This document shows, piece by piece, positions 1-64,000 of a stretch of 64,000 bases of DNA (its first letter is position 1; every line of letters starts with the position of its first letter). The notes under the pieces are model-generated. The model was not told the origin of the DNA. It did no database searches and was given only the letters and a program-made list of their open reading frames with translations. The DNA comes from Planctomycetia bacterium. GTDB lineage: Bacteria; Planctomycetota; GCA-002687715. The position numbers and the translations under genes are program-made. The stretch is taken from the NCBI GenBank assembly GCA_005790545.1, contig SXUL01000088.1, positions 62,001-126,000 of the forward strand, written 5' to 3'.

Positions 1-41
1 GATCCGATGAATCCGGCGCCGCCGGTGATGAGAATGTGCAT
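1..41 (-). CDS. NAD-dependent epimerase/dehydratase, N-terminal fragment
   Basis: Only the first 13 codons are inside the window; the gene runs off the left edge. Read on the minus strand from the ATG at 41 they give MHILITGGAGFIG. This is the beta1-loop-alpha1 Rossmann signature (GxxGxxG) at the extreme N-terminus of extended short-chain dehydrogenases such as dTDP-glucose dehydratase or UDP-glucose 4-epimerase. The family call rests on this motif and its position alone, so the substrate cannot be stated. It is divergent from the next gene, with about 80 bp between the two starts. Confidence 0.75.
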   Translation of the reverse strand, partial: MHILITGGAGFIG

Positions 42-124
42 GGGCTGCTGGACGAGGTGGGGTGCGCTCCGGCTTCCATTCCGGGCGCGTGAGCCCAGAC
101 TATAGAATGCCGTTGGAGATGCTC

Positions 125-1729
125 ATGCGGCTCTTGTTTATCAGCGGACTTTTTTGCAGCGTGCTGGCGGCGCAGATTGTCGGGGTCGAACTCAAGGACG
201 AGAAGACCGCCAAGGGCTACGCCAAGTGGCTGTCCGACTGGGAAGGGAAGCCCATGGTGGTGGGCCAGCACTTGAGCGGCTTGATCATCGACCTCAAGGC
301 CAACGTCATCTCGAAGCCGGGCACTTCGAAAGCCATCACCTTGCTCGTTCCGGATCCGGGCAAGCCCGGCATCGAACTCATCGGCGCCGACGGCAAGCGC
401 ACGAGCAATGGCAAGGGCCGCGAGGTGGTCATTCCCGAGGCCGATTTGAAAGCGAAGGACGCGCTGCACCTCTGCTATCCGCACCAGTCCCTGAAGGGGT
501 TGCGCGATGAGTACCTGAAAAAGACCTCGGATATCGAGAAGTTGAAGGCGGAAGGAAAGCTCTTGAAGCCGGGCAGCCCGGAGTGGTTCGCACAGCAGCG
601 GCGCGTGATGGCGCGCGTGGATGCGCTGGTGGGCTGGCTGGGCTCGACGCTTTTCGCCACTGCGTCGCAGGCCCTCGGCAAGGAGTACGCGGCCGGGCTC
701 GCCTTTGAAGCGGGTGCTGCCAGCAAGTCACGTCTCGAGATCGCGAAGGGGATGCTGAAGAGCACGGAGTTGCCGACGGAACTCGTGGAGCTCAGCAAGG
801 AGTGGGGGCGTGGCGATCTGAAGTGGGCGGGTCGCGAGACCCAGCACATCCGGATCGTCGGCTATCAGGATCTCACCAAGTCCGCGCTCGACGGCGCGTG
901 CATTCTGGGTGAGCGCATCATCGAGAGCTTCCGGGTGGAATTCGTCGATCCATTCCTCGCCGAGAATGACAGCGATCTGATCCCCGCGGATCTCATCGAT
1001 GAGTTCTTCTTCTGCCCTGACGACGTGGAACTCGCTGCGAAGTACTACGAGCAGTACTACGGCCGCCGTTTCGGCGAGCCGCGCGAGCGCACGAAGTCGA
1101 TGATGGGCCACCGCGGAGGCGGAGCCCATGGAGCGCGCTGGCTGGAGTTCTGGCGCCTCGGTGGCGGCACGGAACTGGATGGCATGGTCGCTCACGCCCT
1201 CGGTCACAACCTTGCGGCGCTGGCGTGGAATCGTGGCGGGCCGCAGGTGGCGGACTGGATCGGTGAAGGTTGGGCCTACTGGACCAGCTTCGAAGCTCTC
1301 GCACGCAACAATGTGCATTGTGTTTCGTTCCGCCTGCCTGAATACGGTCGCAACAGCACGGAAGCGACGCCGAAGTTCGAGGAGGAGGGGCTGCGTGCGA
1401 CGTTCAATGATCTCGCCGTGCGCTCCGGTCCGGAGTTCACGGCATTGCTCCGCATGACTCTCGTGGACATGGATGCTGCCGCCGTGGCGAAGTCCTGGAG
1501 CATGCTGGATTGGCTTGCTTCGCGGCGCAAAGACAAAATGGGGCCGTTCCTGCGCGCGTGCAATGCGGCGGTGGGGTCGGATGGACGTTCGAATCTCGAG
1601 AAACTCCGGACGGAAGCGCAGGAGATCTTTGCCATTCCGCCGCAGAAGGACGTGTTCGCGGAGATCGAGGCGGAGTGGAAGGGCTACGCGAAGACGGATC
1701 AGAAGAAGGAACGGCCGAGGAAGAAGTGA
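125..1729 (+). CDS. Secreted gluzincin-like protein with degenerate zinc motif
   Basis: A secreted protein of 534 aa. I chose the ATG at 125 because a GGAG lies 6 nt upstream and it starts a clean signal peptide ending Ala-Ala before Gln17. In the second half the protein has a layout typical of gluzincin metallopeptidases: His357-Ala-Leu-Gly-His361, followed about 20 residues later by WIGEGWAYW, whose Glu (about 381) would be the third zinc ligand. In HExxH enzymes the residue after the first His is the catalytic Glu; here it is Ala. The protein may bind zinc but lack normal hydrolytic activity. The rest is not recognised. It overlaps the next gene by 4 nt (GTGA), which implies translational coupling with the glycosidase. 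Confidence 0.7.
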   Translation: MRLLFISGLFCSVLAAQIVGVELKDEKTAKGYAKWLSDWEGKPMVVGQHLSGLIIDLKANVISKPGTSKAITLLVPDPGKPGIELIGADGKRTSNGKGREVVIPEADLKAKDALHLCYPHQSLKGLRDEYLKKTSDIEKLKAEGKLLKPGSPEWFAQQRRVMARVDALVGWLGSTLFATASQALGKEYAAGLAFEAGAASKSRLEIAKGMLKSTELPTELVELSKEWGRGDLKWAGRETQHIRIVGYQDLTKSALDGACILGERIIESFRVEFVDPFLAENDSDLIPADLIDEFFFCPDDVELAAKYYEQYYGRRFGEPRERTKSMMGHRGGGAHGARWLEFWRLGGGTELDGMVAHALGHNLAALAWNRGGPQVADWIGEGWAYWTSFEALARNNVHCVSFRLPEYGRNSTEATPKFEEEGLRATFNDLAVRSGPEFTALLRMTLVDMDAAAVAKSWSMLDWLASRRKDKMGPFLRACNAAVGSDGRSNLEKLRTEAQEIFAIPPQKDVFAEIEAEWKGYAKTDQKKERPRKK

Positions 1730-3369
1730 ACGCTCTCACGCGAGTCGGCCTGACGCTGCTCCTGCTGATGGCGGAGCTTTGCGCGCAGCACACGTTCAGT
1801 CTTGACGAGCTTGCGGGACAGTTGATGGTCCCCTCCGTGGCGGCAGGGCGCGTGCTCACGGATGCCGCGGCTCTCGCGGCTCTCGAAGAAAAGGTGCGCC
1901 ACTCTGTCATCGGCGGCGTGCACATGCTGCGCGCCCAAGCGTCCGAAGTCGCGACGCTCAGCGCGCGCTTGCAGGCGCTTGCCCCGCATCCCCTTTTCAT
2001 CACTGCCGATTGCGAAGGCGGGGCAGGCATCATGTTTCCCGGCGCGACGCGCTTTCCGCGCGGGCTTGCGCTCGCCGCTGCTGGCGATCTGCTGCTCACG
2101 CAGCGTGTGGCCCGGCGCACTGCGGAGGAATCCGGCCTGCTGGGAGTGAATGTCGTGCTCGCACCCGTGGCTGACGTGAACTCCTCGCCCACGAACCCCA
2201 TCATCAATCTGCGTTCCTTCGGAGAGGCACCCTCGTCTGTCGCGGAGCAGGTGCAAGCCTTCGGACGGGCGCTCGAGCAGGCGGGGCTGATGGCGGTCGC
2301 GAAACACTTCCCGGGCCATGGCGACACGCACGAAGATTCTCATCTCGGATTGCCGGTGGTGGATCTCGACTTGAAGGAACTTGAAGCCCGCGAGCTGGTG
2401 CCTTTTCGTGCTGCGGTCGCAGGCGGCATCACAGGCATGATGAGTGCGCATATCGCCTGGCCTCGACTGGGTGGCAAGGACGCCTGGCCGGCCACGCTTG
2501 AGCCGCGGGTGGTGCGCGAACTGCTGCGCGAAAGACTCGGCTTCAAGGGTGTCGTGTTCACAGACGCACTCGACATGGGCGGCATCACGCGGAGAACCAC
2601 GCCAGCAGAAGCAGCGGTGCGCGCGTTGCTCGCGGGTTGCGATGTGCTGCTCTTTCCGACCGACATCCCGGCCATGCGTGCAGCGCTCGCGGAGGCTGTG
2701 CGCTCGGGGCGCATGTCGCGCGAAGTGTTTCATGCGGCGACGCAGCGCGTGCTGCAAGCTCGTCTGCGCTGGAAACATGCACCACGGACCACGTCGGAAG
2801 GTCTCGCGCCCCTGCTGGACACGGATGAAGCACGCGACCTCGCGGAGGAGTGTGCGCGGCGTGGCTGCGTGCGTTTGCGTGACGGAGTGGTGGCTCTTCC
2901 GGAGCGCATCCTCGTGTTGCAGGACCGGCACGAGGACTGGGGCTTCGATCACGTGCCAGAGGCATTCCTCGCAGAGCTGAAGCGCCTCGGTGTGCTATGC
3001 GCAATCGAGAGCATCTCCGGGCGCGAGTCTGAAGCCGAACTTGCGCCGCATAGCCATGCGCGAACTCTCGTGCTTGCAGCGGCGTCGCTTTCACCCGCCG
3101 GGGACAAAGGAGCGTTGGCCGCTGCCGAGCGCAGGCGTGCACGACTGCGCGCCGCGGTCGGTGCCGGTGCAGCCGTGGTGCTGCTGGGGAATCCGCTGGC
3201 GCACGGCGCATTGCCCCAGGGCCAAGGCGCGTTGCTGCTCGGCCTCGACTTCGACGATCACACCCAGCGGGCCCTTGCGCGCGCGCTCATGGGAGTCGGT
3301 CGTGCGGAGGGCCACCTCCCGCTCGCGCTTCCCGGGCTGGCGGCGCGCGGTGCCGGGCTCGGACGCTGA
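1726..3369 (+). CDS. Glycoside hydrolase family 3 beta-N-acetylhexosaminidase-like protein
   Basis: 547 aa from a GTG start that overlaps the previous stop. GAGG lies 5 nt upstream, and the start gives a signal peptide ending Cys-Ala before Gln21. The GH3 TIM-barrel is clear. KHFPGHGD followed by EDSHLGLP is the NagZ-type loop with the Asp-His general acid/base pair, and FTDALDMGG contains the nucleophile Asp. These motifs are typical of exo-beta-N-acetylglucosaminidases that trim muropeptides or chitin oligosaccharides. The signal peptide indicates an exported enzyme rather than cytosolic NagZ. The last 200 residues form a divergent C-terminal domain. The exact substrate is not shown by the sequence. 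Confidence 0.85.
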   Translation: MNALTRVGLTLLLLMAELCAQHTFSLDELAGQLMVPSVAAGRVLTDAAALAALEEKVRHSVIGGVHMLRAQASEVATLSARLQALAPHPLFITADCEGGAGIMFPGATRFPRGLALAAAGDLLLTQRVARRTAEESGLLGVNVVLAPVADVNSSPTNPIINLRSFGEAPSSVAEQVQAFGRALEQAGLMAVAKHFPGHGDTHEDSHLGLPVVDLDLKELEARELVPFRAAVAGGITGMMSAHIAWPRLGGKDAWPATLEPRVVRELLRERLGFKGVVFTDALDMGGITRRTTPAEAAVRALLAGCDVLLFPTDIPAMRAALAEAVRSGRMSREVFHAATQRVLQARLRWKHAPRTTSEGLAPLLDTDEARDLAEECARRGCVRLRDGVVALPERILVLQDRHEDWGFDHVPEAFLAELKRLGVLCAIESISGRESEAELAPHSHARTLVLAAASLSPAGDKGALAAAERRRARLRAAVGAGAAVVLLGNPLAHGALPQGQGALLLGLDFDDHTQRALARALMGVGRAEGHLPLALPGLAARGAGLGR

Positions 3370-3463
3370 GGCGCGCGGTGTGATTGATCCGGCGTGAGGG
3401 ACGCAGTTATTTTTACCGTGAGTTCCCCAGCGCCATGGCCGCGGGCGCACCTTGGGTGTGCGT

Positions 3464-4024
3464 TCAGCTGCGTGCGAGCGCGGTCGTGGCGGTGGCGGCA
3501 CCGCCGAGAGCCCCTGCGAGCACATCCGTGGGCCAGTGGAGGCCGAGCACCACGCGCGAGGCCATCACCAGCAGCGTGAAGGGAATGAGTACGAGGCCGA
3601 GCAGCGGCTCGAAGTCCACGGCCAGCAAGGTGAAGCAGACGGCGTGCAGCGTGTGCCCGGACGGGAAACTCCAGTGATCCAAGGGTGAGAGCAAGGTGTC
3701 CAGCTCGGAGTGCGTGTGGCACGGACGCGGGCGTCCGACCAGGTGCTTCACCGCCTTGTAGATCAGCGTGGTGGCGAATCCGGTGGCGAGCATGCGGATG
3801 GCGGCGCTTGTTCCGGCTGTTCCGCCCGCGAGGGCTACGGCCGCGATGACGGCGCCCCAGAGCCAGCCATCGCCGAGCCGACTCGCTGCGACAAACCAGC
3901 GCGCTGCCACAGGCCGCGAGCGGCAGATGTTCCAACGGAAACCCCCGGCGCTTTCGCGTGCGCGGATACGCTGCAGAATCCCGAGGGTGGACATGGCGGC
4001 AGTCTCCAGAGGCGTTGCTGGCAT
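3464..4024 (-). CDS. PAP2-family membrane phosphatase
   Basis: 186 aa, membrane-bound. It carries the three-part phosphatidic acid phosphatase type 2 signature in order: KHLVGRPRP, then SFPSGHTLHA, then SRVVLGLHWPTDVLAG. The last two contain the catalytic histidines. Family members dephosphorylate lipid phosphates such as phosphatidate, PGP or undecaprenyl pyrophosphate; which one cannot be told here. Several in-frame ATGs lie upstream. I chose 4024 because GGAGG sits 8 nt before it; 3994 is an alternative. It is divergent from the GT2 gene. Confidence 0.85.
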   Translation of the reverse strand: MPATPLETAAMSTLGILQRIRARESAGGFRWNICRSRPVAARWFVAASRLGDGWLWGAVIAAVALAGGTAGTSAAIRMLATGFATTLIYKAVKHLVGRPRPCHTHSELDTLLSPLDHWSFPSGHTLHAVCFTLLAVDFEPLLGLVLIPFTLLVMASRVVLGLHWPTDVLAGALGGAATATTALARS

Positions 4025-4096
4025 GCTCAGCGCCTCCAGCAGGATCATCGCCCCACGGGGCCAAGTCCCCGTGTGAAGCATGTGAAGATTGGATCA

Positions 4097-5080
4097 ATGC
4101 GCGTTGCCTGGCTCATTCCTGTTCGCGATGAAGTGCGCTGGCTGCGTACCGCGGTGGCATCCGCGCTTGCCGAGTGCGGCGCCGCTGACGAAGTGATCGT
4201 CATTGATGATGGCAGCGTGGTCCCGGTAGAGCCTGAATTGCCTCGGGATGCGCGGGTGCGCTTGTTGCGCATGCCACGGAACGGCATCGCGTGCGCCTTG
4301 GAGGCGGGACGCAAGGTGACGCAGGCAGAGTTCCTCGCACGCCTCGATGCGGATGACGAAGCCTTGCCGGGCCGCTTGCTGCTCCAGCGTGCGGCGCTCG
4401 CAGAGGATGCGGCGTTGGCTGTCGTGGGCGGAGGTATGGAACTCGTGGGAGTGGATGGGTTGCCTCCGGGCGAGGGCATGCGCGCCTACGCGGAGTGGAT
4501 CAACGCGGTTAGTGATCCCGCGGCGGAAATTTTCGCGGAGTGTCCGCTGCTGCATCCCGCGATGATGCTGAGGGCTTCCGCTGTCGCGGCAGTGGGAGGC
4601 TGGTGCCAGGGCGATTTTCCGGAGGACTATGACCTTGTCCTGCGGCTGCATGCCGAGGGTCATCGTTTGGGCACGGTTCGCGCGCCGGTGGTGCGTGTGC
4701 GGGATCATGCGCAGCGCGCCTCCCGCTCTGATCCGCGCTACCGCGGGGAGGCGTTTGATGTCCTGCGCCGACGCGGACTGCGTGCCACGCCGCTGCGCGG
4801 TCCGCGGCGGATCACCCTCTGGTGCGGCCCGCGCGCGGGGAAGGCATGGATGCGCTGGCTGCTTGCCGAAGGCATGGCCCTGGACCGCATCATCGATATC
4901 CGTCCGAGCCACGCACGCCTCGGCATTCCAGTGATGCCGCCCGCGGGGCTTGTCGGCCACGCTGTGGACCTGCTGTTGGTCGCCGTGGGGTCGCGCGGCG
5001 CACGTCCGCTCATCCGTGCCCGCATCGCGGAGTTGCGCCCGGACCTCCGCGAGGGCGAGCACTGGTTTTTTGTGCGCTGA
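4097..5080 (+). CDS. Family 2 glycosyltransferase with C-terminal nucleotide-binding-like domain
   Basis: 327 aa. The N-terminus has the GT-A nucleotide-sugar fold: LIPVRDE at the start, VIVIDDGS near residue 40 and ARLDADDEA near residue 80, the DxD metal/sugar-nucleotide motif. The ED in FPEDYDLVLRL near residue 178 is the usual GT2 catalytic base region. From about residue 235 there is an extra domain (ITLWCGPRAGKAW ... IDIRPSHARLGIPV ... LLVAVGSRGARPLI). It looks like a small Rossmann-type module, seen as a tail in some GT2 proteins. Acceptor and sugar are unknown. The ATG at 4097 was chosen because the GT2 fold starts there; the SD is weak. Confidence 0.85.
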   Translation: MRVAWLIPVRDEVRWLRTAVASALAECGAADEVIVIDDGSVVPVEPELPRDARVRLLRMPRNGIACALEAGRKVTQAEFLARLDADDEALPGRLLLQRAALAEDAALAVVGGGMELVGVDGLPPGEGMRAYAEWINAVSDPAAEIFAECPLLHPAMMLRASAVAAVGGWCQGDFPEDYDLVLRLHAEGHRLGTVRAPVVRVRDHAQRASRSDPRYRGEAFDVLRRRGLRATPLRGPRRITLWCGPRAGKAWMRWLLAEGMALDRIIDIRPSHARLGIPVMPPAGLVGHAVDLLLVAVGSRGARPLIRARIAELRPDLREGEHWFFVR

Positions 5081-5128
5081 GTCTGGACGGGCTGCGCACT
5101 TGCGTGCTCCAGCGCATAATGTCCGCGC

Positions 5129-5248
5129 ATGTTGACGCGCTTCGGACCCGAAACCCGAACGCACGCGCAGGTCTGGGGAGTTCTGCTCACCCTGCGTGCG
5201 CTGGCGCGAGCAGGACATGTCAAGTATGGATCTCTCCCGCAGCTCTGA
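5129..5248 (+). CDS. Possible 39-aa leaderless small ORF
   Basis: A short open frame starting MLTRFGPETRTHAQVWG and ending in a TGA inside the start of the next gene. It has no SD, but CATAAT at 5115-5120 lies 8 nt before the ATG, the same arrangement as several larger genes here that look leaderless. The composition reads like an ordinary soluble helix. I know no family for it. It could be a small protein, the remnant of a longer gene, or chance. Confidence 0.25.
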   Translation: MLTRFGPETRTHAQVWGVLLTLRALARAGHVKYGSLPQL

Positions 5249-6752
5249 CAGCACGTCGCGCATCCACGGCCTCAGCGCATGCGTTGCGGTGACGCTGTTT
5301 GCCATGTTGCAACTCGCGTGGCTGCATGACCCCTTGGGCGACAGTCTCGATGCGGACATCGCAGCGGGTTACACGCTCTATTCCTGCCGCGGTGAAGAGG
5401 CACTGCCCTGTTCCATTCATCGCGGGCATTGGAGCTTGCTGGCGGAGAAGGACGGGGAGGTGTTCGTTCCGTATCTGCACCATCCGCCGCTCGGGCTGTT
5501 GCTGATGGAAGCCGTGCACGATGCGGGCGACGGCATCCTTCCATTGCGTGCGGCGAGCTGCGGGCTTGCCCTTGCGTTGCTGGCCGCATTCTGGCTGCTG
5601 CTCCGGCGCTTCGAGGGCTGGATTGCCAGCGCGAGTGTTGCCTTGCTCGCGACAACCGGCGCCATGCTTGCGCATGGCAGCCAGGCGAGCCCGCCGCTCT
5701 TCGGAATGGCATTGAGCGTTGCCGCCATCGCTTGCTGGTGGTGGCGCGGTCCAGGGATCGCCTACGGCAGCGTTGCGTTTCTCGCGGCCAGCGCAGACTG
5801 GAATGCCTTCGGCGTGGTGCCGGCGCTCTGGCTGGCTGCTGCATGGAAGCCGGAACTGCGCGGCAAGTGGCTCGCGGCCATGCTGCGCGTGACATGGCCT
5901 TGGCTCGCAGGAGTGCTCTTGCTCTGCTGGCACATGCAGGATGGCGCCGCGGAGGCAGGCGGTCTTGCCGAGGTGTTCTCGGTCATTGATGGAACGTTGG
6001 GGCTGCAAGGGCGCAGCCTGGACCAGTTGCTGGGCCAACTCGGCACTCACACATGGGTGCTCTACGGTGCGCCGTTGGTGCTCTGCGGCATGTGTGGAGT
6101 CGTGCTGGCCTTGCTCTCTCGCGCGCGGCAGCAAGGCCTGACTCTTGAAGCTCTGAGCCTCGTGCTCTGGACGGCTGCGCTCGTGCCCGCGCTCGTCTTT
6201 CTGAGTCGCTCGGCGACGCACCCTTTCTGGGTGCTGCTCTTTGCTCCTCCGCTCGCGCTCTCCAGCGTCATTGCCCTGCGCTGGTTGCTCGCGTGCACCG
6301 GGAGAGCGCGGCCCTGGTTGCTTGGCGCCGCGTGGCTTGCCCTCTGCGTGCATGGTGTCGGTATTGGCGCCCGAGTCCGTGAAGCCCGCGCACGCCCGTT
6401 GCAGGAGCAGCGCCTCGCAGTGCTGAGTGCCTGCACGCGGCCGGAGGATCTGATTCTCTTCTCCGATTACGCATCGGCATTCTCCATGCGCGCCCTTGCG
6501 GACCGGCCGGTGGTGGTGCGCATGGAATCGAGGGAGATGCTCACACGCGCGGCTCGCGCCCTGCGGCGTCATCCGCTGGCGGGCCGCGTCGTGCTCTTCA
6601 TCCCCACTGCGGACATGGAGCGCATGACGTGGGTGCTGCACATCCGCGGGCTGGCGGAGAAATCCGGAGCGAGCGAGATCGACTGGCCGGGCACCGGGAA
6701 ACTGCTGCTGCTCACGCTGGACCGCGACCGCTTCCGCGCCCTCGGCGAGTAG
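5226..6752 (+). CDS. Polytopic membrane protein, GT39/PMT-like
   Basis: About 508 aa with roughly ten hydrophobic segments. Near residue 85 the motif VPYLHHPPLGLLL resembles the 'HPPL' loop of the dolichol/undecaprenyl-phosphate-dependent glycosyltransferases (GT39/ArnT-like). An acidic residue pair just after the first membrane segment (SLDAD) could be the catalytic Asp of that fold. The C-terminus is a soluble domain of about 120 aa. The function as a lipid-linked sugar transferase is an inference from this topology and the neighbouring GT2. Starts at 5217 and 5226 are both possible; AGGA 10 nt before 5226 favours the latter. Confidence 0.6.
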   Translation: MDLSRSSDSTSRIHGLSACVAVTLFAMLQLAWLHDPLGDSLDADIAAGYTLYSCRGEEALPCSIHRGHWSLLAEKDGEVFVPYLHHPPLGLLLMEAVHDAGDGILPLRAASCGLALALLAAFWLLLRRFEGWIASASVALLATTGAMLAHGSQASPPLFGMALSVAAIACWWWRGPGIAYGSVAFLAASADWNAFGVVPALWLAAAWKPELRGKWLAAMLRVTWPWLAGVLLLCWHMQDGAAEAGGLAEVFSVIDGTLGLQGRSLDQLLGQLGTHTWVLYGAPLVLCGMCGVVLALLSRARQQGLTLEALSLVLWTAALVPALVFLSRSATHPFWVLLFAPPLALSSVIALRWLLACTGRARPWLLGAAWLALCVHGVGIGARVREARARPLQEQRLAVLSACTRPEDLILFSDYASAFSMRALADRPVVVRMESREMLTRAARALRRHPLAGRVVLFIPTADMERMTWVLHIRGLAEKSGASEIDWPGTGKLLLLTLDRDRFRALGE

Positions 6753-6780
6753 GATTCGTGCACCGAAAGGGATTGACCTC

Positions 6781-8847
6781 ATGGCGCTGCTCCGTCTCGT
6801 GGTGATCGGCCTTCTTGTTTCCGGACTCACGGCCCAGAGCGCAGCAAAGCCGCGCCTCAGTCCCGAGAAGTTGTGGGAGTTCGTGCGTGTAGATGGCGGC
6901 TCTTTCAATGCTGCAGGCTCCCACGTGCTGGTGGTGGAGAAGCAGACGACGCTCGCCACGGAAGTGACGACGAGCACGCTCAGCGTGGTGAACAAGGGAG
7001 ACCTGTCGCGCCGCGTGGTCTTGCGCGATGTGCGCGGGCTCGGCGATCCCGAATGGGGGCGCTATCTCGGCGAGGATGTGATCTTCGCCCTGCTGCCGGG
7101 TGATGCGGGCACGCAACTCTTCCGCATCGGCCTCGATGGCAAGAGCACGGCCGTGACGCATGTGGCCGGCGGCATCGACGCGGCGCGCGTGAGCAGCGAC
7201 GGCAAGCATGTTGTCTTCTCGGCGCGGGTGAAGCTCGACACTGATTTCCACACGCTCCATCCGGATCTTCCGAAGGCCGATGCGCGCATCATCGATGGTC
7301 TGCTTTACCGCCACTGGAATGCCTGGGCCGATGGCAGCTATGCGCATTTGTTCAGCGCGCGTCTTGGCGACGGAGGTCTGGCCGGGGAGGCCGTGGATCT
7401 CATGCCCGGATTGCGGACGCACTGTCCGATGCCGCCTTTTGGGGGGCGCGAGCAGTTCGTGATCTCGCCCGATGGTCGCGAGATCGCCTTTGCCGCCAAG
7501 ATGGTGAACCGCCCCGAGCGCTCGACGGACACTGATATCTATGTTGTGCCGATGGGTGGTGGAGAACTCCGCAATCTCACGCAGGAGAATCAAGGCTACG
7601 ACCTTGATCCCGTGTATGCACCCTCGGGCAAGCAGCTTGCGTGGCTCTCGATGGAGCGCGCGGGTTTCGAGGCCGACAAGTCGCGCCTCATGCTGGTCGA
7701 TCTCGCGAGTGACGAACGCCGCGAATTGACAGAGGGCTTTGATGCTTCGGCCCACGACCCGGTGTTCACTGCTGATGGCAGGTATGTCTGGTTCAACGCG
7801 GAGACGCGCGGCACGGTGCAGATCTACCGTGTGAAGCTTGCCGCGGATGCAGGGGAAAGCGCGGCGCCGGAGATCATGACGCAGGGCGCCATCAACTGGG
7901 GCCTCGCGGGCATGGCGCCGAGCGGCAATGAAGTGGTGCTCTCGCGTCAGAGCATGCTGCGGCCACCGGAGCTGGTGTTGCGTGGTGTGCAACTCGACCA
8001 CGAAGATCGTCCTCTCACGAGTGCCAATGACGCGCTGATGGGTGGTCTGGATCTGCCGCAGGTGGAGGAACATTTCGTTCGCGCCACGGATGGGCGCCGC
8101 ATCCAGTGCTGGGTCGTGTTGCCGCCGGGCTTCGAGCGCACGAAGAAACATCCCATGCTGCTCTACTGCCAGGGCGGGCCGCAGTCACAGATCGGGCAGT
8201 CGTTCTCGTTCCGCTGGAATTTTCATCTCATGGCGGCGCAGGGATACGTGGTGCTGGCCGTGAATCGCCGCGGGTTGCCGGGCTTTGGTCAGGAATGGAA
8301 CGACCAGATCAGCGGGGACTGGGGCGGGCAAGCCATGCAGGATCTCCTCGCTGCCTGTGATCACTTCACTGCCCAGCCATGGATTGATGCAGAGCGCGTC
8401 GGAGCCGTGGGCGCGAGTTTTGGCGGGTATTCCGTCTATTGGCTCATGGGCAACGGGGGCGATCGGTTCCGCGCGATGATTTCGCATTGTGGAGTGTTCA
8501 ATCTCGAATCCATGTACGGCGGCACGGAAGAGCTGTTCTTTGCGGATTGGGACCTCGGCGGAGCCTACTGGGCGAGCGAGGAGTCACGTGCGCGCTACGA
8601 ACAGTTCTCGCCGCATCGTTTCGTCGGGCGCTGGAAGACGCCACTCCTCGTCATTCACGGCGAGCAGGATTTCCGCGTCCCGGTGGGGCAGGGCATGGAG
8701 GCCTTCACGGCTGCGCAAAGTGTGGGGGTGCCATCGCGCTTTCTCTATTTCCCGGGAGAGTGTCACTGGGTGCTGCGGCCCCAGAACGGTGTGCTCTGGC
8801 AACGCGTGTTTTTCGACTGGCTGCAACGTCATCTCCGCCAAAAATGA
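6781..8847 (+). CDS. S9-family serine peptidase (acylaminoacyl-peptidase/DPP IV type)
   Basis: 688 aa with a signal peptide ending Thr-Ala before Gln19. Residues about 40-400 form a beta-propeller made of WD40-like PD repeats (for example VISPDGREIAFAA, DLDPVYAPSGKQLAWLS). The C-terminal alpha/beta-hydrolase has the catalytic triad Ser546 in GASFGGY, Asp630 in HGEQDFR and His662 in GECHW. Such enzymes cleave oligopeptides from the N-terminus, usually in the periplasm. GGGA about 10 nt upstream of ATG serves as SD. It is followed 13 nt later by the rhodanese gene on the same strand. Confidence 0.93.
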   Translation: MALLRLVVIGLLVSGLTAQSAAKPRLSPEKLWEFVRVDGGSFNAAGSHVLVVEKQTTLATEVTTSTLSVVNKGDLSRRVVLRDVRGLGDPEWGRYLGEDVIFALLPGDAGTQLFRIGLDGKSTAVTHVAGGIDAARVSSDGKHVVFSARVKLDTDFHTLHPDLPKADARIIDGLLYRHWNAWADGSYAHLFSARLGDGGLAGEAVDLMPGLRTHCPMPPFGGREQFVISPDGREIAFAAKMVNRPERSTDTDIYVVPMGGGELRNLTQENQGYDLDPVYAPSGKQLAWLSMERAGFEADKSRLMLVDLASDERRELTEGFDASAHDPVFTADGRYVWFNAETRGTVQIYRVKLAADAGESAAPEIMTQGAINWGLAGMAPSGNEVVLSRQSMLRPPELVLRGVQLDHEDRPLTSANDALMGGLDLPQVEEHFVRATDGRRIQCWVVLPPGFERTKKHPMLLYCQGGPQSQIGQSFSFRWNFHLMAAQGYVVLAVNRRGLPGFGQEWNDQISGDWGGQAMQDLLAACDHFTAQPWIDAERVGAVGASFGGYSVYWLMGNGGDRFRAMISHCGVFNLESMYGGTEELFFADWDLGGAYWASEESRARYEQFSPHRFVGRWKTPLLVIHGEQDFRVPVGQGMEAFTAAQSVGVPSRFLYFPGECHWVLRPQNGVLWQRVFFDWLQRHLRQK

Positions 8848-8860
8848 AAGAGGGTTGAAC

Positions 8861-9190
8861 ATGTCAGAAGATGTGAGTGTGGTGGAACTCGCGCGGCTCG
8901 TGGCTGCGGGTTCGGCGCCGGTCATCATTGATGTGCGGGAACTCGTGGAATTCACAGGACCACTCGGTCATGCACCGGGAGCCCTCAACATTCCGTTGCA
9001 GTCGCTGCCCTTGCGCCTGCAGGAACTGGAGCAATTCCGCACGGGGCGCTGCCATATCATCTGTCTCTCGGGTGGCCGCTCGGCCATGGCTGCGCGCTGG
9101 CTTCTGGAGCAGGGCTTTGCTGACGCCTGCAACGTGACCGGTGGCATGAAAGCCTGGAACCAGGCCGGCCTCCCGAAAATTCTCGACTGA
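8861..9190 (+). CDS. Single-domain rhodanese-like sulfurtransferase
   Basis: 109 aa with no signal peptide. It is a complete single rhodanese domain: VIIDVREL near the N-terminus, HAPGALNIPL, and the active-site loop CLSGGRS with Cys68 as the persulfide-carrying residue. C-x-S-G-x-R-S is the canonical sulfurtransferase loop. The start has a good SD (GAGGG, 6 nt spacing). It lies between the S9 peptidase and a peroxiredoxin, and the tight rhodanese-peroxiredoxin pair (12 nt gap) suggests a thiol or sulfur stress unit. The sulfur acceptor is unknown. Confidence 0.92.
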   Translation: MSEDVSVVELARLVAAGSAPVIIDVRELVEFTGPLGHAPGALNIPLQSLPLRLQELEQFRTGRCHIICLSGGRSAMAARWLLEQGFADACNVTGGMKAWNQAGLPKILD

Positions 9191-9202
9191 GAGATCTCCG
9201 CC

Positions 9203-9835
9203 ATGACCGATCTTCCGCGCCTCAATGCTCTCGCACCGGACTTCACCGCCACCAGCACGCACGGGCTCGTCAAGCTCGCGGACTGGAAGGGACGTTGGCT
9301 GGTGCTCTTCAGCCATCCCGCGGACTTCACGCCTGTGTGCAGCACGGAAATGGCGGGTTTTGCCCGCAACCATGAGGAGTTCACGCGCCGCAATGCGGAC
9401 CTGCTCGGTCTTTCGGTGGATTCGGTGTTCGCGCACATCGCCTGGATACGCAATATCGAAGAGAAGCTGGGCGTGGCCATTCCGTTTCCAATCATTGCGG
9501 ATCTCGACATGAAGGTGGCGCACGCCTTCGGCATGCTCCATCCCGAAAGCAGCGAGACCATGACGGTGCGCACGGTGTTCATCATCGATCCAGCACAGCG
9601 CATCCGCGCCATGCTGCACTACCCCATGTCCACAGGGCGCAGTGTGCCGGAGATCATCCGCATTCTTGACAGCCTGCAAACCGTGGACGCGGAAGCGTGT
9701 GCCACGCCGGAAGGCTGGAAGCCCGGTGAACCCGTCATCGTGCCGCCACCGAAAACGGTGAGCGAAGCAGCGGAACGTCTCGCGCGGAAGGATGTGCAGA
9801 GCCTCGACTGGTATCTCGGTTGGCGGAAACCATGA
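9203..9835 (+). CDS. 1-Cys (Prx6-type) peroxiredoxin
   Basis: 210 aa, cytosolic. The peroxidatic Cys46 is in FTPVCSTE, the PxxxT/SxxC motif of peroxiredoxins that reduce H2O2 and alkyl hydroperoxides. The long C-terminal domain with TPEGWKPGEPVIVPPP is diagnostic for the Prx6 subgroup. No resolving Cys is evident in the usual place (a Cys in the C-terminal half, EACATPEGW, is present). It is co-directional with the rhodanese upstream and convergent with the M28 gene. Confidence 0.95.
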   Translation: MTDLPRLNALAPDFTATSTHGLVKLADWKGRWLVLFSHPADFTPVCSTEMAGFARNHEEFTRRNADLLGLSVDSVFAHIAWIRNIEEKLGVAIPFPIIADLDMKVAHAFGMLHPESSETMTVRTVFIIDPAQRIRAMLHYPMSTGRSVPEIIRILDSLQTVDAEACATPEGWKPGEPVIVPPPKTVSEAAERLARKDVQSLDWYLGWRKP

Positions 9836-9846
9836 GACAGTGCGCA

Positions 9847-9865
9847 CGCGCTTCGATCAAGCGCG
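9847..9865. terminator. Hairpin between convergent genes
   Basis: A perfect 7-bp inverted repeat CGCGCTT / AAGCGCG with a 5-nt loop lies in the 63-bp gap between the convergent peroxiredoxin and M28 genes. No T-run follows on either strand, so it would at best be a weak or factor-assisted terminator. Confidence 0.35.
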
Positions 9866-9898
9866 CATCGTTCACGCGCACGCTGCAGCCCGACGGAC

Positions 9899-11230
9899 TC
9901 AGCGACGCGCGGCCGCTTCGGCCCAGTTGGTTCCGGGCTTGAAGGCGGGCGCCACGGCATCGTTCGCCATGGCTTCCACGGCCGCAGCGATGCCCCGCAC
10001 CACACGCGCCATGTTCTCGTAGTCGAGTGTGGAGGCTTCATCGCCCGGCTGGTGGTACTGCTTGTGCAAGGAACCGGCGCTGATGCTGTGCGCCACGACA
10101 CCCTTCTCCGCGAAAGGAAAATTATCGGAACCGCCGAAGAGCATCTTCGACAAGCGCGGATGTTCGTAGCAACGGATGCCCTGCGTTGCAGACACCGCCG
10201 CGACGCGGGCGCCGAAATCGGAGAGCGTCCAGCCGGTCACCCACGCGCAGTCCTTGCCGATGTCATCCGGCCGTCCAACCATCTCAAGATTGAACATGGC
10301 ATCCATGTTCTTGAGTGGCCAGGGCGGATGTTCGACGAAGCGCCGTGAGCCGAGGAATCCGGATTCCTCGCCATAGAAATGGACGAAGAGCACGCTTCTC
10401 TTGAGCGGGCGGTCCTTCAGTGCGAACGCGACGGCCAGCGCCGCCGAGGTCCCGCTGGCGTCGTCATCCGCGCCGTTCCGGATGCGGTCGCCGTCGACCG
10501 GCGGTCCAGTGCCGATGTGGTCGTAATGTGCGGTGACAAGAAGTGCCGAGTCTTTCAGGACGGGATCGCTGCCGGGAAGGAAACTCCCGACGTTGCTGGC
10601 AAAGCGCTCCTTGCCCTCAGGAATCGTGAGCTCCATGTGCGTGCCGGCCGTGCATTGCGCGGCTTCCTCGGGCGTGAGGCGCAGAAGTGGCATGCGCAGA
10701 CGCGGCAACTCCGCCGGCGGTTCGGTGACGAGAATGGCGGCCGGGCGTCGCCGCGCGAGCCTTGCGAGAGCATCCCGTGTGATGGGCCCTGCATGGAGCA
10801 GCACGCTTGCCGTGGATCCCTCGCTGCTCGCGTTATCCGGTGCCTCGGCGGGCAGCACCGCGAGTTGCTTCAGTTGCAGTGGCTGGGATGCCGTATTGAG
10901 AAAACGCTCTGCGCCCAGAGCGAGCACGCCGCCTGCATGGGTGAGCCGCGCCGAGGCGGCGCTGGTGTCCGGACGCATGGGGCCTTCGAGCCGTGCGTTG
11001 CCGAACAATGGCTTCAATCCCAGTTTTTCGTGGCGCTCCGCGAGAAAGGCTGCCGCCTTGTCGAGGCCAGGAGAGGGCGTGGCTCGGCCTTCAAGTTCGT
11101 CGCTCGCGAGGAAATGCACATCGGCCTTCAACGCCTCGGCAGTGATGCGCTGGAGGTGAGCCGCGGGCGCGACCACATCCTGCGCGGGGATGATGGCGGC
11201 CAGCACGAACGCAAAGAGGACGGTTTTCAT
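9899..11230 (-). CDS. Secreted M28-family zinc aminopeptidase
   Basis: 443 aa with a signal peptide ending Pro-Ala before Gln17. The M28 di-zinc site is visible in order: VTAHYDHIG (His), NGADDDASGTS (bridging Asp), FYGEESGFLG (catalytic Glu and Glu ligand), NLEMVGR (Glu at the position often held by Asp) and the late His in YHQPGDE. The region near residues 90-190 resembles a protease-associated (PA) insert. It probably releases N-terminal amino acids from peptides outside the cytoplasm. Its ATG overlaps the stop of the upstream methyltransferase (ATGA), so it belongs to the TGT-methyltransferase transcript. Confidence 0.9.
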   Translation of the reverse strand: MKTVLFAFVLAAIIPAQDVVAPAAHLQRITAEALKADVHFLASDELEGRATPSPGLDKAAAFLAERHEKLGLKPLFGNARLEGPMRPDTSAASARLTHAGGVLALGAERFLNTASQPLQLKQLAVLPAEAPDNASSEGSTASVLLHAGPITRDALARLARRRPAAILVTEPPAELPRLRMPLLRLTPEEAAQCTAGTHMELTIPEGKERFASNVGSFLPGSDPVLKDSALLVTAHYDHIGTGPPVDGDRIRNGADDDASGTSAALAVAFALKDRPLKRSVLFVHFYGEESGFLGSRRFVEHPPWPLKNMDAMFNLEMVGRPDDIGKDCAWVTGWTLSDFGARVAAVSATQGIRCYEHPRLSKMLFGGSDNFPFAEKGVVAHSISAGSLHKQYHQPGDEASTLDYENMARVVRGIAAAVEAMANDAVAPAFKPGTNWAEAAARR

Positions 11231-12081
11231 TGGAGGTGCACCCGGAGGGCCACACCAGATGGCAGGACCCCGCCGGATCGTACGGGAACCGTCACCTCGC
11301 TGGCCTCAAGGCGTGCTTTCTCGCCGAAGATGGCTGTTCCGAGACGGAGCAGCACGAGGGGAGTGAAACCTGCCGTGTGACAGGAGAAGAAGACGGAGGC
11401 TCCGTCAGCGAGCACTGCGCGCACGGATTCGAGCAGCGGCACCACGGTGTTCTCGAGCTCGAAGATCTCGCCCTTCGGTCCGCGCCCGAAACTGGGCGGG
11501 TCGAGAATCACGATGTCGTGGCGTTGCTCGCGGCGCTTCTCACGCGCGAGAAACGCGGTGCAGTCATCCTCGATCCAGCGGATCGGACGATCCTCAAGTG
11601 CGTTCAGTGCTGCGTTGGCCCTGGCCCAAGCGACGGCTCCGCTGGAGGCGTCCACATGAACCACGCTGGCTCCGGCGGCGGCCGCCGCGAGGCTTGCGCC
11701 GCCCGTGTAGGCGAAGAGATTGAGGACCGAGACCTTCCGGCCTGGTGCGCCGCGGTGCGTGACGCCCTCGCGCACCGCATCCCATGCGGCCGCGTGCTCC
11801 GGGAAGAGGCCGAGGTGTCCGAAGGGTGTGGGTTTGAGTCCGAAGAGCAGACCACCATGCCGAGCGACGAGAGGCTCCGGAGGCTGTGAGCGGAACTCCC
11901 AGTGCCCGCCACCGCGCTCGCTGCGCACATGCACGCATTGGGCGCGTTGCCATTCGCTCGCGGGAGCCATGCGAGGCCAGAAAGCCTGCGCAGCCTGCCG
12001 GTCGAAGCGCCATGAGCCGACCTCTTCGAGGCGGCGCCCGTCGCCGCAATCGAGAAGCTGGTATGGCTGGGATTCAGTCAC
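11227..12081 (-). CDS. Class I SAM-dependent methyltransferase, RlmI/RlmK-like
   Basis: 284 aa from a GTG at 12081 that overlaps the 3' end of tgt; AGAAGG lies 9 nt upstream. The catalytic core is typical of 23S rRNA cytosine methyltransferases of the RlmI group: LNLFAYTGGASLAAA (SAM motif I), VHVDASSGAV (motif II) and DIVILDPPSFGRG (motif IV, DPPxF). The PUA domain of RlmI is absent, leaving a shorter N-terminus, so the RNA target may differ. It is placed between tgt and the M28 peptidase with overlapping starts and stops. Confidence 0.85.
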   Translation of the reverse strand: MTESQPYQLLDCGDGRRLEEVGSWRFDRQAAQAFWPRMAPASEWQRAQCVHVRSERGGGHWEFRSQPPEPLVARHGGLLFGLKPTPFGHLGLFPEHAAAWDAVREGVTHRGAPGRKVSVLNLFAYTGGASLAAAAAGASVVHVDASSGAVAWARANAALNALEDRPIRWIEDDCTAFLAREKRREQRHDIVILDPPSFGRGPKGEIFELENTVVPLLESVRAVLADGASVFFSCHTAGFTPLVLLRLGTAIFGEKARLEASEVTVPVRSGGVLPSGVALRVHLQ

Positions 12082-13228
12082 TGCGGCCAGCCTTCTTGTG
12101 CTTGCGTGCAAGATGTTTTGCGAGCCACGTTTCGCTCCAGGCCTTGAAGCGCTTCATCTCGATGCTCTCGCGGATCTCGCGCATGAGGTCCTGGTAGAAG
12201 TGCAGATTGTGGATGGTGGCGAGCGTCTCGAACAGAGGCTCTTGCGCATAGTGGAGATGCCTGAGCACCTGACGCGAGAAGTGCTTGCACGTGTAGCACT
12301 GACAAGACGTGTCGGGCGGATAGGAGTCCTTGCGGAACACCTTGTCACCGATGCGCAGCCGGCCGGTGCGCACGAAGAGGGTGCCGCTGCGTGCATAGCG
12401 TGTGGGGATGACGCAGTCGAACATGTCCATGCCGAGGCGCACCGCTTCGATAATGTCTTCTGGGTGGCCGACGCCCATGAGGTAGCGGGGGAGGTTCACC
12501 GGCAGCAAGGGCGCGGCCCAACCTGTGACGCGGCTCATCAACTCGAAGCCTTCGCCCACACTCACACCGCCGATGGCGAAGCCGTCGAAAGGAACCGCGG
12601 TGATTTCGCGCGCTGAACGTTCGCGGAGATCGCGGTAGACGCCACCCTGCACGATGCCGAAGAGAAATTGGTGCTCCGCGAGAGGTACTGCGCGGCAGCG
12701 TTTCGCCCAGCGCGTGGTGCGTTCCAGCGAGCGCGCGACGTATTCATGTTCCGATGGGTAAGGCACGCACTCATCGAAGGCCATCACGATGTCAGCACCA
12801 AGGTCGCGCTGGATCTCCATGCTCGATTCGGGGCTGAGCACGAGACTCGCGGAATCCTTGCCGTAGCGGAACGTGACCCCGCTCTCCTCGATCACCTTGT
12901 CCGGCAGAGAAAAGACCTGGAACCCGCCGGAGTCCGTGAGGATGGTCTTTGGCCAGGCCATGAGCTTGTGCAAACCGCCCACGCGCCGTGTGAGTTCGCG
13001 GCGGTCTTCGAGCGACATGTGGAAGGTGTTTGCGAGCACCACTTCGGCGCCAGTTTCCAGCACCTGATGCGGCGTCACGGCTTTCACCGAGCCCTGCGTT
13101 CCGACCGGCATGAAGGCCGGGCACTCGACCGTGCCGTGGTGTGTGCGGAAGGAACTCCGCCTTGCACCGGAGGGGTCCGTGGCCAGCAGTTTGAATCCGA
13201 TATCCTTCGCGGGCATGACGCGCGTCAT
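12074..13228 (-). CDS. tgt: tRNA-guanine(34) transglycosylase
   Basis: 384 aa, full length. TGT exchanges guanine-34 of Asp, Asn, His and Tyr tRNAs for preQ1 on the route to queuosine. Evidence: HGTVECPAFMPVGTQG near the N-terminus, ILTDSGGFQVFSL, AFDECVPYP, the GIVQGG base-recognition loop, and DCVIPTRYARSG containing the nucleophile Asp. The zinc site is CxCxxC (CQCYTCKHFSRQ) followed by LHNxxFY-type HNLHFYQ. Its start overlaps the PBP4 gene stop by 3 nt; ATG 13216 is an alternative start. GluQ-RS at 30384, which modifies Q34 of tRNA-Asp, fits the same pathway. Confidence 0.97.
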   Translation of the reverse strand: MTRVMPAKDIGFKLLATDPSGARRSSFRTHHGTVECPAFMPVGTQGSVKAVTPHQVLETGAEVVLANTFHMSLEDRRELTRRVGGLHKLMAWPKTILTDSGGFQVFSLPDKVIEESGVTFRYGKDSASLVLSPESSMEIQRDLGADIVMAFDECVPYPSEHEYVARSLERTTRWAKRCRAVPLAEHQFLFGIVQGGVYRDLRERSAREITAVPFDGFAIGGVSVGEGFELMSRVTGWAAPLLPVNLPRYLMGVGHPEDIIEAVRLGMDMFDCVIPTRYARSGTLFVRTGRLRIGDKVFRKDSYPPDTSCQCYTCKHFSRQVLRHLHYAQEPLFETLATIHNLHFYQDLMREIRESIEMKRFKAWSETWLAKHLARKHKKAGRSD

Positions 13229-14550
13229 AGCCTTTGCGATGCCATGTGCAAAGTTGCAATGCCACTTGGAGCGCTCACGAGCCCCGTCAGGAACGTATCC
13301 ATGATGGAGCGGAGTTCTGCCGCGGGTGCGACGGCAGCCTGCACGCTCATGGCAAACACGAGTTCGCGGCCGGTGGCGTCCTGCATGTATCCGGCGAGCA
13401 CGGCGAGACCTTCCAGCGTGCCTGTCTTCGCAATGATGCGGCCTTCCGCAGCACTGCCTTTGTAGCGTTTCGAGAGCGTGCCTGTGCGTCCAGACACGGG
13501 AAGAAAACTCCGGAGACGGCCGGGATGTCGCAGCTCCTCGGTGCGGAGCAGCGTGGTGAGGGTGCGCGCCGTGGTGAGGTTGTAGCGGGACACGCCGCTG
13601 CCGTCGGCGAAGCGGAGTTTCGCGGCGTCAACACCACGGAACTCCAGCATGTTGCGGACGGATGCCAGCCCGGCTGCGGCACTCTGATCGGCGCCGCCAG
13701 CAAGCCGGAGCAGGCATTCCGCGACGAGGTTGTCGCTGTCGAGCAATGCCGCGCGCAGCGACTCCGCGAGCGGGCGTTGGAAGCGCGCAAGGACACGCGC
13801 GGGCGCGGTGCCCGACATATTCCGAGCCTTCGCCGATACTTCCACCACATGGCCATGTTGGCGGAATGCCGCGGCCACGAGTTCGAGCAGGTCCAGAGGC
13901 TGATCAGCGCGTGTGCTGCCATGCAGCCGGAGGGGAAGCACGCGCAATTCCTCGAGGCCGTCGTCCCACATCCAGCCTTCTCCGAGATCGGGGCCCGCAA
14001 AGGGACCCTGCGCAGCGGAGAGCGTGATGTTGCCAAGGGGCAGGGCCGCCGCCGCCGCGCTCGCGAGACTCCTCACGGCGTCCGCGTCGAGGAGCGCGTC
14101 GCCAGCGCCGCTGACCACGACGTTGGCAGGCACTCCGTCTGCGGCAGGCATGAGCACGATGCTCGTGACGAGCTGCGTCTCCAGAGGCCTTGCAGCGAGA
14201 ACAGCCGAGGCCGTCATGAGCTTCTGCGTGGAGGCCGGAATCAGCAATGCGTCCGGGCGGCATTCGAGGAGCGTGCCACCCGTCACGAGGTCCACCACAT
14301 GCAGATGGACTTCCGCGCCGCGTTGCAGAGCGGCAAGTGTGGCGGTCATGAGAAGCGTCTCCTCGGCGGTCTTGCTGACGCAGGAGGACACACTCGCAGC
14401 AGCGAGCGCACAAAGTACCGCCGCGGCGATGCGCTGGCAGCGGTGTTGCCAGCGCGCGCCGGGTGAGGGCTCAGAAGGTGATGCGGACCGCGGGTGTGGC
14501 GCCGATGAAGCTGTTGCCTGCTCCGAGCGCGACAGCGAGCCCGTCGGCAC
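13225..14550 (-). CDS. dacB: PBP4-type D-alanyl-D-alanine carboxypeptidase (S13), start uncertain
   Basis: The body is clearly peptidase family S13: SxxK as ASTQKLM, SxN as DSDN and KTG as AKTGT, in the right order. It would trim or hydrolyse peptidoglycan cross-links in the periplasm. Upstream of the domain there is a hydrophobic stretch (AAAVLCALAAASVSSC) with a lipobox-like end, suggesting a lipoprotein. No ATG, GTG or TTG exists in frame between the preceding stop at 14471 and that signal. The nearest usable codon is GTG 14550, inside the S8 gene with no SD. GTG 14391 and ATG 14349 would lose the signal sequence. A non-standard start or a sequence error is possible. Confidence 0.8.
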   Translation of the reverse strand: MPTGSLSRSEQATASSAPHPRSASPSEPSPGARWQHRCQRIAAAVLCALAAASVSSCVSKTAEETLLMTATLAALQRGAEVHLHVVDLVTGGTLLECRPDALLIPASTQKLMTASAVLAARPLETQLVTSIVLMPAADGVPANVVVSGAGDALLDADAVRSLASAAAAALPLGNITLSAAQGPFAGPDLGEGWMWDDGLEELRVLPLRLHGSTRADQPLDLLELVAAAFRQHGHVVEVSAKARNMSGTAPARVLARFQRPLAESLRAALLDSDNLVAECLLRLAGGADQSAAAGLASVRNMLEFRGVDAAKLRFADGSGVSRYNLTTARTLTTLLRTEELRHPGRLRSFLPVSGRTGTLSKRYKGSAAEGRIIAKTGTLEGLAVLAGYMQDATGRELVFAMSVQAAVAPAAELRSIMDTFLTGLVSAPSGIATLHMASQRL

Positions 14551-17023
14551 TGAAACCGGCCGGGAAGGACACGCTCCCCGCGGGGAGGTCGATATCCACC
14601 GCGGGGTAGACGCCCGCCACGGGCCACTCCCAGTGGATGAGCGAGCCTGCGGCGAGCGGTTGTTGCAGGCAACTGATGGTGAGGAGGTCCGCATTGAGTC
14701 CGAGGAGCATACCGGTGCCCACCGGAGTGGTTGTGTTGAAGCTGAAGAGGGTGAAGCCCTCGGTCGTGCCTGCGGGAATGCTGTTGATGCCGAAGTGGAG
14801 TGAGCCCGCTCCGCTGGGTGCGGTGAGTTCAAGCCCGAACGGTGGGGGCGGCGGTGGACCTGCCGTACCACCGCGAATGACAAGCCCGAAGGCGCTGTCG
14901 AGAGCAGGCGTTGCCGGATGTCCGTCCTGATTGATCTGTGCCGCGGTGACTTGGACAGTCCAGTTGCCGGCAGCCGGGTTCGCGAGAATCACATTCTCCA
15001 CGGTGTCCACGCTGTTGGCGGCACCGCCGCTGGTCGAGTAATTCCCCGCAGCCAGGCCGTTGTTACCCCAGTAGATGGTGCCATCCGGAGCGGTCACCTT
15101 GAGATCGAGATTGTTGATGCGGTGTTGCGTGGCGGACACTGTTCCGGGCGGATCGCGCCAGACCAGCGTCGCCTGGAAGTGCGGCTGACCCGCTGCCACG
15201 TTCACGGTCCAACTCGCCGCGGCGAGGTTGGTCAGCAGCGTCGATTCGTTCACGATCACGACCTTGGTGCGGTCGTTGTAGAGCGTGGCGAGGTCGGGAT
15301 GACCCCAGCCCTGCTTGTAGCGGGAGATGTTGGCCGTGGTGCCGCTGAAGGTCCATTGCGTGGCGGTATTGATGAGCAGTGCTTTCGCCGTGGCCGCGTG
15401 CGGCCGCGATGCGAACACGGACGAGCTGGTTGGATTTCCGAAGATGCCCTGATGCCACATCTGGTGCAGGATGCCCATGCAGCCAGCAACGATCGGTGTC
15501 GCGCCGGACGTGCCTCCGAAGGACGAGTAGTAGTCGCCTGCCGCATAGCCTGCTGCACCGACCTCGTCCGCGGTGTAGATCGCGTCATAGAAGCTGGCGA
15601 GATCCGGCTTCAGGCGTCCATCTGCCGCGGGGCCAATGCTGGCTCCGGCCCAGTTGTCATCAGTCTTGGTGAGCGTCCCGAGGTGATTGATGCCACCCAC
15701 GGAGACGATGTTCTTTGCCCATGCTTCAGGGCGCGAGCTTTGCGTTCCGGCGTTGCTCTGCGATTGCATGACCACGATGTCGAGGTCGAAGAGCAGGGTG
15801 TCCATGCTCTGACTCGTGGCGTTGTAGGCCGTCGTGAGAGTGCTGCCCCAGGAATTGGTCTGGAACACACCCTGCAGGTTGTTGATGAGGTCCGCCGTGT
15901 GCGCGTAGCGCGAGCCACCCACGTACGCGGCGTAGTAACCAGCGATGCCGGTGCCATTGTGAAGGATGCCCTTGGCTTGGGCGGCGGTTCCATTGCCGAA
16001 GACTTCGCCGTAGGTGCAGGTGCCGTGGTTGCCGTTGATCAGTGCGCCGTGCGCGATGGGCGCGGGCGTGAACTCTGGATGCACCACATCCGTGCCGCCA
16101 TCGAGCACTTCAGCGCGCACGCCCGTGCCATCGAATCCGAGGGCGTCGACGGCCACCGCGCCATGGAATTGGCGCGCAATGTCCATGTCCACTCCGGGTT
16201 CGCCGCGGGGGTCGATCCACTGCACGGCATCGGAATGAGCGAGCGCGAGCAGGGTGCTCCGGTCCACGTCCGCGCCGAAGAGCCATGTTTGTGCATCGGC
16301 TTCGAGAATCGGCGCCCCGAAGCGTTGCAGGAGCTCGAGGGCCGGGCGCTGTCCTTCGCGACCGCGAACCATGGAGAGAGCATTCACACGCCAGCGCGCG
16401 GGCGCATGCTTCGCACCAGCGAGTTCCGCACGGAGGGACTCATCCAGCTTGTAGGCAGGATGAAAGGGGCCGGCCCAACGCACGCAAGGCATCAGCCTCA
16501 AGGCCGCGAGCGCTGCGGGATCACCTTCGACAACGGCTGCGTTGTGGGGAAGGTACAGGCGGCGCTCAACGCCGAGCTGGGCGAGCATCTGCAAGAGAGC
16601 ATCTGTCGTTGGTGAACGGAATTGCACCAGCAGAACGCGCGACCCCTGGGGTGCCGCGAGTTCCGCGGCCACGGCGGGCGGCGACGCGCGCAAGGGATCG
16701 AAGGCTCCGTAGCGAAGTGCGACCGTGGTCTGCAGGCTTGCAGGCGCCGTGAAGTCCTTGCCGTTGGCGGAGGTACTGCACCATTCCGTCAACGTGCCAT
16801 CCAGCAATTCCGTCCAGTTGGCGATGCAGGCGTCCGTGCCGGGTACGGCAGAGACAAGCGCGTCCAGGACCACGGCTTCCGTGATGCGCAGCGCATTGGC
16901 ACCCGCGCCTTGCGTGACCGCCACCGTCGTACCGCGTCCCGGTTCGTACCAGGTGACGAGGCGTGGGCTTTGTGCACTGACTGCGGAAAGAAGGGCGAGG
17001 AGCAGGAGTAGCGAGCGGAGCAT
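14471..17023 (-). CDS. Secreted subtilisin-like serine protease (S8) with C-terminal beta-domains
   Basis: 850 aa with a signal peptide ending Ser-Ala before Gln18 and a strong SD (GGAGG, 6 nt). An N-terminal prodomain-like region of about 270 aa precedes the catalytic domain. Catalytic residues: Asp in VLDGGTDVVHPEF (about 307), His in NGNHGTCTYG (about 330) and Ser in GGTSGATP (about 505). After the catalytic domain comes a jelly-roll region (about 590-720: LVWRDPPGT ... NNLDLKVTAPDG) similar to that of KP-43-type subtilases. A C-terminal beta-sandwich of about 110 aa then ends in VRITF, a style of tail frequent in secreted planctomycete proteins. Likely an extracellular protein degrader. 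Confidence 0.92.
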   Translation of the reverse strand: MLRSLLLLLALLSAVSAQSPRLVTWYEPGRGTTVAVTQGAGANALRITEAVVLDALVSAVPGTDACIANWTELLDGTLTEWCSTSANGKDFTAPASLQTTVALRYGAFDPLRASPPAVAAELAAPQGSRVLLVQFRSPTTDALLQMLAQLGVERRLYLPHNAAVVEGDPAALAALRLMPCVRWAGPFHPAYKLDESLRAELAGAKHAPARWRVNALSMVRGREGQRPALELLQRFGAPILEADAQTWLFGADVDRSTLLALAHSDAVQWIDPRGEPGVDMDIARQFHGAVAVDALGFDGTGVRAEVLDGGTDVVHPEFTPAPIAHGALINGNHGTCTYGEVFGNGTAAQAKGILHNGTGIAGYYAAYVGGSRYAHTADLINNLQGVFQTNSWGSTLTTAYNATSQSMDTLLFDLDIVVMQSQSNAGTQSSRPEAWAKNIVSVGGINHLGTLTKTDDNWAGASIGPAADGRLKPDLASFYDAIYTADEVGAAGYAAGDYYSSFGGTSGATPIVAGCMGILHQMWHQGIFGNPTSSSVFASRPHAATAKALLINTATQWTFSGTTANISRYKQGWGHPDLATLYNDRTKVVIVNESTLLTNLAAASWTVNVAAGQPHFQATLVWRDPPGTVSATQHRINNLDLKVTAPDGTIYWGNNGLAAGNYSTSGGAANSVDTVENVILANPAAGNWTVQVTAAQINQDGHPATPALDSAFGLVIRGGTAGPPPPPPFGLELTAPSGAGSLHFGINSIPAGTTEGFTLFSFNTTTPVGTGMLLGLNADLLTISCLQQPLAAGSLIHWEWPVAGVYPAVDIDLPAGSVSFPAGFSADGLAVALGAGNSFIGATPAVRITF

Positions 17024-17108
17024 GCAGGGCCTCCGTTGAGGAATTCACTTCCATGCCGTGGTCTGGAGCTTGTGGACAACTCCAGTTCCGGCAGCATGGT
17101 TGCAAGCA

Positions 17109-18086
17109 ATGGGTGAACGCGAGTCTACAGAAGCGGGGTTCCGGAGCGAAAGAGAACTTCTGCCGGTGGTTCCTCGCAGCGCCTGGTGGAGCCTCGCTGC
17201 GGTGCAACTGGCCTTCGCCACGTTCCCGGCCACAGGCCGCATCGCCCTTGGCAGCTATTCGCCCTATGCCATGAGCTTCTGGCGGGTTACGGGCGCAGCC
17301 GTGTTTTTCTCTGCCTTCCTGCTTGTGCGCGAAGGGCGCGTGCCGCTGCCGGAGCGAGGCACACGTTGGAAGGTGCTCTGGCTCAGTCTCCTCGGCATCA
17401 GCCTGAACCAGATGCTCTTCCTGGTGGGGCTTTCCCTCAGTTCCGCGGTGCGTGGCGGACTGTTCGTGATGTTCATTCCCATCCTCACCACGGCTTGGGC
17501 GGTGCTCCGCAAGGCGGAGGCGCTGAACACACGCAAGGCCGCCGGCGTGCTGCTGGCGGCCATCGGAATCCTCGTGCTGACAGGAGTCGATCTTGTGCGG
17601 GGTCTTGGAACGGGTGACCTCTTCTTCCTTCTGAATGGAGCCTGCTACTCGATCTATCTCGTGGAGGCGCGTCCACTGCTGCGGCGGTACTCGTCATTGT
17701 ACATGGTGACGTGGGTGTTTTTGGCTGCGCTGCCGGTCATGGCCATCATTCCGCTGTGCGGCGTGAAGCTCGTGCCCGCGGAAGCCGGTGCGGCTGGACA
17801 TTCCGCCATGCTCTGGATCATCCTTGGCCCGACGATTTGGAGCTATCTCGGCAACATCATCGCGCTGAGGCACCTGCCCGCATCTGCGACAGCCATCGCG
17901 ATTTGCGCGCAGCCGCTCATCGCTGCGCTGCTGGCGGTGTTGCTGCTGGGGGAAAAGGTGCACTGGCGCGAAGGCGTGACCTTCGTGCTCGTTGTCGCAG
18001 GGATCTGGCTGGCCATGATGCCAAAGCGGCACGGCCGGACCGCTAAGAGTGTTGCCGATGCAGAAGAGCCGATGGCGCGTCGATAG
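17109..18086 (+). CDS. EamA/DMT-family transporter
   Basis: 325 aa with about ten transmembrane helices in two tandem EamA repeats. The first repeat includes SYSPYAMSFWRVTGAAVFF and LSSAVRGGLFVMFIPILTT. The second includes IWSYLGNIIALRHLPAS and AICAQPLIAALLAVLLLGEKVHWREG, the P-[LI]-x-A-x(n)-GE signature of drug/metabolite transporters. Substrate unknown. ATG 17109 was chosen because the upstream in-frame codons lie in the divergent promoter region shared with the S8 gene. Confidence 0.88.
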   Translation: MGERESTEAGFRSERELLPVVPRSAWWSLAAVQLAFATFPATGRIALGSYSPYAMSFWRVTGAAVFFSAFLLVREGRVPLPERGTRWKVLWLSLLGISLNQMLFLVGLSLSSAVRGGLFVMFIPILTTAWAVLRKAEALNTRKAAGVLLAAIGILVLTGVDLVRGLGTGDLFFLLNGACYSIYLVEARPLLRRYSSLYMVTWVFLAALPVMAIIPLCGVKLVPAEAGAAGHSAMLWIILGPTIWSYLGNIIALRHLPASATAIAICAQPLIAALLAVLLLGEKVHWREGVTFVLVVAGIWLAMMPKRHGRTAKSVADAEEPMARR

Positions 18087-18118
18087 AAGTGACAGGAGGC
18101 CCTCCGTCTCTCGCAGCC

Positions 18119-20065
18119 ATGACCTCAGCCATCGCGATCACAAACGCCATCGTCGACACCGTCGAGCGGGTCACGCCCATGCCCGCCTCGGCGCTGCGCC
18201 TGCTTGAGCTGGCGGGGACCGACGGCGGGCAGCGCGCCGACCTGGTGCGGACCATTGCTCAGGACCCCGCGATGGCGGCTGAGGTGTTGCGTGTCGCGAA
18301 CAGCGCGCGCTACGCACGTCCGGTGCCCGCAACGACAGTGGAGCAGGCGCTCCTGACGCTTGGCATGAGGAATGTGGCTCACATCGCAGCCGCCGGGCTG
18401 TGCGCGCGCCAGTTTCTCGAGGGGGCGGAAGAGCGTGCGGTCATGCTCTCCATTTGGAGTCACTCGCTGGCTGTGGCTGCCATGGCCCGTACGTTTTCCG
18501 GCTCCCTTCAATGCAGCGCCGGCGCCGCCGGCACTCTCGGTCTGCTGCATGAACTCGGGGTTCTGACTGTGCTCAGGCGGAAGCCCGGACTCGGTGCGGA
18601 GATTGCCGCCCTGCTCGCCTCGGGACATACCCGGGCCGAGGCAGACCTCGAAGTCTTCGGACAGAGTACATCCGCTCTCACGTTGCGCGTGGCGCATGCT
18701 CTCAAGTTGCCGGTGCCAATCATCGCCGGGCTTGAAGGACTCACGCGTCAGCCAGAGAAGATGCCGCCGCAGTCGCGTTGCGTGCATGTGGCCGACCTCA
18801 TGGCGCCACTCGCGGGGATTCCGAGCTTCCCTGAGGAGCACGGCGTGCCCTTGGCGCCGCGGGATCGCACCTTGATCGACGGGCAGACAGGCGGGATCGA
18901 CGCGCTCGTGAACACCGCTTACGAGGCCCTCGAGTTGATGGAACAGCACTTGCCCGGCAGTCTGTCGAGCTCGGCGCAGGTGATGTTCGCGGCCAATTGC
19001 AAACTCTCGGAGCTGAATGCGGGATATCTCGAAGCCCGCAAGGCTCTGGAACGCAGGGCTTCGGAAACGCGGCGCCTGCTGGAGACGATTGCGACGCTCA
19101 AGGCTGGCGGAGATCCGGCGACGCTGCGCACGGACATGCTCACTGCAGTGCTCCAGCAGTACCGTGCTGACTGCGTCTTTCTCGTGCAACGCACGCAGGA
19201 CGCGGAGATGCAAGGCCTTGCCGCCATGTTGCGGAGTGACGACAGCGTGAGGCACATCCCTCTCAAGTTCGAGAAGGAGTGGATCGCAAGTGTCGGGTTC
19301 GAGGGGCTGGTCGCTGGCGAGTGCATCGATGTGCAGCATGGCGAGGGATTTGGAACTCTCTGCAGCGCCATCGGTCCCATGCACACGTGGGCTCTCGCTC
19401 CACTGCAGGTGCGCGGCACGCCAGCAGGTGTTCTCGGCCTCGGGTTTGCACAGCGCGATGCCCACGAGTCCATCGAACTGGAATTGCTCAGCATTCTCGC
19501 GACGGCTGCGGCGCTGAGCCTCGAAAACGCACGGCTGTATGCGGAGGCGGTCGAGGTTGCGACGATCGACAGTGTGACGGGATTGATGACGCGGCGCTCC
19601 GTGCTGGAAGCGCTGCAACATGCGCTGGTGGAAAACGGAACAGTGGCCGTCATCATGCTCGACCTGGACCACTTCAAGGATGTGAACGACACTCTCGGGC
19701 ATGCCGCTGGAGATGAGTTCCTCGCGGCGATGAGCAAGGGGCTGAAGGACATGCTGCGCCCGGGGGACATGGTGGCGCGCTTCGGCGGCGACGAGTTCCT
19801 CGTGGTGCTCCGCGGCATGGACGACGGTTCCGCACGCGTGGTGGCGGGGAGACTTCACGAAGCGATCATGAAGGTCACTGCTGAGGAGCGCTGGACACCG
19901 GTCGCTGCACCACTTGGCGCCAGTCTCGGGATCGCAGTCAGCCAACCCGGCGAAGCACCGAAGGATCTCATCAATCGTGCGGACATGGCTCTTTATGAAG
20001 CCAAGCGCCGCGGGCGGGCGCGCATCGTCAGCGCAGCTCCCGCAGCCAAGCCGGTCAGTTCATGA
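18119..20065 (+). CDS. HDOD-GAF-GGDEF diguanylate cyclase
   Basis: 648 aa, cytosolic. Residues about 10-205 are an HDOD domain (TPMPASALRLLELAG, ILxxPAMAAEVLRVANSA-type core) without the HD metal residues. A helical linker precedes a GAF-like sensor at about 330-475. The C-terminal GGDEF domain has an intact active site (GGDEF at 556-560). An RxxD inhibitory site (RPGD) sits exactly five residues before it, so product feedback by c-di-GMP is expected. The HDOD module usually serves as a protein-interaction or signalling platform. ATG 18119 fits the domain start; GTG 18089 is possible. The end overlaps the convergent TrpF-like gene by 6 nt. Confidence 0.9.
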   Translation: MTSAIAITNAIVDTVERVTPMPASALRLLELAGTDGGQRADLVRTIAQDPAMAAEVLRVANSARYARPVPATTVEQALLTLGMRNVAHIAAAGLCARQFLEGAEERAVMLSIWSHSLAVAAMARTFSGSLQCSAGAAGTLGLLHELGVLTVLRRKPGLGAEIAALLASGHTRAEADLEVFGQSTSALTLRVAHALKLPVPIIAGLEGLTRQPEKMPPQSRCVHVADLMAPLAGIPSFPEEHGVPLAPRDRTLIDGQTGGIDALVNTAYEALELMEQHLPGSLSSSAQVMFAANCKLSELNAGYLEARKALERRASETRRLLETIATLKAGGDPATLRTDMLTAVLQQYRADCVFLVQRTQDAEMQGLAAMLRSDDSVRHIPLKFEKEWIASVGFEGLVAGECIDVQHGEGFGTLCSAIGPMHTWALAPLQVRGTPAGVLGLGFAQRDAHESIELELLSILATAAALSLENARLYAEAVEVATIDSVTGLMTRRSVLEALQHALVENGTVAVIMLDLDHFKDVNDTLGHAAGDEFLAAMSKGLKDMLRPGDMVARFGGDEFLVVLRGMDDGSARVVAGRLHEAIMKVTAEERWTPVAAPLGASLGIAVSQPGEAPKDLINRADMALYEAKRRGRARIVSAAPAAKPVSS

Positions 20066-20686
20066 ACGCCGGGCCACGCACTCGAAGAGCATTTCGAGGC
20101 GTGCACGATCAAGGAAACCAGGTCTCGATTCCACTCCGGCGCACAGATTCAGGCCCCAGGGTTCGTGAGTGAGCAGTGCCTGGACGTTTTCCGGGCGCAC
20201 GCCACCGCCGATGAAAGTGAACGCCGGGGCGTTCTCTCCGAGGAGTTCCCAAGGGAAGGTGAGTTCGGTTCCTGACTGCCCGAGAATGAAGAGGCTCGGG
20301 GCCTTGGCGGTGGCTTCCGGCTTTTGTGACGGGAGCATCACCGTTGTGACCGAAAGTTCATAGACACGCGAGGCGTGCACCTTGTCCTTGGCGAGGGCGA
20401 GGACGTCAGCTTCGGATGCGCCGCCGAGTTGCACGTGACGGCAACCCGTCTTCTTGCAGGCTTCGAGAATCTGGGCGCGACTGGCGCTCTTGAACTCGAG
20501 GACCACGCGCGCGCTGCCACTCGCTTCGTCATGAATGGCCTTGGCCTCTTCGAGCGTTGCCTGCCGCGGTGAGCCGGGTACGAGAATGCAGCCGATGTGG
20601 GTCACGCCGCACTGGATGGCAAAGCGCGCGTCGTCGACAGACCGCACTCCGCTCAGTTTCACTTGCAATCCAGCTTCGCGGCTCAT
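20060..20686 (-). CDS. TrpF-like (phosphoribosylanthranilate isomerase fold) protein lacking catalytic residues
   Basis: 208 aa aligning over its whole length with TrpF barrels: VKLSGVRSVDDARFA at the N-terminus (family KICGxxxxxDA), GCILVPGSPR, GGGVRPENV and the C-terminal CAGVESRPGFLD phosphate-binding end. However, the catalytic Cys of KICG is Ser12. The region that should carry the catalytic Asp (xxLD before GGTG) reads LFILGQSGTE with no Asp. The phosphate-binding elements are kept. I therefore expect a protein that binds a phosphorylated ligand but is not a standard isomerase. No trp genes are nearby. It sits 16 nt after the amidase gene. Confidence 0.8.
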   Translation of the reverse strand: MSREAGLQVKLSGVRSVDDARFAIQCGVTHIGCILVPGSPRQATLEEAKAIHDEASGSARVVLEFKSASRAQILEACKKTGCRHVQLGGASEADVLALAKDKVHASRVYELSVTTVMLPSQKPEATAKAPSLFILGQSGTELTFPWELLGENAPAFTFIGGGVRPENVQALLTHEPWGLNLCAGVESRPGFLDRARLEMLFECVARRS

Positions 20687-20702
20687 GGTGGCGGATGGTG
20701 CG

Positions 20703-21650
20703 TCAGGGGCTCGGCGACTTCAAGCCGAGGACACGCAGCCATTGGAAGGCCGGGCCCGGATCCGACTTGTTGGTCTGCACATGATAGTGGCCGAGGACGC
20801 CGTGAAACGCAGCGAACTCGGCGTCGTCCAGGCAGCGGTCCAGCACCGCGCCTGTCGTATCCACAGGAACGCGGGCTTCAATCCGGGGGAGTGCAGTGCG
20901 CACGCTGCTGATGAGGGCTGCAAGGGAGCGATACTGCTCCTCCGTGAAGTCGTGTTGGACCAGAGCCGTGCCGTTGATGCGCCCCGAGTGCAGGGCCTCG
21001 GTTGACGGACGCGCGAGAGCGCCGCTCCCGCGAAAGCCGGGCGCACCAGTCTTCTGCGGTATGGCCAGCCACAAGCGACCGGATGTGTCGTGTTGATAGA
21101 GGCGCGCGAGATCTTCCACCTTGGTCGCGGCTCCGATCTGTGCGATCTCGATGCCGATGGAGCGGTCATTGGCCTTGGTTGCGTGACGCGCGCGGTGGGC
21201 GAGGTCAAGGGTTTGATAGACGGTGCCATCAAGGTCCAGAAGAAAGTGCACTGAAAGTCCGCGCTGATCATGAAGCACATCGAAACACTGCGCACTGTCG
21301 AGGCACACGTCGTAGTGCATCACGAATTGGTCGATGCGTTCGCGGAGAGTCGGCAGATCCCAGCCGCTGCTGGCGACGCGCGCTTGAGTGGCGGCGTCAA
21401 GGTCCCTGGCTGAGCGGACGCCGTAGCGCTTCTCCGTTGCCGTGTCCGGTCCTGCGGAGCGAGGCAATGCGGCGTTGCTGAAGTGGCACTTCTCGCTGTG
21501 GGCGTCAAAGCCCTGCGGGTCTTGCCACTGAATCACGTGCGCCGCACAGGGGAAGCGTTCTCCTGCCACGACAATGAACGACTGCGGTGCGCCTGCGCAG
21601 GCGCCCAGAAGCATGAAGAGGAAAGAGAGTGCGCTGCGCTTCAGGCTCAG
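20703..21650 (-). CDS. N-acetylmuramoyl-L-alanine amidase (Amidase_2), lipoprotein
   Basis: About 315 aa. The zinc amidase fold of AmpD/PGRP is visible: FVMHYDVC (first His ligand), LSVHFLLDLDGTVYQTLD, NDRSIGIEIAQ (family Glu) and GHYHVQTNKSDPGPAFQW (second His, Lys and the Asp ligand, as in AmpD). It should cleave the amide between MurNAc and the stem peptide. The N-terminus KRSALSFLFMLLGAC is a lipoprotein signal. The only start codon that includes it is a CTG at 21650, which overlaps the TGA of the upstream gene as CTGA; GAGG lies 3 nt before. An ATG inside the signal would truncate it. Confidence 0.82.
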   Translation of the reverse strand: MSLKRSALSFLFMLLGACAGAPQSFIVVAGERFPCAAHVIQWQDPQGFDAHSEKCHFSNAALPRSAGPDTATEKRYGVRSARDLDAATQARVASSGWDLPTLRERIDQFVMHYDVCLDSAQCFDVLHDQRGLSVHFLLDLDGTVYQTLDLAHRARHATKANDRSIGIEIAQIGAATKVEDLARLYQHDTSGRLWLAIPQKTGAPGFRGSGALARPSTEALHSGRINGTALVQHDFTEEQYRSLAALISSVRTALPRIEARVPVDTTGAVLDRCLDDAEFAAFHGVLGHYHVQTNKSDPGPAFQWLRVLGLKSPSP

Positions 21651-23062
21651 CCGCCTCGGGGGCCCTGAGGCCGTTCCATCAACTCGCGCAACTTGTGGCG
21701 TTGAATGCGATCTTTCGCGAAGAGCGTGCCGAGAGAACGCAGGACGCGGAAGGGGCCGCCGCGCCCACCACCCCGAGGTGGCCCTGCCTCCACGGTTCCG
21801 CCCAGGCTGCGGATCACGAGGTCGAGAAGGTCCTTCTGTTCGCCGTTCGTTTCGACGGCGCGCGCGGCCTCCACGTCGCCGAGGCATTCACTGTTCTTCG
21901 ACTGCCACCAGGCGTAGATCACGGCGAGGCGTTGCGTGTTCTTGCCATCGCCAGCTTTCCAGCGCTCTGCCAGAGCCTTCCTCACATCCTGCTGGCCCGC
22001 GGTGTGCGATCCGAGGGCGATGATGGCGCCGGTGCGGAGCAGTTCAGATGAGTTTTTGCATTCCTTCAGGAGCAGCGTGCGTGCTTCTTCCTTGCCGACA
22101 CCTGAGGGGCCGAGAGCACGCAGGATGTCCTTCTTCGTCTCCGGATCCTTCTCGGTCTTCCAGAGCAGGAGAAGGTGTGTTGCGGCGCGCGAATCCTCCA
22201 TCTCTTCGAGGGTGACCACGGCGGAGTTCCGCAGCGTCGTGTCCTTCAGATGGAGGAGTTTCGAGAATTCCTCGACTGCTGGTGCACACTCAGCAGATCC
22301 GGGCGCACGGATGAGCGCCGCACGCAATCTGTCCGTGAGACCGGTGCCCTTCTCCATGTCCTGGACATACGCGCCGACGCAGTCCTTGTCGCCAGTGGTG
22401 CACAGGTCCTTTGCCGCCTTGAGGCGCTCTTCCTCGGGGCCGGTGCGTGTCAGATCAAGCAAGCGTTCCGCGGAGGCGTCTGGTTTCGGTTCTTTCCTGT
22501 CGGGTTTCGGGGGACCTCCACCAGCCGGAGTCTCTGTGACGCCCGTTCCTTTGGTCAGGAACTCGATGAAGGCGGTCTTCTTCAACTCGTAGCGGTGGCG
22601 CGCGAGGACTTTCCCGTCGGCATCCGTGATGATGTGTTGCGGTGCCACAACATTGACGGTTTCCTCGAAGCGCTTCCTCATCTCGCGCTCCGAGGCCTGA
22701 TGGTCGCGGCAACGCGCGCCCGGGAATTGCGGGCATTCCGGCGGCGCATCGGTGGAGTCAGGCGCTTCGCTGGTGTGGTGCCAGGTGCTGCACGGGATGA
22801 GCACGAAGCCAGCCGCGAGCTGCTCGCGAACTTCGAGATCGGAATAGACGCTGTCGAGCATGCGGGTGCAGCCGATCTCGCCGTCCTTCATGATCACCCA
22901 GAGGACCTTGCGTGCGTTCTCACGCGCAAGTTTCAGGGCGCCATCCACACTGGTTTCGAAGCGCAGCGTGTTCCGTGAAGTCTCTTTCACCGGCGCCGGA
23001 GTTGCCGGAGCCTGAGCGGGCTGGAGGCCCGCCAGCAGCAGGCAAAGTACGAAGAAGCGCAT
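21647..23062 (-). CDS. Secreted protein with thioredoxin-like N-terminus and HEAT-like repeats
   Basis: 471 aa with a signal peptide ending Pro-Ala before Gln17 and a good SD (GAGGG). Residues about 40-170 look like a thioredoxin fold of the Thioredoxin_7/DUF255 kind (ALKLARENARKVLWVIMKDGEIGC ... LDSVYSDLEVREQLAAGFVLI), but only one Cys is present where CxxC would be. A proline-rich linker follows. Residues about 190-420 are alpha-helical repeats of HEAT type (EERLKAAKDLCTTGD, NSAVVTLEEMEDSRAATHLLL). The C-terminus is Gly/Arg-rich. The function is unknown; protein-protein contacts outside the cytoplasm are plausible. Confidence 0.7.
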   Translation of the reverse strand: MRFFVLCLLLAGLQPAQAPATPAPVKETSRNTLRFETSVDGALKLARENARKVLWVIMKDGEIGCTRMLDSVYSDLEVREQLAAGFVLIPCSTWHHTSEAPDSTDAPPECPQFPGARCRDHQASEREMRKRFEETVNVVAPQHIITDADGKVLARHRYELKKTAFIEFLTKGTGVTETPAGGGPPKPDRKEPKPDASAERLLDLTRTGPEEERLKAAKDLCTTGDKDCVGAYVQDMEKGTGLTDRLRAALIRAPGSAECAPAVEEFSKLLHLKDTTLRNSAVVTLEEMEDSRAATHLLLLWKTEKDPETKKDILRALGPSGVGKEEARTLLLKECKNSSELLRTGAIIALGSHTAGQQDVRKALAERWKAGDGKNTQRLAVIYAWWQSKNSECLGDVEAARAVETNGEQKDLLDLVIRSLGGTVEAGPPRGGGRGGPFRVLRSLGTLFAKDRIQRHKLRELMERPQGPRGG

Positions 23063-23135
23063 GGGGAATCCCTCAGGGGGCGCGTTGGGTGACGGCGCGC
23101 ATCTTACGCGCCGGAGCGGGCAACCTTCCGCCGGC

Positions 23136-23357
23136 TCAGGCCTTGCCGCGGTAGATGATGCGCCCTTGCGTGAGGTCGTAGGGCGACATTTCGATCTTCA
23201 CGGAGTCCCCGGGGAGGATGCGGATGAAGAACTTGCGCATCTTGCCCGAGACGTGGGCATTGACCTTGTGGCCATTTTCGAGCTCGACCAGAAAGCGCGC
23301 GTTGGAGAGGGACTCACGCACGATGCCGTCGAGGACGATGGGTTCTTCTTTGGCCAT
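23136..23357 (-). CDS. infA: Translation initiation factor IF-1
   Basis: 73 aa, the standard length. It is a single S1/OB-fold domain with the family sequence features: start [12 protein letters not shown], then [16 protein letters not shown], and an end [11 protein letters not shown]. It binds the 30S A-site region together with IF-2 and IF-3. ATG 23357 is fixed by homology. A promoter-like TACAAT lies upstream. The HEAT-repeat protein gene follows 73 bp downstream on the same strand. Confidence 0.98.
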
Positions 23358-23388
23358 TAGGAGTTGCCACCCTGTTGGCGGCGCGGGC

Positions 23389-23416
23389 ATTGTAGCCAGC
23401 ACACGCTCCGGGACAA
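23389..23416 (-). promoter_or_regulatory. Candidate infA promoter
   Basis: On the minus strand TTGTCC (23416-23411), a 16-bp spacer and TACAAT (23394-23389) give a sigma70-like promoter about 32 bp before the infA ATG. Both elements lie in the divergent gap between infA and the VPS10 gene. Confidence 0.5.
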
Positions 23417-23473
23417 CCGGCGCAACACTTCCACGGAGCATGGTAAGCATGGCGCCGCAAGGAGTGCCGGTGC

Positions 23474-26431
23474 ATGCAGCGCGACCTCGTCCTTTGGTCC
23501 GGTTGTCTTGTCCTTCTGTCCGCAGCGGGCCTCGCCCAACTCGATACTGCAGCGCTCGCATGGCGCTCGCTCGGACCTGCGAACATGGAGGGCCGGGTGA
23601 CGGACATCGCTACCGTGGCGGGCAAGCCATCCACATTCTTCGTGGCTGCCGCGACGGGAGGTCTCTGGCGCACCCGCAATGCCGGTACCACCTTCGAGCC
23701 GGTGTTCGAGTCCGGAGGCACTTCTTCCATGGGTTCCGTCGCGGTGGCTGCGAGCGATGCGCGTGTGGTCTGGGTCGGCACCGGTGAGGGCAACGCGCGC
23801 AACTCGGTGACGTATGGCGATGGCGTTTACAAGAGCACTGACGGCGGCGACACCTTCGTCAAGATGGGCCTTGATGCGACGAGGCATGTGTCGCGCATCG
23901 TCATTCACCCGAAAGATGCCGACACCGTCTGGTTCGCTGCGCTGGGCCGCATGTTCGGTCCGAATCCGGAACGCGGACTGTGGAAGACCCGCGACGGCGG
24001 CAAGACCTTTGAACAGCTCTTGAAGCTCGACGAGAACACAGGCGTGGTGGATGTGGTGCTTGCTCCGGACAATCCGGAGGTGGTCTATTGCGCGGCGTAC
24101 GAAGTTCGTCGCGACGGATTCGATACCAACGACCCTGCAGTGAAGTTCGGTGAGAAAGCAGGTATCTGGAAATCAACGGATGGCGGAGCCAACTGGAAGA
24201 AACTCGCCAGCGGGTTGCCCACGGTGAAGTGCGGCCGCATCGGCCTTGCGGTGCAGGCCATGAACCCCGCGTCGGTGTGGGCCGTCGTGGAGACGGAGTT
24301 GACGGGGCAGACGCCACCGAGCCCCGAGGTTCCAGATCCCGAGGCTCCGACATGGATGGGAGTCACCATCGATGACGCAGAAAAGGGCGGCGTTCTGGTG
24401 CAGGCCGTCATCGCGAAAGGGCCAGCGGATGCCGCAGGCATGAAAGCCGATGATGTACTGGAGAGCATCGACGGCACGGCTCTCGCGGATCAGGCCGCTT
24501 TCCAGAACGCACTGAAGGAGAGAAAGCCGGGTGCGAAGGCGCGCTTCGGATTGCGTCGCAAGGAGGAGAAGCTCGAACTCGAGGTGAGTTTCATTGCCCG
24601 ACCGCCGCAGAAGGCCACCGGCGACCTTGGCGGGCAACTCGAGAACCGCCAGGATCAGCAAGGGCCGACCGGATTCCAGTGCGGGGGAGTCTTTCGCAGT
24701 GACGACGGTGGCGAGACGTGGCGGCGCCTGAACTCCGTGACTCCGCGCCCGTTCTATTACAGCCAGATCCGCGTGAATCCGTCGGACGACAAGCGGCTCT
24801 GGGTGCTCGGGACGTCGCTCTACTGGTCCGAGGACGGCGGCGCCACCTTCAAGAACGACGGTGCGAAGCGTGTGCACGTCGACCACCACGCGCTCTGGAT
24901 CGATCCGGCAGATCCGCGCCACATGTTGCTGGGCAATGATGGCGGGCTGTGCACGACGTGGGATCGCGGACTCAACTGGGAGTTCGAATCGCTGCTGCCC
25001 ATCGGACAGTTCTATGCGTTGGCGCTCGACAATCGACAGCCCTACCGGATCTACGGAGGCTTGCAGGACAACGGGAGCTGGGGCATTCCCAGTCGCTCAC
25101 GAAGCAGTGGTGTGCGCACCGATGCCGTCTATCGCGTGGGTGGTGGCGATGGCTTCGTGTGCGCGGTCGATCCCGAGGACGACGACACGATCTACAGCGA
25201 GAGTCAGAACGGAAACCTCCAACGCATGAACGTGAAGACGGGGGAATCATCTCCCGTGCGACGACCACGGTTCCCGGGCGCGCCTGAAGAAGCGGCGTCC
25301 CCTGCCGGAGCGGCGCGCGAGCGCGAGGCCAATGCCGAAAGCGCGCGTGAGCAGGAGCAGGCGAGCGGGCGCTGGCGCTTCAATTGGAAGACGCCCTTCT
25401 TGCTCTCGCCGTGGAATCACGCGACGCTCATGTGGGCCGGGCAGCGAGTCATCCGTTCTCCTGACCGTGGGCAGAACGCTCTTGTGATTTCGCCCGACAT
25501 TGTGCGCGGACCGCGTGGCACTGGCACCGCGTTGGCTGAATCGCCTGTGCAGCAGGGCGTGTTCTGGGTCGGCAGCGATGATGGTGCCGTGCATGTGACA
25601 CAGGACGGCGGCACGCACTGGACGGCCGTGCATGAGAATCTGCCCTTCAAGGAAGCACGCTGGGTGGCGCATATCGAGGTTTCGCGGCGCGCGGCGGGCA
25701 AGGCTTGGGTCGTCCTTGATGGCCACAGAAGCGATGATTTCGGCCCGCACGTCTATGTCACGGAGGACTTTGGCGCCTCGTTCAAAGCGCTGCATGAGGG
25801 CTTGCCGCAAGCCTCGACGCGCGTGCTGAGGGAAGACCCGAAGAACGCCAAGCTGCTCTACCTCGGAACGGAGACAGGCGTCTATTTTTCGACTGATGAA
25901 GGTTCTCACTGGGCGCGACTCGGCCAGGGGCTGCCGACGGTTCCCGTGCATGACCTCGCGGTGCACCCGCGCGAACGCGAGCTGGTGGCGGCCACCCATG
26001 GTCGAGCGCTCTGGGTGACCGACGTCAGCGCACTAGAGGATTGGCGGAGTGATGACAGCGAGAAAGACCTCGTGGTCTACGCGCCGCGGCCTTCGGTGCT
26101 GTGGCATGCGCCGGTGGAGAACGGACGCATGGGGGCGCGCCGCTTCCGTGCCGAGGGACCGGAGCGTGGGGCCGCGCTCTGGTTTTCGACGCGTGCCGCA
26201 GCCGGACCGGTGACCATCAAGATCAGTTCCGCTGCCGGCGAGGTGGTCCATGAGGCCAAGTCCGAGAAGAGCGGATTGCAGCGCGTGCTGTGGTCTCCTG
26301 GAAGGGACGGGCGCGCGAAGCCTGGCAACTATCGCGTCACCATTGAAACGAAGGAGTCGAGTGTGGATGCGCCATTGACGTTGCTTGCTGATCCGCATCT
26401 GCTCCGCCCCGAAGAGGTGATCCTGCCATGA
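23474..26431 (+). CDS. Secreted VPS10/BNR-repeat protein with PDZ insert
   Basis: 985 aa with a signal peptide ending Leu-Ala before Gln22. AAGGAG is 9 nt upstream of ATG. The body is a large beta-propeller of sortilin/VPS10 and BNR (Asp-box) repeats, for example [35 protein letters not shown] and [11 protein letters not shown]. Between about residues 292 and 378 a PDZ domain is inserted ([18 protein letters not shown] ... [13 protein letters not shown]). The C-terminus has an Ig-like segment ([13 protein letters not shown]). Related proteins are called glycosyl hydrolases, but no catalytic residues can be pointed to. It overlaps its downstream paralogue by 4 nt. Confidence 0.85.
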
Positions 26432-29244
26432 AGAGCGCCTGCATCGTTCTCGTGTTGATGTGCGCGCTCTCGGCGCAGGAAGCGAAGGAGCCGGTTGCGC
26501 CAAAGGGCCCGCTCGAAAGCGTTGAATGGCGCGGCCTCGGCCCGGCTGTCATGGGCGGTCGCATTGTTGATCTGGCTGTCAGCCCTGTGGACAAGAGTCG
26601 CATCTTTGTGGCTGCGGCCACCGGCGGCATCTTCCGCACGGACAACCGCGGCACGACCTGGCTGCCGGTGTTCGACGGGGCGAGTTCCACGTGCGTGGGC
26701 GCCATCGCCCTCGCGCCATCGAAGCCCGAAACTGTCTATGTCGGAACCGGCGAAGCGAACAACCAGCGCTCAAGCTACTCAGGCGACGGCGTGTGGCGGA
26801 GCCTTGATGGCGGCACCAAGTGGGAGCACATGGGCCTCAGAGACAGCCATCACATCGCCCGCATCGCGGTGCATCCGTTGGAGCCGGAGACGCTGCTGGT
26901 GGCCGCGCTGGGCCCGCTGTATTCGGCGGGTGGCGAGCGAGGACTCTATCGCTCCGCGGATGGTGGCGCGCATTGCGAACGCGTGCTCGACCCCGGTGCG
27001 GGCGTGGGTGTGGTCGATGTGGTCTTTCATCCCGCGAATCCGGACATCGTGTACGCAGCGAGCTACGAACGCTCGCGGCGCGCATGGCATCTGGACGAAT
27101 CCGGTCCCGGGAGTGCTGTGTGGAAGAGTGCGGACGGAGGCAAGACCTTCGCGCGACTCTCAGGTGGTCTCCCGGTGGGTGAGCTCGGCCGCATCGGGCT
27201 GGCGATCACCCCCGCGCAGCCGGAGACGCTCTATGTCTGCATCGAGAACCGGAACCCCGCGCCTGTAAAGAAGGACTCAGAGGACAAGAAAGAGGAGGTC
27301 AAGGAGTCGAAGAGCGCACGCGCCGGGAATGAGAGCGGCGTTTCTGTCGAAAGTGAAGAGGAGGAGGAAGAGCACGAACTTCGTGAGCACTATGCGCCGG
27401 GCAACGAACCGGCCGTGAAACTCACAGGCGGTGAAATCTGGCGCAGCATCGATGCCGGCCTGAGCTTCGAGAAGCGGAACGAGAAACCTGTTGCGGGTGA
27501 CCCCGCCTACTACTACGGACAGATTCGCATCGATCCGGTGAACGCGGAGAAGGTCTGGCTTCTGGGTGTGCCTCTCTACGTGAGCACGGATGGCGGGAAG
27601 ACCTTCAAGGATGACGGCGCGCGCAGTGTGCACTCGGATCACCATGCGCTGTGGATCGATCCAACGGACTCGGAGCATCTGCTGCTCGGGAACGATGGCG
27701 GACTCGGCGTGAGCCATGACGGAGGCAAGCACTGGGACGTGTTCGAGAACCTGCCTCTCGGGCAGTTCTATGCCGTCAACGTCGATGCGCGCACCCCGTA
27801 CCGCATCTACGGCGGACTTCAGGACAACGGCAGTTACGGCATGCCGGTGATCGGTGCGGGTTCAGCCATCCAGGAGTGGGAGTTGTTTCGTGTCGGGGGT
27901 GGCGACGGGTTCATGTGCGCCAGCGACGCGGAGGACCCGGCGACGGTCTACAGCGAGTACCAGTTCGGTGCCATGTCGCGTCTGGATCTGCGCACGATGA
28001 AAAGAACCGGCATCACGCCGAAGAATGAGAAGGGTGCACCCTTGGAGCGCTGGAATTGGATGTCCCCCCTCAACGTGTCGAAGCACCAGCCGCGCCGCCT
28101 CTACTGCGGCTCGCAGCATGTGTGGAGGAGCGAGGACCGGGGCGAGCACTGGACGCGCATCTCGCCGGACCTCACCACCAATGACGCCGAGAAGCAGCGC
28201 GGCAACGTGCCTCACTGCACCATCACGATGATCGCGGAATCGCCGCGTCGGGCGGATGTGTTGTGGGCGGGCACGGATGATGGCCGCTTGCATGTGACTC
28301 GCGACGGTGGAACCACTTGGCAGGAGGTGACGCTTGCGTTGCCTGCATCAACACGCGGCCTCTGGGTGAGCCGCATCGTTGCATCGGCACATGCCGATGG
28401 CCGGGCGCTGGTTGCCGTGACGGGCTATCGCGAGGACCGTTTCGAGCCATTCCTCTTTGTCACCGAGGATTTCGGGGGCACCTTTGCTCCGCGCATGGAG
28501 GGTCTTCCTTCGCAGCCCATCAACAGCGTGGTGGAAGATCCCGTGGTGGCGGATCTGTGGTTCGTTGCGCACGACCGCGGCGTGGCGGTGACAGAAGATG
28601 GCGGCGGCACATGGAGCGAGGTGAAGAAGGGGCTGCCGCCCGTGCCGGTCCACGATCTGGTCATCCAGTCGCGGGATCGCGATCTCGTGGCCGCGACGCA
28701 CGGGCGCGGGATCTACGTGCTCGACATGGCACCGTGGCGCCATTTCAACGCGGCGGCCCGCAAGCAAGGCACCCTGCTTGCGCCGGCGAAGCTCATGGCT
28801 GCACCGTTCATGGGGTTTTCTCGTGGCGATCGCGGTGCGCGCTTCTTCGCTGCACCGAATGGCACCACAGGCGGGATCTTCTGGATCCATCTCGCGAGCG
28901 TGCCTGAAGGCACTCTGAGTCTGCAGATTGACGATGTTGCCGGCCGGCGCGTGCGCCAACTCGACGTGAAGTCGGAGGCGGGGTTGCAACGCGTGGTGTG
29001 GGATCTCACGGGCAGTGCGGCCGGGAGAAACGCGGCTCCTCCGCGAGGTGCCGGCGGTCGTGGAGGGGCACCCCGGGGTGGACGTGTGGCACCCGGCACC
29101 TACAGTGCAAGGCTGCTCGCGGGCGAGAAGGAACTGGCCCGCGAGTTGGTGGAAGTGCCGGCAGGCATCGTGTTGCCGGCACTTGCCCATGAAGAAGCTG
29201 ACGACGACGCTGAATCGTTCTCGCCGGCACCCATCGTGCACTGA
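26428..29244 (+). CDS. Secreted VPS10/BNR-repeat protein, paralogue with charged insert
   Basis: 938 aa with a signal peptide ending Ser-Ala before Gln17. It is collinear with the preceding protein: both contain [34 protein letters not shown] and [13 protein letters not shown]. Where the first paralogue has a PDZ domain, this one has a Lys/Glu/Ser-rich stretch (about residues 278-330, with a run of six Glu). The C-terminus includes a Gly/Arg-rich segment before the final Ig-like part. The ATGA overlap with the first gene and the co-direction indicate one transcript and a tandem duplication. Role unknown; propeller-based binding of extracellular polymers or proteins is plausible. Confidence 0.85.
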   Translation: MKSACIVLVLMCALSAQEAKEPVAPKGPLESVEWRGLGPAVMGGRIVDLAVSPVDKSRIFVAAATGGIFRTDNRGTTWLPVFDGASSTCVGAIALAPSKPETVYVGTGEANNQRSSYSGDGVWRSLDGGTKWEHMGLRDSHHIARIAVHPLEPETLLVAALGPLYSAGGERGLYRSADGGAHCERVLDPGAGVGVVDVVFHPANPDIVYAASYERSRRAWHLDESGPGSAVWKSADGGKTFARLSGGLPVGELGRIGLAITPAQPETLYVCIENRNPAPVKKDSEDKKEEVKESKSARAGNESGVSVESEEEEEEHELREHYAPGNEPAVKLTGGEIWRSIDAGLSFEKRNEKPVAGDPAYYYGQIRIDPVNAEKVWLLGVPLYVSTDGGKTFKDDGARSVHSDHHALWIDPTDSEHLLLGNDGGLGVSHDGGKHWDVFENLPLGQFYAVNVDARTPYRIYGGLQDNGSYGMPVIGAGSAIQEWELFRVGGGDGFMCASDAEDPATVYSEYQFGAMSRLDLRTMKRTGITPKNEKGAPLERWNWMSPLNVSKHQPRRLYCGSQHVWRSEDRGEHWTRISPDLTTNDAEKQRGNVPHCTITMIAESPRRADVLWAGTDDGRLHVTRDGGTTWQEVTLALPASTRGLWVSRIVASAHADGRALVAVTGYREDRFEPFLFVTEDFGGTFAPRMEGLPSQPINSVVEDPVVADLWFVAHDRGVAVTEDGGGTWSEVKKGLPPVPVHDLVIQSRDRDLVAATHGRGIYVLDMAPWRHFNAAARKQGTLLAPAKLMAAPFMGFSRGDRGARFFAAPNGTTGGIFWIHLASVPEGTLSLQIDDVAGRRVRQLDVKSEAGLQRVVWDLTGSAAGRNAAPPRGAGGRGGAPRGGRVAPGTYSARLLAGEKELARELVEVPAGIVLPALAHEEADDDAESFSPAPIVH

Positions 29245-29251
29245 GGAACAC

Positions 29252-29962
29252 ATGCAACGCGAAGAAGGACAACTGCCGCCCGGACATGCCGGCCGGAGCA
29301 TGGACTGGATCTGGTACGGCTCGCGCGGTCGCGTGCTCGTGATGCTGCCCACCAGCGGCGGACGACAGAACGAGAACGAGGACTTCGGGCTCACAGGCGC
29401 GCTTGCTCCTCTCATTGATGCGGGGGAGTTGCAGGTGGTGTGCGTGGATTCGCTGAATCGCGAGAGCTGGGGGAAGGATGAACTCTCACCCGAGGAGAAG
29501 CTCCGCGTCCATGGCGGCTACGACCGGTTTCTCGTGCACGAGTTCTTTCCCTTCGTGGCGGCCAAGTCGGGGCGACATGACCCGGCCTTGTATGGCGCGA
29601 GCCTCGGGGGCTGGCAAGCCGTGACCTTCGCAGCGCGCTATCCGCATCTCGTGAAGCGCGTCATCGCCTTCAGCGGCTTCTTCGATCTCCGTCGCGTGAC
29701 GAAGTCCTGGTTCAGCGGCGAGGCTTACTTCTTCTCGCCGCTGGACTTCATCTCCAACATGGATCCGGCCTGGGTGGCACGTCTCTCGCAAGTGGAGTGG
29801 ATCATCGCCACAGGCGAAACAGATTCGCTCGTGGAGGAAACCCGGAACCTCGCGGGTGTTTTCCGGCAGAAGGGCATCCCGCATCACGCGGAAATCTGGC
29901 CGGGTGTGTTCGGGCACGATTGGCCCTTCTGGAAGCAGCATCTTCCGCGCTTCCTGCCTTGA
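29252..29962 (+). CDS. Alpha/beta-hydrolase, putative esterase
   Basis: 236 aa with no signal peptide. It resembles the esterase D/antigen 85 family: an early strand GRVLVMLPTSGG, then NRESW, the nucleophile elbow GASLGGW (Ser), the acid region IIATGETDSL and the late His in GHDWPFWKQHL. The length suits a small esterase or S-formylglutathione-hydrolase-like fold. SD GAGGA is 5 nt before ATG. It starts 7 nt after the VPS10 paralogue, so it is probably co-transcribed with it. Substrate unknown. Confidence 0.82.
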   Translation: MQREEGQLPPGHAGRSMDWIWYGSRGRVLVMLPTSGGRQNENEDFGLTGALAPLIDAGELQVVCVDSLNRESWGKDELSPEEKLRVHGGYDRFLVHEFFPFVAAKSGRHDPALYGASLGGWQAVTFAARYPHLVKRVIAFSGFFDLRRVTKSWFSGEAYFFSPLDFISNMDPAWVARLSQVEWIIATGETDSLVEETRNLAGVFRQKGIPHHAEIWPGVFGHDWPFWKQHLPRFLP

Positions 29963-30010
29963 GTTGAAGCGTGCGGGTCCAGTGGTCGAAAGAGCCGGTG
30001 GACCCGTCGC

Positions 30011-30352
30011 ATGCTCACACTCTCAGGCAAGACCTCTGTATTCGCGCTTGTTTGCGCTGCTGCATTGCCCCTCACTCAGGACTCCGATCTGCCCGCCCGG
30101 GTGACGGAACTGGAGCGCGCGCAGAAGAAGGCCGGCAGCGAAGCTCTTGAGTGGCGGGCGCGCGTGGAAGCGCTGGAACGTTGGCAGAAGAGCGTGGCGC
30201 GTCAGGGTGAGGATCTGCAGCGTGCAATCACGGCGGTGGACGCGGCCGGTTTCACGAAGGCGGGTGTGAACTCCAGTGCTCGCGAGCAACTCCTCCAGGC
30301 GTTGCGGGCGTTCGGCGCTGTGGTGAGCGCTGCGCCGGCCGCGATCAAGTAG
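30011..30352 (+). CDS. Small exported coiled-coil protein
   Basis: 113 aa, not recognised. An N-terminal hydrophobic signal (FALVCAAALPLTQ) is followed by a heptad-rich helix from about residue 27 to 75 (LPARVTELERAQKK, VEALERWQKSV). The end is short and Ala-rich. It is probably exported and forms a coiled coil. It lies between the esterase and GluQ-RS genes on the same strand. Confidence 0.55.
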   Translation: MLTLSGKTSVFALVCAAALPLTQDSDLPARVTELERAQKKAGSEALEWRARVEALERWQKSVARQGEDLQRAITAVDAAGFTKAGVNSSAREQLLQALRAFGAVVSAAPAAIK

Positions 30353-30383
30353 ACCTTCAGGCAGCGCGGCTATCCTCCGCGCC

Positions 30384-31322
30384 ATGAGTGCCTGCAGCGT
30401 GTCACGACTTGCTCCGAGCCCGACAGGCTCGTTGCATCTTGGTCATGCGCGCACCTTTCTTCTCACGAGCTGGCATGTGCGTGCGCTCGGTGGGCGTCTC
30501 GTGCTCAGACACGAGGACATTGATGGCACACGGCGGCGGCCGGAAGTGATGGGCCTCATCGAAGAGGAACTCCGCTGGCTCGGCATCGCTTGGGATGGAG
30601 AGCCGCTCGTGCAATCCAGGCGCTGGAGTGAACATCAGCGGGCCTTTGAGCGCTTGCGGGAGGGGGGACAGATCTACCCCTGCATTTGTTCGCACCAGGA
30701 AGTGCTGCGCGCGGCCCGAGCTCCCCATGCCGACGAAGAAGTCGTTTATGCCGGAACGTGTCGCGGACGATTCGCGGACCTTCCGGCGGCGTTGGCTGCC
30801 ACGGACAGGCCGGTGGGTTGGCGCTTCAGAGTAGATGCCGCGGTCTTGCAGGCCGAGCCTGATCTGGTGGCCGCAAGTTGGCATCCGGCTCCGGGGTACG
30901 GCGGCGATTTTCTGGTCGGGCGCACTGGAAGGGAAGGCGTCTTCGTGCCCGGCTATCAGTTGGCCGTCGTGGTGGATGACGCACTGGCGGGAGTGAATCT
31001 CGTGGTGCGCGGAAGAGATCTGCTTCCGAGTACGCCGCGGCAGCGGCTCCTGCACGCGGCTCTTGGGACAGTCGCGCCCGCGCATGCGCACCTCGGCCTC
31101 GTGCTCGACGGCAGAGGCCAGCGGCTCGCGAAGCGCGAGAATCCGTCGCACCTGGTGGCGCTCAGGCGGAGCGGCGTGAGTGCTGAGGATGTCCGCGCAT
31201 GGGTCGCCGTGAGTGCCGGTATCGCAACCGCCGCAGCGCGAGAACAGGACCCCGCGGGCTTCACACTCGGTCCCGAGCATGCCGGGGACGTGACGGCGCT
31301 CCGCGAGTGGTGCAACTCCTGA
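30384..31322 (+). CDS. gluQ: Glutamyl-Q tRNA(Asp) synthetase
   Basis: 312 aa, the length of a class I GluRS catalytic core without the anticodon-binding domain. HIGH appears as SLHLGHAR after RLAPSPTG, and the KMSKS site as RLAKRENPS. A zinc-binding insert is visible as CICSHQ ... YAGTC. GluQ-RS attaches glutamate to the queuosine base at position 34 of tRNA-Asp, consistent with tgt at 12074. There is no SD; TATCCT at 30371-30376 ends 7 nt before the ATG, suggesting a leaderless mRNA. Confidence 0.92.
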   Translation: MSACSVSRLAPSPTGSLHLGHARTFLLTSWHVRALGGRLVLRHEDIDGTRRRPEVMGLIEEELRWLGIAWDGEPLVQSRRWSEHQRAFERLREGGQIYPCICSHQEVLRAARAPHADEEVVYAGTCRGRFADLPAALAATDRPVGWRFRVDAAVLQAEPDLVAASWHPAPGYGGDFLVGRTGREGVFVPGYQLAVVVDDALAGVNLVVRGRDLLPSTPRQRLLHAALGTVAPAHAHLGLVLDGRGQRLAKRENPSHLVALRRSGVSAEDVRAWVAVSAGIATAAAREQDPAGFTLGPEHAGDVTALREWCNS

Positions 31323-31395
31323 GAAAACCATTCCCGCTGTAAGGGACTCGGTGCGAATGTGAGCGTGACGCGGGCAGCCAGCTTTGCGGCGGTTC

Positions 31396-32922
31396 TCAGC
31401 CGAACATTTTCTCGAGGATGGGCCGCGCACCCTGGACCGCGACTGTCTGCAAGTAGAACCCGAGGCCGCGAACGCCGCCCAGTTCGAGTCCGCCGCCGGC
31501 ACGGCCGGGGCCGCCGTGGGCCATCTGTGGCAGCACGAGCCCGGGGCCGGTGGAGAATTCCGCAATGCGCGCACTGCCGAATAGCAGGCGTCCCGTGAAG
31601 GGACCAAGCGCTTCGAGGGCTTCGAGCGATGTCCCGAGATCGTCCGTGTAGACCGTGCTGACGAGCGTGCCTCCACCAAGGCGCACGAGTTCCCATGCTT
31701 CGGTGGACGAGGCCGCAGGGAACAGTGTGACGAGTGGCCCGAACACCTCGACTTCGTGCAGCACGGAAGCGCGCACATCGCGAGCGCGAAGCACCACGGG
31801 CGGGAAGAGTGTTGTCGCTTCCGTGGGCAGTGCTCCCACGACCACATCCGCGGCCGTGAGAACGAGCCCGGCTTTCGCGAGCACATCCGCGCCCTGAGCT
31901 GTCGCCGCGAGCGCGCCCATGCGCACATGTTCCTCCACGGGATTGCGCGGGGCGAACTCAGGCAACAGACGCTCGCCGAGCGCAGTGATGACGGGTTCGA
32001 GAAGGGCCTCCGGCAGGATCACGCGGCGTGTCGCGGTGCATTTCTGGCCGCTCTTCTGCGTCATCTCGCGCACGAGTTCGCGCAGGAACAACTCGTAGGT
32101 TTCGCTGCCCGCCTCCACGTCCGGTGCGACCACCACGGCGTTCAGACTGTCCGCTTCGATGTTCACGCGCACGGACTCGGCCGCCACGCGCGGGTGCGAG
32201 CGGATTTTCAGGCCCGTGTCCGCACTGCCCGTGAAGGCAATGACATCCTGCGCACTGACCTGCTCGAGCAGTGTGCCCGCGGAGCCGGTGAGCAGCGAGA
32301 AGCTGCCGGCCGGAAGCAGACCGGAATCCACCATGGCCCGCACGGCGCGCACGGTGGGCAGTGCGGTGCTGGTGGCGGGCTTCGAAAGCACCGGCATGCC
32401 GGCCAGGAACGCACAGGCGAGCTTCTCGGCGAGTCCCCAGATGGGGAAGTTGAAGGCGTTGATGTGGATGGCGACGCCGTGCAGCGGCATGCGCACGTGG
32501 CGTCCCGCGAAGCGAGGTGAGCGCCCGAGTTGTTCGAGTTCGCCGTCGAGGAGGAAGCGCCTCTCCCCGAGAGACTTGGCCAGCGTGGCGTAGCTCGTGA
32601 GTGTGGCCGTGCCGCCGTCGATGTCGAACTTGGCGTCCGAGCGTGTGACGCCGGTATTGGCGATGCTGAGTTCGAGGAGCTCATCGCGCGCACTGTGGAT
32701 GGCTTTGGCCAGCCCTTCGAGCAGCGCTCCGCGTTGAACAAAGGTCATGGCGCGAAGAGCCGGGCCGCCGTGAGCCCGCGCATGCGCTAGTGCTGCGCCG
32801 AGATCGAGTCCGTTGCTGGAGGCGGTGGCGAGCGCTTCCCCTGTGACGGGATTGGAAAGCGTTGTGAACGGAGCGCGGCCTTCCTGCCAGCGATCGAGAA
32901 CATAGGACGAAAGCGCTTGCAT
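31396..32922 (-). CDS. boxD: 3,4-dehydroadipyl-CoA semialdehyde dehydrogenase (BoxD-type)
   Basis: 508 aa aldehyde dehydrogenase. NAD(P) site features FNFP and FTGSADTG, the general base Glu in NIEADSLNAV, and the catalytic Cys in SGQKCTATRR. The sequence style (INAFNFPIWGLAEKLA; MPVLSKPATSTA) matches the PaaN/BoxD subgroup that oxidises the CoA-bound semialdehydes of the hybrid aromatic pathways. The assignment to BoxD rather than PaaN-like is supported by boxB and boxC 1 kb away. SD GAGGA is 7 nt before ATG. A peptidyl-prolyl isomerase gene on the other strand separates it from boxBC. Confidence 0.85.
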   Translation of the reverse strand: MQALSSYVLDRWQEGRAPFTTLSNPVTGEALATASSNGLDLGAALAHARAHGGPALRAMTFVQRGALLEGLAKAIHSARDELLELSIANTGVTRSDAKFDIDGGTATLTSYATLAKSLGERRFLLDGELEQLGRSPRFAGRHVRMPLHGVAIHINAFNFPIWGLAEKLACAFLAGMPVLSKPATSTALPTVRAVRAMVDSGLLPAGSFSLLTGSAGTLLEQVSAQDVIAFTGSADTGLKIRSHPRVAAESVRVNIEADSLNAVVVAPDVEAGSETYELFLRELVREMTQKSGQKCTATRRVILPEALLEPVITALGERLLPEFAPRNPVEEHVRMGALAATAQGADVLAKAGLVLTAADVVVGALPTEATTLFPPVVLRARDVRASVLHEVEVFGPLVTLFPAASSTEAWELVRLGGGTLVSTVYTDDLGTSLEALEALGPFTGRLLFGSARIAEFSTGPGLVLPQMAHGGPGRAGGGLELGGVRGLGFYLQTVAVQGARPILEKMFG

Positions 32923-33019
32923 GGGAGATCCTCGCGCCGGACCTTAGCGCGGCATTGTGGCCCGGCCACCTTGACACTCACCCGGAACTCGCGCACAACT
33001 CCGCCGCCGGAGAATACTC

Positions 33020-33742
33020 ATGCCGCGTTCAGCCCTTCTTCTCGCCCTCTCTCTTCTCACATGGACAGCCTGTTCGGATGAGGCCGCGCCAGAGGCGGCC
33101 CGCGGTACTGGAGAGCCCGCAACGCCTGCCGCGGCGCCCGTCACGGACGCCACGGAGCACCCCGGCCTGCGTGATCCCTCGAAGGCGGTCGCGGAGGCAC
33201 CCGCGCTGTTCAAGGTCGAATTCGACACCTCCGCCGGCAAGATCGTCATTGCCTGCGAGCGCCGTTGGTCACCCCACGGTGTGGACCGCTTCTACAACTT
33301 GGTGCAGGTGGGCTACTACAAGGATGTGCGCTTCTTCCGCGTGGTGAAGAACTTCGTCGCACAGTTCGGCCAGCATGGCGACCCCGCGGTGAACGCGGCC
33401 TGGTCGGCGAAGAAGATCCCCGCGGACCCTGTGCAGGCCTCCAACGCCAAGGGTGCTCTGACCTTCGCCATGACGCAGGATCCGAATTCGCGCTCAAACC
33501 AGCTCTTCATCAACCTGAAGAACAACGCAGGTCTGGACAATCAACGCTTCGCACCAATCGGGAAGGTGACAGAAGGCATGGACGTAGTCGAGCGCATCAA
33601 TGCGAGCTACGGCGAGCAGCCAAAGCAGGACATGATCAGCAAGCTCGGGAACAAGTACCTGCAGGAGAGCTTCCCCGAGCTCGACTTCATCAAGAGTGCG
33701 CGCATCCTCGAGACGCCAGCGCCGCCAGAACCGGCGAAGTGA
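33020..33742 (+). CDS. Exported cyclophilin-type peptidyl-prolyl isomerase
   Basis: 240 aa. It has a signal sequence with Cys18 after LLTWTA, so it may be a lipoprotein, although Trp at -3 is unusual for a lipobox. A low-complexity Ala/Pro linker precedes a bacterial cyclophilin domain from about residue 60: RFFRVVKNFVAQFGQHGDP, the active-site-like stretch NSRSNQLFINLKNN and FAPIGKVTEGMDVV. It would catalyse cis-trans proline isomerisation during folding of exported proteins. GGAG is 7 nt before ATG. A perfect TTGACA (32971-32976) lies upstream. Confidence 0.9.
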   Translation: MPRSALLLALSLLTWTACSDEAAPEAARGTGEPATPAAAPVTDATEHPGLRDPSKAVAEAPALFKVEFDTSAGKIVIACERRWSPHGVDRFYNLVQVGYYKDVRFFRVVKNFVAQFGQHGDPAVNAAWSAKKIPADPVQASNAKGALTFAMTQDPNSRSNQLFINLKNNAGLDNQRFAPIGKVTEGMDVVERINASYGEQPKQDMISKLGNKYLQESFPELDFIKSARILETPAPPEPAK

Positions 33743-33759
33743 TCCAGCGGCGAACGCGC

Positions 33760-33785
33760 GCGGCGCGCCTTGGAGGGCGCGCCGC
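33760..33785. terminator. Strong bidirectional hairpin
   Basis: A perfect 10-bp stem (GCGGCGCGCC / GGCGCGCCGC) with a 6-nt loop lies between the convergent ends of the cyclophilin and boxB genes. There is no clear T-tract, but the position and stem strength fit a shared transcription terminator. Confidence 0.6.
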
Positions 33786-33793
33786 TTGAGGGC

Positions 33794-35197
33794 TCAGAGC
33801 TTCACGTATTCGAAGTCCGCAGGCATGGAGTTGATGCCCACCTTGGGCGGCGCAATCCAGTTGGCAAAGGCGCCCGGCTTGGTCACTGCTTTCATCAGGC
33901 TTCCCACCCAGGCTTCGTCTTCCGCGTTCGGAAGCTCAGCCGCGACTCTTGCGGCGGCATCCGGGCCCGTGAGCAGCTCACCGGCGGAATTGAACTTGTG
34001 CTGCGCATACTCGCCGATGTGGCGATGGAAGCGGCGATTCGGCAGGGTCACGCGCTGCTCGGCACCCTCTTCTTCGAGGGCGCGGTTCCAGCGCTTGCAC
34101 GCAGCCTCGCAGTCCTTGATGTAGTCGTCGCGCAGGCACTCGTTCATCGCGTTCCTGAGGGGCGTCTGGCGGATGGTGATGCGGCCATCTTCCACCACGG
34201 GCACTTCGAGGAAGCCTTCGCGTGCCGAGTGATCCGCGTACTTCTTCTCCTCGTCGAAACGGCCCTTCAAGCCCATGGCGAAGTAGTCGGATGAGTTGGA
34301 GGAGATCTCGGATCCAAAGAGATCGAGGCTGTAGCTGAACCAGTAGTTGATGTAGCGCTGCACCATCTCGATGGGGATGCCACCTCCGGCCTTCACATCA
34401 CCGCCGTGTTCCTTGGCGAGTTGGGCCGCGCGGCGCAGCACACGCGTGATGCCCGTTTCACCCACGAAGAGGTGGTGTGCCTCTTCGGTGAGCATGAACT
34501 GGCAGGTGCGGCGCATGGGGGCGAACCCGGATTCGGCGAGGGCGCCGAGCTGGTACTTGCCATCCCGGTCCGTGAACATCGTGAAGCAGAAGAACGAGAG
34601 CCAGTTCTTGATGGGCTGGTTGAAAGTCTCGAGGATGCGCGGCTTGTCCGGGTCGCCCGAGCGGCGCGCGAGCATCTCATCCGCCTCTTCGCGGCCATCG
34701 CGGCCGAAGAAGCGATGCAGGAGATAGACCATGGCCCACAGGTGGCGTCCTTCCTCCACGTTGACCTGGAAGAGGTTTCTGAGGTCGTAGAGCGACGGGC
34801 ATGTCTGCCCGAGGAGCCGCTGCTGTTCAACGGAAGCAGGTTCCGTATCGCCTTGGGTCACGATGAGGCGGCGCAGCGGATTGCGGAATTCGCCGGGAAC
34901 CTCTTCGAACGACTCGACACCCGGGTTGTCGCCGAAGCCCACCGGGCGCTTCCGTTCTTCCGGTGTGAGAAAGATGCCCCAGCGATAGTCCGGCATCTTC
35001 ACATGGTCGAAGGTGGCCCAACCATCGCGATCCACGCTGATGGCCGTGCGGAGGTACACGTCCTTCGTCTGAAACCCCTCGGGGCCCATCTCCATCCACC
35101 AATCGAGGAACTTGGGCTGCCATTGCTCCAGTGCCTTCTGCAGGCGCCGGTCCGTGTGGAGATCCACGTTGTTCGGAATGCGGTCGTCGAGGGACAT
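33794..35197 (-). CDS. boxB: Benzoyl-CoA 2,3-epoxidase, oxygenase subunit BoxB
   Basis: 467 aa, the normal length for BoxB. It is a class I di-iron protein that, with the reductase BoxA and NADPH, converts benzoyl-CoA to 2,3-epoxybenzoyl-CoA using O2. Iron ligands are visible in NVEEGRHLWAM (ExxH) and LTEEAHHLFVG (ExxH). Other family features are the WWxxMGPEGFQ start and KMPDYRWGIFLTPEERK. SD AGGAG precedes ATG 35197. The ATG shares one base with the boxC stop (TGATG), so boxC-boxB is one transcript. BoxA is not found in the window. Confidence 0.95.
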   Translation of the reverse strand: MSLDDRIPNNVDLHTDRRLQKALEQWQPKFLDWWMEMGPEGFQTKDVYLRTAISVDRDGWATFDHVKMPDYRWGIFLTPEERKRPVGFGDNPGVESFEEVPGEFRNPLRRLIVTQGDTEPASVEQQRLLGQTCPSLYDLRNLFQVNVEEGRHLWAMVYLLHRFFGRDGREEADEMLARRSGDPDKPRILETFNQPIKNWLSFFCFTMFTDRDGKYQLGALAESGFAPMRRTCQFMLTEEAHHLFVGETGITRVLRRAAQLAKEHGGDVKAGGGIPIEMVQRYINYWFSYSLDLFGSEISSNSSDYFAMGLKGRFDEEKKYADHSAREGFLEVPVVEDGRITIRQTPLRNAMNECLRDDYIKDCEAACKRWNRALEEEGAEQRVTLPNRRFHRHIGEYAQHKFNSAGELLTGPDAAARVAAELPNAEDEAWVGSLMKAVTKPGAFANWIAPPKVGINSMPADFEYVKL

Positions 35198-36864
35198 CAC
35201 GTTCTCCTGTAGTCGAAGCTCGGCCGCGTGGGCTGGCCGTAGTTGGTGAGTGCGCCGCCCGGGCCTGTGGCGTTCGGGCGCTGAAAGATCCAGTTTTGCC
35301 AGGCACTGAGGCGCGCGAAGATCTTGCTGTCTGCGGTCTCAGGGCCCGGGAAACGCAACGAGGCTTCCATGCCCGTGAGCGCGTCAGGCGAAAGGCTCGC
35401 GCGTTCCTCCACCGCGAGTCGCACTTCGTCTTCGTAGTCGAGGTCATCGAGAGCCATGGTGATGAGCCCCGCTTGTTCGGCGTCCTCGACTCCCAGCGCC
35501 CCCGCTGAGAGCGCCTTGCGTGCGGCTGACGCAGCTCTCTCATCGCCGCAGAAACGGTTCAGGATGCGCGTGAGGCCGTGGGTCATCGGCAGCGCGCCAT
35601 CGTTCATGGCGCTGGCTGCGAGCTGGCCGCAGTCGTCCGCGATCAGCGCGTAGGCGCGGTCGGCACCGAGCAGGAGTTCGAGGAGCGAGCCCGTGAAGGC
35701 CGAGCCCGGTTCCACGAGGGCGAAGAAGCTCTTGGCAGTGAGGTCGTAGCGTCTGAGCGTGCGGGCCATGAAGAGGCGCACTTCGTTGAGGAATCCGTCG
35801 TCGGCATTGGCAAGCAGCGCTGCGTCCACCCGCGCCACCATGGCGCCATCACCCTTGGTGCGCACGCGTACGAGATTCACGCCGGGAAGGTCCAGACGCA
35901 GCGCGAGCAGTGCCAGATCGAGTTCGCGGAACGCGCGCAGAGCCCAAAGCTCGGCGCCCTTCTGAAGCATGGCGGCGCGTTCCACGGGTTCATCGGCTGC
36001 GGGAGCCGAGAGCAGCAAGTCCGCGACGCGAGCGCCAAGATCCACGCGGAGTTCCACATGCCGGCCGCGGAGAACTGCATCGCTCTCGCGTTCGAGACCG
36101 ATCCGCGGCAAGGCCACTGGCGTGGCAGCGCGCCGTGTCGATTGCGCCGCTGCTGCATCGGTGCGGCGCGTCACGGCTGCGTCGAAGCCTGTCTTGCTTG
36201 GTACTTCATCGACCAGACCCCAGTCCTTTGCACGTCGGCCTTTGATGCCCTCGGCGATGGTGCAGAAGATGTCCGAGCGGTCCCGGCGCACGCGGCGTTT
36301 GTCGACGAGTCGCGTGAGCCCGCCAGTGCCGGGGAGCACCGCGAGCAGCGGCACTTCGGGGAAACTCACGGCGCTGTTGCCATCGTCCACGAGCAGGATC
36401 TGGTCGCAGGCAAGCGCAAGCTCGTAGCCACCGCCTGCGGCGGTGCCGTTCAGAGCTGCGATGGTCGCCACGCCGGAGTGCTTCGACAGATCCTCAAGTC
36501 CGATGCGCGTCTCGTTGGTGAACTTGCAGAAGTTCACCTTGAAGGCATGGGTGGACTTTCCGAGCATGTAGATGTTCGCTCCCGCACAGAAGATGCGCGG
36601 CACGGCCGAGGTGACGACAAGCGACTTCACTGCCGGATGCTCGAAGCGGATGCGCTGCAGTGCGTCGGCGAGCTCGATGTCCACGCCGAGGTCGTAGGCA
36701 TTCTGCTTGAGCGTGTATTCGGGGCCGAGTCCTTCTTCTTCCTGCACGGAGAGCGCGAGGCGCGCCACCGCTCCGTCGACGCTGAACTTCCAATGCCGAT
36801 AGCGCGAAGGGTCGGTCTCGAAGTCCGTGAAGCCACGCGACGTTGCCGCAGAGTCGTCAGCCAT
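35197..36864 (-). CDS. boxC: 2,3-epoxybenzoyl-CoA dihydrolase (BoxC)
   Basis: 555 aa, typical for BoxC. It is an enoyl-CoA hydratase-superfamily protein that opens the 2,3-epoxybenzoyl-CoA ring, yielding 3,4-dehydroadipyl-CoA semialdehyde and formate. The crotonase oxyanion-hole segments are visible: RIFCAGANIYML and ALNGTAAGGGYELALACD, followed by FPEVPLLAVLPGTGGLTRLVDKR. A second, degenerate crotonase half follows. I start at ATG 36864 because the conserved protein begins there; 13 upstream codons are possible but unsupported. It is divergent from the boxR-like gene over an 83-bp region with palindromes. Confidence 0.94.
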   Translation of the reverse strand: MADDSAATSRGFTDFETDPSRYRHWKFSVDGAVARLALSVQEEEGLGPEYTLKQNAYDLGVDIELADALQRIRFEHPAVKSLVVTSAVPRIFCAGANIYMLGKSTHAFKVNFCKFTNETRIGLEDLSKHSGVATIAALNGTAAGGGYELALACDQILLVDDGNSAVSFPEVPLLAVLPGTGGLTRLVDKRRVRRDRSDIFCTIAEGIKGRRAKDWGLVDEVPSKTGFDAAVTRRTDAAAAQSTRRAATPVALPRIGLERESDAVLRGRHVELRVDLGARVADLLLSAPAADEPVERAAMLQKGAELWALRAFRELDLALLALRLDLPGVNLVRVRTKGDGAMVARVDAALLANADDGFLNEVRLFMARTLRRYDLTAKSFFALVEPGSAFTGSLLELLLGADRAYALIADDCGQLAASAMNDGALPMTHGLTRILNRFCGDERAASAARKALSAGALGVEDAEQAGLITMALDDLDYEDEVRLAVEERASLSPDALTGMEASLRFPGPETADSKIFARLSAWQNWIFQRPNATGPGGALTNYGQPTRPSFDYRRT

Positions 36865-36899
36865 GGCCCGGTTGTACCCGCGGAGGTCAATGCCGCCAA

Positions 36900-36942
36900 G
36901 CACTATAGTGTCTTGGTTGCACAGGATAGAGCATTATACTGC
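36900..36942. promoter_or_regulatory. Candidate BoxR operator/promoter region between boxC and boxR
   Basis: An AT-rich island in the 83-bp divergent gap. It contains the perfect palindrome CACTATAGTG at 36901-36910 and a related copy, GCATTATACTGC, at 36931-36942. Their centres are 31 bp apart, about three helical turns. The second copy overlaps a -10-like TATACT (36935-36940) whose end is 7 nt before the boxR ATG, with TTGGTT (36913-36918) as a weak -35. On the other strand TATAAT and TATAGT could serve boxC. The layout suits a dimeric repressor controlling both directions. Confidence 0.5.
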
Positions 36943-36947
36943 CACAC

Positions 36948-37742
36948 ATGTCAACCCCTGTACGTCGCCACAACGAGGAACTGGTCCGGCTCGGGGTGCG
37001 CGTGCGTGCCGCGCGCACAGCGCGCGAGTATTCGCGCGAGGAGCTTGCGGGCGCCTCCGGGCTTTCGGTGCGCTTTCTCGCGGAAGTGGAGGCCGGGCGC
37101 GGCAACATCAGCGTGCTGCGGCTCTTGGAACTGGCTGCGGCTCTGGGAACAACGGGTCCGAATCTCCTCGGCGCTGCCGATGTCGTGAAGCGGCCGTTCC
37201 TCGTCCTCTGCGGCCTGCGCGGTGCGGGGAAGAGCAGTCTTGGTGCCGCCGTGGCGGCCGACTTGCACGTGCCGTTCACGGAGCAGGACCGGCTCGTGGA
37301 GGAACGCGCCGGGATGGAGTTGCGCGAGGTCTTCAGCCTGCAAGGAGAGGAGTGGTACCGCATCCAGGCCCGCGCCGCGCTGCTCGAGCTCATCCAACGC
37401 GAGGAGAAGCCGCGCATCATCGCGACTGCCGGAGGCGTGGTGCTGGATGCAGAACTCTGGGGCCAGTTGCGCGAGCGCACGCACACGGTCTGGCTGACGG
37501 CGCGGCCGGACGACCACTGGCGACGAGTGGTAGCGCAGGGCGATCAACGGCCCATGCGCGGACGTCCGGAGGCACGCATCGAACTCGAGCGTCTGCTGCA
37601 ACGACGCACGCCGCTTTACTCCCAGGCTGCGGAGAAACTCGACACCTCAAAGCTCGGCGAGACGCGTTCCCGCGCGGCGCTGCGCACGATGGCGCAGCGC
37701 GCGTTCGCAACCGCGCTCAGCGTGCCTGCTGTGCGCGAATGA
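36948..37742 (+). CDS. boxR: BoxR-type regulator: XRE HTH fused to shikimate-kinase-like domain
   Basis: 264 aa. Residues about 10-70 are an XRE/Cro helix-turn-helix (YSREELAGASGLSVRFLAEVEAGRGNIS). Residues about 83-250 resemble shikimate kinase, with a P-loop (CGLRGAGKSS) and ATAGGVVLD. This architecture is that of BzdR/BoxR, repressors of benzoyl-CoA pathways in which the kinase-like domain senses benzoyl-CoA. Divergence from boxC strengthens the call. No SD is present; the -10 spacing suggests a leaderless mRNA. The 3' end overlaps the convergent aconitase gene by 26 nt. Confidence 0.9.
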   Translation: MSTPVRRHNEELVRLGVRVRAARTAREYSREELAGASGLSVRFLAEVEAGRGNISVLRLLELAAALGTTGPNLLGAADVVKRPFLVLCGLRGAGKSSLGAAVAADLHVPFTEQDRLVEERAGMELREVFSLQGEEWYRIQARAALLELIQREEKPRIIATAGGVVLDAELWGQLRERTHTVWLTARPDDHWRRVVAQGDQRPMRGRPEARIELERLLQRRTPLYSQAAEKLDTSKLGETRSRAALRTMAQRAFATALSVPAVRE

Positions 37743-39984
37743 GGTTCAGGGCACTGCCTGCCTTGAACCAGCTGATCTGTTGCGGTGTCATGGTGTGCGC
37801 GAGTTGGATGGTCTCGCGTGCACCACCTTCATGCACGATGGTGCAGTCCACCGATTTGCCGGGCGCAATGGAGCTGAGGCCCGTGATGTCCAGGCGATCG
37901 GTCTCGCGGATCTTTTCCCAATCCGCCGCGTTGCTGAAGGTGAAGGGGAGCAGCCCCTGCTTCTTCAGATTGGTTTCGTGAATGCGCGCGAAGCTGCGTG
38001 CGATGACGGCGCGTCCGCCCAGCCAGCGCGGGCTCATGGCCGCGTGTTCGCGGCTCGAACCCTCGCCGTAGTTGGCATCGCCGATGACCACCCAGCCGAC
38101 ACCGCGCGTCTTGTAGTCGCGTGCGTTCGCCTGGAACTCGGCGCGTCCTCCGGTGAACACATTGAGTCCCTTGCCCGTGGCGCCGTCAAAGGCGTTCTTC
38201 GCGCCGAGGAACATGTTGTCGCTGATGCGATCCAGATGTCCGCGGAAGGCCAGCCACTTGCCGGCCGCAGAGATGTGGTCCGTGGTGCACTTGCCACTCG
38301 CCTTCATGAGCACGGGTGCTTCGAGAATGTCTTTCCCGTCCCACGCAGCGAAAGGCTCGAGGAGCGCGAGACGCGGGCTTGCAGGATCCACGGCGACGCG
38401 CACGCCGCTGGTGTCGGCCGGTGCAGCCAGGAACCCCGTCCCTGGTCCGGCGAATCCCTGGCGTGGCAGTTCGTCCGCTACGGGCGGCGCGAGCTTCCGA
38501 GCCTTGCCCTGTGCGTCCTGCAGAGTGTCCGTGGCCGGATTGAAATCGAGGCGCCCGGAGAGGGCCGCCGTCATCACGAGTTCCGGGCTGGAGATGAACG
38601 CGAACGTCGCCGTGTTGCCGTCGTTGCGTGCCTGGAAGTTGCGATTGAAGGACGTGATGATGCTGTTCACGTCGCCGTCCTTGATGTCATCCCGCTTCCA
38701 CTGGCCGATGCAGGGGCCGCATGCATTCGAGAGCACCGTGGCTCCCGCAGCGGTGAGATCCTTCAGGAAGCCGTCGCGCTCGATGGTGGCGTGCACCTGA
38801 TCGGAGCCCGGCGAAATGAACAGCGGTGTCTTCAGCCGCATGCCGGCGGCCACAGCCTGGCGCAGGATGTGGGTCGCGCGACCGACATCCTCGTAGCTGG
38901 AGTTGGTGCAGCTTCCGATGAGCGCCGCGGAAATCACAGTGGGCCAGCCCTTCTCGGTCGCTTCTGCTCCGAGGGCTGAGATGGGGCGCGCGAGATCCGG
39001 CGTGTGCGGCCCGACCACGTGTGGCTCGAGATGGTCGAGGTCGATCTCCACCACCTGATCGAAGTAACGCGCCGGGGCGGCGGCCACTTCAGGATCAGCG
39101 CGGAGTTCGAGGGCGTGGGCTTCAGCGAGGGCGGCCAGGTCAGAGCGGCCGGTGGCCCTGAGGTAACGGAGCATGCTCGCGTCACAGGGGAATACCGAGC
39201 AGGTAGCGCCGAGTTCCGCGCCCATGTTGGTGATGGTGGCCTTGCCCGTGCAGGAGATGGTTTCGCATCCGCTGCCGAAATACTCAACGATGGCGCCGGT
39301 GCCGCCTGCGACGGTCAGGAGGCCCGCGAGTTTCAGGATCACGTCCTTCGGTGCGGTCCACCCGGAGAGTCGTCCCGTCAGACGCACGCCGATGAGCTTC
39401 GGTGAGCGCACGTTCCACGGCAGTCCTGCCATCACGTCCACTGCGTCGGCACCGCCAACACCGACCGCGAGCATGCCGAGGCCACCGGCGTTGGGCGTGT
39501 GCGAATCGGTGCCGATCATCAGCCCGCCGGGGAAAGCGTAGTTTTCGAGGACGACCTGATGAATGATGCCGCTGCCCGGCTTCCAGAAACCGATGCCGGA
39601 GCGTGCAGAGGCGGTACGCAGGAACTCATAGACCTCGCGGTTCTCATCGTTGGCGGTGCCGAGATCCTCGTCGGCGCCGCGGCGTGCACGGATCAGGTGA
39701 TCGCAGTGCACGGTGGTCGGAACGGCCACGCGCTCGAGGCCGCCGGACAGAAACTGGAGCAGCGCCATCTGCGCCGTTGCATCCTGCATGGCTACGCGGT
39801 CGGGCCTGAGATCGAGATTCGACTGCGCGCGAGTGAGAGGCTGGGTCGCGGGGTCGAGGTGGCTCGCGAGGATCTTCTCGGCGAGCGTCAGTGCGCGGCC
39901 GAGGCGCTCGCGCATGGAGGCGTGGCTCGCAGCCTGCTTCGCATAGAGGTTTTCGATGGCACGGGTGCAGTCGGCGTTGTGCAT
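37717..39984 (-). CDS. acn: Aconitate hydratase, mitochondrial type
   Basis: 755 aa. It converts citrate to isocitrate through a [4Fe-4S] cluster. The cluster Cys residues are in IGSCTNSSYED and SNACGPCIGQW; other active-site segments are IGTDSHTPNAGGLG and the C-terminal swivel domain with YGEGSSREHAA. The size and N-terminal features (VPTTVHCDHLI, GFWKPGSGIIHQVVLENYA) put it with the mitochondrial aconitase group, not AcnA or AcnB of E. coli. ATG 39984 has GGAG close upstream and starts in line with the family. It is convergent with and overlaps boxR. Confidence 0.96.
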   Translation of the reverse strand: MHNADCTRAIENLYAKQAASHASMRERLGRALTLAEKILASHLDPATQPLTRAQSNLDLRPDRVAMQDATAQMALLQFLSGGLERVAVPTTVHCDHLIRARRGADEDLGTANDENREVYEFLRTASARSGIGFWKPGSGIIHQVVLENYAFPGGLMIGTDSHTPNAGGLGMLAVGVGGADAVDVMAGLPWNVRSPKLIGVRLTGRLSGWTAPKDVILKLAGLLTVAGGTGAIVEYFGSGCETISCTGKATITNMGAELGATCSVFPCDASMLRYLRATGRSDLAALAEAHALELRADPEVAAAPARYFDQVVEIDLDHLEPHVVGPHTPDLARPISALGAEATEKGWPTVISAALIGSCTNSSYEDVGRATHILRQAVAAGMRLKTPLFISPGSDQVHATIERDGFLKDLTAAGATVLSNACGPCIGQWKRDDIKDGDVNSIITSFNRNFQARNDGNTATFAFISSPELVMTAALSGRLDFNPATDTLQDAQGKARKLAPPVADELPRQGFAGPGTGFLAAPADTSGVRVAVDPASPRLALLEPFAAWDGKDILEAPVLMKASGKCTTDHISAAGKWLAFRGHLDRISDNMFLGAKNAFDGATGKGLNVFTGGRAEFQANARDYKTRGVGWVVIGDANYGEGSSREHAAMSPRWLGGRAVIARSFARIHETNLKKQGLLPFTFSNAADWEKIRETDRLDITGLSSIAPGKSVDCTIVHEGGARETIQLAHTMTPQQISWFKAGSALNLIRAQQAR

Positions 39985-40036
39985 GGCTCCACTTCCTTCG
40001 CGGGACGCGGGACCATAGCGCCGGGCTCGGCGCGCT

Positions 40037-40732
40037 TCACGCCGGACGCGAGTGACTCCGTACACCTTCGGGCGTCGCCAGGATCGCGCGGGCACACAGG
40101 CCGAGAAAGAGCCCGTGGTCCACGATCCCCGGCCGCGCGTCGAGGGCTCGCGCGAGTGCTGCTGCATCCGGGATGCCGTTGGCGAAGTGCAGGTCGAGGA
40201 TCACATTGCCGTTGTCCGTGAGTGCGAGGTCACCCGTGGGGCCGCTCCGTGGCACGACCCGGCAACCGAGCGCCCCGAGAAACGGCAGATGTGAGCGCCA
40301 CGCGAAAGGCACGACCTCCACTGGCAGAGGTGAACGCGTGCCAAGGCGCTGCACATCCTTGGTGTGATCGGCGATCACGATGAAGCGTCGCGCCTGCAGG
40401 GCGACCATCTTCTCGCGCAGCAGTGCGCCGCCGAGCCCTTTGATGAGATCCAGCAGCGGATCGATTTCGTCGGCGCCATCAATGGCGAGATCGAGCGCGC
40501 CCGCTTCTTCCAGCGCGAGGAGGGGGATGCCCTCCTCCCGGCACTGACGCGCGGTGCGTTCCGAGGTGGGGACACCGGCGATGTCATTCAGCCGTCCCTC
40601 GCGCAGCGCGGCTCCGAGGCCGACGAGCAAGTGGAATACGGTCGATCCGGTGCCGAGGCCGAGGCGCATGCCGCTCCGAACTTCCGTGAAGGCGGTGAGA
40701 GCAGCTTCGCGCTTGAGTGCTTCGAGGTCCAT
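40037..40732 (-). CDS. rpiA: Ribose-5-phosphate isomerase A
   Basis: 231 aa, standard length. It interconverts ribose-5-phosphate and ribulose-5-phosphate in the pentose phosphate pathway. Family motifs: GLGTGSTVFHLL (phosphate loop), DLAIDGADEIDP (catalytic Asp pair), KGLGGALLREKMVA (catalytic Glu/Lys region) and DNGNVILDLHF. No SD is seen at ATG 40732; instead TAGAAT on the minus strand (40745-40740) ends 7 nt upstream, suggesting leaderless transcription. Confidence 0.96.
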   Translation of the reverse strand: MDLEALKREAALTAFTEVRSGMRLGLGTGSTVFHLLVGLGAALREGRLNDIAGVPTSERTARQCREEGIPLLALEEAGALDLAIDGADEIDPLLDLIKGLGGALLREKMVALQARRFIVIADHTKDVQRLGTRSPLPVEVVPFAWRSHLPFLGALGCRVVPRSGPTGDLALTDNGNVILDLHFANGIPDAAALARALDARPGIVDHGLFLGLCARAILATPEGVRSHSRPA

Positions 40733-40795
40733 GGACGTGATTCTAGGCAGGAATCGGCGGCTGGTCTCGCGCCCTGCATCGCGCATCATGAGGAT

Positions 40796-41515
40796 ATGCG
40801 CTTCGGTGTGCTGACATGGAATCTCAGAAAGGGACTGGGCACCCTCGGGCGGCGGCCGGAGTTCGAGGCCATCAGTGGCGCGATCCGCGGTGTCGAGGCG
40901 CACATCACCTGCTGCCAGGAGGTGCTGCAAGCTCACAATGGCTCTACGCAGGATTGCGAGATCGCCGAGGCCCTTGGCCAGCAACACCGTTTCACCGGCC
41001 ATGCGAAGAACCTGCGCGGTGTGCACGGCATCGCAACTTTCTCGGGCTTTCCCGTTTCACGCCATGTGCATGAGGACATTTCCACGAATGTCCTTGAGCG
41101 CCGGGCTGTGCTGCATGTGCGCCTGCATCCTGTGAGTGGCCAGACCCTGCACGTCTTCAATGTCCATTTCGGACTCACGCGCCGTCAGCGCTCCTCACAG
41201 GCCGAGATGCTGGCGGAATTCCTGCGCACCAAGGTGCGAGCCCATGAGCCTTTCCTCATCGCAGGTGATTTCAACGACTGGGACCGTGCCCTCGAGCAGC
41301 ATTTGCTCCGCTCGCTCGGTGCTCACAACGCGCTGGCACACGAGCCGCTCAGCGAGCGCCGTACCTGGCCGGTGCGTCGCCCGCTTTTTCCTCTCGACCG
41401 CATCTACTACCGCGGCCTCCATCTCGAGCACGCCCGCGTGTTGCGAGGTCGCGCCTGGCACGGCCTCTCCGATCACCTTCCCATCCACGCGGTCTTCACC
41501 CTGAAGGACCACTGA
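40796..41515 (+). CDS. Endonuclease/exonuclease/phosphatase-fold hydrolase
   Basis: 239 aa. Metal-dependent EEP fold with the usual ordered motifs: LTWNLRKG (Asn), CCQEVL (metal Glu), HVFNVHFGL (His), IAGDFNDW (Asp/Asn) and LSDHLPIHA (catalytic His). Members cut phosphodiesters in DNA, RNA, phospholipids or phosphoinositides; this one cannot be placed further. It has no signal peptide. The ATG at 40796 starts right before the first strand; a GAGG 2 nt upstream is too close to be a strong SD. Confidence 0.88.
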   Translation: MRFGVLTWNLRKGLGTLGRRPEFEAISGAIRGVEAHITCCQEVLQAHNGSTQDCEIAEALGQQHRFTGHAKNLRGVHGIATFSGFPVSRHVHEDISTNVLERRAVLHVRLHPVSGQTLHVFNVHFGLTRRQRSSQAEMLAEFLRTKVRAHEPFLIAGDFNDWDRALEQHLLRSLGAHNALAHEPLSERRTWPVRRPLFPLDRIYYRGLHLEHARVLRGRAWHGLSDHLPIHAVFTLKDH

Positions 41516-41528
41516 GGAGAGATCCGTT

Positions 41529-43874
41529 TCACGCTGAACGAAATGCCTCGTGCTCTTCGCCGACCCGGATCTCGGCATCACCGAGCAGCAACACATCGCC
41601 GCCATGGAGCGCCATGGGTTCGCGGACCTGGTGGCCATTGAGAGTGGATCCGTTCGTGCTGTTCAGGTCCATGAAGACGAGGCCAGTCGCCGTGCGCACA
41701 AACTGCGCGTGCATGGAGGAGGCTTGTTCATGAGCGAGCTGGATTGCGCACCGGGCATCCCTGCCAATGGACTGACGACCGAGGGCGACGCGCACAAGTC
41801 TCCACGCACCATCCGGGTCAAGTACCCAGAGCTTGTCAGGCGGTGATGTGAGCACTGACGCAGTCGGCGGGCTCTGCGCAACGGGCGCGGCTTGATCGGG
41901 GACAGACGGCGCGCGCTGCGCAATGGGCGCAGCTGACACAGGCGCAGCCGGGGGAAGTTCTGGAACACTGAAGCTCGGCCGCTCCGGGGCGGTTGGGTGG
42001 TTCGTCTCGGTGTTGAATGCCATTTGTGCTGGCGGAATCCCGCACTCAACGTCTGGAACGACAGCGGGAATGACCGCGGCGGGGATTGCTTCGATGCTGG
42101 GGGATGCTGCGCACTTTGGTGTTGTGGATGTGATGCTCTCTGAAGCGGCGTTTGAGTGCGAACTCGCGACGGGTTCGAACGCTTCTGACCCGGACTCGAT
42201 TTCGCAAGCTGCGGGGATCAACGTTGTTGGCGCTGGTTCACGAGGAGTTTCGGCGCACTCCAGACCGGAGGCGGGAACAGGAACGACACTGTGCGCGGTT
42301 GCGGGTGCTTCAGTGTGTGCGTGCTGCGTTGCCGTTGAAGGCGGGTTGGCCACGACGGCTACGGCCTCGGCTGATGGCGGTGAGAATGCCGGTGGAGTGT
42401 GCGCAGGCCCCGGGGCGAACGGTGTTCCGCGGTGCAGTGTGGCGGGTCCCGTCGTTGGTGGATCAGCGCGCGCGATGAGAATGCCCGTCGCCAACCACCA
42501 GCGTTCAACCACCTCGATGATGAGCGCCGGCAGCCAGAGAAGGAGCGTGATCGTGAGGACGCTGAGGAACAAGGACCAAAGGAACTGGAACCAGCGGATG
42601 CTTGCCGCATCCTCTGCTTCATCGAGATCAGTTTCTCCGCGTCCGACGGCGTCCTCCGCTTCGCTGACATGAGCTTCCGCTCTTTCGAGGAGCTTCGGGA
42701 ATTCCTCGAGAACTGCCTTCATGTCGGCGAGTGCGTGCAAGAGCTGCTGGTGAAACCGTTCCTCCTCCATGGCGACCGCGGCGGTGTGCTCTGCCACGCT
42801 GCGCTCGGCTGCGGCCAGTGTTTCTTCCACGTCCTTCGAGGTGGATGAGTGTGCTTCCAAGGCGGCTTTCAGCGCTGGTGCGAGTTGCCCCCTTGAAGGC
42901 CGCCACGTTGCAGCGTTCGCCTTCTCGTGCCGTGCGCGCCACAAACTTGCCCACGCATCGATGGCAGCCTGACAGTTCTTCCGAAGCTCTGAGTCGGCGA
43001 ACGCTGTGTCCTTGCCCGCCTGCTTTTCGAGGAACTCCTTGGATGCAACGAGCCCCTCTTTGACTTCGGCTTCGTTCTCGGGCTGGCTGCGGGTCATGAA
43101 GTTCAGCACTGCCCTCGCGGGCCCCGCATTCTCTTCCCGCATCGTCGCTGCAGCTCTGTCGAATTCAGTCTTGGCGTCGTTTGCTGCGGCCTCGACTTTG
43201 GCTTGATGCGCCACGATGGCGCTGCGTTCATCTAGCAACGTTCTGGCCAAGTCTGGGTGGCTGGAACGCGCGAGTTTGGCGTCCAACGCGGACTTGGCTT
43301 GCGAGCGCAATGCCTGCGCCTCTCTCAGCCTCCCCAAGGCCAGCTTGTAGGGGGTGTCGTCGGCAAGCGGAGCCAGGAGATCGCGCCACTTCTCAAGATC
43401 CGCTTCGGCCGCAGCGATGAGTGCCGGCAGTTTCTTGTTGTGGTCTGTGACTTCGTCAACCGCAGCCTCTGCCGCATCCAGGTCCCCCTCAGCATTGCGC
43501 AGACGCTCTTCGCATTTCGCCACCTGATAGGCTTCCCATTCACTGGGCTGTGCCGTGACCCATGCAGCTCTCATGCCGAGTCCGAGCAGCAGGCAGGCAC
43601 AAATGCCGAGGGCAATCCAGCCGCCGCGAATCCATGTTGCGACCACTGATGGTCCTGCGTTGTGGCGCCCTCTTCGGGCGAGTTGATGATCAGCGACGCG
43701 GGCCGTGAGCAATCTCCAAGGAGAGCACAGTTGCTCCCACAGGCAGATGAGGCAAGAGCCATGAAAACTGCCGAATGATCCTCGGAAGACCAGCAGCGAT
43801 GCAGCGAGATAGAGTCCGATGAGTGTGAGGACAAACTCGGTGTCCCAGTGCCAGTCCGTGATGAAGTCCCGCAT
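41529..43874 (-). CDS. Membrane-anchored coiled-coil protein with cytosolic FHA domain
   Basis: 781 aa. ATG 43874 has GGAG at 6 nt. Predicted layout: a membrane helix near 14-30, a short basic loop, a second helix near 85-106, a long Ala/Glu/Lys-rich coiled coil from about 110 to 425, and a hydrophobic stretch near 428-458. A Pro/Ala/Thr-rich linker follows, then a C-terminal FHA domain (about 690-770: IGRDARCAIQL, SMHAQF, DLNSTNGSTLNG). Basic residues in the first loop would place the coiled coil outside and FHA inside. FHA domains bind phosphothreonine, so a partner Ser/Thr kinase is expected; one is encoded at 56749. I know no family with this whole architecture. Confidence 0.75.
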   Translation of the reverse strand: MRDFITDWHWDTEFVLTLIGLYLAASLLVFRGSFGSFHGSCLICLWEQLCSPWRLLTARVADHQLARRGRHNAGPSVVATWIRGGWIALGICACLLLGLGMRAAWVTAQPSEWEAYQVAKCEERLRNAEGDLDAAEAAVDEVTDHNKKLPALIAAAEADLEKWRDLLAPLADDTPYKLALGRLREAQALRSQAKSALDAKLARSSHPDLARTLLDERSAIVAHQAKVEAAANDAKTEFDRAAATMREENAGPARAVLNFMTRSQPENEAEVKEGLVASKEFLEKQAGKDTAFADSELRKNCQAAIDAWASLWRARHEKANAATWRPSRGQLAPALKAALEAHSSTSKDVEETLAAAERSVAEHTAAVAMEEERFHQQLLHALADMKAVLEEFPKLLERAEAHVSEAEDAVGRGETDLDEAEDAASIRWFQFLWSLFLSVLTITLLLWLPALIIEVVERWWLATGILIARADPPTTGPATLHRGTPFAPGPAHTPPAFSPPSAEAVAVVANPPSTATQHAHTEAPATAHSVVPVPASGLECAETPREPAPTTLIPAACEIESGSEAFEPVASSHSNAASESITSTTPKCAASPSIEAIPAAVIPAVVPDVECGIPPAQMAFNTETNHPTAPERPSFSVPELPPAAPVSAAPIAQRAPSVPDQAAPVAQSPPTASVLTSPPDKLWVLDPDGAWRLVRVALGRQSIGRDARCAIQLAHEQASSMHAQFVRTATGLVFMDLNSTNGSTLNGHQVREPMALHGGDVLLLGDAEIRVGEEHEAFRSA

Positions 43875-43966
43875 AGTTCTCTCCAAGGCCCCCGCTGTGG
43901 AGTCCTTTGCCCCCTAGTGCTTCGGCTGAGTTCGTATGGGACAGAATCTGAGCGGCCAGCGCCTCC

Positions 43967-44000
43967 TGCGGAGACTGCGGAGACTGCGGAGACTGCGGAG
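43967..44000. repeat. 9-bp tandem repeat, 3.8 copies
   Basis: The unit TGCGGAGAC occurs three times in a row plus TGCGGAG. It is in the 230-bp gap between the divergent FHA and S46 genes, about 105 bp before the S46 start. No coding role is supported; a minus-strand frame across it lacks other coding features. Confidence 0.85.
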
Positions 44001-44104
44001 CGGTAGCTGAACACGGTTCAGGCGCGATTGGAGGGGGTTCGGGCAGGGCGTAACGTCTTGGGTCCCGGATGGCACCCCGCGCTGTCCCTACTGGAGCACC
44101 GCCC

Positions 44105-45979
44105 ATGATCCGCTTTCTTGCCGTTCTTTCGGTCCTTCTCGCACTCGCCACCTCGGCGCCGACCGCCAAGCCTGATGAAGGCATGTGGACGTATGACAAC
44201 CTGCCTCTCAAGACCCTGAAGGAGAAGTACGGATTCGAGCCTTCGGCGGCCTGGCTGAAGCAGGTTCAATCGAGCAGCGTGCGCGTGAGCACCGGTGGTT
44301 CCGGTTCGTTCGTGTCGAGCACCGGGCTCATCATGACCAACCACCACGTGGCTCTCGAACTGGTGAACAAGCTCAGCACCACGAACGCGGATTTCGTGAA
44401 GAGCGGCTACCTCGCGAAGACGGGCGCCGACGAACTCAAGTGCCCCGACGCCAACGTGCGCGTGCTCATGGAGATCGTCGATGTGACTGCGGAAGTGGAA
44501 GCCGCGACGGCGGGCAAGGAAGCGGCTGACGCCGCGAAGGCCCGCGCCAAGGTGCAGGGCGAAATCACCAAGCGCCTGACGGCCGAGAAGAACCTTGAAG
44601 TCGAGATGACGACGCTCTACAGCGGCGGCCGCTATGTCGCGCACTGCTACAAAGTCTGGAACGACGTGCGCCTCGTGTTCGTGCCGGAAATGGCGATTGC
44701 CTACTACGGCGGCGACTGGGACAACTTTTGCTACCCGCGCTACTGCCTCGACGTGGCCTTCCTCCGCGCCTACGAGAACGACAAGCCCGCAGACACCACC
44801 GCGAACCACCTCGTGTGGAACGCCGCAGGTCCCAAGGAGAACGACCTCGTGTTCGTCTCCGGCCACCCGGGCAGCACGGGCCGTCAGATGTCTCTCGCCA
44901 AGATGGCCTTCGAGCGCGATGTCTACAACCCCTGCCTCATTCGCATGCTGAAGGGGACGGAAGCGTCCATCGTCGGCTACGTGGGTGCCGATGCAGAGCG
45001 GAAGCTTGCAACGCTGGATGAGCTGTTCGGCGTGCGCAACTCCCTCAAGGCCTACGAAGGTCATCAGGTGGGTGCCCTTGATGCGTCGCTCTTCGCCCGC
45101 AAGAAGGCCGAAGAAGACCAGCTTCGCGAGGCTTGCAAGGACGATGCCGAAGTGGTGAAGGCCTTCAAGGATCTCGACGAGATCATGGCCATCAGAAGCG
45201 CCAACTACCCCGTGCTCATGATGGCGCGCTTTGCGCAGGGCATCATGATGCCCGCGAAGGTCGACAACGAGCGTGAGAGTCACAACCTCGCGTCCATGTT
45301 CGAGTATGCACGCCAGAGCTTCGGCGATACTGATGAAGTGCTCACCAAGTTCGTCGGTACGGAAGCTGCCGGAAAGGCCGCGCTCGCCCTGCTTGAGACG
45401 CCCGAGAAGCTGAAGGAACTGCGCAGTCACATCCGCGCGCGCATCATGCCGGCTCAAACGGCACTGCAGCCGACCAACGCCCGCGAGGCGGCCGCCAATT
45501 CCGTGATCGCGAAGGCCCGCTTCAAGGTGCACGGCACGAGCCTCTACCCCGATGCCACCTTCACCCTGCGCTTGTCGTTCGGCGAAGTGAAGGGCTATGC
45601 GCTCAACACCACGCTGGTGCCCTGGCGCACGACCTTTGGCGGACTCTTCGGCAAGGCCAGCGAGTTCGACAACAAGGCGCCCTTCGAAGTGCCGGCGACA
45701 TGGACCGCAGCGCAGGGACAGCTCGACATGTCCACACCCTTCGATTTCGTCTCCACCTGCGACATCACGGGCGGCAACTCCGGGAGTCCCGTTGTGAGCC
45801 GCACCGGCGAAGTCGTCGGCCTCATCTTCGACGGCAACATCCAGAGCCTGCCGAATCACTACGTGTACGACGAAGTGGTGGCACGGAGCGTGAGCGTCGA
45901 CACGGCTGCGATCTCCGCAGCACTGGTCCACGTCTACAAGGCCGCGGATCTCGCCAAGGAACTCGGCCTCACCAAGTGA
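44105..45979 (+). CDS. S46-family dipeptidyl-peptidase (DPP7-like)
   Basis: 624 aa with a signal peptide (LLALATSAPTA). Family S46 enzymes release dipeptides from the N-terminus of oligopeptides in the periplasm. The catalytic triad is visible as LIMTNHHVA (His), YYGGDWDNF (Asp) and ITGGNSGSPVV (Ser); the Asn and Trp of the amino-terminus-binding site are near the Asp motif. At the S1 specificity position the sequence reads LIFDGN, Gly as in DPP7 rather than Arg as in DPP11, pointing to hydrophobic rather than acidic P1 residues (alignment by eye). GGAG is 8 nt before ATG. Confidence 0.94.
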   Translation: MIRFLAVLSVLLALATSAPTAKPDEGMWTYDNLPLKTLKEKYGFEPSAAWLKQVQSSSVRVSTGGSGSFVSSTGLIMTNHHVALELVNKLSTTNADFVKSGYLAKTGADELKCPDANVRVLMEIVDVTAEVEAATAGKEAADAAKARAKVQGEITKRLTAEKNLEVEMTTLYSGGRYVAHCYKVWNDVRLVFVPEMAIAYYGGDWDNFCYPRYCLDVAFLRAYENDKPADTTANHLVWNAAGPKENDLVFVSGHPGSTGRQMSLAKMAFERDVYNPCLIRMLKGTEASIVGYVGADAERKLATLDELFGVRNSLKAYEGHQVGALDASLFARKKAEEDQLREACKDDAEVVKAFKDLDEIMAIRSANYPVLMMARFAQGIMMPAKVDNERESHNLASMFEYARQSFGDTDEVLTKFVGTEAAGKAALALLETPEKLKELRSHIRARIMPAQTALQPTNAREAAANSVIAKARFKVHGTSLYPDATFTLRLSFGEVKGYALNTTLVPWRTTFGGLFGKASEFDNKAPFEVPATWTAAQGQLDMSTPFDFVSTCDITGGNSGSPVVSRTGEVVGLIFDGNIQSLPNHYVYDEVVARSVSVDTAAISAALVHVYKAADLAKELGLTK

Positions 45980-46008
45980 GTGCTGGCCACGGCCTCGTGC
46001 CGTGAACC

Positions 46009-46052
46009 CGGGCTCGTTGTGCCGCGCGCGCAACGGGCCCGTGTGCGTTTTT
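46009..46052 (+). terminator. Rho-independent terminator of the S46 gene
   Basis: An 11-bp stem with one G-T pair (CGGGCTCGTTG / CAACGGGCCCG), an 11-nt loop and a TTTTT run at 46048-46052, shortly after the S46 stop. It also lies at the end of the convergent NagB-LmbE gene. Confidence 0.65.
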
Positions 46053-46066
46053 GGGTGCTCGCAAGC

Positions 46067-47563
46067 TCAGCAAAGCTGTTCGCGCACGTAGCACTCAAGC
46101 AGAGGAAGCTCCGTCATTCCCTTTGCACTGAGACCGCCAAAGTGCATTTCGCTGAACTGAGTGCCGCGGAGCCGTGTGAGGGCTTTCGCCCCGTCGTCAA
46201 AGGGCACGCGTGCGAGCTGGGATGCATGGGCTCGAATGGCGGCGAGCTTGAGTGCTTCGGTCGCGCCGGTGTGGTGGATGATGAGGTTGATCTCGCGGGT
46301 TGCGTGCTGGAACCACGGGCCTTCGAAGGTCCAGATTTCGGGGCGCCAATCGGGATGCGCGAGCCGGGCCTGATGAAGGGCTGCCTCGAAGAGATGACGC
46401 GTCATGCGGTGGGTTGGATGCGGATCCCGTGGCGAGGGGAGTTGGATGAGCGCAGGTCGGATGTCCAGGAGCAGCGCCGTGGCGCGTGCAACGTCGGCGT
46501 CTTCAACGCCACCCGAGTCGTAGCCCTTGGCACGCAGGAAACGTGCTTCGCAGCCGAGGAGACGCGCTTCCGCGGCGAGTTCCTGTTCGCGGAGGGTCGT
46601 GATCGCGGCCGGATCGGTCACCCCACGCACGGGCGCGCGCGCGCCCGTGGTTGCGCCGAGGATGATCTTCCGCGCGCCAGCAGCGAGCGCGAGCGCTGCG
46701 CCGCAAGAGATGCTCGCATCATCGGGATGAGGAGCGACACAGAGCAGCGGGCCGTCGAGTTGCAGCTTGGTACGGATCTCGAAAGGCGTATGCACGCGGT
46801 CCTTGCCACGCTGACGCAACTCGGATGCCGCCGCGGCATCCAGCAGGACCGTTGCATTCCCGTGCAGGCGGACGAGGCTTGCGGGGCAGGCGGAGCTGAC
46901 AGGGCCTTCGAGCATCGCGCGCACAATGCCGGCTTTCGCCTTGCCAGTGACGAGCATCACGAGTTCGCCTGTGGCGAGGATTTCCTGCGGGCCCATGGTG
47001 ATGGCCTCAGTGTGAGCGCGGCCATCCTCGAAGCGCTGGCCCTGGGCGGCCACGGTGTCCGCCGCGAGCTGAACACGCGCCGCACTGGCCGCGAGTGACG
47101 TGCCAGGTTCATTGAAAGCGATGTGCCCGTTGGCGCCGAGGCCCGCGAACTGGAACCCGGGCGCCTGGCGTTTGCGCGTGGCTGCGAGCTTCTGCGCTGC
47201 CTCAGCGCCACACGCGTCCACCGGCAGGAAACGCGGTGCGGGGGCAAGGCCACCCAGGAGCAGGTTCTGCAATTCCTCGGCCATGGAGCCTTGTGCGCCG
47301 GGAGCGAGATCCGCGTACTCGTCGAGGTGCGTGAACGTGGCGCGTGCGAGTTCAAGTTCGTGTGCTCGTTCGCGCAGCAGCGCAAACACGGGCTCGAAGG
47401 TGCGCCCCGTGGCGAGACCGACAAACGGTTCATCGGTCTGCGCGATGTAATGCGCAAGGCGGAGCACCGCGGCGTGTTCGGCTTCCTTGGCCGTGTTGGC
47501 AACAACAACGCGCAGCGCGGTTGCGCCCGTAGTCCAGCGCGCCGCTCTTTCTGCGTCATTCAT
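46067..47563 (-). CDS. Glucosamine-6-phosphate deaminase-like / LmbE deacetylase fusion
   Basis: 498 aa. The N-terminal half is a NagB-like sugar isomerase: FVGLATGRTFEPVF, FTHLDEYADL (catalytic Asp) and GLGANGHIAFNEPG (His general base). The C-terminal half, from about residue 250, is a PIG-L/LmbE zinc deacetylase with APHPDDAS and a later His in DPHPTHRM. Together they could remove an N-acyl group from an amino-sugar and then deaminate/isomerise it, or one half may have changed role. Similar NagB-LmbE fusions are known in Bacteroidetes. The start at 47563 is chosen by homology; no SD is visible. Confidence 0.87.
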   Translation of the reverse strand: MNDAERAARWTTGATALRVVVANTAKEAEHAAVLRLAHYIAQTDEPFVGLATGRTFEPVFALLRERAHELELARATFTHLDEYADLAPGAQGSMAEELQNLLLGGLAPAPRFLPVDACGAEAAQKLAATRKRQAPGFQFAGLGANGHIAFNEPGTSLAASAARVQLAADTVAAQGQRFEDGRAHTEAITMGPQEILATGELVMLVTGKAKAGIVRAMLEGPVSSACPASLVRLHGNATVLLDAAAASELRQRGKDRVHTPFEIRTKLQLDGPLLCVAPHPDDASISCGAALALAAGARKIILGATTGARAPVRGVTDPAAITTLREQELAAEARLLGCEARFLRAKGYDSGGVEDADVARATALLLDIRPALIQLPSPRDPHPTHRMTRHLFEAALHQARLAHPDWRPEIWTFEGPWFQHATREINLIIHHTGATEALKLAAIRAHASQLARVPFDDGAKALTRLRGTQFSEMHFGGLSAKGMTELPLLECYVREQLC

Positions 47564-47620
47564 CGGCGCGATCATCCGTCGCGCGCGTGGAGAGGTAAAG
47601 AGCACGTCTACACTGGGTTC

Positions 47621-47974
47621 ATGAACTGGATGAGATGCGGACTCATGTTGGCGGCGCTGGCGATCATCTTCGGGGCCTTCGGTGCACACGCCCTCAAGGA
47701 CACGCTTGCTGCGTCAGGGCACACCGAGCACTGGAAAACGGCGGTGCTTTATCAGTTCATGGCTGTTCCGGGGTTCTTGCTGCTCGCATTCATCACAGCG
47801 CCGCGCTGGACGGGATGGGCTCTCGTGCTGGGAACGCTGTGTTTTTCGGGTTCGCTGTACGCGCTCTCGCTGGACGGGCCGGCTTGGATGGGGCCAGTGA
47901 CACCTCTTGGCGGCATCTTTCTGATCCTCGGCTATGGCGGAATGGCTGTCTGGGGACGAACCCAGCGTTCCTGA
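47621..47974 (+). CDS. DUF423 (YgdD-like) membrane protein
   Basis: 117 aa with four predicted membrane helices. The start MNWMRCGLMLAALAIIFGAFGAHAL and the later LLLAFITAPRW, GTLCFSGSLYAL and VTPLGGIFLILGY are the conserved features of the DUF423 family, whose function is unknown. No SD; TACACT at 47609-47614 ends 6 nt before ATG, so it may be leaderless. Confidence 0.88.
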   Translation: MNWMRCGLMLAALAIIFGAFGAHALKDTLAASGHTEHWKTAVLYQFMAVPGFLLLAFITAPRWTGWALVLGTLCFSGSLYALSLDGPAWMGPVTPLGGIFLILGYGGMAVWGRTQRS

Positions 47975-48287
47975 TTCATCCGGGCAAACCCACCAAGGGC
48001 AAGGACTTGCAGCGACTCCCATGCTGCTGGCGAAGCCGGGGGCCGATTTGTGGAAAAAACTGTTGAGAACATGTGGAAAAAAGAAGTGTCTCCGGCCATA
48101 CTTCTCCCGTCGCCACCGCTCCTCAGGGAGCCGGGACCGGGCGTCGAGCGCTGCTCGATGCTGCGCTTCAGCTGGACTCGCTTGAAGAAGTGGGAGAGAT
48201 GAAGCGGAATCGTGTTGTCACGCGAGGTTGTCGTGACGCACCGGACTCGGACGCCGGAGAGTGTGTGGTGCGCGCGAAAGCTCTGAA
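47975..48287. other. 313-bp gene-poor region with two DnaA-box-like sites
   Basis: No convincing gene lies here. Two copies of TGTGGAAAA (48049-48057 and 48072-48080), 23 bp apart in the same direction, fit the DnaA-box consensus written as TGTGNAWAA. The segment holding them is AT-rich for this genome. Further on are an inverted repeat TCGAGC-GCT-GCTCGA (48144-48158) and a second, GTCACG ... CGTGAC (48217-48237). A frame ending at 48291 overlaps the next gene's GTG as GTGA and could encode a 30-aa leader from ATG 48199, but nothing else supports it. Confidence 0.5.
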
Positions 48288-49502
48288 GTGATCCACAGCA
48301 GTCTGGATGGAATCAACATCGTCCGGTTCATTCTGGATGTCCACGAGATCGGCGGCGCCGTGCTCGATGTGGACGTCTTGGATCGCACTCTCGCGCGCCG
48401 TCACGCGGTCACCATCCACAAGCTGTTCATGACGCCGCGCGAAGCGTGCGGCTGGACCGAAGTGCTCGGCAGCAGCACCATCACCTACCATCCGATCCAG
48501 TACCGTCTGGACAGCATTCAGCAGGATCGTGAAGTGCTCGTGGGCCGTATTCGCAGCACGCTGGCCTCGGTGGTGGACGCGCACGAGATCGATCTTGTGG
48601 CGAACCACGTCCCCGAGATCGCGACCGGCGTTCTGGTCAGCCGCATCGTGAAGGAGATGGGCCTGCCGCTCTTCCTCCAGTTTCACGGCGGCGAGATTCC
48701 GCGCATGCGCTTTGGTGCCGAACACCAACTCATGGTGGACACGGTTGTGCGCAATCTCAACGAATCGGCTCGTCTCGCCGATGTGGTGAGCGCGGTCAGC
48801 GATTCGGCGGGCAGCATCTTGCGCAGCCGGCAACACACGAATCTGTGGACCGGAGCGGATGCCAACTTCTACGACCCTTCCGTCGTGCAACCGGGCTTCC
48901 TGCGGGATCGCCTGGACATTCCCGCGGACGTGCCGACGGTGTTGCTGCCGGCACGCATCGTGGTGGAGAAGGGGCACAAAGTGCTCCTGGACGCCGCGCG
49001 TGTCCTTCTCGAAAAAGGTGTGCAATTCAACATTGTGTTCGTGGGCTCGGTGCGGGAGGATCTCCGGCGCCAGCTCGAAAACGTGGTGATGGAGTACGGC
49101 CTTTCAGGCATGGTGCACACCATCCTCAACGCCACTCAAGATGAGATGCGTTACATCTACCGTGACGCCGACGTGGTGACCCTGCCCGGTTACCACTTCG
49201 AGGGCTGCCCACGCGCCTTCCTCGAGGCACAGCTCATGGAGAAGCCGGTGGTGGGCGCAGATGCCGGAGGCACGCGCGAGTCATTCCGCGATCACGAGAC
49301 CGGGTATCTGTTCCCGGTAGGGGATGTGGGGCGGCTTGCCGCTGTACTGGAACCGCTGCTCCGCGATCCGGAACTCCGCCAGCGCTTCGGCAAGGCCGGG
49401 CGCCGTTGGGTGAAGCAGCGCTTCGATCTCGAAGCCCTCGCCTCGCGCCACGAGCGCGTTTATCTCGACCTGCTCCGCCGTCCAGCGGCCGTTGTCGCCT
49501 GA
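48288..49502 (+). CDS. Family 4 glycosyltransferase (GT-B)
   Basis: 404 aa. GT-B retaining glycosyltransferase with DVHEIGGAV near the N-terminus, QFHGGEIPR, and in the C-terminal Rossmann domain LPARIVVEKGHKVLLDA, the E-x7-E motif in EGCPRAFLEAQ and VVGADAGGTRE. It transfers a nucleotide-activated sugar, probably in polysaccharide or glycolipid synthesis; no linked cluster identifies the product. The start is uncertain: GTG 48288 is used here, and GTG 48261 is an alternative. The 3' end overlaps the convergent MazG-like gene by 43 nt. Confidence 0.88.
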   Translation: MIHSSLDGINIVRFILDVHEIGGAVLDVDVLDRTLARRHAVTIHKLFMTPREACGWTEVLGSSTITYHPIQYRLDSIQQDREVLVGRIRSTLASVVDAHEIDLVANHVPEIATGVLVSRIVKEMGLPLFLQFHGGEIPRMRFGAEHQLMVDTVVRNLNESARLADVVSAVSDSAGSILRSRQHTNLWTGADANFYDPSVVQPGFLRDRLDIPADVPTVLLPARIVVEKGHKVLLDAARVLLEKGVQFNIVFVGSVREDLRRQLENVVMEYGLSGMVHTILNATQDEMRYIYRDADVVTLPGYHFEGCPRAFLEAQLMEKPVVGADAGGTRESFRDHETGYLFPVGDVGRLAAVLEPLLRDPELRQRFGKAGRRWVKQRFDLEALASRHERVYLDLLRRPAAVVA

Positions 49503-49843
49503 CCCGCTGCGCGCCGTGCGCGCGCGAGTTCTGGCGCCAGTTCTTTGCGCCATTTGCGAGCCCGCACCGCGAGGTCATTCGTTTTTGCCTCAATGGCAAC
49601 GCCGAGGTTGATGTCGTGGTACTTCGCGATTTCGGCGAGGCACGTGAACACGTCGGCGAGTTCGCTGCCGAGCGCGGCACGATCCAGCGGCTTGCCATAG
49701 GCGTGATGATCGAGCAGCAACTTGGCCACCTCTCCGCATTCCTCGGCGAGGGCGGTGCTCTGTCCGAGGGGTGGATGGTCGAGCCCGCGGAGGGCCTGGC
49801 CGAGACGTCGCGCGGCTGCGTGAATGGAGAGAGCTTTCTTCAC
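49460..49843 (-). CDS. MazG-like nucleotide pyrophosphohydrolase
   Basis: 127 aa. An all-alpha NTP pyrophosphatase with the metal motif EExxE (AEECGEVAK) and, about 25 residues later, ExxD (SELADVF), the E-E-x-x-E ... E-x-x-D pattern of MazG/dUTPase-like proteins. These hydrolyse (d)NTPs to the monophosphate, often non-canonical ones. A GTG start at 49843 has a strong SD (GAGGAG, 6 nt) and overlaps the rsmG stop as GTGA, so the two are co-translated. The C-terminus is Arg/Ala-rich and overlaps the convergent GT4 gene. Confidence 0.8.
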   Translation of the reverse strand: MKKALSIHAAARRLGQALRGLDHPPLGQSTALAEECGEVAKLLLDHHAYGKPLDRAALGSELADVFTCLAEIAKYHDINLGVAIEAKTNDLAVRARKWRKELAPELARARRAAGQATTAAGRRSRSR

Positions 49844-50505
49844 GGGATTCTCCTCAGACGCACCAACTGACTCGGTTTGAAGCTTGTGTAGCGGATGGAC
49901 GGAAGCCACTCATAGCGGAAGCGCTGTGCCGCTGCGCGACCGCCGGCCTCTTCTTCCGCATCGAGAGGATCGGACTTCCAGAGCAGCATCACGGCGCCCG
50001 GCTTCATGCATGGATGACAAAGTTCGAGTACGTGCGCGACGGAGCCGACTGCGCGCGAGAGCACGAGATCGAGGCGGCGACCGAGTGCGCCCAGCGCGAG
50101 AGCCTCCATGCGCTCCGCGTCGAAGCGCAGGTTGGCATGGGGGAGTTGGGCGAGCGCGCGTTCCACTGCCTTCAGCTTCTTGGCGCGGCTGTCGACAAGA
50201 TGAACGATCCATTCGGGGTGGAGCAGCGCGGCCACCACGCCGGGGAATCCGCCTCCGCTGCCACAATCGGCGACGACGGCGCCGCGCGGCAGCGGGTGCT
50301 CCCTGAGATGCAACTCGAAGGCAAGGCTGTCGGCGAGCAAGCCTTCCAGCGCAGCTTCCGGAGTTCGCAGTGCTGTGAGGTTCACGCGTGTGTTCTCCTC
50401 CAAGATGGCCTGGAGCCACTGGAGCAGCAGGGGCTCGTTCTCTGGCCGCAGTTGGATGCCCATGCGAGCAGCGCTGTCACGCAGGTGTGCATTGATATCT
50501 GTCAT
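49840..50505 (-). CDS. rsmG: 16S rRNA (guanine-527-N7)-methyltransferase
   Basis: 221 aa, the usual RsmG (GidB) length. Family signature: ENTRVNLTALRTPE near the N-terminus, then VADCGSGGGFPGVVAALLHP (SAM site), VDSRAKKLKAVE and LVLSRAVGSV. It methylates G527 of 16S rRNA. In many bacteria the gene lies near oriC; here two DnaA-box-like sites are 1.8 kb away. ATG 50505 is set by homology; no clear SD. Confidence 0.96.
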   Translation of the reverse strand: MTDINAHLRDSAARMGIQLRPENEPLLLQWLQAILEENTRVNLTALRTPEAALEGLLADSLAFELHLREHPLPRGAVVADCGSGGGFPGVVAALLHPEWIVHLVDSRAKKLKAVERALAQLPHANLRFDAERMEALALGALGRRLDLVLSRAVGSVAHVLELCHPCMKPGAVMLLWKSDPLDAEEEAGGRAAAQRFRYEWLPSIRYTSFKPSQLVRLRRIP

Positions 50506-50597
50506 GTCGGGTGGCGCCTTGCCAGCTCGCCGTGCCGGAGCTTATCTTGAGGTCGTTCGTAACCCCCGCATCCGCCATTGCGCGGAGAGGAGAACCC

Positions 50598-51608
50598 ATG
50601 CTGAGACTCGTGATCCCCGCAACTCTGGTGCTGCTGGTCGGTGCGCTCTGCGCCCAGCAGGATGCCGCGCCGAAGAGGAACTTCGGCCTCGCCAAGCCCA
50701 TCAAGATCAGCGCCGAGAGCGAGGTCTACGGTGGTGAATTGAAGGCTCTGCCGCTCGCCACCGTGGTCGGCATCGAAGCAAAGCCCGACGCCTGGAAGGG
50801 CAAGACCGTGCAACTCCGCGGCAAGATCGACAAGGTCTGCGCCAAGAAGGGCTGCTGGATGACCCTCGGCGGCGGCAAGGAGCCCGTGCGCGTCGGCTTC
50901 AAGGATTACTTGTTCTTTGTTCCGCTCGATGCGGCCGGCCGCGAGGTCGCTGTTGAGGGCATCGTGGATGTGCGCGTCGAGACCGAAGCGGAACGCCGCC
51001 ACTACGCCGAGGACGCCAAGAAGAGCAAGGAAGAGATCGAAGCCATCAAGGGTGACAAGGTTGTGGTTTCGTTCGTCGCCGATGCAGTACAGATCGGGAA
51101 GCTCCCGGAGGCACCCGCTGCCGCGAAGCTCGAAGGCCTTGCCCCCGCGAAGGATGCTGGCGGCCCGGTTTGTCCGGATGTGAAGGCGGGCGAAGCACCC
51201 GCGAAGAAGGACGGCTGCGGCGGCTGCGAGAAGATGGGTGAGAAGAAAGCCGGCGAAGCACCGGCCAAGAAGGACGGCTGCGGCGGCTGCGAGAAGATGG
51301 GCGAGAAGAAGACTGGCGAGGCTCCCGCGAACAAGGACGCAGGCTCGCACTGCGAGAAGATGGGCGAGAAGAAAGCCGGCGAAGCACCTGCGAAGAAGGA
51401 CGGCTGCGGCGGCTGCGAGAAGATGGGCGAGAAGAAGACGGGCGAGGCTCCCGCGAACAAGGACGCAGGCTCGCACTGCGAGAAGATGGGCGAGAAGAAG
51501 GCCGGCGAAGCACCTGCGAAGAAGGAAGACTGCGGCAGCTGCGAAAAGCAGGCGCCTGCTTCCAAGGATGCGACGGGCACACGCGCTCCGGCCCCGGCCG
51601 GCGGCTGA
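50598..51608 (+). CDS. Secreted DUF4920 protein with Cys-rich tandem-repeat tail
   Basis: 336 aa with a strong SD (GGAGAGGAG) and a signal peptide ending Cys-Ala before Gln20. Residues about 30-165 are an OB-like DUF4920 domain (VVGIEAKPDAWKGKTVQLRG, VCAKKGCWM, RVGFKDYLFFVPLDAAGREVAVEG). From residue 197 a tail of 21-aa repeats, GEAPAKKDGCGGCEKMGEKK or its variant with NKDAGSHC, continues almost to the end. CGGC units look metal- or heme-binding-like, and the tail is very Lys-rich. A role in metal handling is an inference. Its stop abuts the convergent M28 stop (TGATCA). Confidence 0.82.
   Translation: MLRLVIPATLVLLVGALCAQQDAAPKRNFGLAKPIKISAESEVYGGELKALPLATVVGIEAKPDAWKGKTVQLRGKIDKVCAKKGCWMTLGGGKEPVRVGFKDYLFFVPLDAAGREVAVEGIVDVRVETEAERRHYAEDAKKSKEEIEAIKGDKVVVSFVADAVQIGKLPEAPAAAKLEGLAPAKDAGGPVCPDVKAGEAPAKKDGCGGCEKMGEKKAGEAPAKKDGCGGCEKMGEKKTGEAPANKDAGSHCEKMGEKKAGEAPAKKDGCGGCEKMGEKKTGEAPANKDAGSHCEKMGEKKAGEAPAKKEDCGSCEKQAPASKDATGTRAPAPAGG
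51186..51551 (+). repeat. 63-bp coding tandem repeats, 5.8 copies in A-A-B-A-B-A order
   Basis: Units start at 51186, 51249, 51312, 51375, 51438 and 51501 (last partial). Type A encodes ...KKDGCGGCEK..., type B ...NKDAGSHCEK.... Units 3-4 and 5-6 are nearly the same 126-bp pair, showing a higher-order duplication. All copies stay in frame. Confidence 0.95.
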
Positions 51609-52880
51609 TCAAGCCTTTCGCGTTGTCAGTTTGAAGGTGAGAAGCTTTCGACCTCGCTGCACTTTGAGTTGCAGCGGGGTCGCTGGTCTTTTGAGGTCGA
51701 AGAACTCGTGCACAGCGCCGAGGTCACCCGCGGGTTTGCCATCGAGCTGGACGAACTTGTCTCCCTGCTGCAGCCCGGCCTTGGCACCTTCACCGGTGTT
51801 CTCGATGGAGGTGATCACCGCGGCCGTGCCTTCCGCCACGAGGCGCACCCCGAGATGCCAGAAGGGGCCCTCGACACCGCGCTCGGACGTGCGCGGCATG
51901 GCCTGGCGCGCGTCTTCTCCGAACTTGGGCTTCGCGTCCGCACCAAGACGCCTGATGAGACGATAGGCAAGGCGCGTGATGCGCGTGAGATCAACCGCGT
52001 TGATGCGATCGGCGTCATCGTCCGGCGTGTGATAGTCCGCGTGTTCCGCCGTGAAGAAGAACATTGAAGGGACGCCGAGTCCATAGAACGAATCGTGGTC
52101 GCTCGGGCCACGGCCGCCACCATGCAACTCCAGCTTGAACTGGAAGGGTTTGTTCAGTTCGCGGGTGAGCGTCTCGAAGGTTGAGCCAGTATTGAGTCCG
52201 CCGACGAACAGATACTGATCACGACTGCGCCCGACCATGTCGAGGTTGAGCATGCAGGTGAGCTGCGCCACAGGCTGCGTCGGCTTCTTGCACCAGGCCT
52301 TGCTGCCGACCAGTCCGAGTTCCTCTCCGGAGAACGCGAGGAAGAGCACGCTGCGCTTCGCGGGCTTCTTCGCAACGGCCTCCACGAGTTCGAGCAGCGC
52401 ACTGGTTCCCGAGGCGTTGTCATCCGCGCCGTTGTGGATCTGACCACGCCCCGCATCGCCCTTCCGCGATCCGAAGGCTCCGATCCCTACATGGTCGTAG
52501 TGCGCACCCACCACGACGAATTCCTTCTTCAGCCCGGGGTCCGTCCCGGGCACGAGGCCGCAGATATTCCGGCACACACGGTTGATGGCGGGGAATTTGT
52601 TCGGGAAGTCCTTCTCCTCGCCGGCCGGTTTCAGGCCATGCTTCTTCATGATCTCGATGATGCGGTCGCCCGCACGCGCGATCTCGTCAGAGCCAGTGAC
52701 GCGTCCTTTCAACTCGTCACTCGCGAGGAAGTTGAGGTGTTCCATCACGCCTTCCTGCGTGATGAGAGCCTCTCCTTCATCCGCCGGGTCCTGCGCATGC
52801 ACCGCGAGACTTGAGCACAGCAGGCAGAGCAGGAATGTGAGAGGAGCGAAGCGGCGCTCGGCGCGGGCTTCGCGTAGCAT
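51609..52880 (-). CDS. Secreted M28 zinc peptidase with C-terminal PDZ domain
   Basis: 423 aa with a signal peptide ending His-Ala before Gln30. M28 di-zinc ligands in order: VGAHYDHVG (His), NGADDNASGTS (Asp), FSGEELGLVG (Glu pair), NLDMVGR (Asp) and ADYHTPDDD (His). A PDZ domain covers about 330-420 (HLGVRLVAEGTAAVITSIENTGEGAKAGLQ-type), ending in VQRGRKLLTFKL. The architecture is that of exported aminopeptidases of the PDZ-M28 kind. It is a distant relative of the M28 gene at 9899, which lacks the PDZ. The start at 52880 is chosen for the signal peptide; no SD is seen. Confidence 0.92.
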   Translation of the reverse strand: MLREARAERRFAPLTFLLCLLCSSLAVHAQDPADEGEALITQEGVMEHLNFLASDELKGRVTGSDEIARAGDRIIEIMKKHGLKPAGEEKDFPNKFPAINRVCRNICGLVPGTDPGLKKEFVVVGAHYDHVGIGAFGSRKGDAGRGQIHNGADDNASGTSALLELVEAVAKKPAKRSVLFLAFSGEELGLVGSKAWCKKPTQPVAQLTCMLNLDMVGRSRDQYLFVGGLNTGSTFETLTRELNKPFQFKLELHGGGRGPSDHDSFYGLGVPSMFFFTAEHADYHTPDDDADRINAVDLTRITRLAYRLIRRLGADAKPKFGEDARQAMPRTSERGVEGPFWHLGVRLVAEGTAAVITSIENTGEGAKAGLQQGDKFVQLDGKPAGDLGAVHEFFDLKRPATPLQLKVQRGRKLLTFKLTTRKA

Positions 52881-52920
52881 CCGCGTGTCCCGCAGGTCGC
52901 GGGAATCCGGGGAGATGTGC

Positions 52921-54180
52921 ATGCTGCGTGTGGTGGCGTTCATGTTTGCGGGCTTGGTGCTGGCGGGTTGTCGGGACAGTGCAGAGAGCGGCGCAGGTGA
53001 TGGGCTCATTCTGCCAGATCCACCCAGACGCGCCTTGGTGCTGCCCGGCGTGACGCGGGGCAGTTGGGTGGTGCGCACCACCCTCACGGACCGTGCCGCC
53101 GTGAAGCGCATCGTGGATGAGGCTGTGGTGGCCGGGTTCAACACGCTTGTGGTGCAGGTGCGCGGCCGGGGAGATGCGTTCTACAGAAACGGGATCGAAC
53201 CCGTCGCCGCACACATGGAGGTGGGGAGCTTCGACCCTCTGGAGGAGATCATCCGCTTCGCTCATGAGCGCGGATTGGTGGTGCACGCCTGGATCAATGC
53301 GAATCTCGTGGCCGATGTCAGTGCCATGCCGGTTGATGCGCGGCACGTGGTGAACGCCCATCCCGAGTGGCTGCAGGTTCCTGACAAGTTGCAGCATGAT
53401 CTCGTCGGCATGGGTGCGAGGGATCAGCGCTTTCTCCCGATGCTCGTCGCACACGCGACGCAGGAGAAGGGCTCAGTCGAGGGCCTGTATGGCGATCCTG
53501 CGGTGCCGGAGTACCGCGCGCATGTGGCCGACATCGCTGCGGATGTGGCCAGGCGCTATCCCGTCGAGGGCATTCATCTCGACTACATCCGCTATCCCGG
53601 GCCCGCGTTCGGCATGTCCACGCGTGGTTTCGAGGCTTGGAAACTGGATCTCGCTCCACGTCTGAACGCCAAGGAGTCCACGGAGCTGAAGGCCGCCGAG
53701 AAGACCGACCTCATGCTTTCGCTGCGTCGTTATCCGCAGGCCTTCGCGAATCACCGTCGTGAAGCGGTGAACGCCATGGTGTTCGAGGTGCAGCGTCGCG
53801 TGCGTGCTGTACGTCCGGACATTCACATAAGCGCAGCGGTCTTTCCCGATCCCGAGAGCTGTCGCGAGCGACAGTTCCAGGATTGGCGTGTCTGGCTGCG
53901 CGAGGGCTGGATCGACAGCGCCTGTCCCATGAACTACGCGGCGGAGCGCCCGCAATTCGAACGTGCCATGCTGGCAGAGCTGCTGGAGAATCCGCAGCGC
54001 GTGTGGGTGGGAATCGGCGCCTGGAAACTGGATCTCGTGGAGACTTTGGACCGGATGGGAGCCGCACTGCGGCACGGCGCCGGTGGGACGATCCTCTTCT
54101 CGCATGGTGGCCTCGCAGGGCAGCCGGGCGCGTTCACGAAGCTCGGCGAAGCGGTGACAGGGAGCCCAGCCCGCGATTAG
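52921..54180 (+). CDS. GHL10-family lipoprotein (glycosyl hydrolase-like)
   Basis: 419 aa. ATG 52921 has GGAG at 6 nt and starts a lipoprotein signal (FAGLVLAGC). The TIM-barrel is of the GHL10/YngK type: FNTLVVQVRGRGDAFY, GLVVHAWINANL, HPEWL, VEGIHLDYIRYP (Asp in the usual catalytic position), AVFPDPESC and IDSACPMNY. Family members are thought to act on cell-wall or amino-sugar polymers, but biochemistry is scarce. It is divergent from the M28-PDZ gene and followed 24 nt later by an M14 peptidase. Confidence 0.87.
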   Translation: MLRVVAFMFAGLVLAGCRDSAESGAGDGLILPDPPRRALVLPGVTRGSWVVRTTLTDRAAVKRIVDEAVVAGFNTLVVQVRGRGDAFYRNGIEPVAAHMEVGSFDPLEEIIRFAHERGLVVHAWINANLVADVSAMPVDARHVVNAHPEWLQVPDKLQHDLVGMGARDQRFLPMLVAHATQEKGSVEGLYGDPAVPEYRAHVADIAADVARRYPVEGIHLDYIRYPGPAFGMSTRGFEAWKLDLAPRLNAKESTELKAAEKTDLMLSLRRYPQAFANHRREAVNAMVFEVQRRVRAVRPDIHISAAVFPDPESCRERQFQDWRVWLREGWIDSACPMNYAAERPQFERAMLAELLENPQRVWVGIGAWKLDLVETLDRMGAALRHGAGGTILFSHGGLAGQPGAFTKLGEAVTGSPARD

Positions 54181-54204
54181 AGTGTCCGTCCCAGGAGACG
54201 GAAC

Positions 54205-56742
54205 ATGTCGCTGCGCGCTCTCTTCGCCCTTGCCCTGTTGCTCGCGTGCCTGCCGGCTCAGGCGAACTGGATCGAACGTGTGCTCGGAGAGACCCCAGAG
54301 GCAGCCAGGGCTCTCCAGCTTCCTGTCGCCCACGCACTCGGTGAGCGCGCGAGCAGTCCGGAAGAGATCGTTGCCACAGCACGCCTGCTCGCCGGAAGAC
54401 GCGTCCGACTTCTTGAAACGGGACGCTCAGTGACAGGGCGTCCGCTCATGCATGCTCTCGTGAGCTCGCCCCGCAATCTGGGGCGCTGGGAGAGCACCGC
54501 TGCGGCGCATCGCCAATTGCTCGAAGAGGGTGGCACCCCGCCAGCGGATCTGCCGGTTTCGGTCTGGTTCTGCATGAGCGTGCACGGCAACGAACTCAGT
54601 GGATCCGAAGCGGGTCTCGCACTGCTCCGTCATCTCGCGACGGCCACGAGTGCAGAGGTCGAACAAATCCTCGAGGCCGTAGTGCTTGAGATTGCGCTGG
54701 ACATGAACCCCGACGGGCGCGCGCGCGCCGTGGCCGGGCAGCGTGATCGTCAGCAATGGGCGGGCGAGGATGCGCTGGGTTCATTTGCGCATGCGGAACC
54801 GTGGCCGGGCGGTCGTGTGAACGGCCACTGGTTCGACCTCAATCGCGATTGGTATCTGCAAACGCAGCCGGAAACGCGCGCACGGTTGGCAAGGCTTGTC
54901 GCCGCTCCGGCGCAGGTCATCGCGGACTTCCACGAAATGGGCGCGGATGACGGCTACTTCGCCGGAACTCCGGCAGGACCACCGGATTCTCTGCTGGCGG
55001 GGCCGGAAGTGCGCTCCATGCTGGCGCTGCTCGACCGGGCCTTGCAGCAGAGTTTCGACGGGGCCGGACGCGCGCTCTGGAATGCCGATCGCTTCCCGTC
55101 CGATTACCCCGGCTATGGCGGGGCGTGGGGCATGTTCTCCGGTGCGGCGGCGCTCACTCTCGAGCAGGCTTCTGCGGGTGCCGGCCGTGCGCGGCGCAGT
55201 GACGGAACGGTTCTGCCGTTTGAAGAGGCCTGCGAGAACCATTTGCGGGCAGCGTGGGCCTTGCTCGGCAGTGCCGCAGCGTCGCGCGGGGAAATGCTGC
55301 GTCTCTTTGCTGCGCACGGAGAACGTGTGCGCGAGGAAGCCGCGCGTTCGGAGCGGCCGGACTTCATCTTCGCGCCGCTGCCGGATGCGGGATTGCTCGA
55401 ATACCTGGCCAGCACCTTGCAGCAGAACGGCATCAGCGTGCGACGTCTGCAAGAGGCGTGCACTCTGGAGGTGCTGGCTCTCGGCATGAAGGCTTCCGGA
55501 TCTCCGGCCCCGGAGCAGCGGAGCTTTCCGGCCGGTTCTCTCGTGGTGAAGTCGGTGCAAGGCCGTGGTGCGCTGGTGAAGGCACTGCTCGAGCCGGATC
55601 TTCCGTCGGACGCCGCCTTCGAGAGGGCGGAGGCCGAGCGACGTTCAGCGCGCGCGCGTTCTGAGCGCTATGACGTGAGTGCGTGGTGTCTCGGCCTGCT
55701 GGGTGGCGTTGCTGGTTTTCGGACTGCTGCCGTGGAAGCGTCCCTTCTCACGCCATGGGCGCCGTCCGAGAAGCTTGCGGGCACTCCCGATGACAGTGCC
55801 GTGTTGTGGGCAACGCGCGCTGCAGGTGTGTTCGCATTCCGCACCCACGCAGAACTTCTCGCGAAGGGCATCCGCTTCCGGCATGTGCCCTTCGAGTTCA
55901 GCGCAGCGGGACAGGTCTTCCCGGCGGGAACGCTGATTGCTCTCGCGGAGCGGAATCGTGAGCCTGCCCTGCGAGCTGCACTTGCCGAGGCTGTGCGAAA
56001 CGGTGTTCTCATCCCGCTGCGTTCGGCTGCCTCCGCGTCCGGACATGATCCGGCCTCATGGAGGACGAAGGCACTTCTCGAACCCGACCTCGTGCTGCTG
56101 GTGGGAGAAGGCACCAACGCGAACTCAGCAGGTGCCTTGGGCTGGCTGCTCCACGATCTGCTGGCGCTTCCAGTGCGCAGAGTCGCGCAGCCGGGGCTCG
56201 GTCGTGCGCTGGAACATGCAACGGCTCTGATCCTGCCGGATGGCAGCTATCCGCGCGGTTGCGGCGAGAAGGATGTGCAGGCGTTTCTTGCACGTGGCGG
56301 TGTCGTGGTGGCGCTGGGAGGCGCCGTGACGACGCTGGCTGGCAAAGAAGGTCCGCTCGCAGACTGGAAGAAACAGGATCGAGTGGACGATTTTACGAGC
56401 TTCAACGGCCTGATCGTTGAGGGGAGCATTCTGCCCGAGCACTGGCTTGCCGCAGGCATGCAAGCCAACCTCTTCTGGCCGCTGCGCGGTGCCTTGCAGC
56501 CATTGCCCGCAGCCAACGGCGCACAAGGCCGGGTGGTGTTGGAGGCGCGCCGTCAGGTGGCTGGATCGCAGCCCGGCGCAGGCGACGTGATTCAGGCGAA
56601 GCTGCCTCTCGTGACGGACTGGCCCGTGGAGCGTGGCCGCGTCGTGGCCTTCATGGGCGATCCCGTCGCACGTGGGATGGCGCCTGTGGCGTGGGAGTTG
56701 CTCGTGCGCGCGCTGCTGCTCGGCCCATCCGAGGGGCGCTGA
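54205..56742 (+). CDS. Secreted M14-family zinc carboxypeptidase-like protein
   Basis: 845 aa with a signal peptide ending Pro-Ala before Gln19 and SD AGGAG. M14 zinc site: His127-x-x-Glu130 in SVHGNELSGSE and His243 in ADFHEMG. Substrate-binding NRD is visible in DLNRDWY. The catalytic domain (about 40-330) is followed by about 500 aa not recognised. Part of that has a class I glutamine amidotransferase-like style (ALILPDGSYPRGCGEKDVQAFLARGGVVVALGG), as seen in other large planctomycete/Bacteroidetes M14 proteins. It probably trims C-terminal residues or peptidoglycan peptides outside the cell. Confidence 0.9.
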   Translation: MSLRALFALALLLACLPAQANWIERVLGETPEAARALQLPVAHALGERASSPEEIVATARLLAGRRVRLLETGRSVTGRPLMHALVSSPRNLGRWESTAAAHRQLLEEGGTPPADLPVSVWFCMSVHGNELSGSEAGLALLRHLATATSAEVEQILEAVVLEIALDMNPDGRARAVAGQRDRQQWAGEDALGSFAHAEPWPGGRVNGHWFDLNRDWYLQTQPETRARLARLVAAPAQVIADFHEMGADDGYFAGTPAGPPDSLLAGPEVRSMLALLDRALQQSFDGAGRALWNADRFPSDYPGYGGAWGMFSGAAALTLEQASAGAGRARRSDGTVLPFEEACENHLRAAWALLGSAAASRGEMLRLFAAHGERVREEAARSERPDFIFAPLPDAGLLEYLASTLQQNGISVRRLQEACTLEVLALGMKASGSPAPEQRSFPAGSLVVKSVQGRGALVKALLEPDLPSDAAFERAEAERRSARARSERYDVSAWCLGLLGGVAGFRTAAVEASLLTPWAPSEKLAGTPDDSAVLWATRAAGVFAFRTHAELLAKGIRFRHVPFEFSAAGQVFPAGTLIALAERNREPALRAALAEAVRNGVLIPLRSAASASGHDPASWRTKALLEPDLVLLVGEGTNANSAGALGWLLHDLLALPVRRVAQPGLGRALEHATALILPDGSYPRGCGEKDVQAFLARGGVVVALGGAVTTLAGKEGPLADWKKQDRVDDFTSFNGLIVEGSILPEHWLAAGMQANLFWPLRGALQPLPAANGAQGRVVLEARRQVAGSQPGAGDVIQAKLPLVTDWPVERGRVVAFMGDPVARGMAPVAWELLVRALLLGPSEGR

Positions 56743-56748
56743 GACCGC

Positions 56749-57753
56749 TCACCACCAGCGGTGCTTGCGTGCGTCGGGGAAGTGTTCGGCGAGGAAGCCG
56801 GACACACGGTCTTCATCAGGAAAGAGGAAATTGAGCAGCAGGAATTGTTCGAGTTCGCGCGCGAATTCGGCCGCGTCCGCATGCCGTGAATCCGCATCGT
56901 GCTGCGTGGCCCTGAGGACGATGGCGGCTAGCGGTTCCGGCACGAGTTCTGGAGGCATGGCCGCCACGCGTTCGATTTCCGACTCTTTGTCGAGGAGGTT
57001 CTTGAGTGCGCGCGTGCTGCCGACGTTGTGTGCCAGTTCGCCGGTGAGCATCTCCCGCAGCACGAGGCCGACCGCGTAGATGTCCGAGCGCGGGCTTGTG
57101 CCTTGACGGCGCACCGCTTCCGGCGCCATGTACGGGAACTTGCCCCAGATGATGTTGCCTTCGTCATCCACGCGCGAAGTGGTGGCCTTGGCCACGCCAA
57201 AGTCGGTGAGCTTCGGGATGCCGCGGAAACTCACGAGAATGTTGGAGGGGCAGATGTCGCGGTGCACGATGCCCACATGTTCGCCATTGCGCGTGTGCTT
57301 GTTGTGCGCGTAATGAAGCCCGTGCAGGATGCGGGCGATGATGTAAACCGCGATGTCCACAGGAATACGTTGGCTCTTGGCCTGAACCCGCTCCATGAGT
57401 TGCAGCACGCTGGTCCCGAAGACGTGCTCCATCACGATGTAGTGCTCGCGCCGCGTGCGTCCGAGCTGGAACACCTGCACGATGTTGGGATGAATGAGGT
57501 TGGCGACCAGGCGCGCCTCGTCGGTGAACATTTCGAGCGTGCGCTGATCGCGGAGTTTTTCCGTGAGAATCAGCTTCATGGCCACCAGCTTCGAGAAGCC
57601 TGCGAGGCCCGACTTCTCGGCGAGCCAGACTTCACCCATGCCGCCCTTGCCGAGGACGCGAAGAAAGCGGTAGCTGCCCGTGGAGACGATGATGCGCCCG
57701 GGGCCGCGCCGGAAGCGCGCGAAGAAGCGTTCGAGGAGGCGTGGCCAGCGCAT
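56749..57753 (-). CDS. Soluble serine/threonine protein kinase
   Basis: 334 aa. A complete Hanks-type kinase domain: GKGGMGEV (P-loop), VAMKLI (Lys), HRDICPSNIL (catalytic loop), LTDFGVAK (DFG) and YMAPEAV (APE). There is no membrane helix or sensor; after the kinase only about 50 aa remain. It could phosphorylate the threonine read by the FHA protein at 41529, an inference only. No SD; TAGAAT (minus strand 57767-57762) ends 8 nt before ATG 57753, with TGGACG 17 bp further up, suggesting a leaderless transcript. Confidence 0.93.
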   Translation of the reverse strand: MRWPRLLERFFARFRRGPGRIIVSTGSYRFLRVLGKGGMGEVWLAEKSGLAGFSKLVAMKLILTEKLRDQRTLEMFTDEARLVANLIHPNIVQVFQLGRTRREHYIVMEHVFGTSVLQLMERVQAKSQRIPVDIAVYIIARILHGLHYAHNKHTRNGEHVGIVHRDICPSNILVSFRGIPKLTDFGVAKATTSRVDDEGNIIWGKFPYMAPEAVRRQGTSPRSDIYAVGLVLREMLTGELAHNVGSTRALKNLLDKESEIERVAAMPPELVPEPLAAIVLRATQHDADSRHADAAEFARELEQFLLLNFLFPDEDRVSGFLAEHFPDARKHRWW

Positions 57754-57793
57754 GGCGCGGGATTCTAGGAGGCCAGGCGTGGAGCGTCCACGA

Positions 57794-57823
57794 TTGACCC
57801 TTTGCAGCGGGCGCACTTATCAT
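57794..57823 (+). promoter_or_regulatory. Candidate promoter of the membrane-methyltransferase gene
   Basis: TTGACC (57794-57799), an 18-bp spacer and TATCAT (57818-57823), 25 bp before the ATG at 57849, which has its own SD (GAGGGA). It would drive the plus-strand run towards imuB. Confidence 0.5.
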
Positions 57824-57848
57824 CCGCGCGCCCGAGGGAACGCACCGG

Positions 57849-59639
57849 ATGGTCAGTCTGTCGAAAGCTCTTCTTTCCGCCGCCGTACCCGTGGCCTCCG
57901 TGCTCGTCCTGTTTCGGGCAAGTGCAGGGGCAGGAATCGACGCGAGCTGGTGGGGAGCAGCGGCCTGCGTTGCCACGGCCGCGGCGCTCTGGCAGAGCAC
58001 CATCTTCAGGCTCACCGGCAACCGCGTCGTCAGCGTGCTCACGGGGCTCCTCGCCGTGCTGCACCCGTGGGTTGCAGCCCGCTGCGCCGACACAGAGTTC
58101 TTCCAGGAAGCCGCCGCTGCAATGCTGGTGTTGGCGGTACTCCGGCTTGGCCTCAGGGCCGAGGAGCGCACCTCGCGCATTCCGCATCTCGTCTTCTCAT
58201 GGACTCTGCTCGGGCTGGCCGCCTGTTTTGAGCCCATTCTGCTGGCGGCGCCGCTCTTCTTCACGCTGCTCCGGCGGACGTTCTTTCGTGATGTGCAGGC
58301 TTCGGGTGCCCATGCCGGCGGTCCTTGCGAGCTCTCTGTGAGCATGGGGACCATCTTTGCATTGGTGGCTGGCGGGCTGCAGTGGTTCAAGCAGGGTGGG
58401 CAACTTGTCACGGCTCCGGGCGGAAACGCTGTTGCTGACGATCTCGTGGCACTGCTTACGGGGACGACGCATGGACCGGGACACGCGCTGGATGGCAGTG
58501 GCGGATTCGTGCTCGCGTTTTTGTTCGGTGCGTCTCTTGCCCTCGCGGTCTTGGCGCGCCTGCGCAGCCGCGTGCAGCCCAGTTGGCTCCTGCGTCATGC
58601 AGCGTTCGGCATGCTGTGGCTCTCGCTTTGGGCGCTGCTGTCGCTCGTGCGAGGGCGGCTCGATGCGATCAGTTTGTTCGGGCCAGCGTTCATCCTGCCT
58701 GCTGTCGCATGGAGGCTTCTGCTCCTTTCACCTCTCGGCCGGGGTGAGGAATCGCGTCTTCTGGCAGGGCCACCTCCCACCTTGCGCGTCCGGCCTGCAC
58801 CCCATCCGAGGATTGCCACGGCGTCATCCGCGACCACTGCGGCGCCGTCGCCCGCAATGCCAGCGATCTCCGAAGTGCGGGCACGCGTGGATGCGGCTGT
58901 CAGCTCGGCTGTGGAAGCCTCTGTGGCGAGCCTGCTCGCGGGCTTGCAACACCTTGAAGCGGCGCGTGTCTCGACGGGCCCGACACGGGCGCTTTCAAAG
59001 CGTGCGCGAGTGCTGCCTGACGGCGCCGCGCTGGCTCTGGCTGCAGTTGCCGAAGAAGAGACGCGCGCAGGGCGGGAAGAGGGCGTGTTTGCGAGCATTC
59101 TCGCGCCGCACTTGGCAGCGGAAGTGCGCGTCATCGAGCTGGAATCATCGCGCTACAGCGCAGCGATCATCGGAGCGGGCGGACGCTACGTTTGCGTTGG
59201 CAGCACGCCGCTCGCCCTCGAGAAAGCGCGCCGCCTGCATGGCGACAGCGCGCGGACGCTGTTCGTGCTGGGCGGAGAGGATCCGCTCGGGGCCATCCCG
59301 GATGAGAATCACGATTTGCTCTTCGGTGCCGAAGCGCTCGTCGAGAGGAACGCGGTTGGCACCTTGAAACTACTGGTGGGCGCAGCGCGCGTGCTTCGAC
59401 CCGGTGGTGTCGCCATCCTCGGGTTTGCCAATCTCACCGATGCCCTCGGGCGCGGCGCGCTGGTGGCTGCCGCCATGGGCCGGGCTCCGGCACGCGAGTG
59501 GATGACGGTGGAAATGCTGCGTGTGCTCGCGTCCGAAAGCGGTCTTGCTGTCGAAGGCGTCCATCTCACCGCCGATGGCTGCACGAGCTTCGCCCTCTTC
59601 CGACGTACTCTCCAGCGAAAGGCGCACGCTCATGGCTAG
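57849..59639 (+). CDS. Multi-pass membrane protein fused to a methyltransferase-like domain
   Basis: 596 aa. Residues about 1-300 hold 7-9 membrane helices in the style of a GT39/PMT integral membrane protein (TGNRVVSVLTGLLAVLHPWVAARC). A Pro/Ala linker and a short helix follow, then residues about 400-590 look like a divergent class I methyltransferase: AAIIGAGGRYVCVGSTPLALEKARRL, NHDLLFGAEALVERN, ARVLRPGGVAILGF and WMTVEMLRVLASESGL. The glycine-rich SAM loop is weak. I do not know this fusion as a family. It overlaps the next ORF by 8 nt. Confidence 0.6.
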   Translation: MVSLSKALLSAAVPVASVLVLFRASAGAGIDASWWGAAACVATAAALWQSTIFRLTGNRVVSVLTGLLAVLHPWVAARCADTEFFQEAAAAMLVLAVLRLGLRAEERTSRIPHLVFSWTLLGLAACFEPILLAAPLFFTLLRRTFFRDVQASGAHAGGPCELSVSMGTIFALVAGGLQWFKQGGQLVTAPGGNAVADDLVALLTGTTHGPGHALDGSGGFVLAFLFGASLALAVLARLRSRVQPSWLLRHAAFGMLWLSLWALLSLVRGRLDAISLFGPAFILPAVAWRLLLLSPLGRGEESRLLAGPPPTLRVRPAPHPRIATASSATTAAPSPAMPAISEVRARVDAAVSSAVEASVASLLAGLQHLEAARVSTGPTRALSKRARVLPDGAALALAAVAEEETRAGREEGVFASILAPHLAAEVRVIELESSRYSAAIIGAGGRYVCVGSTPLALEKARRLHGDSARTLFVLGGEDPLGAIPDENHDLLFGAEALVERNAVGTLKLLVGAARVLRPGGVAILGFANLTDALGRGALVAAAMGRAPAREWMTVEMLRVLASESGLAVEGVHLTADGCTSFALFRRTLQRKAHAHG

Positions 59640-60405
59640 CAAGAGCGGCAGGAAGCGTCGTCAACTCGAAGATCGTCTCGCATTGGCGCGTGACGGAAAG
59701 AGTGTTTCATCCTCGAAGCCGCCAGCGGCTGCCGCGTCGACGCCGCAGACGCGAGATGCCGCAGCGCCGGTGAGGTCTGCGCCCGCCTCTTCGCAGGGCC
59801 CGCCTTCGTCTGTTCTGCACGCGACAGAGGCGCGACCTGCGGCCAGGCGTGAGGTCGAGCGGGAAGCGCCCAGGGTGCAAGCGCCGAGCGCACCTGCTCC
59901 GGATGCGTCAGGACCGTTGATCCCTGTTGCGACAACTCCCGTCGCGGCGGAGGCTCCATCGACGGTGCGTGCTCCGTGGCGGGGGAGCGGCGCGGTGGAC
60001 ATCACCCTCGGTGCGCCGCGGATTCAGAGCGCAGGCCAACCGCCAGTGGCTGCGACGGTATCGGTCTGGCCCGGAGAGCTTTCGTCCCGGGCGGCACCGA
60101 GCGCCACCAACCCACGCCTGCCCGGTGACAGGCCGACAAGCCTCGCGGCGCAGTCAGACTGCGGCGCGCCGGGGATTCAGGCTGCGCCTGCGGATGGGGA
60201 TGATCCCGCTTTCGTACTTGCGCGCATTGAGAGCCGTCTTGAGGCCCTCAGCCAGTGGGCTCAGGAGTTCTCCGCTTGGCAGGGGCGGAGGGATGGCGTC
60301 CCCGCCGAGGCTTCTCGAGCGAAGCAGCGCCTCGTCCTCGCCATGCTGGCGCTCTTCCTGCCGCTGTTCGCGCTGCTCATCTGGCGTCTCGTGGGCAACG
60401 TCTGA
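59632..60405 (+). CDS. Tail-anchored low-complexity protein
   Basis: 257 aa, not recognised. The N-terminus is basic (ASKSGRKRRQLEDRLAL), the middle about 150 aa is Ala/Pro/Ser-rich and probably disordered, then a short helix (DPAFVLARIESRLEALSQW) precedes a single C-terminal membrane helix (LAMLALFLPLFALLIW). This is the layout of a tail-anchored protein with a cytosolic disordered body. Its ATG is inside the previous gene's 3' end, so the two are translationally coupled and may work together. Confidence 0.6.
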   Translation: MASKSGRKRRQLEDRLALARDGKSVSSSKPPAAAASTPQTRDAAAPVRSAPASSQGPPSSVLHATEARPAARREVEREAPRVQAPSAPAPDASGPLIPVATTPVAAEAPSTVRAPWRGSGAVDITLGAPRIQSAGQPPVAATVSVWPGELSSRAAPSATNPRLPGDRPTSLAAQSDCGAPGIQAAPADGDDPAFVLARIESRLEALSQWAQEFSAWQGRRDGVPAEASRAKQRLVLAMLALFLPLFALLIWRLVGNV

Positions 60406-60424
60406 TTCACGTTCCTTGCTGGCG

Positions 60425-60453
60425 TTGCTCCTGTCGGTCTGGCGTGTTAGGAT
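60425..60453 (+). promoter_or_regulatory. Candidate imuB-dnaE2 promoter
   Basis: TTGCTC (60425-60430), a 17-bp spacer and TAGGAT (60448-60453) in the 72-bp gap before imuB. I see no palindromic LexA-type box of the known GTTC or GAAC classes overlapping it. Confidence 0.5.
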
Positions 60454-60477
60454 TTTGTTCGGTAAGAGGCACACGCC

Positions 60478-61701
60478 GTGACATGCGCAACGAACTGGGT
60501 CTTGCAGTTGAAGGTGCCCGAGTTCGCCGCCGCCGTGGAGCTGGCGCGTCGCCCGGCCCTGAGACAGCATCCATTCTGGGTGCGGGGGCACAGCGCGAAG
60601 GGCGCGGTGGTGGCGGCGGCCAGTGTTGCTGCAAGGCGTCACGGCATTGTTCGCGGTACGCCGGAAGGTGTCGCGCGGCGTCGCCTGCCGGAGGCTCTCG
60701 TGCTGGAGGGTGATCCGGAGGCCCTGCTCTCCGCCGGGGCAGCATTGCAGGACGTGCTTTCTTCTGGCAGCCGGCCCGTGCTGCCGCGCGGTCGCGAGGG
60801 TGCGCTGTTGCAACTCGGAGTGCTGTCCGCACCGCTGCAGGCGCTCTCTCTCGCGGGAGAATTGCAGCGCACGGTGTGGGAGAAATTGCGTCTTCCTCTG
60901 GCTTGCGGCACGGGGACAAGCCCGCTCGTGGCTGGTCTCGCGCTTCTCGGCGCTCCTGAGAAGGGCTGTCTCTTGGTGCAGGCAGGTGGCGAGCGCGCCT
61001 TCGTGCAGGGGTTGCCCCTCGCATTGCTGCCGGGTGTGGATCGTGCGTTGCTGCAGCAACTCCGTCTGCTTGGCGTCGCGAGCGTGGCGGATCTCGAACC
61101 ACTTTCTCGTCAGGTTCTCGAGGAAGCCTTCGGTGAGCGAGGCGCGTGGCTCTTTGCTTTTGCCCGCGGCCGGGATCCGAGACCTTGGCCGGAAGGGGAG
61201 CGCAGCGTCGAACTCTCCACGGCGCTCACTCCGCCAGAGCAGGAGCGTGGCGTCTTGCTCGGCATGGCGGCACATCTCATGGAGCGCTGCATGAAACGGG
61301 CGTTGTCCCGGCGCGAGGCACCGGGGGCACTCGAACTTCAACTCACTTTTCTGGATGGCGCGGTGAGCGCGCGCAGTGTGCGCTGGCGCGGGAGCGTGCG
61401 GCATGAAGCGAATCTGATGCCATATCTCGAACGCCTGCTCTCGGCATTGCTGGTGCGGCGTCTTCTGGTGAGCGGAGTGCGCGTGCGTCTCCTCGGGCTG
61501 CGTGCCGTGGAGGAGGAGAGGCAGCAGACTCTCATGGCGGAAGTGGAAATCGCGGAAGAGCGGCGCGAGCGTCTGGCAGACACGGTGGCCGCGCTGCGCG
61601 CACGCCACGGCTTCGGGGCCGTGCTGTCGGGGCCGGCTCTCGATCTGCTCGGGCGCGTGCCTCTGGATGAAGACGGTTTCCGGCGGCGACTCGAGGGCTG
61701 A
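60478..61701 (+). CDS. imuB: ImuB-like Y-family polymerase homologue without catalytic Asp
   Basis: 407 aa from a GTG with AAGAGG 8 nt upstream. It aligns with Y-family DNA polymerases, but the metal Asp residues are gone. The N-terminal hVDMDxFFAxVE motif reads VLQLKVPEFAAAVE, and the SIDE motif is replaced by GREGALLQL. The HhH fingers/thumb part is kept (LPGVDRALLQQLRLLGVASVADL). This is the hallmark of ImuB, the non-catalytic adaptor that works with DnaE2 in SOS mutagenesis. dnaE2 follows 1 nt later, which makes the call secure. The usual ImuA gene is not upstream. Confidence 0.88.
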   Translation: MTCATNWVLQLKVPEFAAAVELARRPALRQHPFWVRGHSAKGAVVAAASVAARRHGIVRGTPEGVARRRLPEALVLEGDPEALLSAGAALQDVLSSGSRPVLPRGREGALLQLGVLSAPLQALSLAGELQRTVWEKLRLPLACGTGTSPLVAGLALLGAPEKGCLLVQAGGERAFVQGLPLALLPGVDRALLQQLRLLGVASVADLEPLSRQVLEEAFGERGAWLFAFARGRDPRPWPEGERSVELSTALTPPEQERGVLLGMAAHLMERCMKRALSRREAPGALELQLTFLDGAVSARSVRWRGSVRHEANLMPYLERLLSALLVRRLLVSGVRVRLLGLRAVEEERQQTLMAEVEIAEERRERLADTVAALRARHGFGAVLSGPALDLLGRVPLDEDGFRRRLEG

Positions 61702-61702
61702 G

Positions 61703-64000
61703 ATGCAGGATTACGCACCCTTGCAGGTGCTTGGAGGGCACTCGCTCTTGCGGGGCACTTTCACGCCGCGCGCGCTGGTTGCAGCGGCGTGCCGGTTGGG
61801 AATTCCGGCGCTGGCGCTCACGGATCGCAACAGCCTCATGGGTGCGACGGCATTCGTGGCTGCGGCACGCGCGGCGGGAGTGCGGCCGGTCCTTGGCGTC
61901 GATCTTGAACATGCGGGAGTGCGCTTGACGCTGCTCGCGCGCGGTCAGCGTGGCTACCGCGCCTGTTGCGCACTGGTGAGCGCTGCGCAGACAGGACGCA
62001 TGGAAGACCCGGCGCTGGCGGTGGCGGAGCGCGCGGAGGATCTCTTCGTGCTCTGCTCCGAGCCACGGCTTCTTGCGCGCATGCACGGACTCATGGGGCC
62101 TGAGGCTCTGCGCGCGGCGGTGGTGCGTTTGCCCGGGCGGGGTGCTGATCTTCTCCGTCGCACGGCGGCAGACCTCGGGGTGCGTGCTGTGAGTGCCGGA
62201 GATGTGCACCTTCTTGAGCGTGCGGATCACGAGGTGCATCGTCTGCTCCGAGCCATCGCCGGGAAGACGGTGCTGGACCGACTCGATCCCGCGGAAATCG
62301 TCCCTGCGGAAGCGGTGCTCGTGGATGCACGCAGCATGGCGGCGCGCCATCGTGGTGAGGAGGAACTCCTGCAGGAAAGCCTCGCGCTTGCGGAAGCTTC
62401 GCCCGTGGAACTCGAACTCGGGACGCCGCGCCTGCCGCGTTGGGAAGGCGAGGGCGATCCGGATCTCGAACTCGCGGACTTGATGCGTTCGGCCGTCACG
62501 CGGCGTCACGGAGCAACGCCTCCGCGGGCGCTGGAGCAAAGGCTCCAGCATGAACTCGCGGTCATCCGCCAGCTCGGATTTGCGCGTTACTTCCTCGTGG
62601 TGCACACCATCGCGAGTTTCGCGCGCGAACGCGGGATTCCCTTCGTGGGGCGAGGCTCCGCCGCCAACTCTCTGGTGATTCATCTCCTCGGCATCACGCG
62701 GGTGGACCCCATTGCGCAGGAACTGGTCTTCGAGCGCTTCCTCAGCCCCTCGCGGCGTTCATTGCCGGACGTGGACATCGATTTCTGCTGGAAACGGCGG
62801 GATGAGGTCCTGGCCTTCGTGAACCGGCGTTGGGGCGCGGAACAAGTGGCGCTTATTGCGACAGCCATCCGCTTGCGTCCGCGGCTTGCGTTCCGTGAGG
62901 CCGCAGCTGCGCTCGGGTTGCCGCGCGCGCTCGCGAGTCGCGTGACGGAGGTGCTGCCGTGGCACTGGGAAGGCGCGCCGGAGGAATTGCCGGAGTTGAA
63001 GCCGTTGCTGGAGGATTCGAGCGTCCAGCGCACCTGCGCGTTGGCCATGCGACTCGCGCGTCTGCCGCGGCATCTCGGCCTGCATCCAGGCGGCATGGTC
63101 ATTGCGGATCGCTCCCTGGATCACTACACGGCGGTGGTGCCATCGGCGAAGGGTCCGCCCATGACCCAGAACGACAAGGATGGCATTGAGGCTCTCGGTC
63201 TCGTGAAGATCGATCTGCTCGGGCAGCGTTCACTCAGCACCATCGAGGAAGCGCGCGGATTGTTGGCGGCCACGCAGACCCCCTTGCCGGAGGCAGGCAC
63301 GCTGCCGGAAACGGACGAAGCCGTCGCGGAACTCCTTGTCGAGGGCAGGACCATCGGCTGCTTCCAGACGGAATCGCCTGCCATGCGTCGTTTGCTGGTG
63401 GAGATGCGCGCGCGTCGGCGGAGCGATGTGACGGACGCCATCGCGCTGGTGCGACCTGGCCCTTCAGCCACGGGCATGAAGGACCGCTACGTGCGCCGTG
63501 CGCGCGGACTGGAGGCTGTGGATTTTCCGCATCCGTTGCTCTCCGCGGTGCTCGCGCGCACCCATGGCGTGATGCTCTATCAGGAGGACATCCTGCGTGT
63601 GTGCGTGGCGCTGGCCGGTTTCAGCGTGGAAGAGGGGGATGAAGTGCGTGCAGCCCTCGGCAAACGCAAGGATCCAGAACGGCTGAAGGAAATCGCGCAT
63701 CGCTACACCGAGGGCGCCGTGCGTTCAGGCGTGCCCCCCGAGGTGGCGGCGGAGGTTTGGACGCGCATCGGCAACTTCGCGGCCTTCTCTTTCTGCAAGG
63801 CCCACGCGGCGACTTACGGCGATCTTGCTTGGGAGGAATTATGGCTGAAGGCCCGCCATCCCGTGGCGTTCTTCTGCGCCGTGCTCAACAACGAGCGCGG
63901 GTATTACGAAGATCGCGTCTATATCGACGAAGCGCGGCGCTGCGGCGTGCGCTTCTCGCTGCCGGACGTGAACAGGAGCGGCAGAGTGTTTCGTGCGGAC
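61703..64000 (+). CDS. dnaE2: Error-prone DNA polymerase III alpha subunit, 5' part (DnaE2)
   Basis: The first 766 codons are open to the window end; the gene continues beyond. C-family polymerase: GRGSAANSLVIHLLGITRVDP, the catalytic PDVDIDF, and the third Asp in LVKIDLLG. Later come FQTESPAMRRLL and FAAFSFCKAHAATYG, typical of DnaE2. The N-terminal PHP domain is degenerate (PLQVLGGHSLLRG in place of LHxHSxxSxLDG; TDRNSLMG in place of TDHDxxxG), so metal-dependent proofreading there is unlikely. It follows imuB by 1 nt, and GAGGG is 9 nt upstream. Role: translesion and damage-induced mutagenic synthesis. Confidence 0.96.
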   Translation, partial: MQDYAPLQVLGGHSLLRGTFTPRALVAAACRLGIPALALTDRNSLMGATAFVAAARAAGVRPVLGVDLEHAGVRLTLLARGQRGYRACCALVSAAQTGRMEDPALAVAERAEDLFVLCSEPRLLARMHGLMGPEALRAAVVRLPGRGADLLRRTAADLGVRAVSAGDVHLLERADHEVHRLLRAIAGKTVLDRLDPAEIVPAEAVLVDARSMAARHRGEEELLQESLALAEASPVELELGTPRLPRWEGEGDPDLELADLMRSAVTRRHGATPPRALEQRLQHELAVIRQLGFARYFLVVHTIASFARERGIPFVGRGSAANSLVIHLLGITRVDPIAQELVFERFLSPSRRSLPDVDIDFCWKRRDEVLAFVNRRWGAEQVALIATAIRLRPRLAFREAAAALGLPRALASRVTEVLPWHWEGAPEELPELKPLLEDSSVQRTCALAMRLARLPRHLGLHPGGMVIADRSLDHYTAVVPSAKGPPMTQNDKDGIEALGLVKIDLLGQRSLSTIEEARGLLAATQTPLPEAGTLPETDEAVAELLVEGRTIGCFQTESPAMRRLLVEMRARRRSDVTDAIALVRPGPSATGMKDRYVRRARGLEAVDFPHPLLSAVLARTHGVMLYQEDILRVCVALAGFSVEEGDEVRAALGKRKDPERLKEIAHRYTEGAVRSGVPPEVAAEVWTRIGNFAAFSFCKAHAATYGDLAWEELWLKARHPVAFFCAVLNNERGYYEDRVYIDEARRCGVRFSLPDVNRSGRVFRAD

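What the first reader, a model, noticed from the sequence alone, without database searches (positions are those of the whole stretch)
125..56742. Signal peptides almost all end in Ala followed by Gln (a 'Q-rule' outside Bacteroidetes?)
Eleven of thirteen non-lipoprotein signal peptides read off this window have Gln directly after the presumed Ala at -1: genes at 125, 1726, 6781, 9899, 14471, 21647, 23474, 26428, 50598, 51609 and 54205. A twelfth (30011) has Thr-Gln. Only the S46 peptidase clearly departs. In Bacteroidetes a similar bias is known as the Q-rule: the new N-terminal Gln is cyclised to pyroglutamate and protects exported proteins from aminopeptidases. This organism does not look like Bacteroidetes (high GC, SD sites, planctomycete-like genes) and encodes many secreted exopeptidases, so the same logic may have arisen here. 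Neither M28 protein here looks like a glutaminyl cyclase (both keep the His of the di-zinc site).
Basis: partly seen in the sequence, partly recalled or inferred. Interest (0 to 1): 0.72.

Follow-up and report, generated by a model that had tools for sequence, protein, structure and literature searches.

The report
Planctomycete exported proteins start with glutamine
In this uncultured planctomycete most proteins exported by the general route begin, once the signal is cut off, with glutamine, and the genome has an animal-type enzyme that can turn that glutamine into a protective cap, a protein-export habit described in print as exclusive to Bacteroidetes.

Summary
In 440 kb of the genome (window included), 41 of 76 predicted signal peptidase I substrates (54%; 64% of strict sites) have Gln at +1. 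The mature-protein Gln background is 3.3%; E. coli under the same pipeline gives 1/22. Ortholog pairs within the class keep the Gln in 25 of 27 cases while the residues around it diverge. The organism is a Planctomycetota MAG (class of 12 held genomes). It is a lipoprotein, animal-type (type II, M28) glutaminyl cyclase with the human-QC catalytic and zinc residues; its best sequence and fold matches in the PDB are glutaminyl cyclases. Within the class 10 of 12 genomes have an animal-type or the unrelated plant-type cyclase. In sampled Planctomycetota, +1 Gln is 47% pooled in genomes with such a cyclase and 12% in genomes without. Exceptions: G032 (Gln-rich, no cyclase found), G009 (incomplete), and G034 (cyclase-like protein, 3% Gln). 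Best reading: a Q-rule like that of Bacteroidetes, in a phylum for which I found no earlier report. Cyclisation itself is not shown.

The parts
125..1729 (+). secreted protein of no Pfam family, SP ..FCSVLAA|QIVG; Gln codon 173-175
   Evidence: translation, Pfam none
1726..3369 (+). GH3 glycosidase, SP ..MAELCA|QHTF; Gln codon 1786-1788
6781..8847 (+). S9 prolyl-oligopeptidase family (the family of DPP4/DPP5), SP ..VSGLTA|QSAA; Gln codon 6835-6837
9899..11230 (-). M28 peptidase, SP ..AAIIPA|QDVV; Gln codon 11182-11180
   Evidence: lacks the QC Trp residues (AP_L003)
14471..17023 (-). subtilase-like protein, SP ..LSAVSA|QSPR; Gln codon 16972-16970
21647..23062 (-). HEAT-repeat secreted protein, SP ..AGLQPA|QAPA; Gln codon 23014-23012
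23474..26431 (+). sortilin/Vps10-like protein with PDZ, SP ..[10 protein letters not shown]; Gln codon 23537-23539
26428..29244 (+). sortilin/Vps10-like protein, SP ..MCALSA|QEAK; Gln codon 26476-26478
   Evidence: ortholog in G001 keeps A|Q
30011..30352 (+). small secreted protein, SP ..AAALPLT|QDSD (Thr-Gln); Gln codon 30077-30079
   Evidence: no Pfam family
44105..45979 (+). S46 peptidase (DPP7/DPP11 family), the exception: SP ..ATSAPTA|KPDE; the G009 ortholog reads ..SLSA|QDVN
50598..51608 (+). DUF4920 protein, SP ..VGALCA|QQDA; Gln codon 50655-50657
   Evidence: G003 ortholog keeps A|Q
51609..52943 (-). M28-PDZ peptidase, SP ..LAVHA|QDPA; Gln codon 52793-52791
   Evidence: lacks the QC Trp residues (AP_L001)
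54205..56742 (+). M14 carboxypeptidase, SP ..LLACLPA|QANW; Gln codon 54259-54261; LLAC could instead be a lipobox

Best explanation
This planctomycete follows a Q-rule. Signal peptidase I exposes Gln as the new N-terminus of most of its Sec substrates. A membrane-anchored (lipoprotein) animal-type glutaminyl cyclase, encoded outside the window at G000:C21:1894-2859, then cyclises it to pyroglutamate. The cap protects exported proteins from the cell's own secreted aminopeptidases and dipeptidyl peptidases (M28, S46, S9 in this window). Shown here: the +1 Gln bias, its conservation between orthologs, the presence of the cyclase gene with its catalytic residues and lipobox, and co-variation with cyclase genes across Planctomycetota. 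Inferred: cyclisation, cyclase activity, its side of the membrane, and the protective role.
For: +1 Gln 41/76 in the genome sample vs 3.3% background, p=2e-40, with a peak at +1 only, in 34 of 61 families. 25 of 27 ortholog pairs keep [AGS]Q in both members, while each of +2 to +10 is identical in only 1-10 of 25. A lipoprotein QC in the genome: phmmer E=1e-29 to 7d18 (Acidobacteriales QC) and about 1e-23 to human and fly QCs, against 1e-9 or weaker for established aminopeptidases. Residues equivalent to human D159, E201, E202, W207, D248, W329, H330 are present. The fold model of the G001 ortholog matches QCs first. In the class 10 of 12 genomes have an animal- or plant-type QC. Pooled +1 Gln is 110/236 in QC+ against 9/76 in QC- Planctomycetota, p=1e-8. 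No pyroglutamyl peptidase I in the class.
Against: No protein-level data. G032 (94% complete) has 4/12 +1 Gln yet no QC of either type. G034 has an animal-QC-like protein but 1/29 +1 Gln; its protein has Tyr in place of Trp207 and no lipobox. The QC contig C21 is only 12 kb of a MAG. The signal-peptide predictor is home-made, and +1 Gln falls to 35% in this genome with a cruder site picker.
Confidence: 0.82

Rival explanations
1. The +1 Gln reflects a preference of this clade's signal peptidase I or of the secretion route, without any cyclisation; the cyclase-like gene does something else.
For: G032 shows +1 Gln with no cyclase of either type found. Cyclisation was not tested.
Against: Gln bias tracks the presence of cyclases of two unrelated folds, which a peptidase preference would not predict. 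G026 and G035, in other families, show the same bias with a plant-type QC.
Confidence: 0.1
2. Chance, composition or a prediction artefact in one window.
For: The predictor is simple and the sample is part of a MAG.
Against: p=2e-40 in 440 kb; P(Q|A)=0.027 inside proteins and no Gln excess after lipoprotein Cys; E. coli control 1/22 with recognisable sites; QC-negative planctomycetes with more than five signal peptides scored mostly 0-8%.
Confidence: 0.01
3. Contamination: the cyclase contig, or the window, comes from a Bacteroidetes genome binned by mistake.
For: MAG of 133 contigs with 2.95% estimated contamination.
Against: The congener Baikal-deep-G176 holds a 73-74% identical QC on a 42.5 kb contig and shows the same +1 Gln bias, as do G002 to G004. 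The QC keeps Glu at position 202, where about 91% of Bacteroidetes QCs have Asp.
Confidence: 0.02
4. Gln is exposed for spontaneous cyclisation, or for another use of N-terminal Gln, and the QC only adds to it.
For: G032 has Gln without a detected cyclase. N-terminal Gln is known to cyclise slowly without an enzyme (general knowledge).
Against: Cyclase genes in nearly every genome of the class; the animal-type ones there are lipoproteins, as in Bacteroidetes.
Confidence: 0.05

Closest known systems
Bacteroidetes Q-rule (Bochtler 2018 PMC5837995; Szczesniak 2023 PMC10653852)
   Same: Gln directly after the SPI site in most substrates; lipoprotein glutaminyl cyclase; two unrelated cyclase types replacing each other between relatives; rich secreted exopeptidase set including S46 and S9 families
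   Different: Phylum Planctomycetota (PVC group), not FCB; automated +1 Gln 33-59% here in genomes with adequate samples (up to 65-77% at strict sites) against a 71% average; Glu, not Asp, at QC position 202; pyroglutamate not yet observed
High Q-value outliers of Bochtler 2018 (Ignavibacterium album 77%, Chloroherpeton 55%, some cyanobacteria)
   Same: High +1 Gln outside Bacteroidetes
   Different: Those were isolated species reported with 'no obvious pattern'; here a whole planctomycete class, with cyclase co-variation
Animal-type (type II) glutaminyl cyclases, PDB 7d18 (Acidobacteriales), 7d1b (Fimbriiglobus ruber, a planctomycete), human and fly QCs
   Same: M28 fold, single-zinc residue set, W207, W329 and H330 equivalents
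   Different: 20-29% identity in the fold matches; lipoprotein; no planctomycete role of this kind was found in the papers searched

Membership tests
Q-rule (as defined in Bacteroidetes) | Gln at +1 in most SPI substrates, proteome-wide | tested here: met
   41/76 overall, 34/53 strict sites, lenient 67-79%; 440 kb of 2.87 Mb sampled
Q-rule (as defined in Bacteroidetes) | a glutaminyl cyclase of animal or plant type in the genome | tested here: met
   animal-type QC at G000:C21:1894-2859; no plant type
Q-rule (as defined in Bacteroidetes) | cyclase anchored as a lipoprotein | tested here: met
   MPRALMLFVLLLSFTVLSA|C lipobox; orthologs in G001, G006, G007 also have a lipobox
Q-rule (as defined in Bacteroidetes) | N-terminal pyroglutamate on mature exported proteins | not testable with these tools
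   needs mass spectrometry
Q-rule (as defined in Bacteroidetes) | cyclase needed for stability of exported proteins and for growth | not testable with these tools
   needs inhibition or deletion
Type II glutaminyl cyclase | residues equivalent to human D159, E201, E202, W207, D248, W329, H330 | tested here: met
   all present in L011 (own genome) and in most related planctomycete QCs
Type II glutaminyl cyclase | closer to QCs than to M28 aminopeptidases in sequence and fold | tested here: met
   fold of the G001 ortholog, mean pLDDT 80, three-sequence alignment
Type II glutaminyl cyclase | cyclase activity | not testable with these tools
   needs an enzyme assay
Type I (plant) glutaminyl cyclase PF05096 | five-bladed propeller family match | tested here: not met
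   absent from own genome; present in relatives G003, G004, G006, G008, G010
M28 glutaminyl cyclase among window proteins (9899, 51609) | QC Trp207 and Trp329 equivalents | tested here: not met
   gap and Tyr at those columns; both are ordinary M28 peptidases

The most novel reading that the evidence does not exclude
The Q-rule arose independently in several lineages of Planctomycetota, each recruiting whichever cyclase was at hand (animal or plant type), as a defence against the cell's own dipeptidyl peptidases. Across 244 Planctomycetota genomes, cyclases of this animal type co-occur with S46 (DPP7/DPP11 family) peptidases: S46 is found in 19 of 25 genomes with such a cyclase and in 24 of 219 without (not corrected for phylogeny).
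Probability: 0.4. Interest if true: 0.78.

Novelty: new member of a known kind. Interest (0 to 1): 0.62.

Why it matters
The Q-rule has been described as exclusive to Bacteroidetes (PMC10653852), and its cause there is inferred rather than shown. A second phylum with the same bias, its own glutaminyl cyclases, cyclase-negative relatives and a varying peptidase set makes the 'protection from own exopeptidases' idea testable by comparison. In practice, +1 Gln should be expected in these uncultured planctomycetes when mature ends are predicted, and proteomics searches that omit N-terminal pyroglutamate would miss these N-termini.

Tried and rejected
Degenerate DNA patterns for 'hydrophobic run + AxA + Gln', meant to score many genomes by counts alone, did not separate the groups and were dropped. 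A single-sequence scan of named genomes with the QC found nothing; the alignment scan worked. Small loci around cyclase genes in other families gave too few signal peptides for percentages. NCBIfam gave no name for the QC. In the QC tree one row (L193) was a wrongly trimmed frame and its place means nothing. Literature searches found no report of the Q-rule in Planctomycetota, but only open-licence papers are held.
Full report
Observation. I called genes in the window and read the N-termini. Only 54205 is ambiguous, because LLAC before the site could be a lipobox. The proteins are unrelated: GH3, S9, two M28, S8, HEAT, two sortilin-like, DUF4920, M14.

Beyond the window. The home genome is a 2.87 Mb assembly in 133 contigs, 91% complete. 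I took 376 kb more of it and wrote a signal-peptide predictor that places the cleavage site from the h-region and residues -3, -2 and -1 only (plus a penalty for Pro at +1). Of 76 predicted SPI substrates, 41 have Gln at +1 (54%). The mature-protein background is 3.3% (p=2e-40), and positions -5 to -1 and +2 to +7 show 0-8% Gln. With strict sites it is 34/53. Counting [AGS]Q within six residues of the predicted site gives 67% (79% in the strict set), so part of the shortfall is mis-sited cleavage. A cruder site picker with a fixed h-region end lowers the figure to 28/79, still ten times background. E. coli K-12 in the main pipeline gives 1/22, with recognisable cleavage sites. The 76 proteins fall into 61 sequence families, 34 of them with a +1 Gln member, and Gln is not among the commonest residues after the Cys of predicted lipoproteins.

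Selection on the position. Among reciprocal best pairs of secreted proteins within the class, 27 have [AGS]Q near the site in at least one member and 25 have it in both. Anchored on that Gln, each of positions +2 to +10 is identical in only 1-10 of 25 pairs. Examples are SAVSA|QSPR and TAFA|QEPR, ALSA|QEAK and GLRA|QDEA, ALCA|QQDA and AVLA|QDPV. The S46 protease that departs here has SLSA|QDVN in G009.

Organism. An alignment scan of named genomes returned five loci, all from Planctomycetota MAGs. The held set contains 12 genomes of this class. The record titles name them only as Planctomycetota bacterium or uncultured planctomycete, which the NCBI taxonomy leaves unclassified within the phylum.

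The cyclase. Ten M28-family matches exist in the genome. One, at G000:C21:1894-2859, encodes a 322-residue lipoprotein (LLSFTVLSA|C). Its best PDB matches by sequence are 7d18 (E=1e-29), fly QCs (about 1e-25) and human QCs (about 1e-23); established aminopeptidases follow at 1e-9 or weaker. Residues equivalent to human D159, E201, E202, W207, D248, W329 and H330 are all present. A model of the G001 ortholog (mean pLDDT 80, from only three sequences) matches 7d18, identified as Acidobacteriales glutaminyl cyclase, then fly, Fimbriiglobus ruber (a planctomycete), human and P. gingivalis cyclases. The two M28 proteins in the window lack both Trp residues. No plant-type cyclase and no pyroglutamyl peptidase I were found.

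Relatives. In the class, six genomes have the animal-type cyclase (G000, G001, G002, G006, G007, G011) and five the unrelated plant-type one (G003, G004, G006, G008, G010); only G005 (76% complete) and G009 (86% complete, two QC-bearing congeners) have neither. This alternation resembles the two cyclase lineages described in Bacteroidetes (PMC5837995). Measured +1 Gln: G000 54%, G001 41%, G002 33%, G003 47%, G004 47%, G026 45%, G035 59% (cyclase present); G006 1/6 (cyclases present, tiny sample); G023 8%, G027 7%, G021 0/7, G037 0/7, G022 1/5, G025 1/4 (no cyclase); G009 36% and G032 4/12 (no cyclase found); G034 3% (animal-QC-like protein). Pooled, with G032 counted as cyclase-negative and G009 and G034 left out, 110/236 against 9/76, p=1e-8. 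Genomes are not independent samples, so this p value is only indicative.

The exceptions are informative. The G034-type proteins form a separate, fully supported clade, carry Arg for the HYDSK Lys and Tyr or Phe for Trp207, and those read here were not predicted to be lipoproteins; they may not be Q-rule cyclases. G032 has the Gln bias without either cyclase type and is unexplained.

Mechanism. From the Bacteroidetes work (PMC10653852), the expected chain is: Sec export, SPI cleavage exposing Gln, cyclisation by a membrane-anchored QC, protection from aminopeptidases and dipeptidyl peptidases. The sequence-level links are supported here. Cyclisation and protection are inferred. The same paper ties the rule to periplasmic dipeptidyl peptidases such as DPP7 and DPP11, which belong to family S46 (general knowledge). 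The window encodes an S46 and an S9 peptidase, all nine tested genomes of the class have S46, and over 244 Planctomycetota cyclase and S46 co-occur: any QC in 27 of 43 S46+ against 42 of 201 S46- genomes, p=3e-7; S46 in 19 of 25 genomes with a strong animal-type QC against 24 of 219 others. Phylogeny is not corrected for, and G026 has the bias without S46.

Novelty. The 2023 paper calls the rule exclusive to Bacteroidetes, though the 2018 paper listed scattered high values in Ignavibacterium, Chloroherpeton and a few cyanobacteria. Searches of the held open papers found no report in Planctomycetota. I file it as a new member of a known kind. It works like the Q-rule, meets the three genomic criteria that could be tested, and awaits the protein-level one.

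Noticed in passing
G032:C2 (L144-L147): Planctomycetota genome with 4/12 +1 Gln but no animal- or plant-type glutaminyl cyclase found; a possible third cyclase type or a gap in the assembly.
   Followed up: partly
L017 (G034) and L204-L208: A separate planctomycete M28 clade resembling animal QCs, with Tyr/Phe at Trp207 and Arg at the HYDSK Lys, apparently not lipoproteins; the one genome scored (G034) lacks the Gln bias. Function uncertain.
   Followed up: partly
G006 (L179 and L084), G230, G246: Genomes carrying both the animal-type and the plant-type glutaminyl cyclase, perhaps caught during replacement of one by the other.
   Followed up: no
L087 (G003:C1): Plant-type cyclase gene partly masked as N in the held sequence.
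   Followed up: no
window 41532-43646: FHA-domain protein with an N-terminal hydrophobic segment followed by TA|QPSE; probably a membrane anchor. My predictor scored it as a signal peptide with +1 Gln, so it is one of the 41 and may be a false positive.
   Followed up: no
window 23474-29244: Two adjacent secreted sortilin/Vps10-like proteins, their genes overlapping by four bases, one with a PDZ domain.
   Followed up: no
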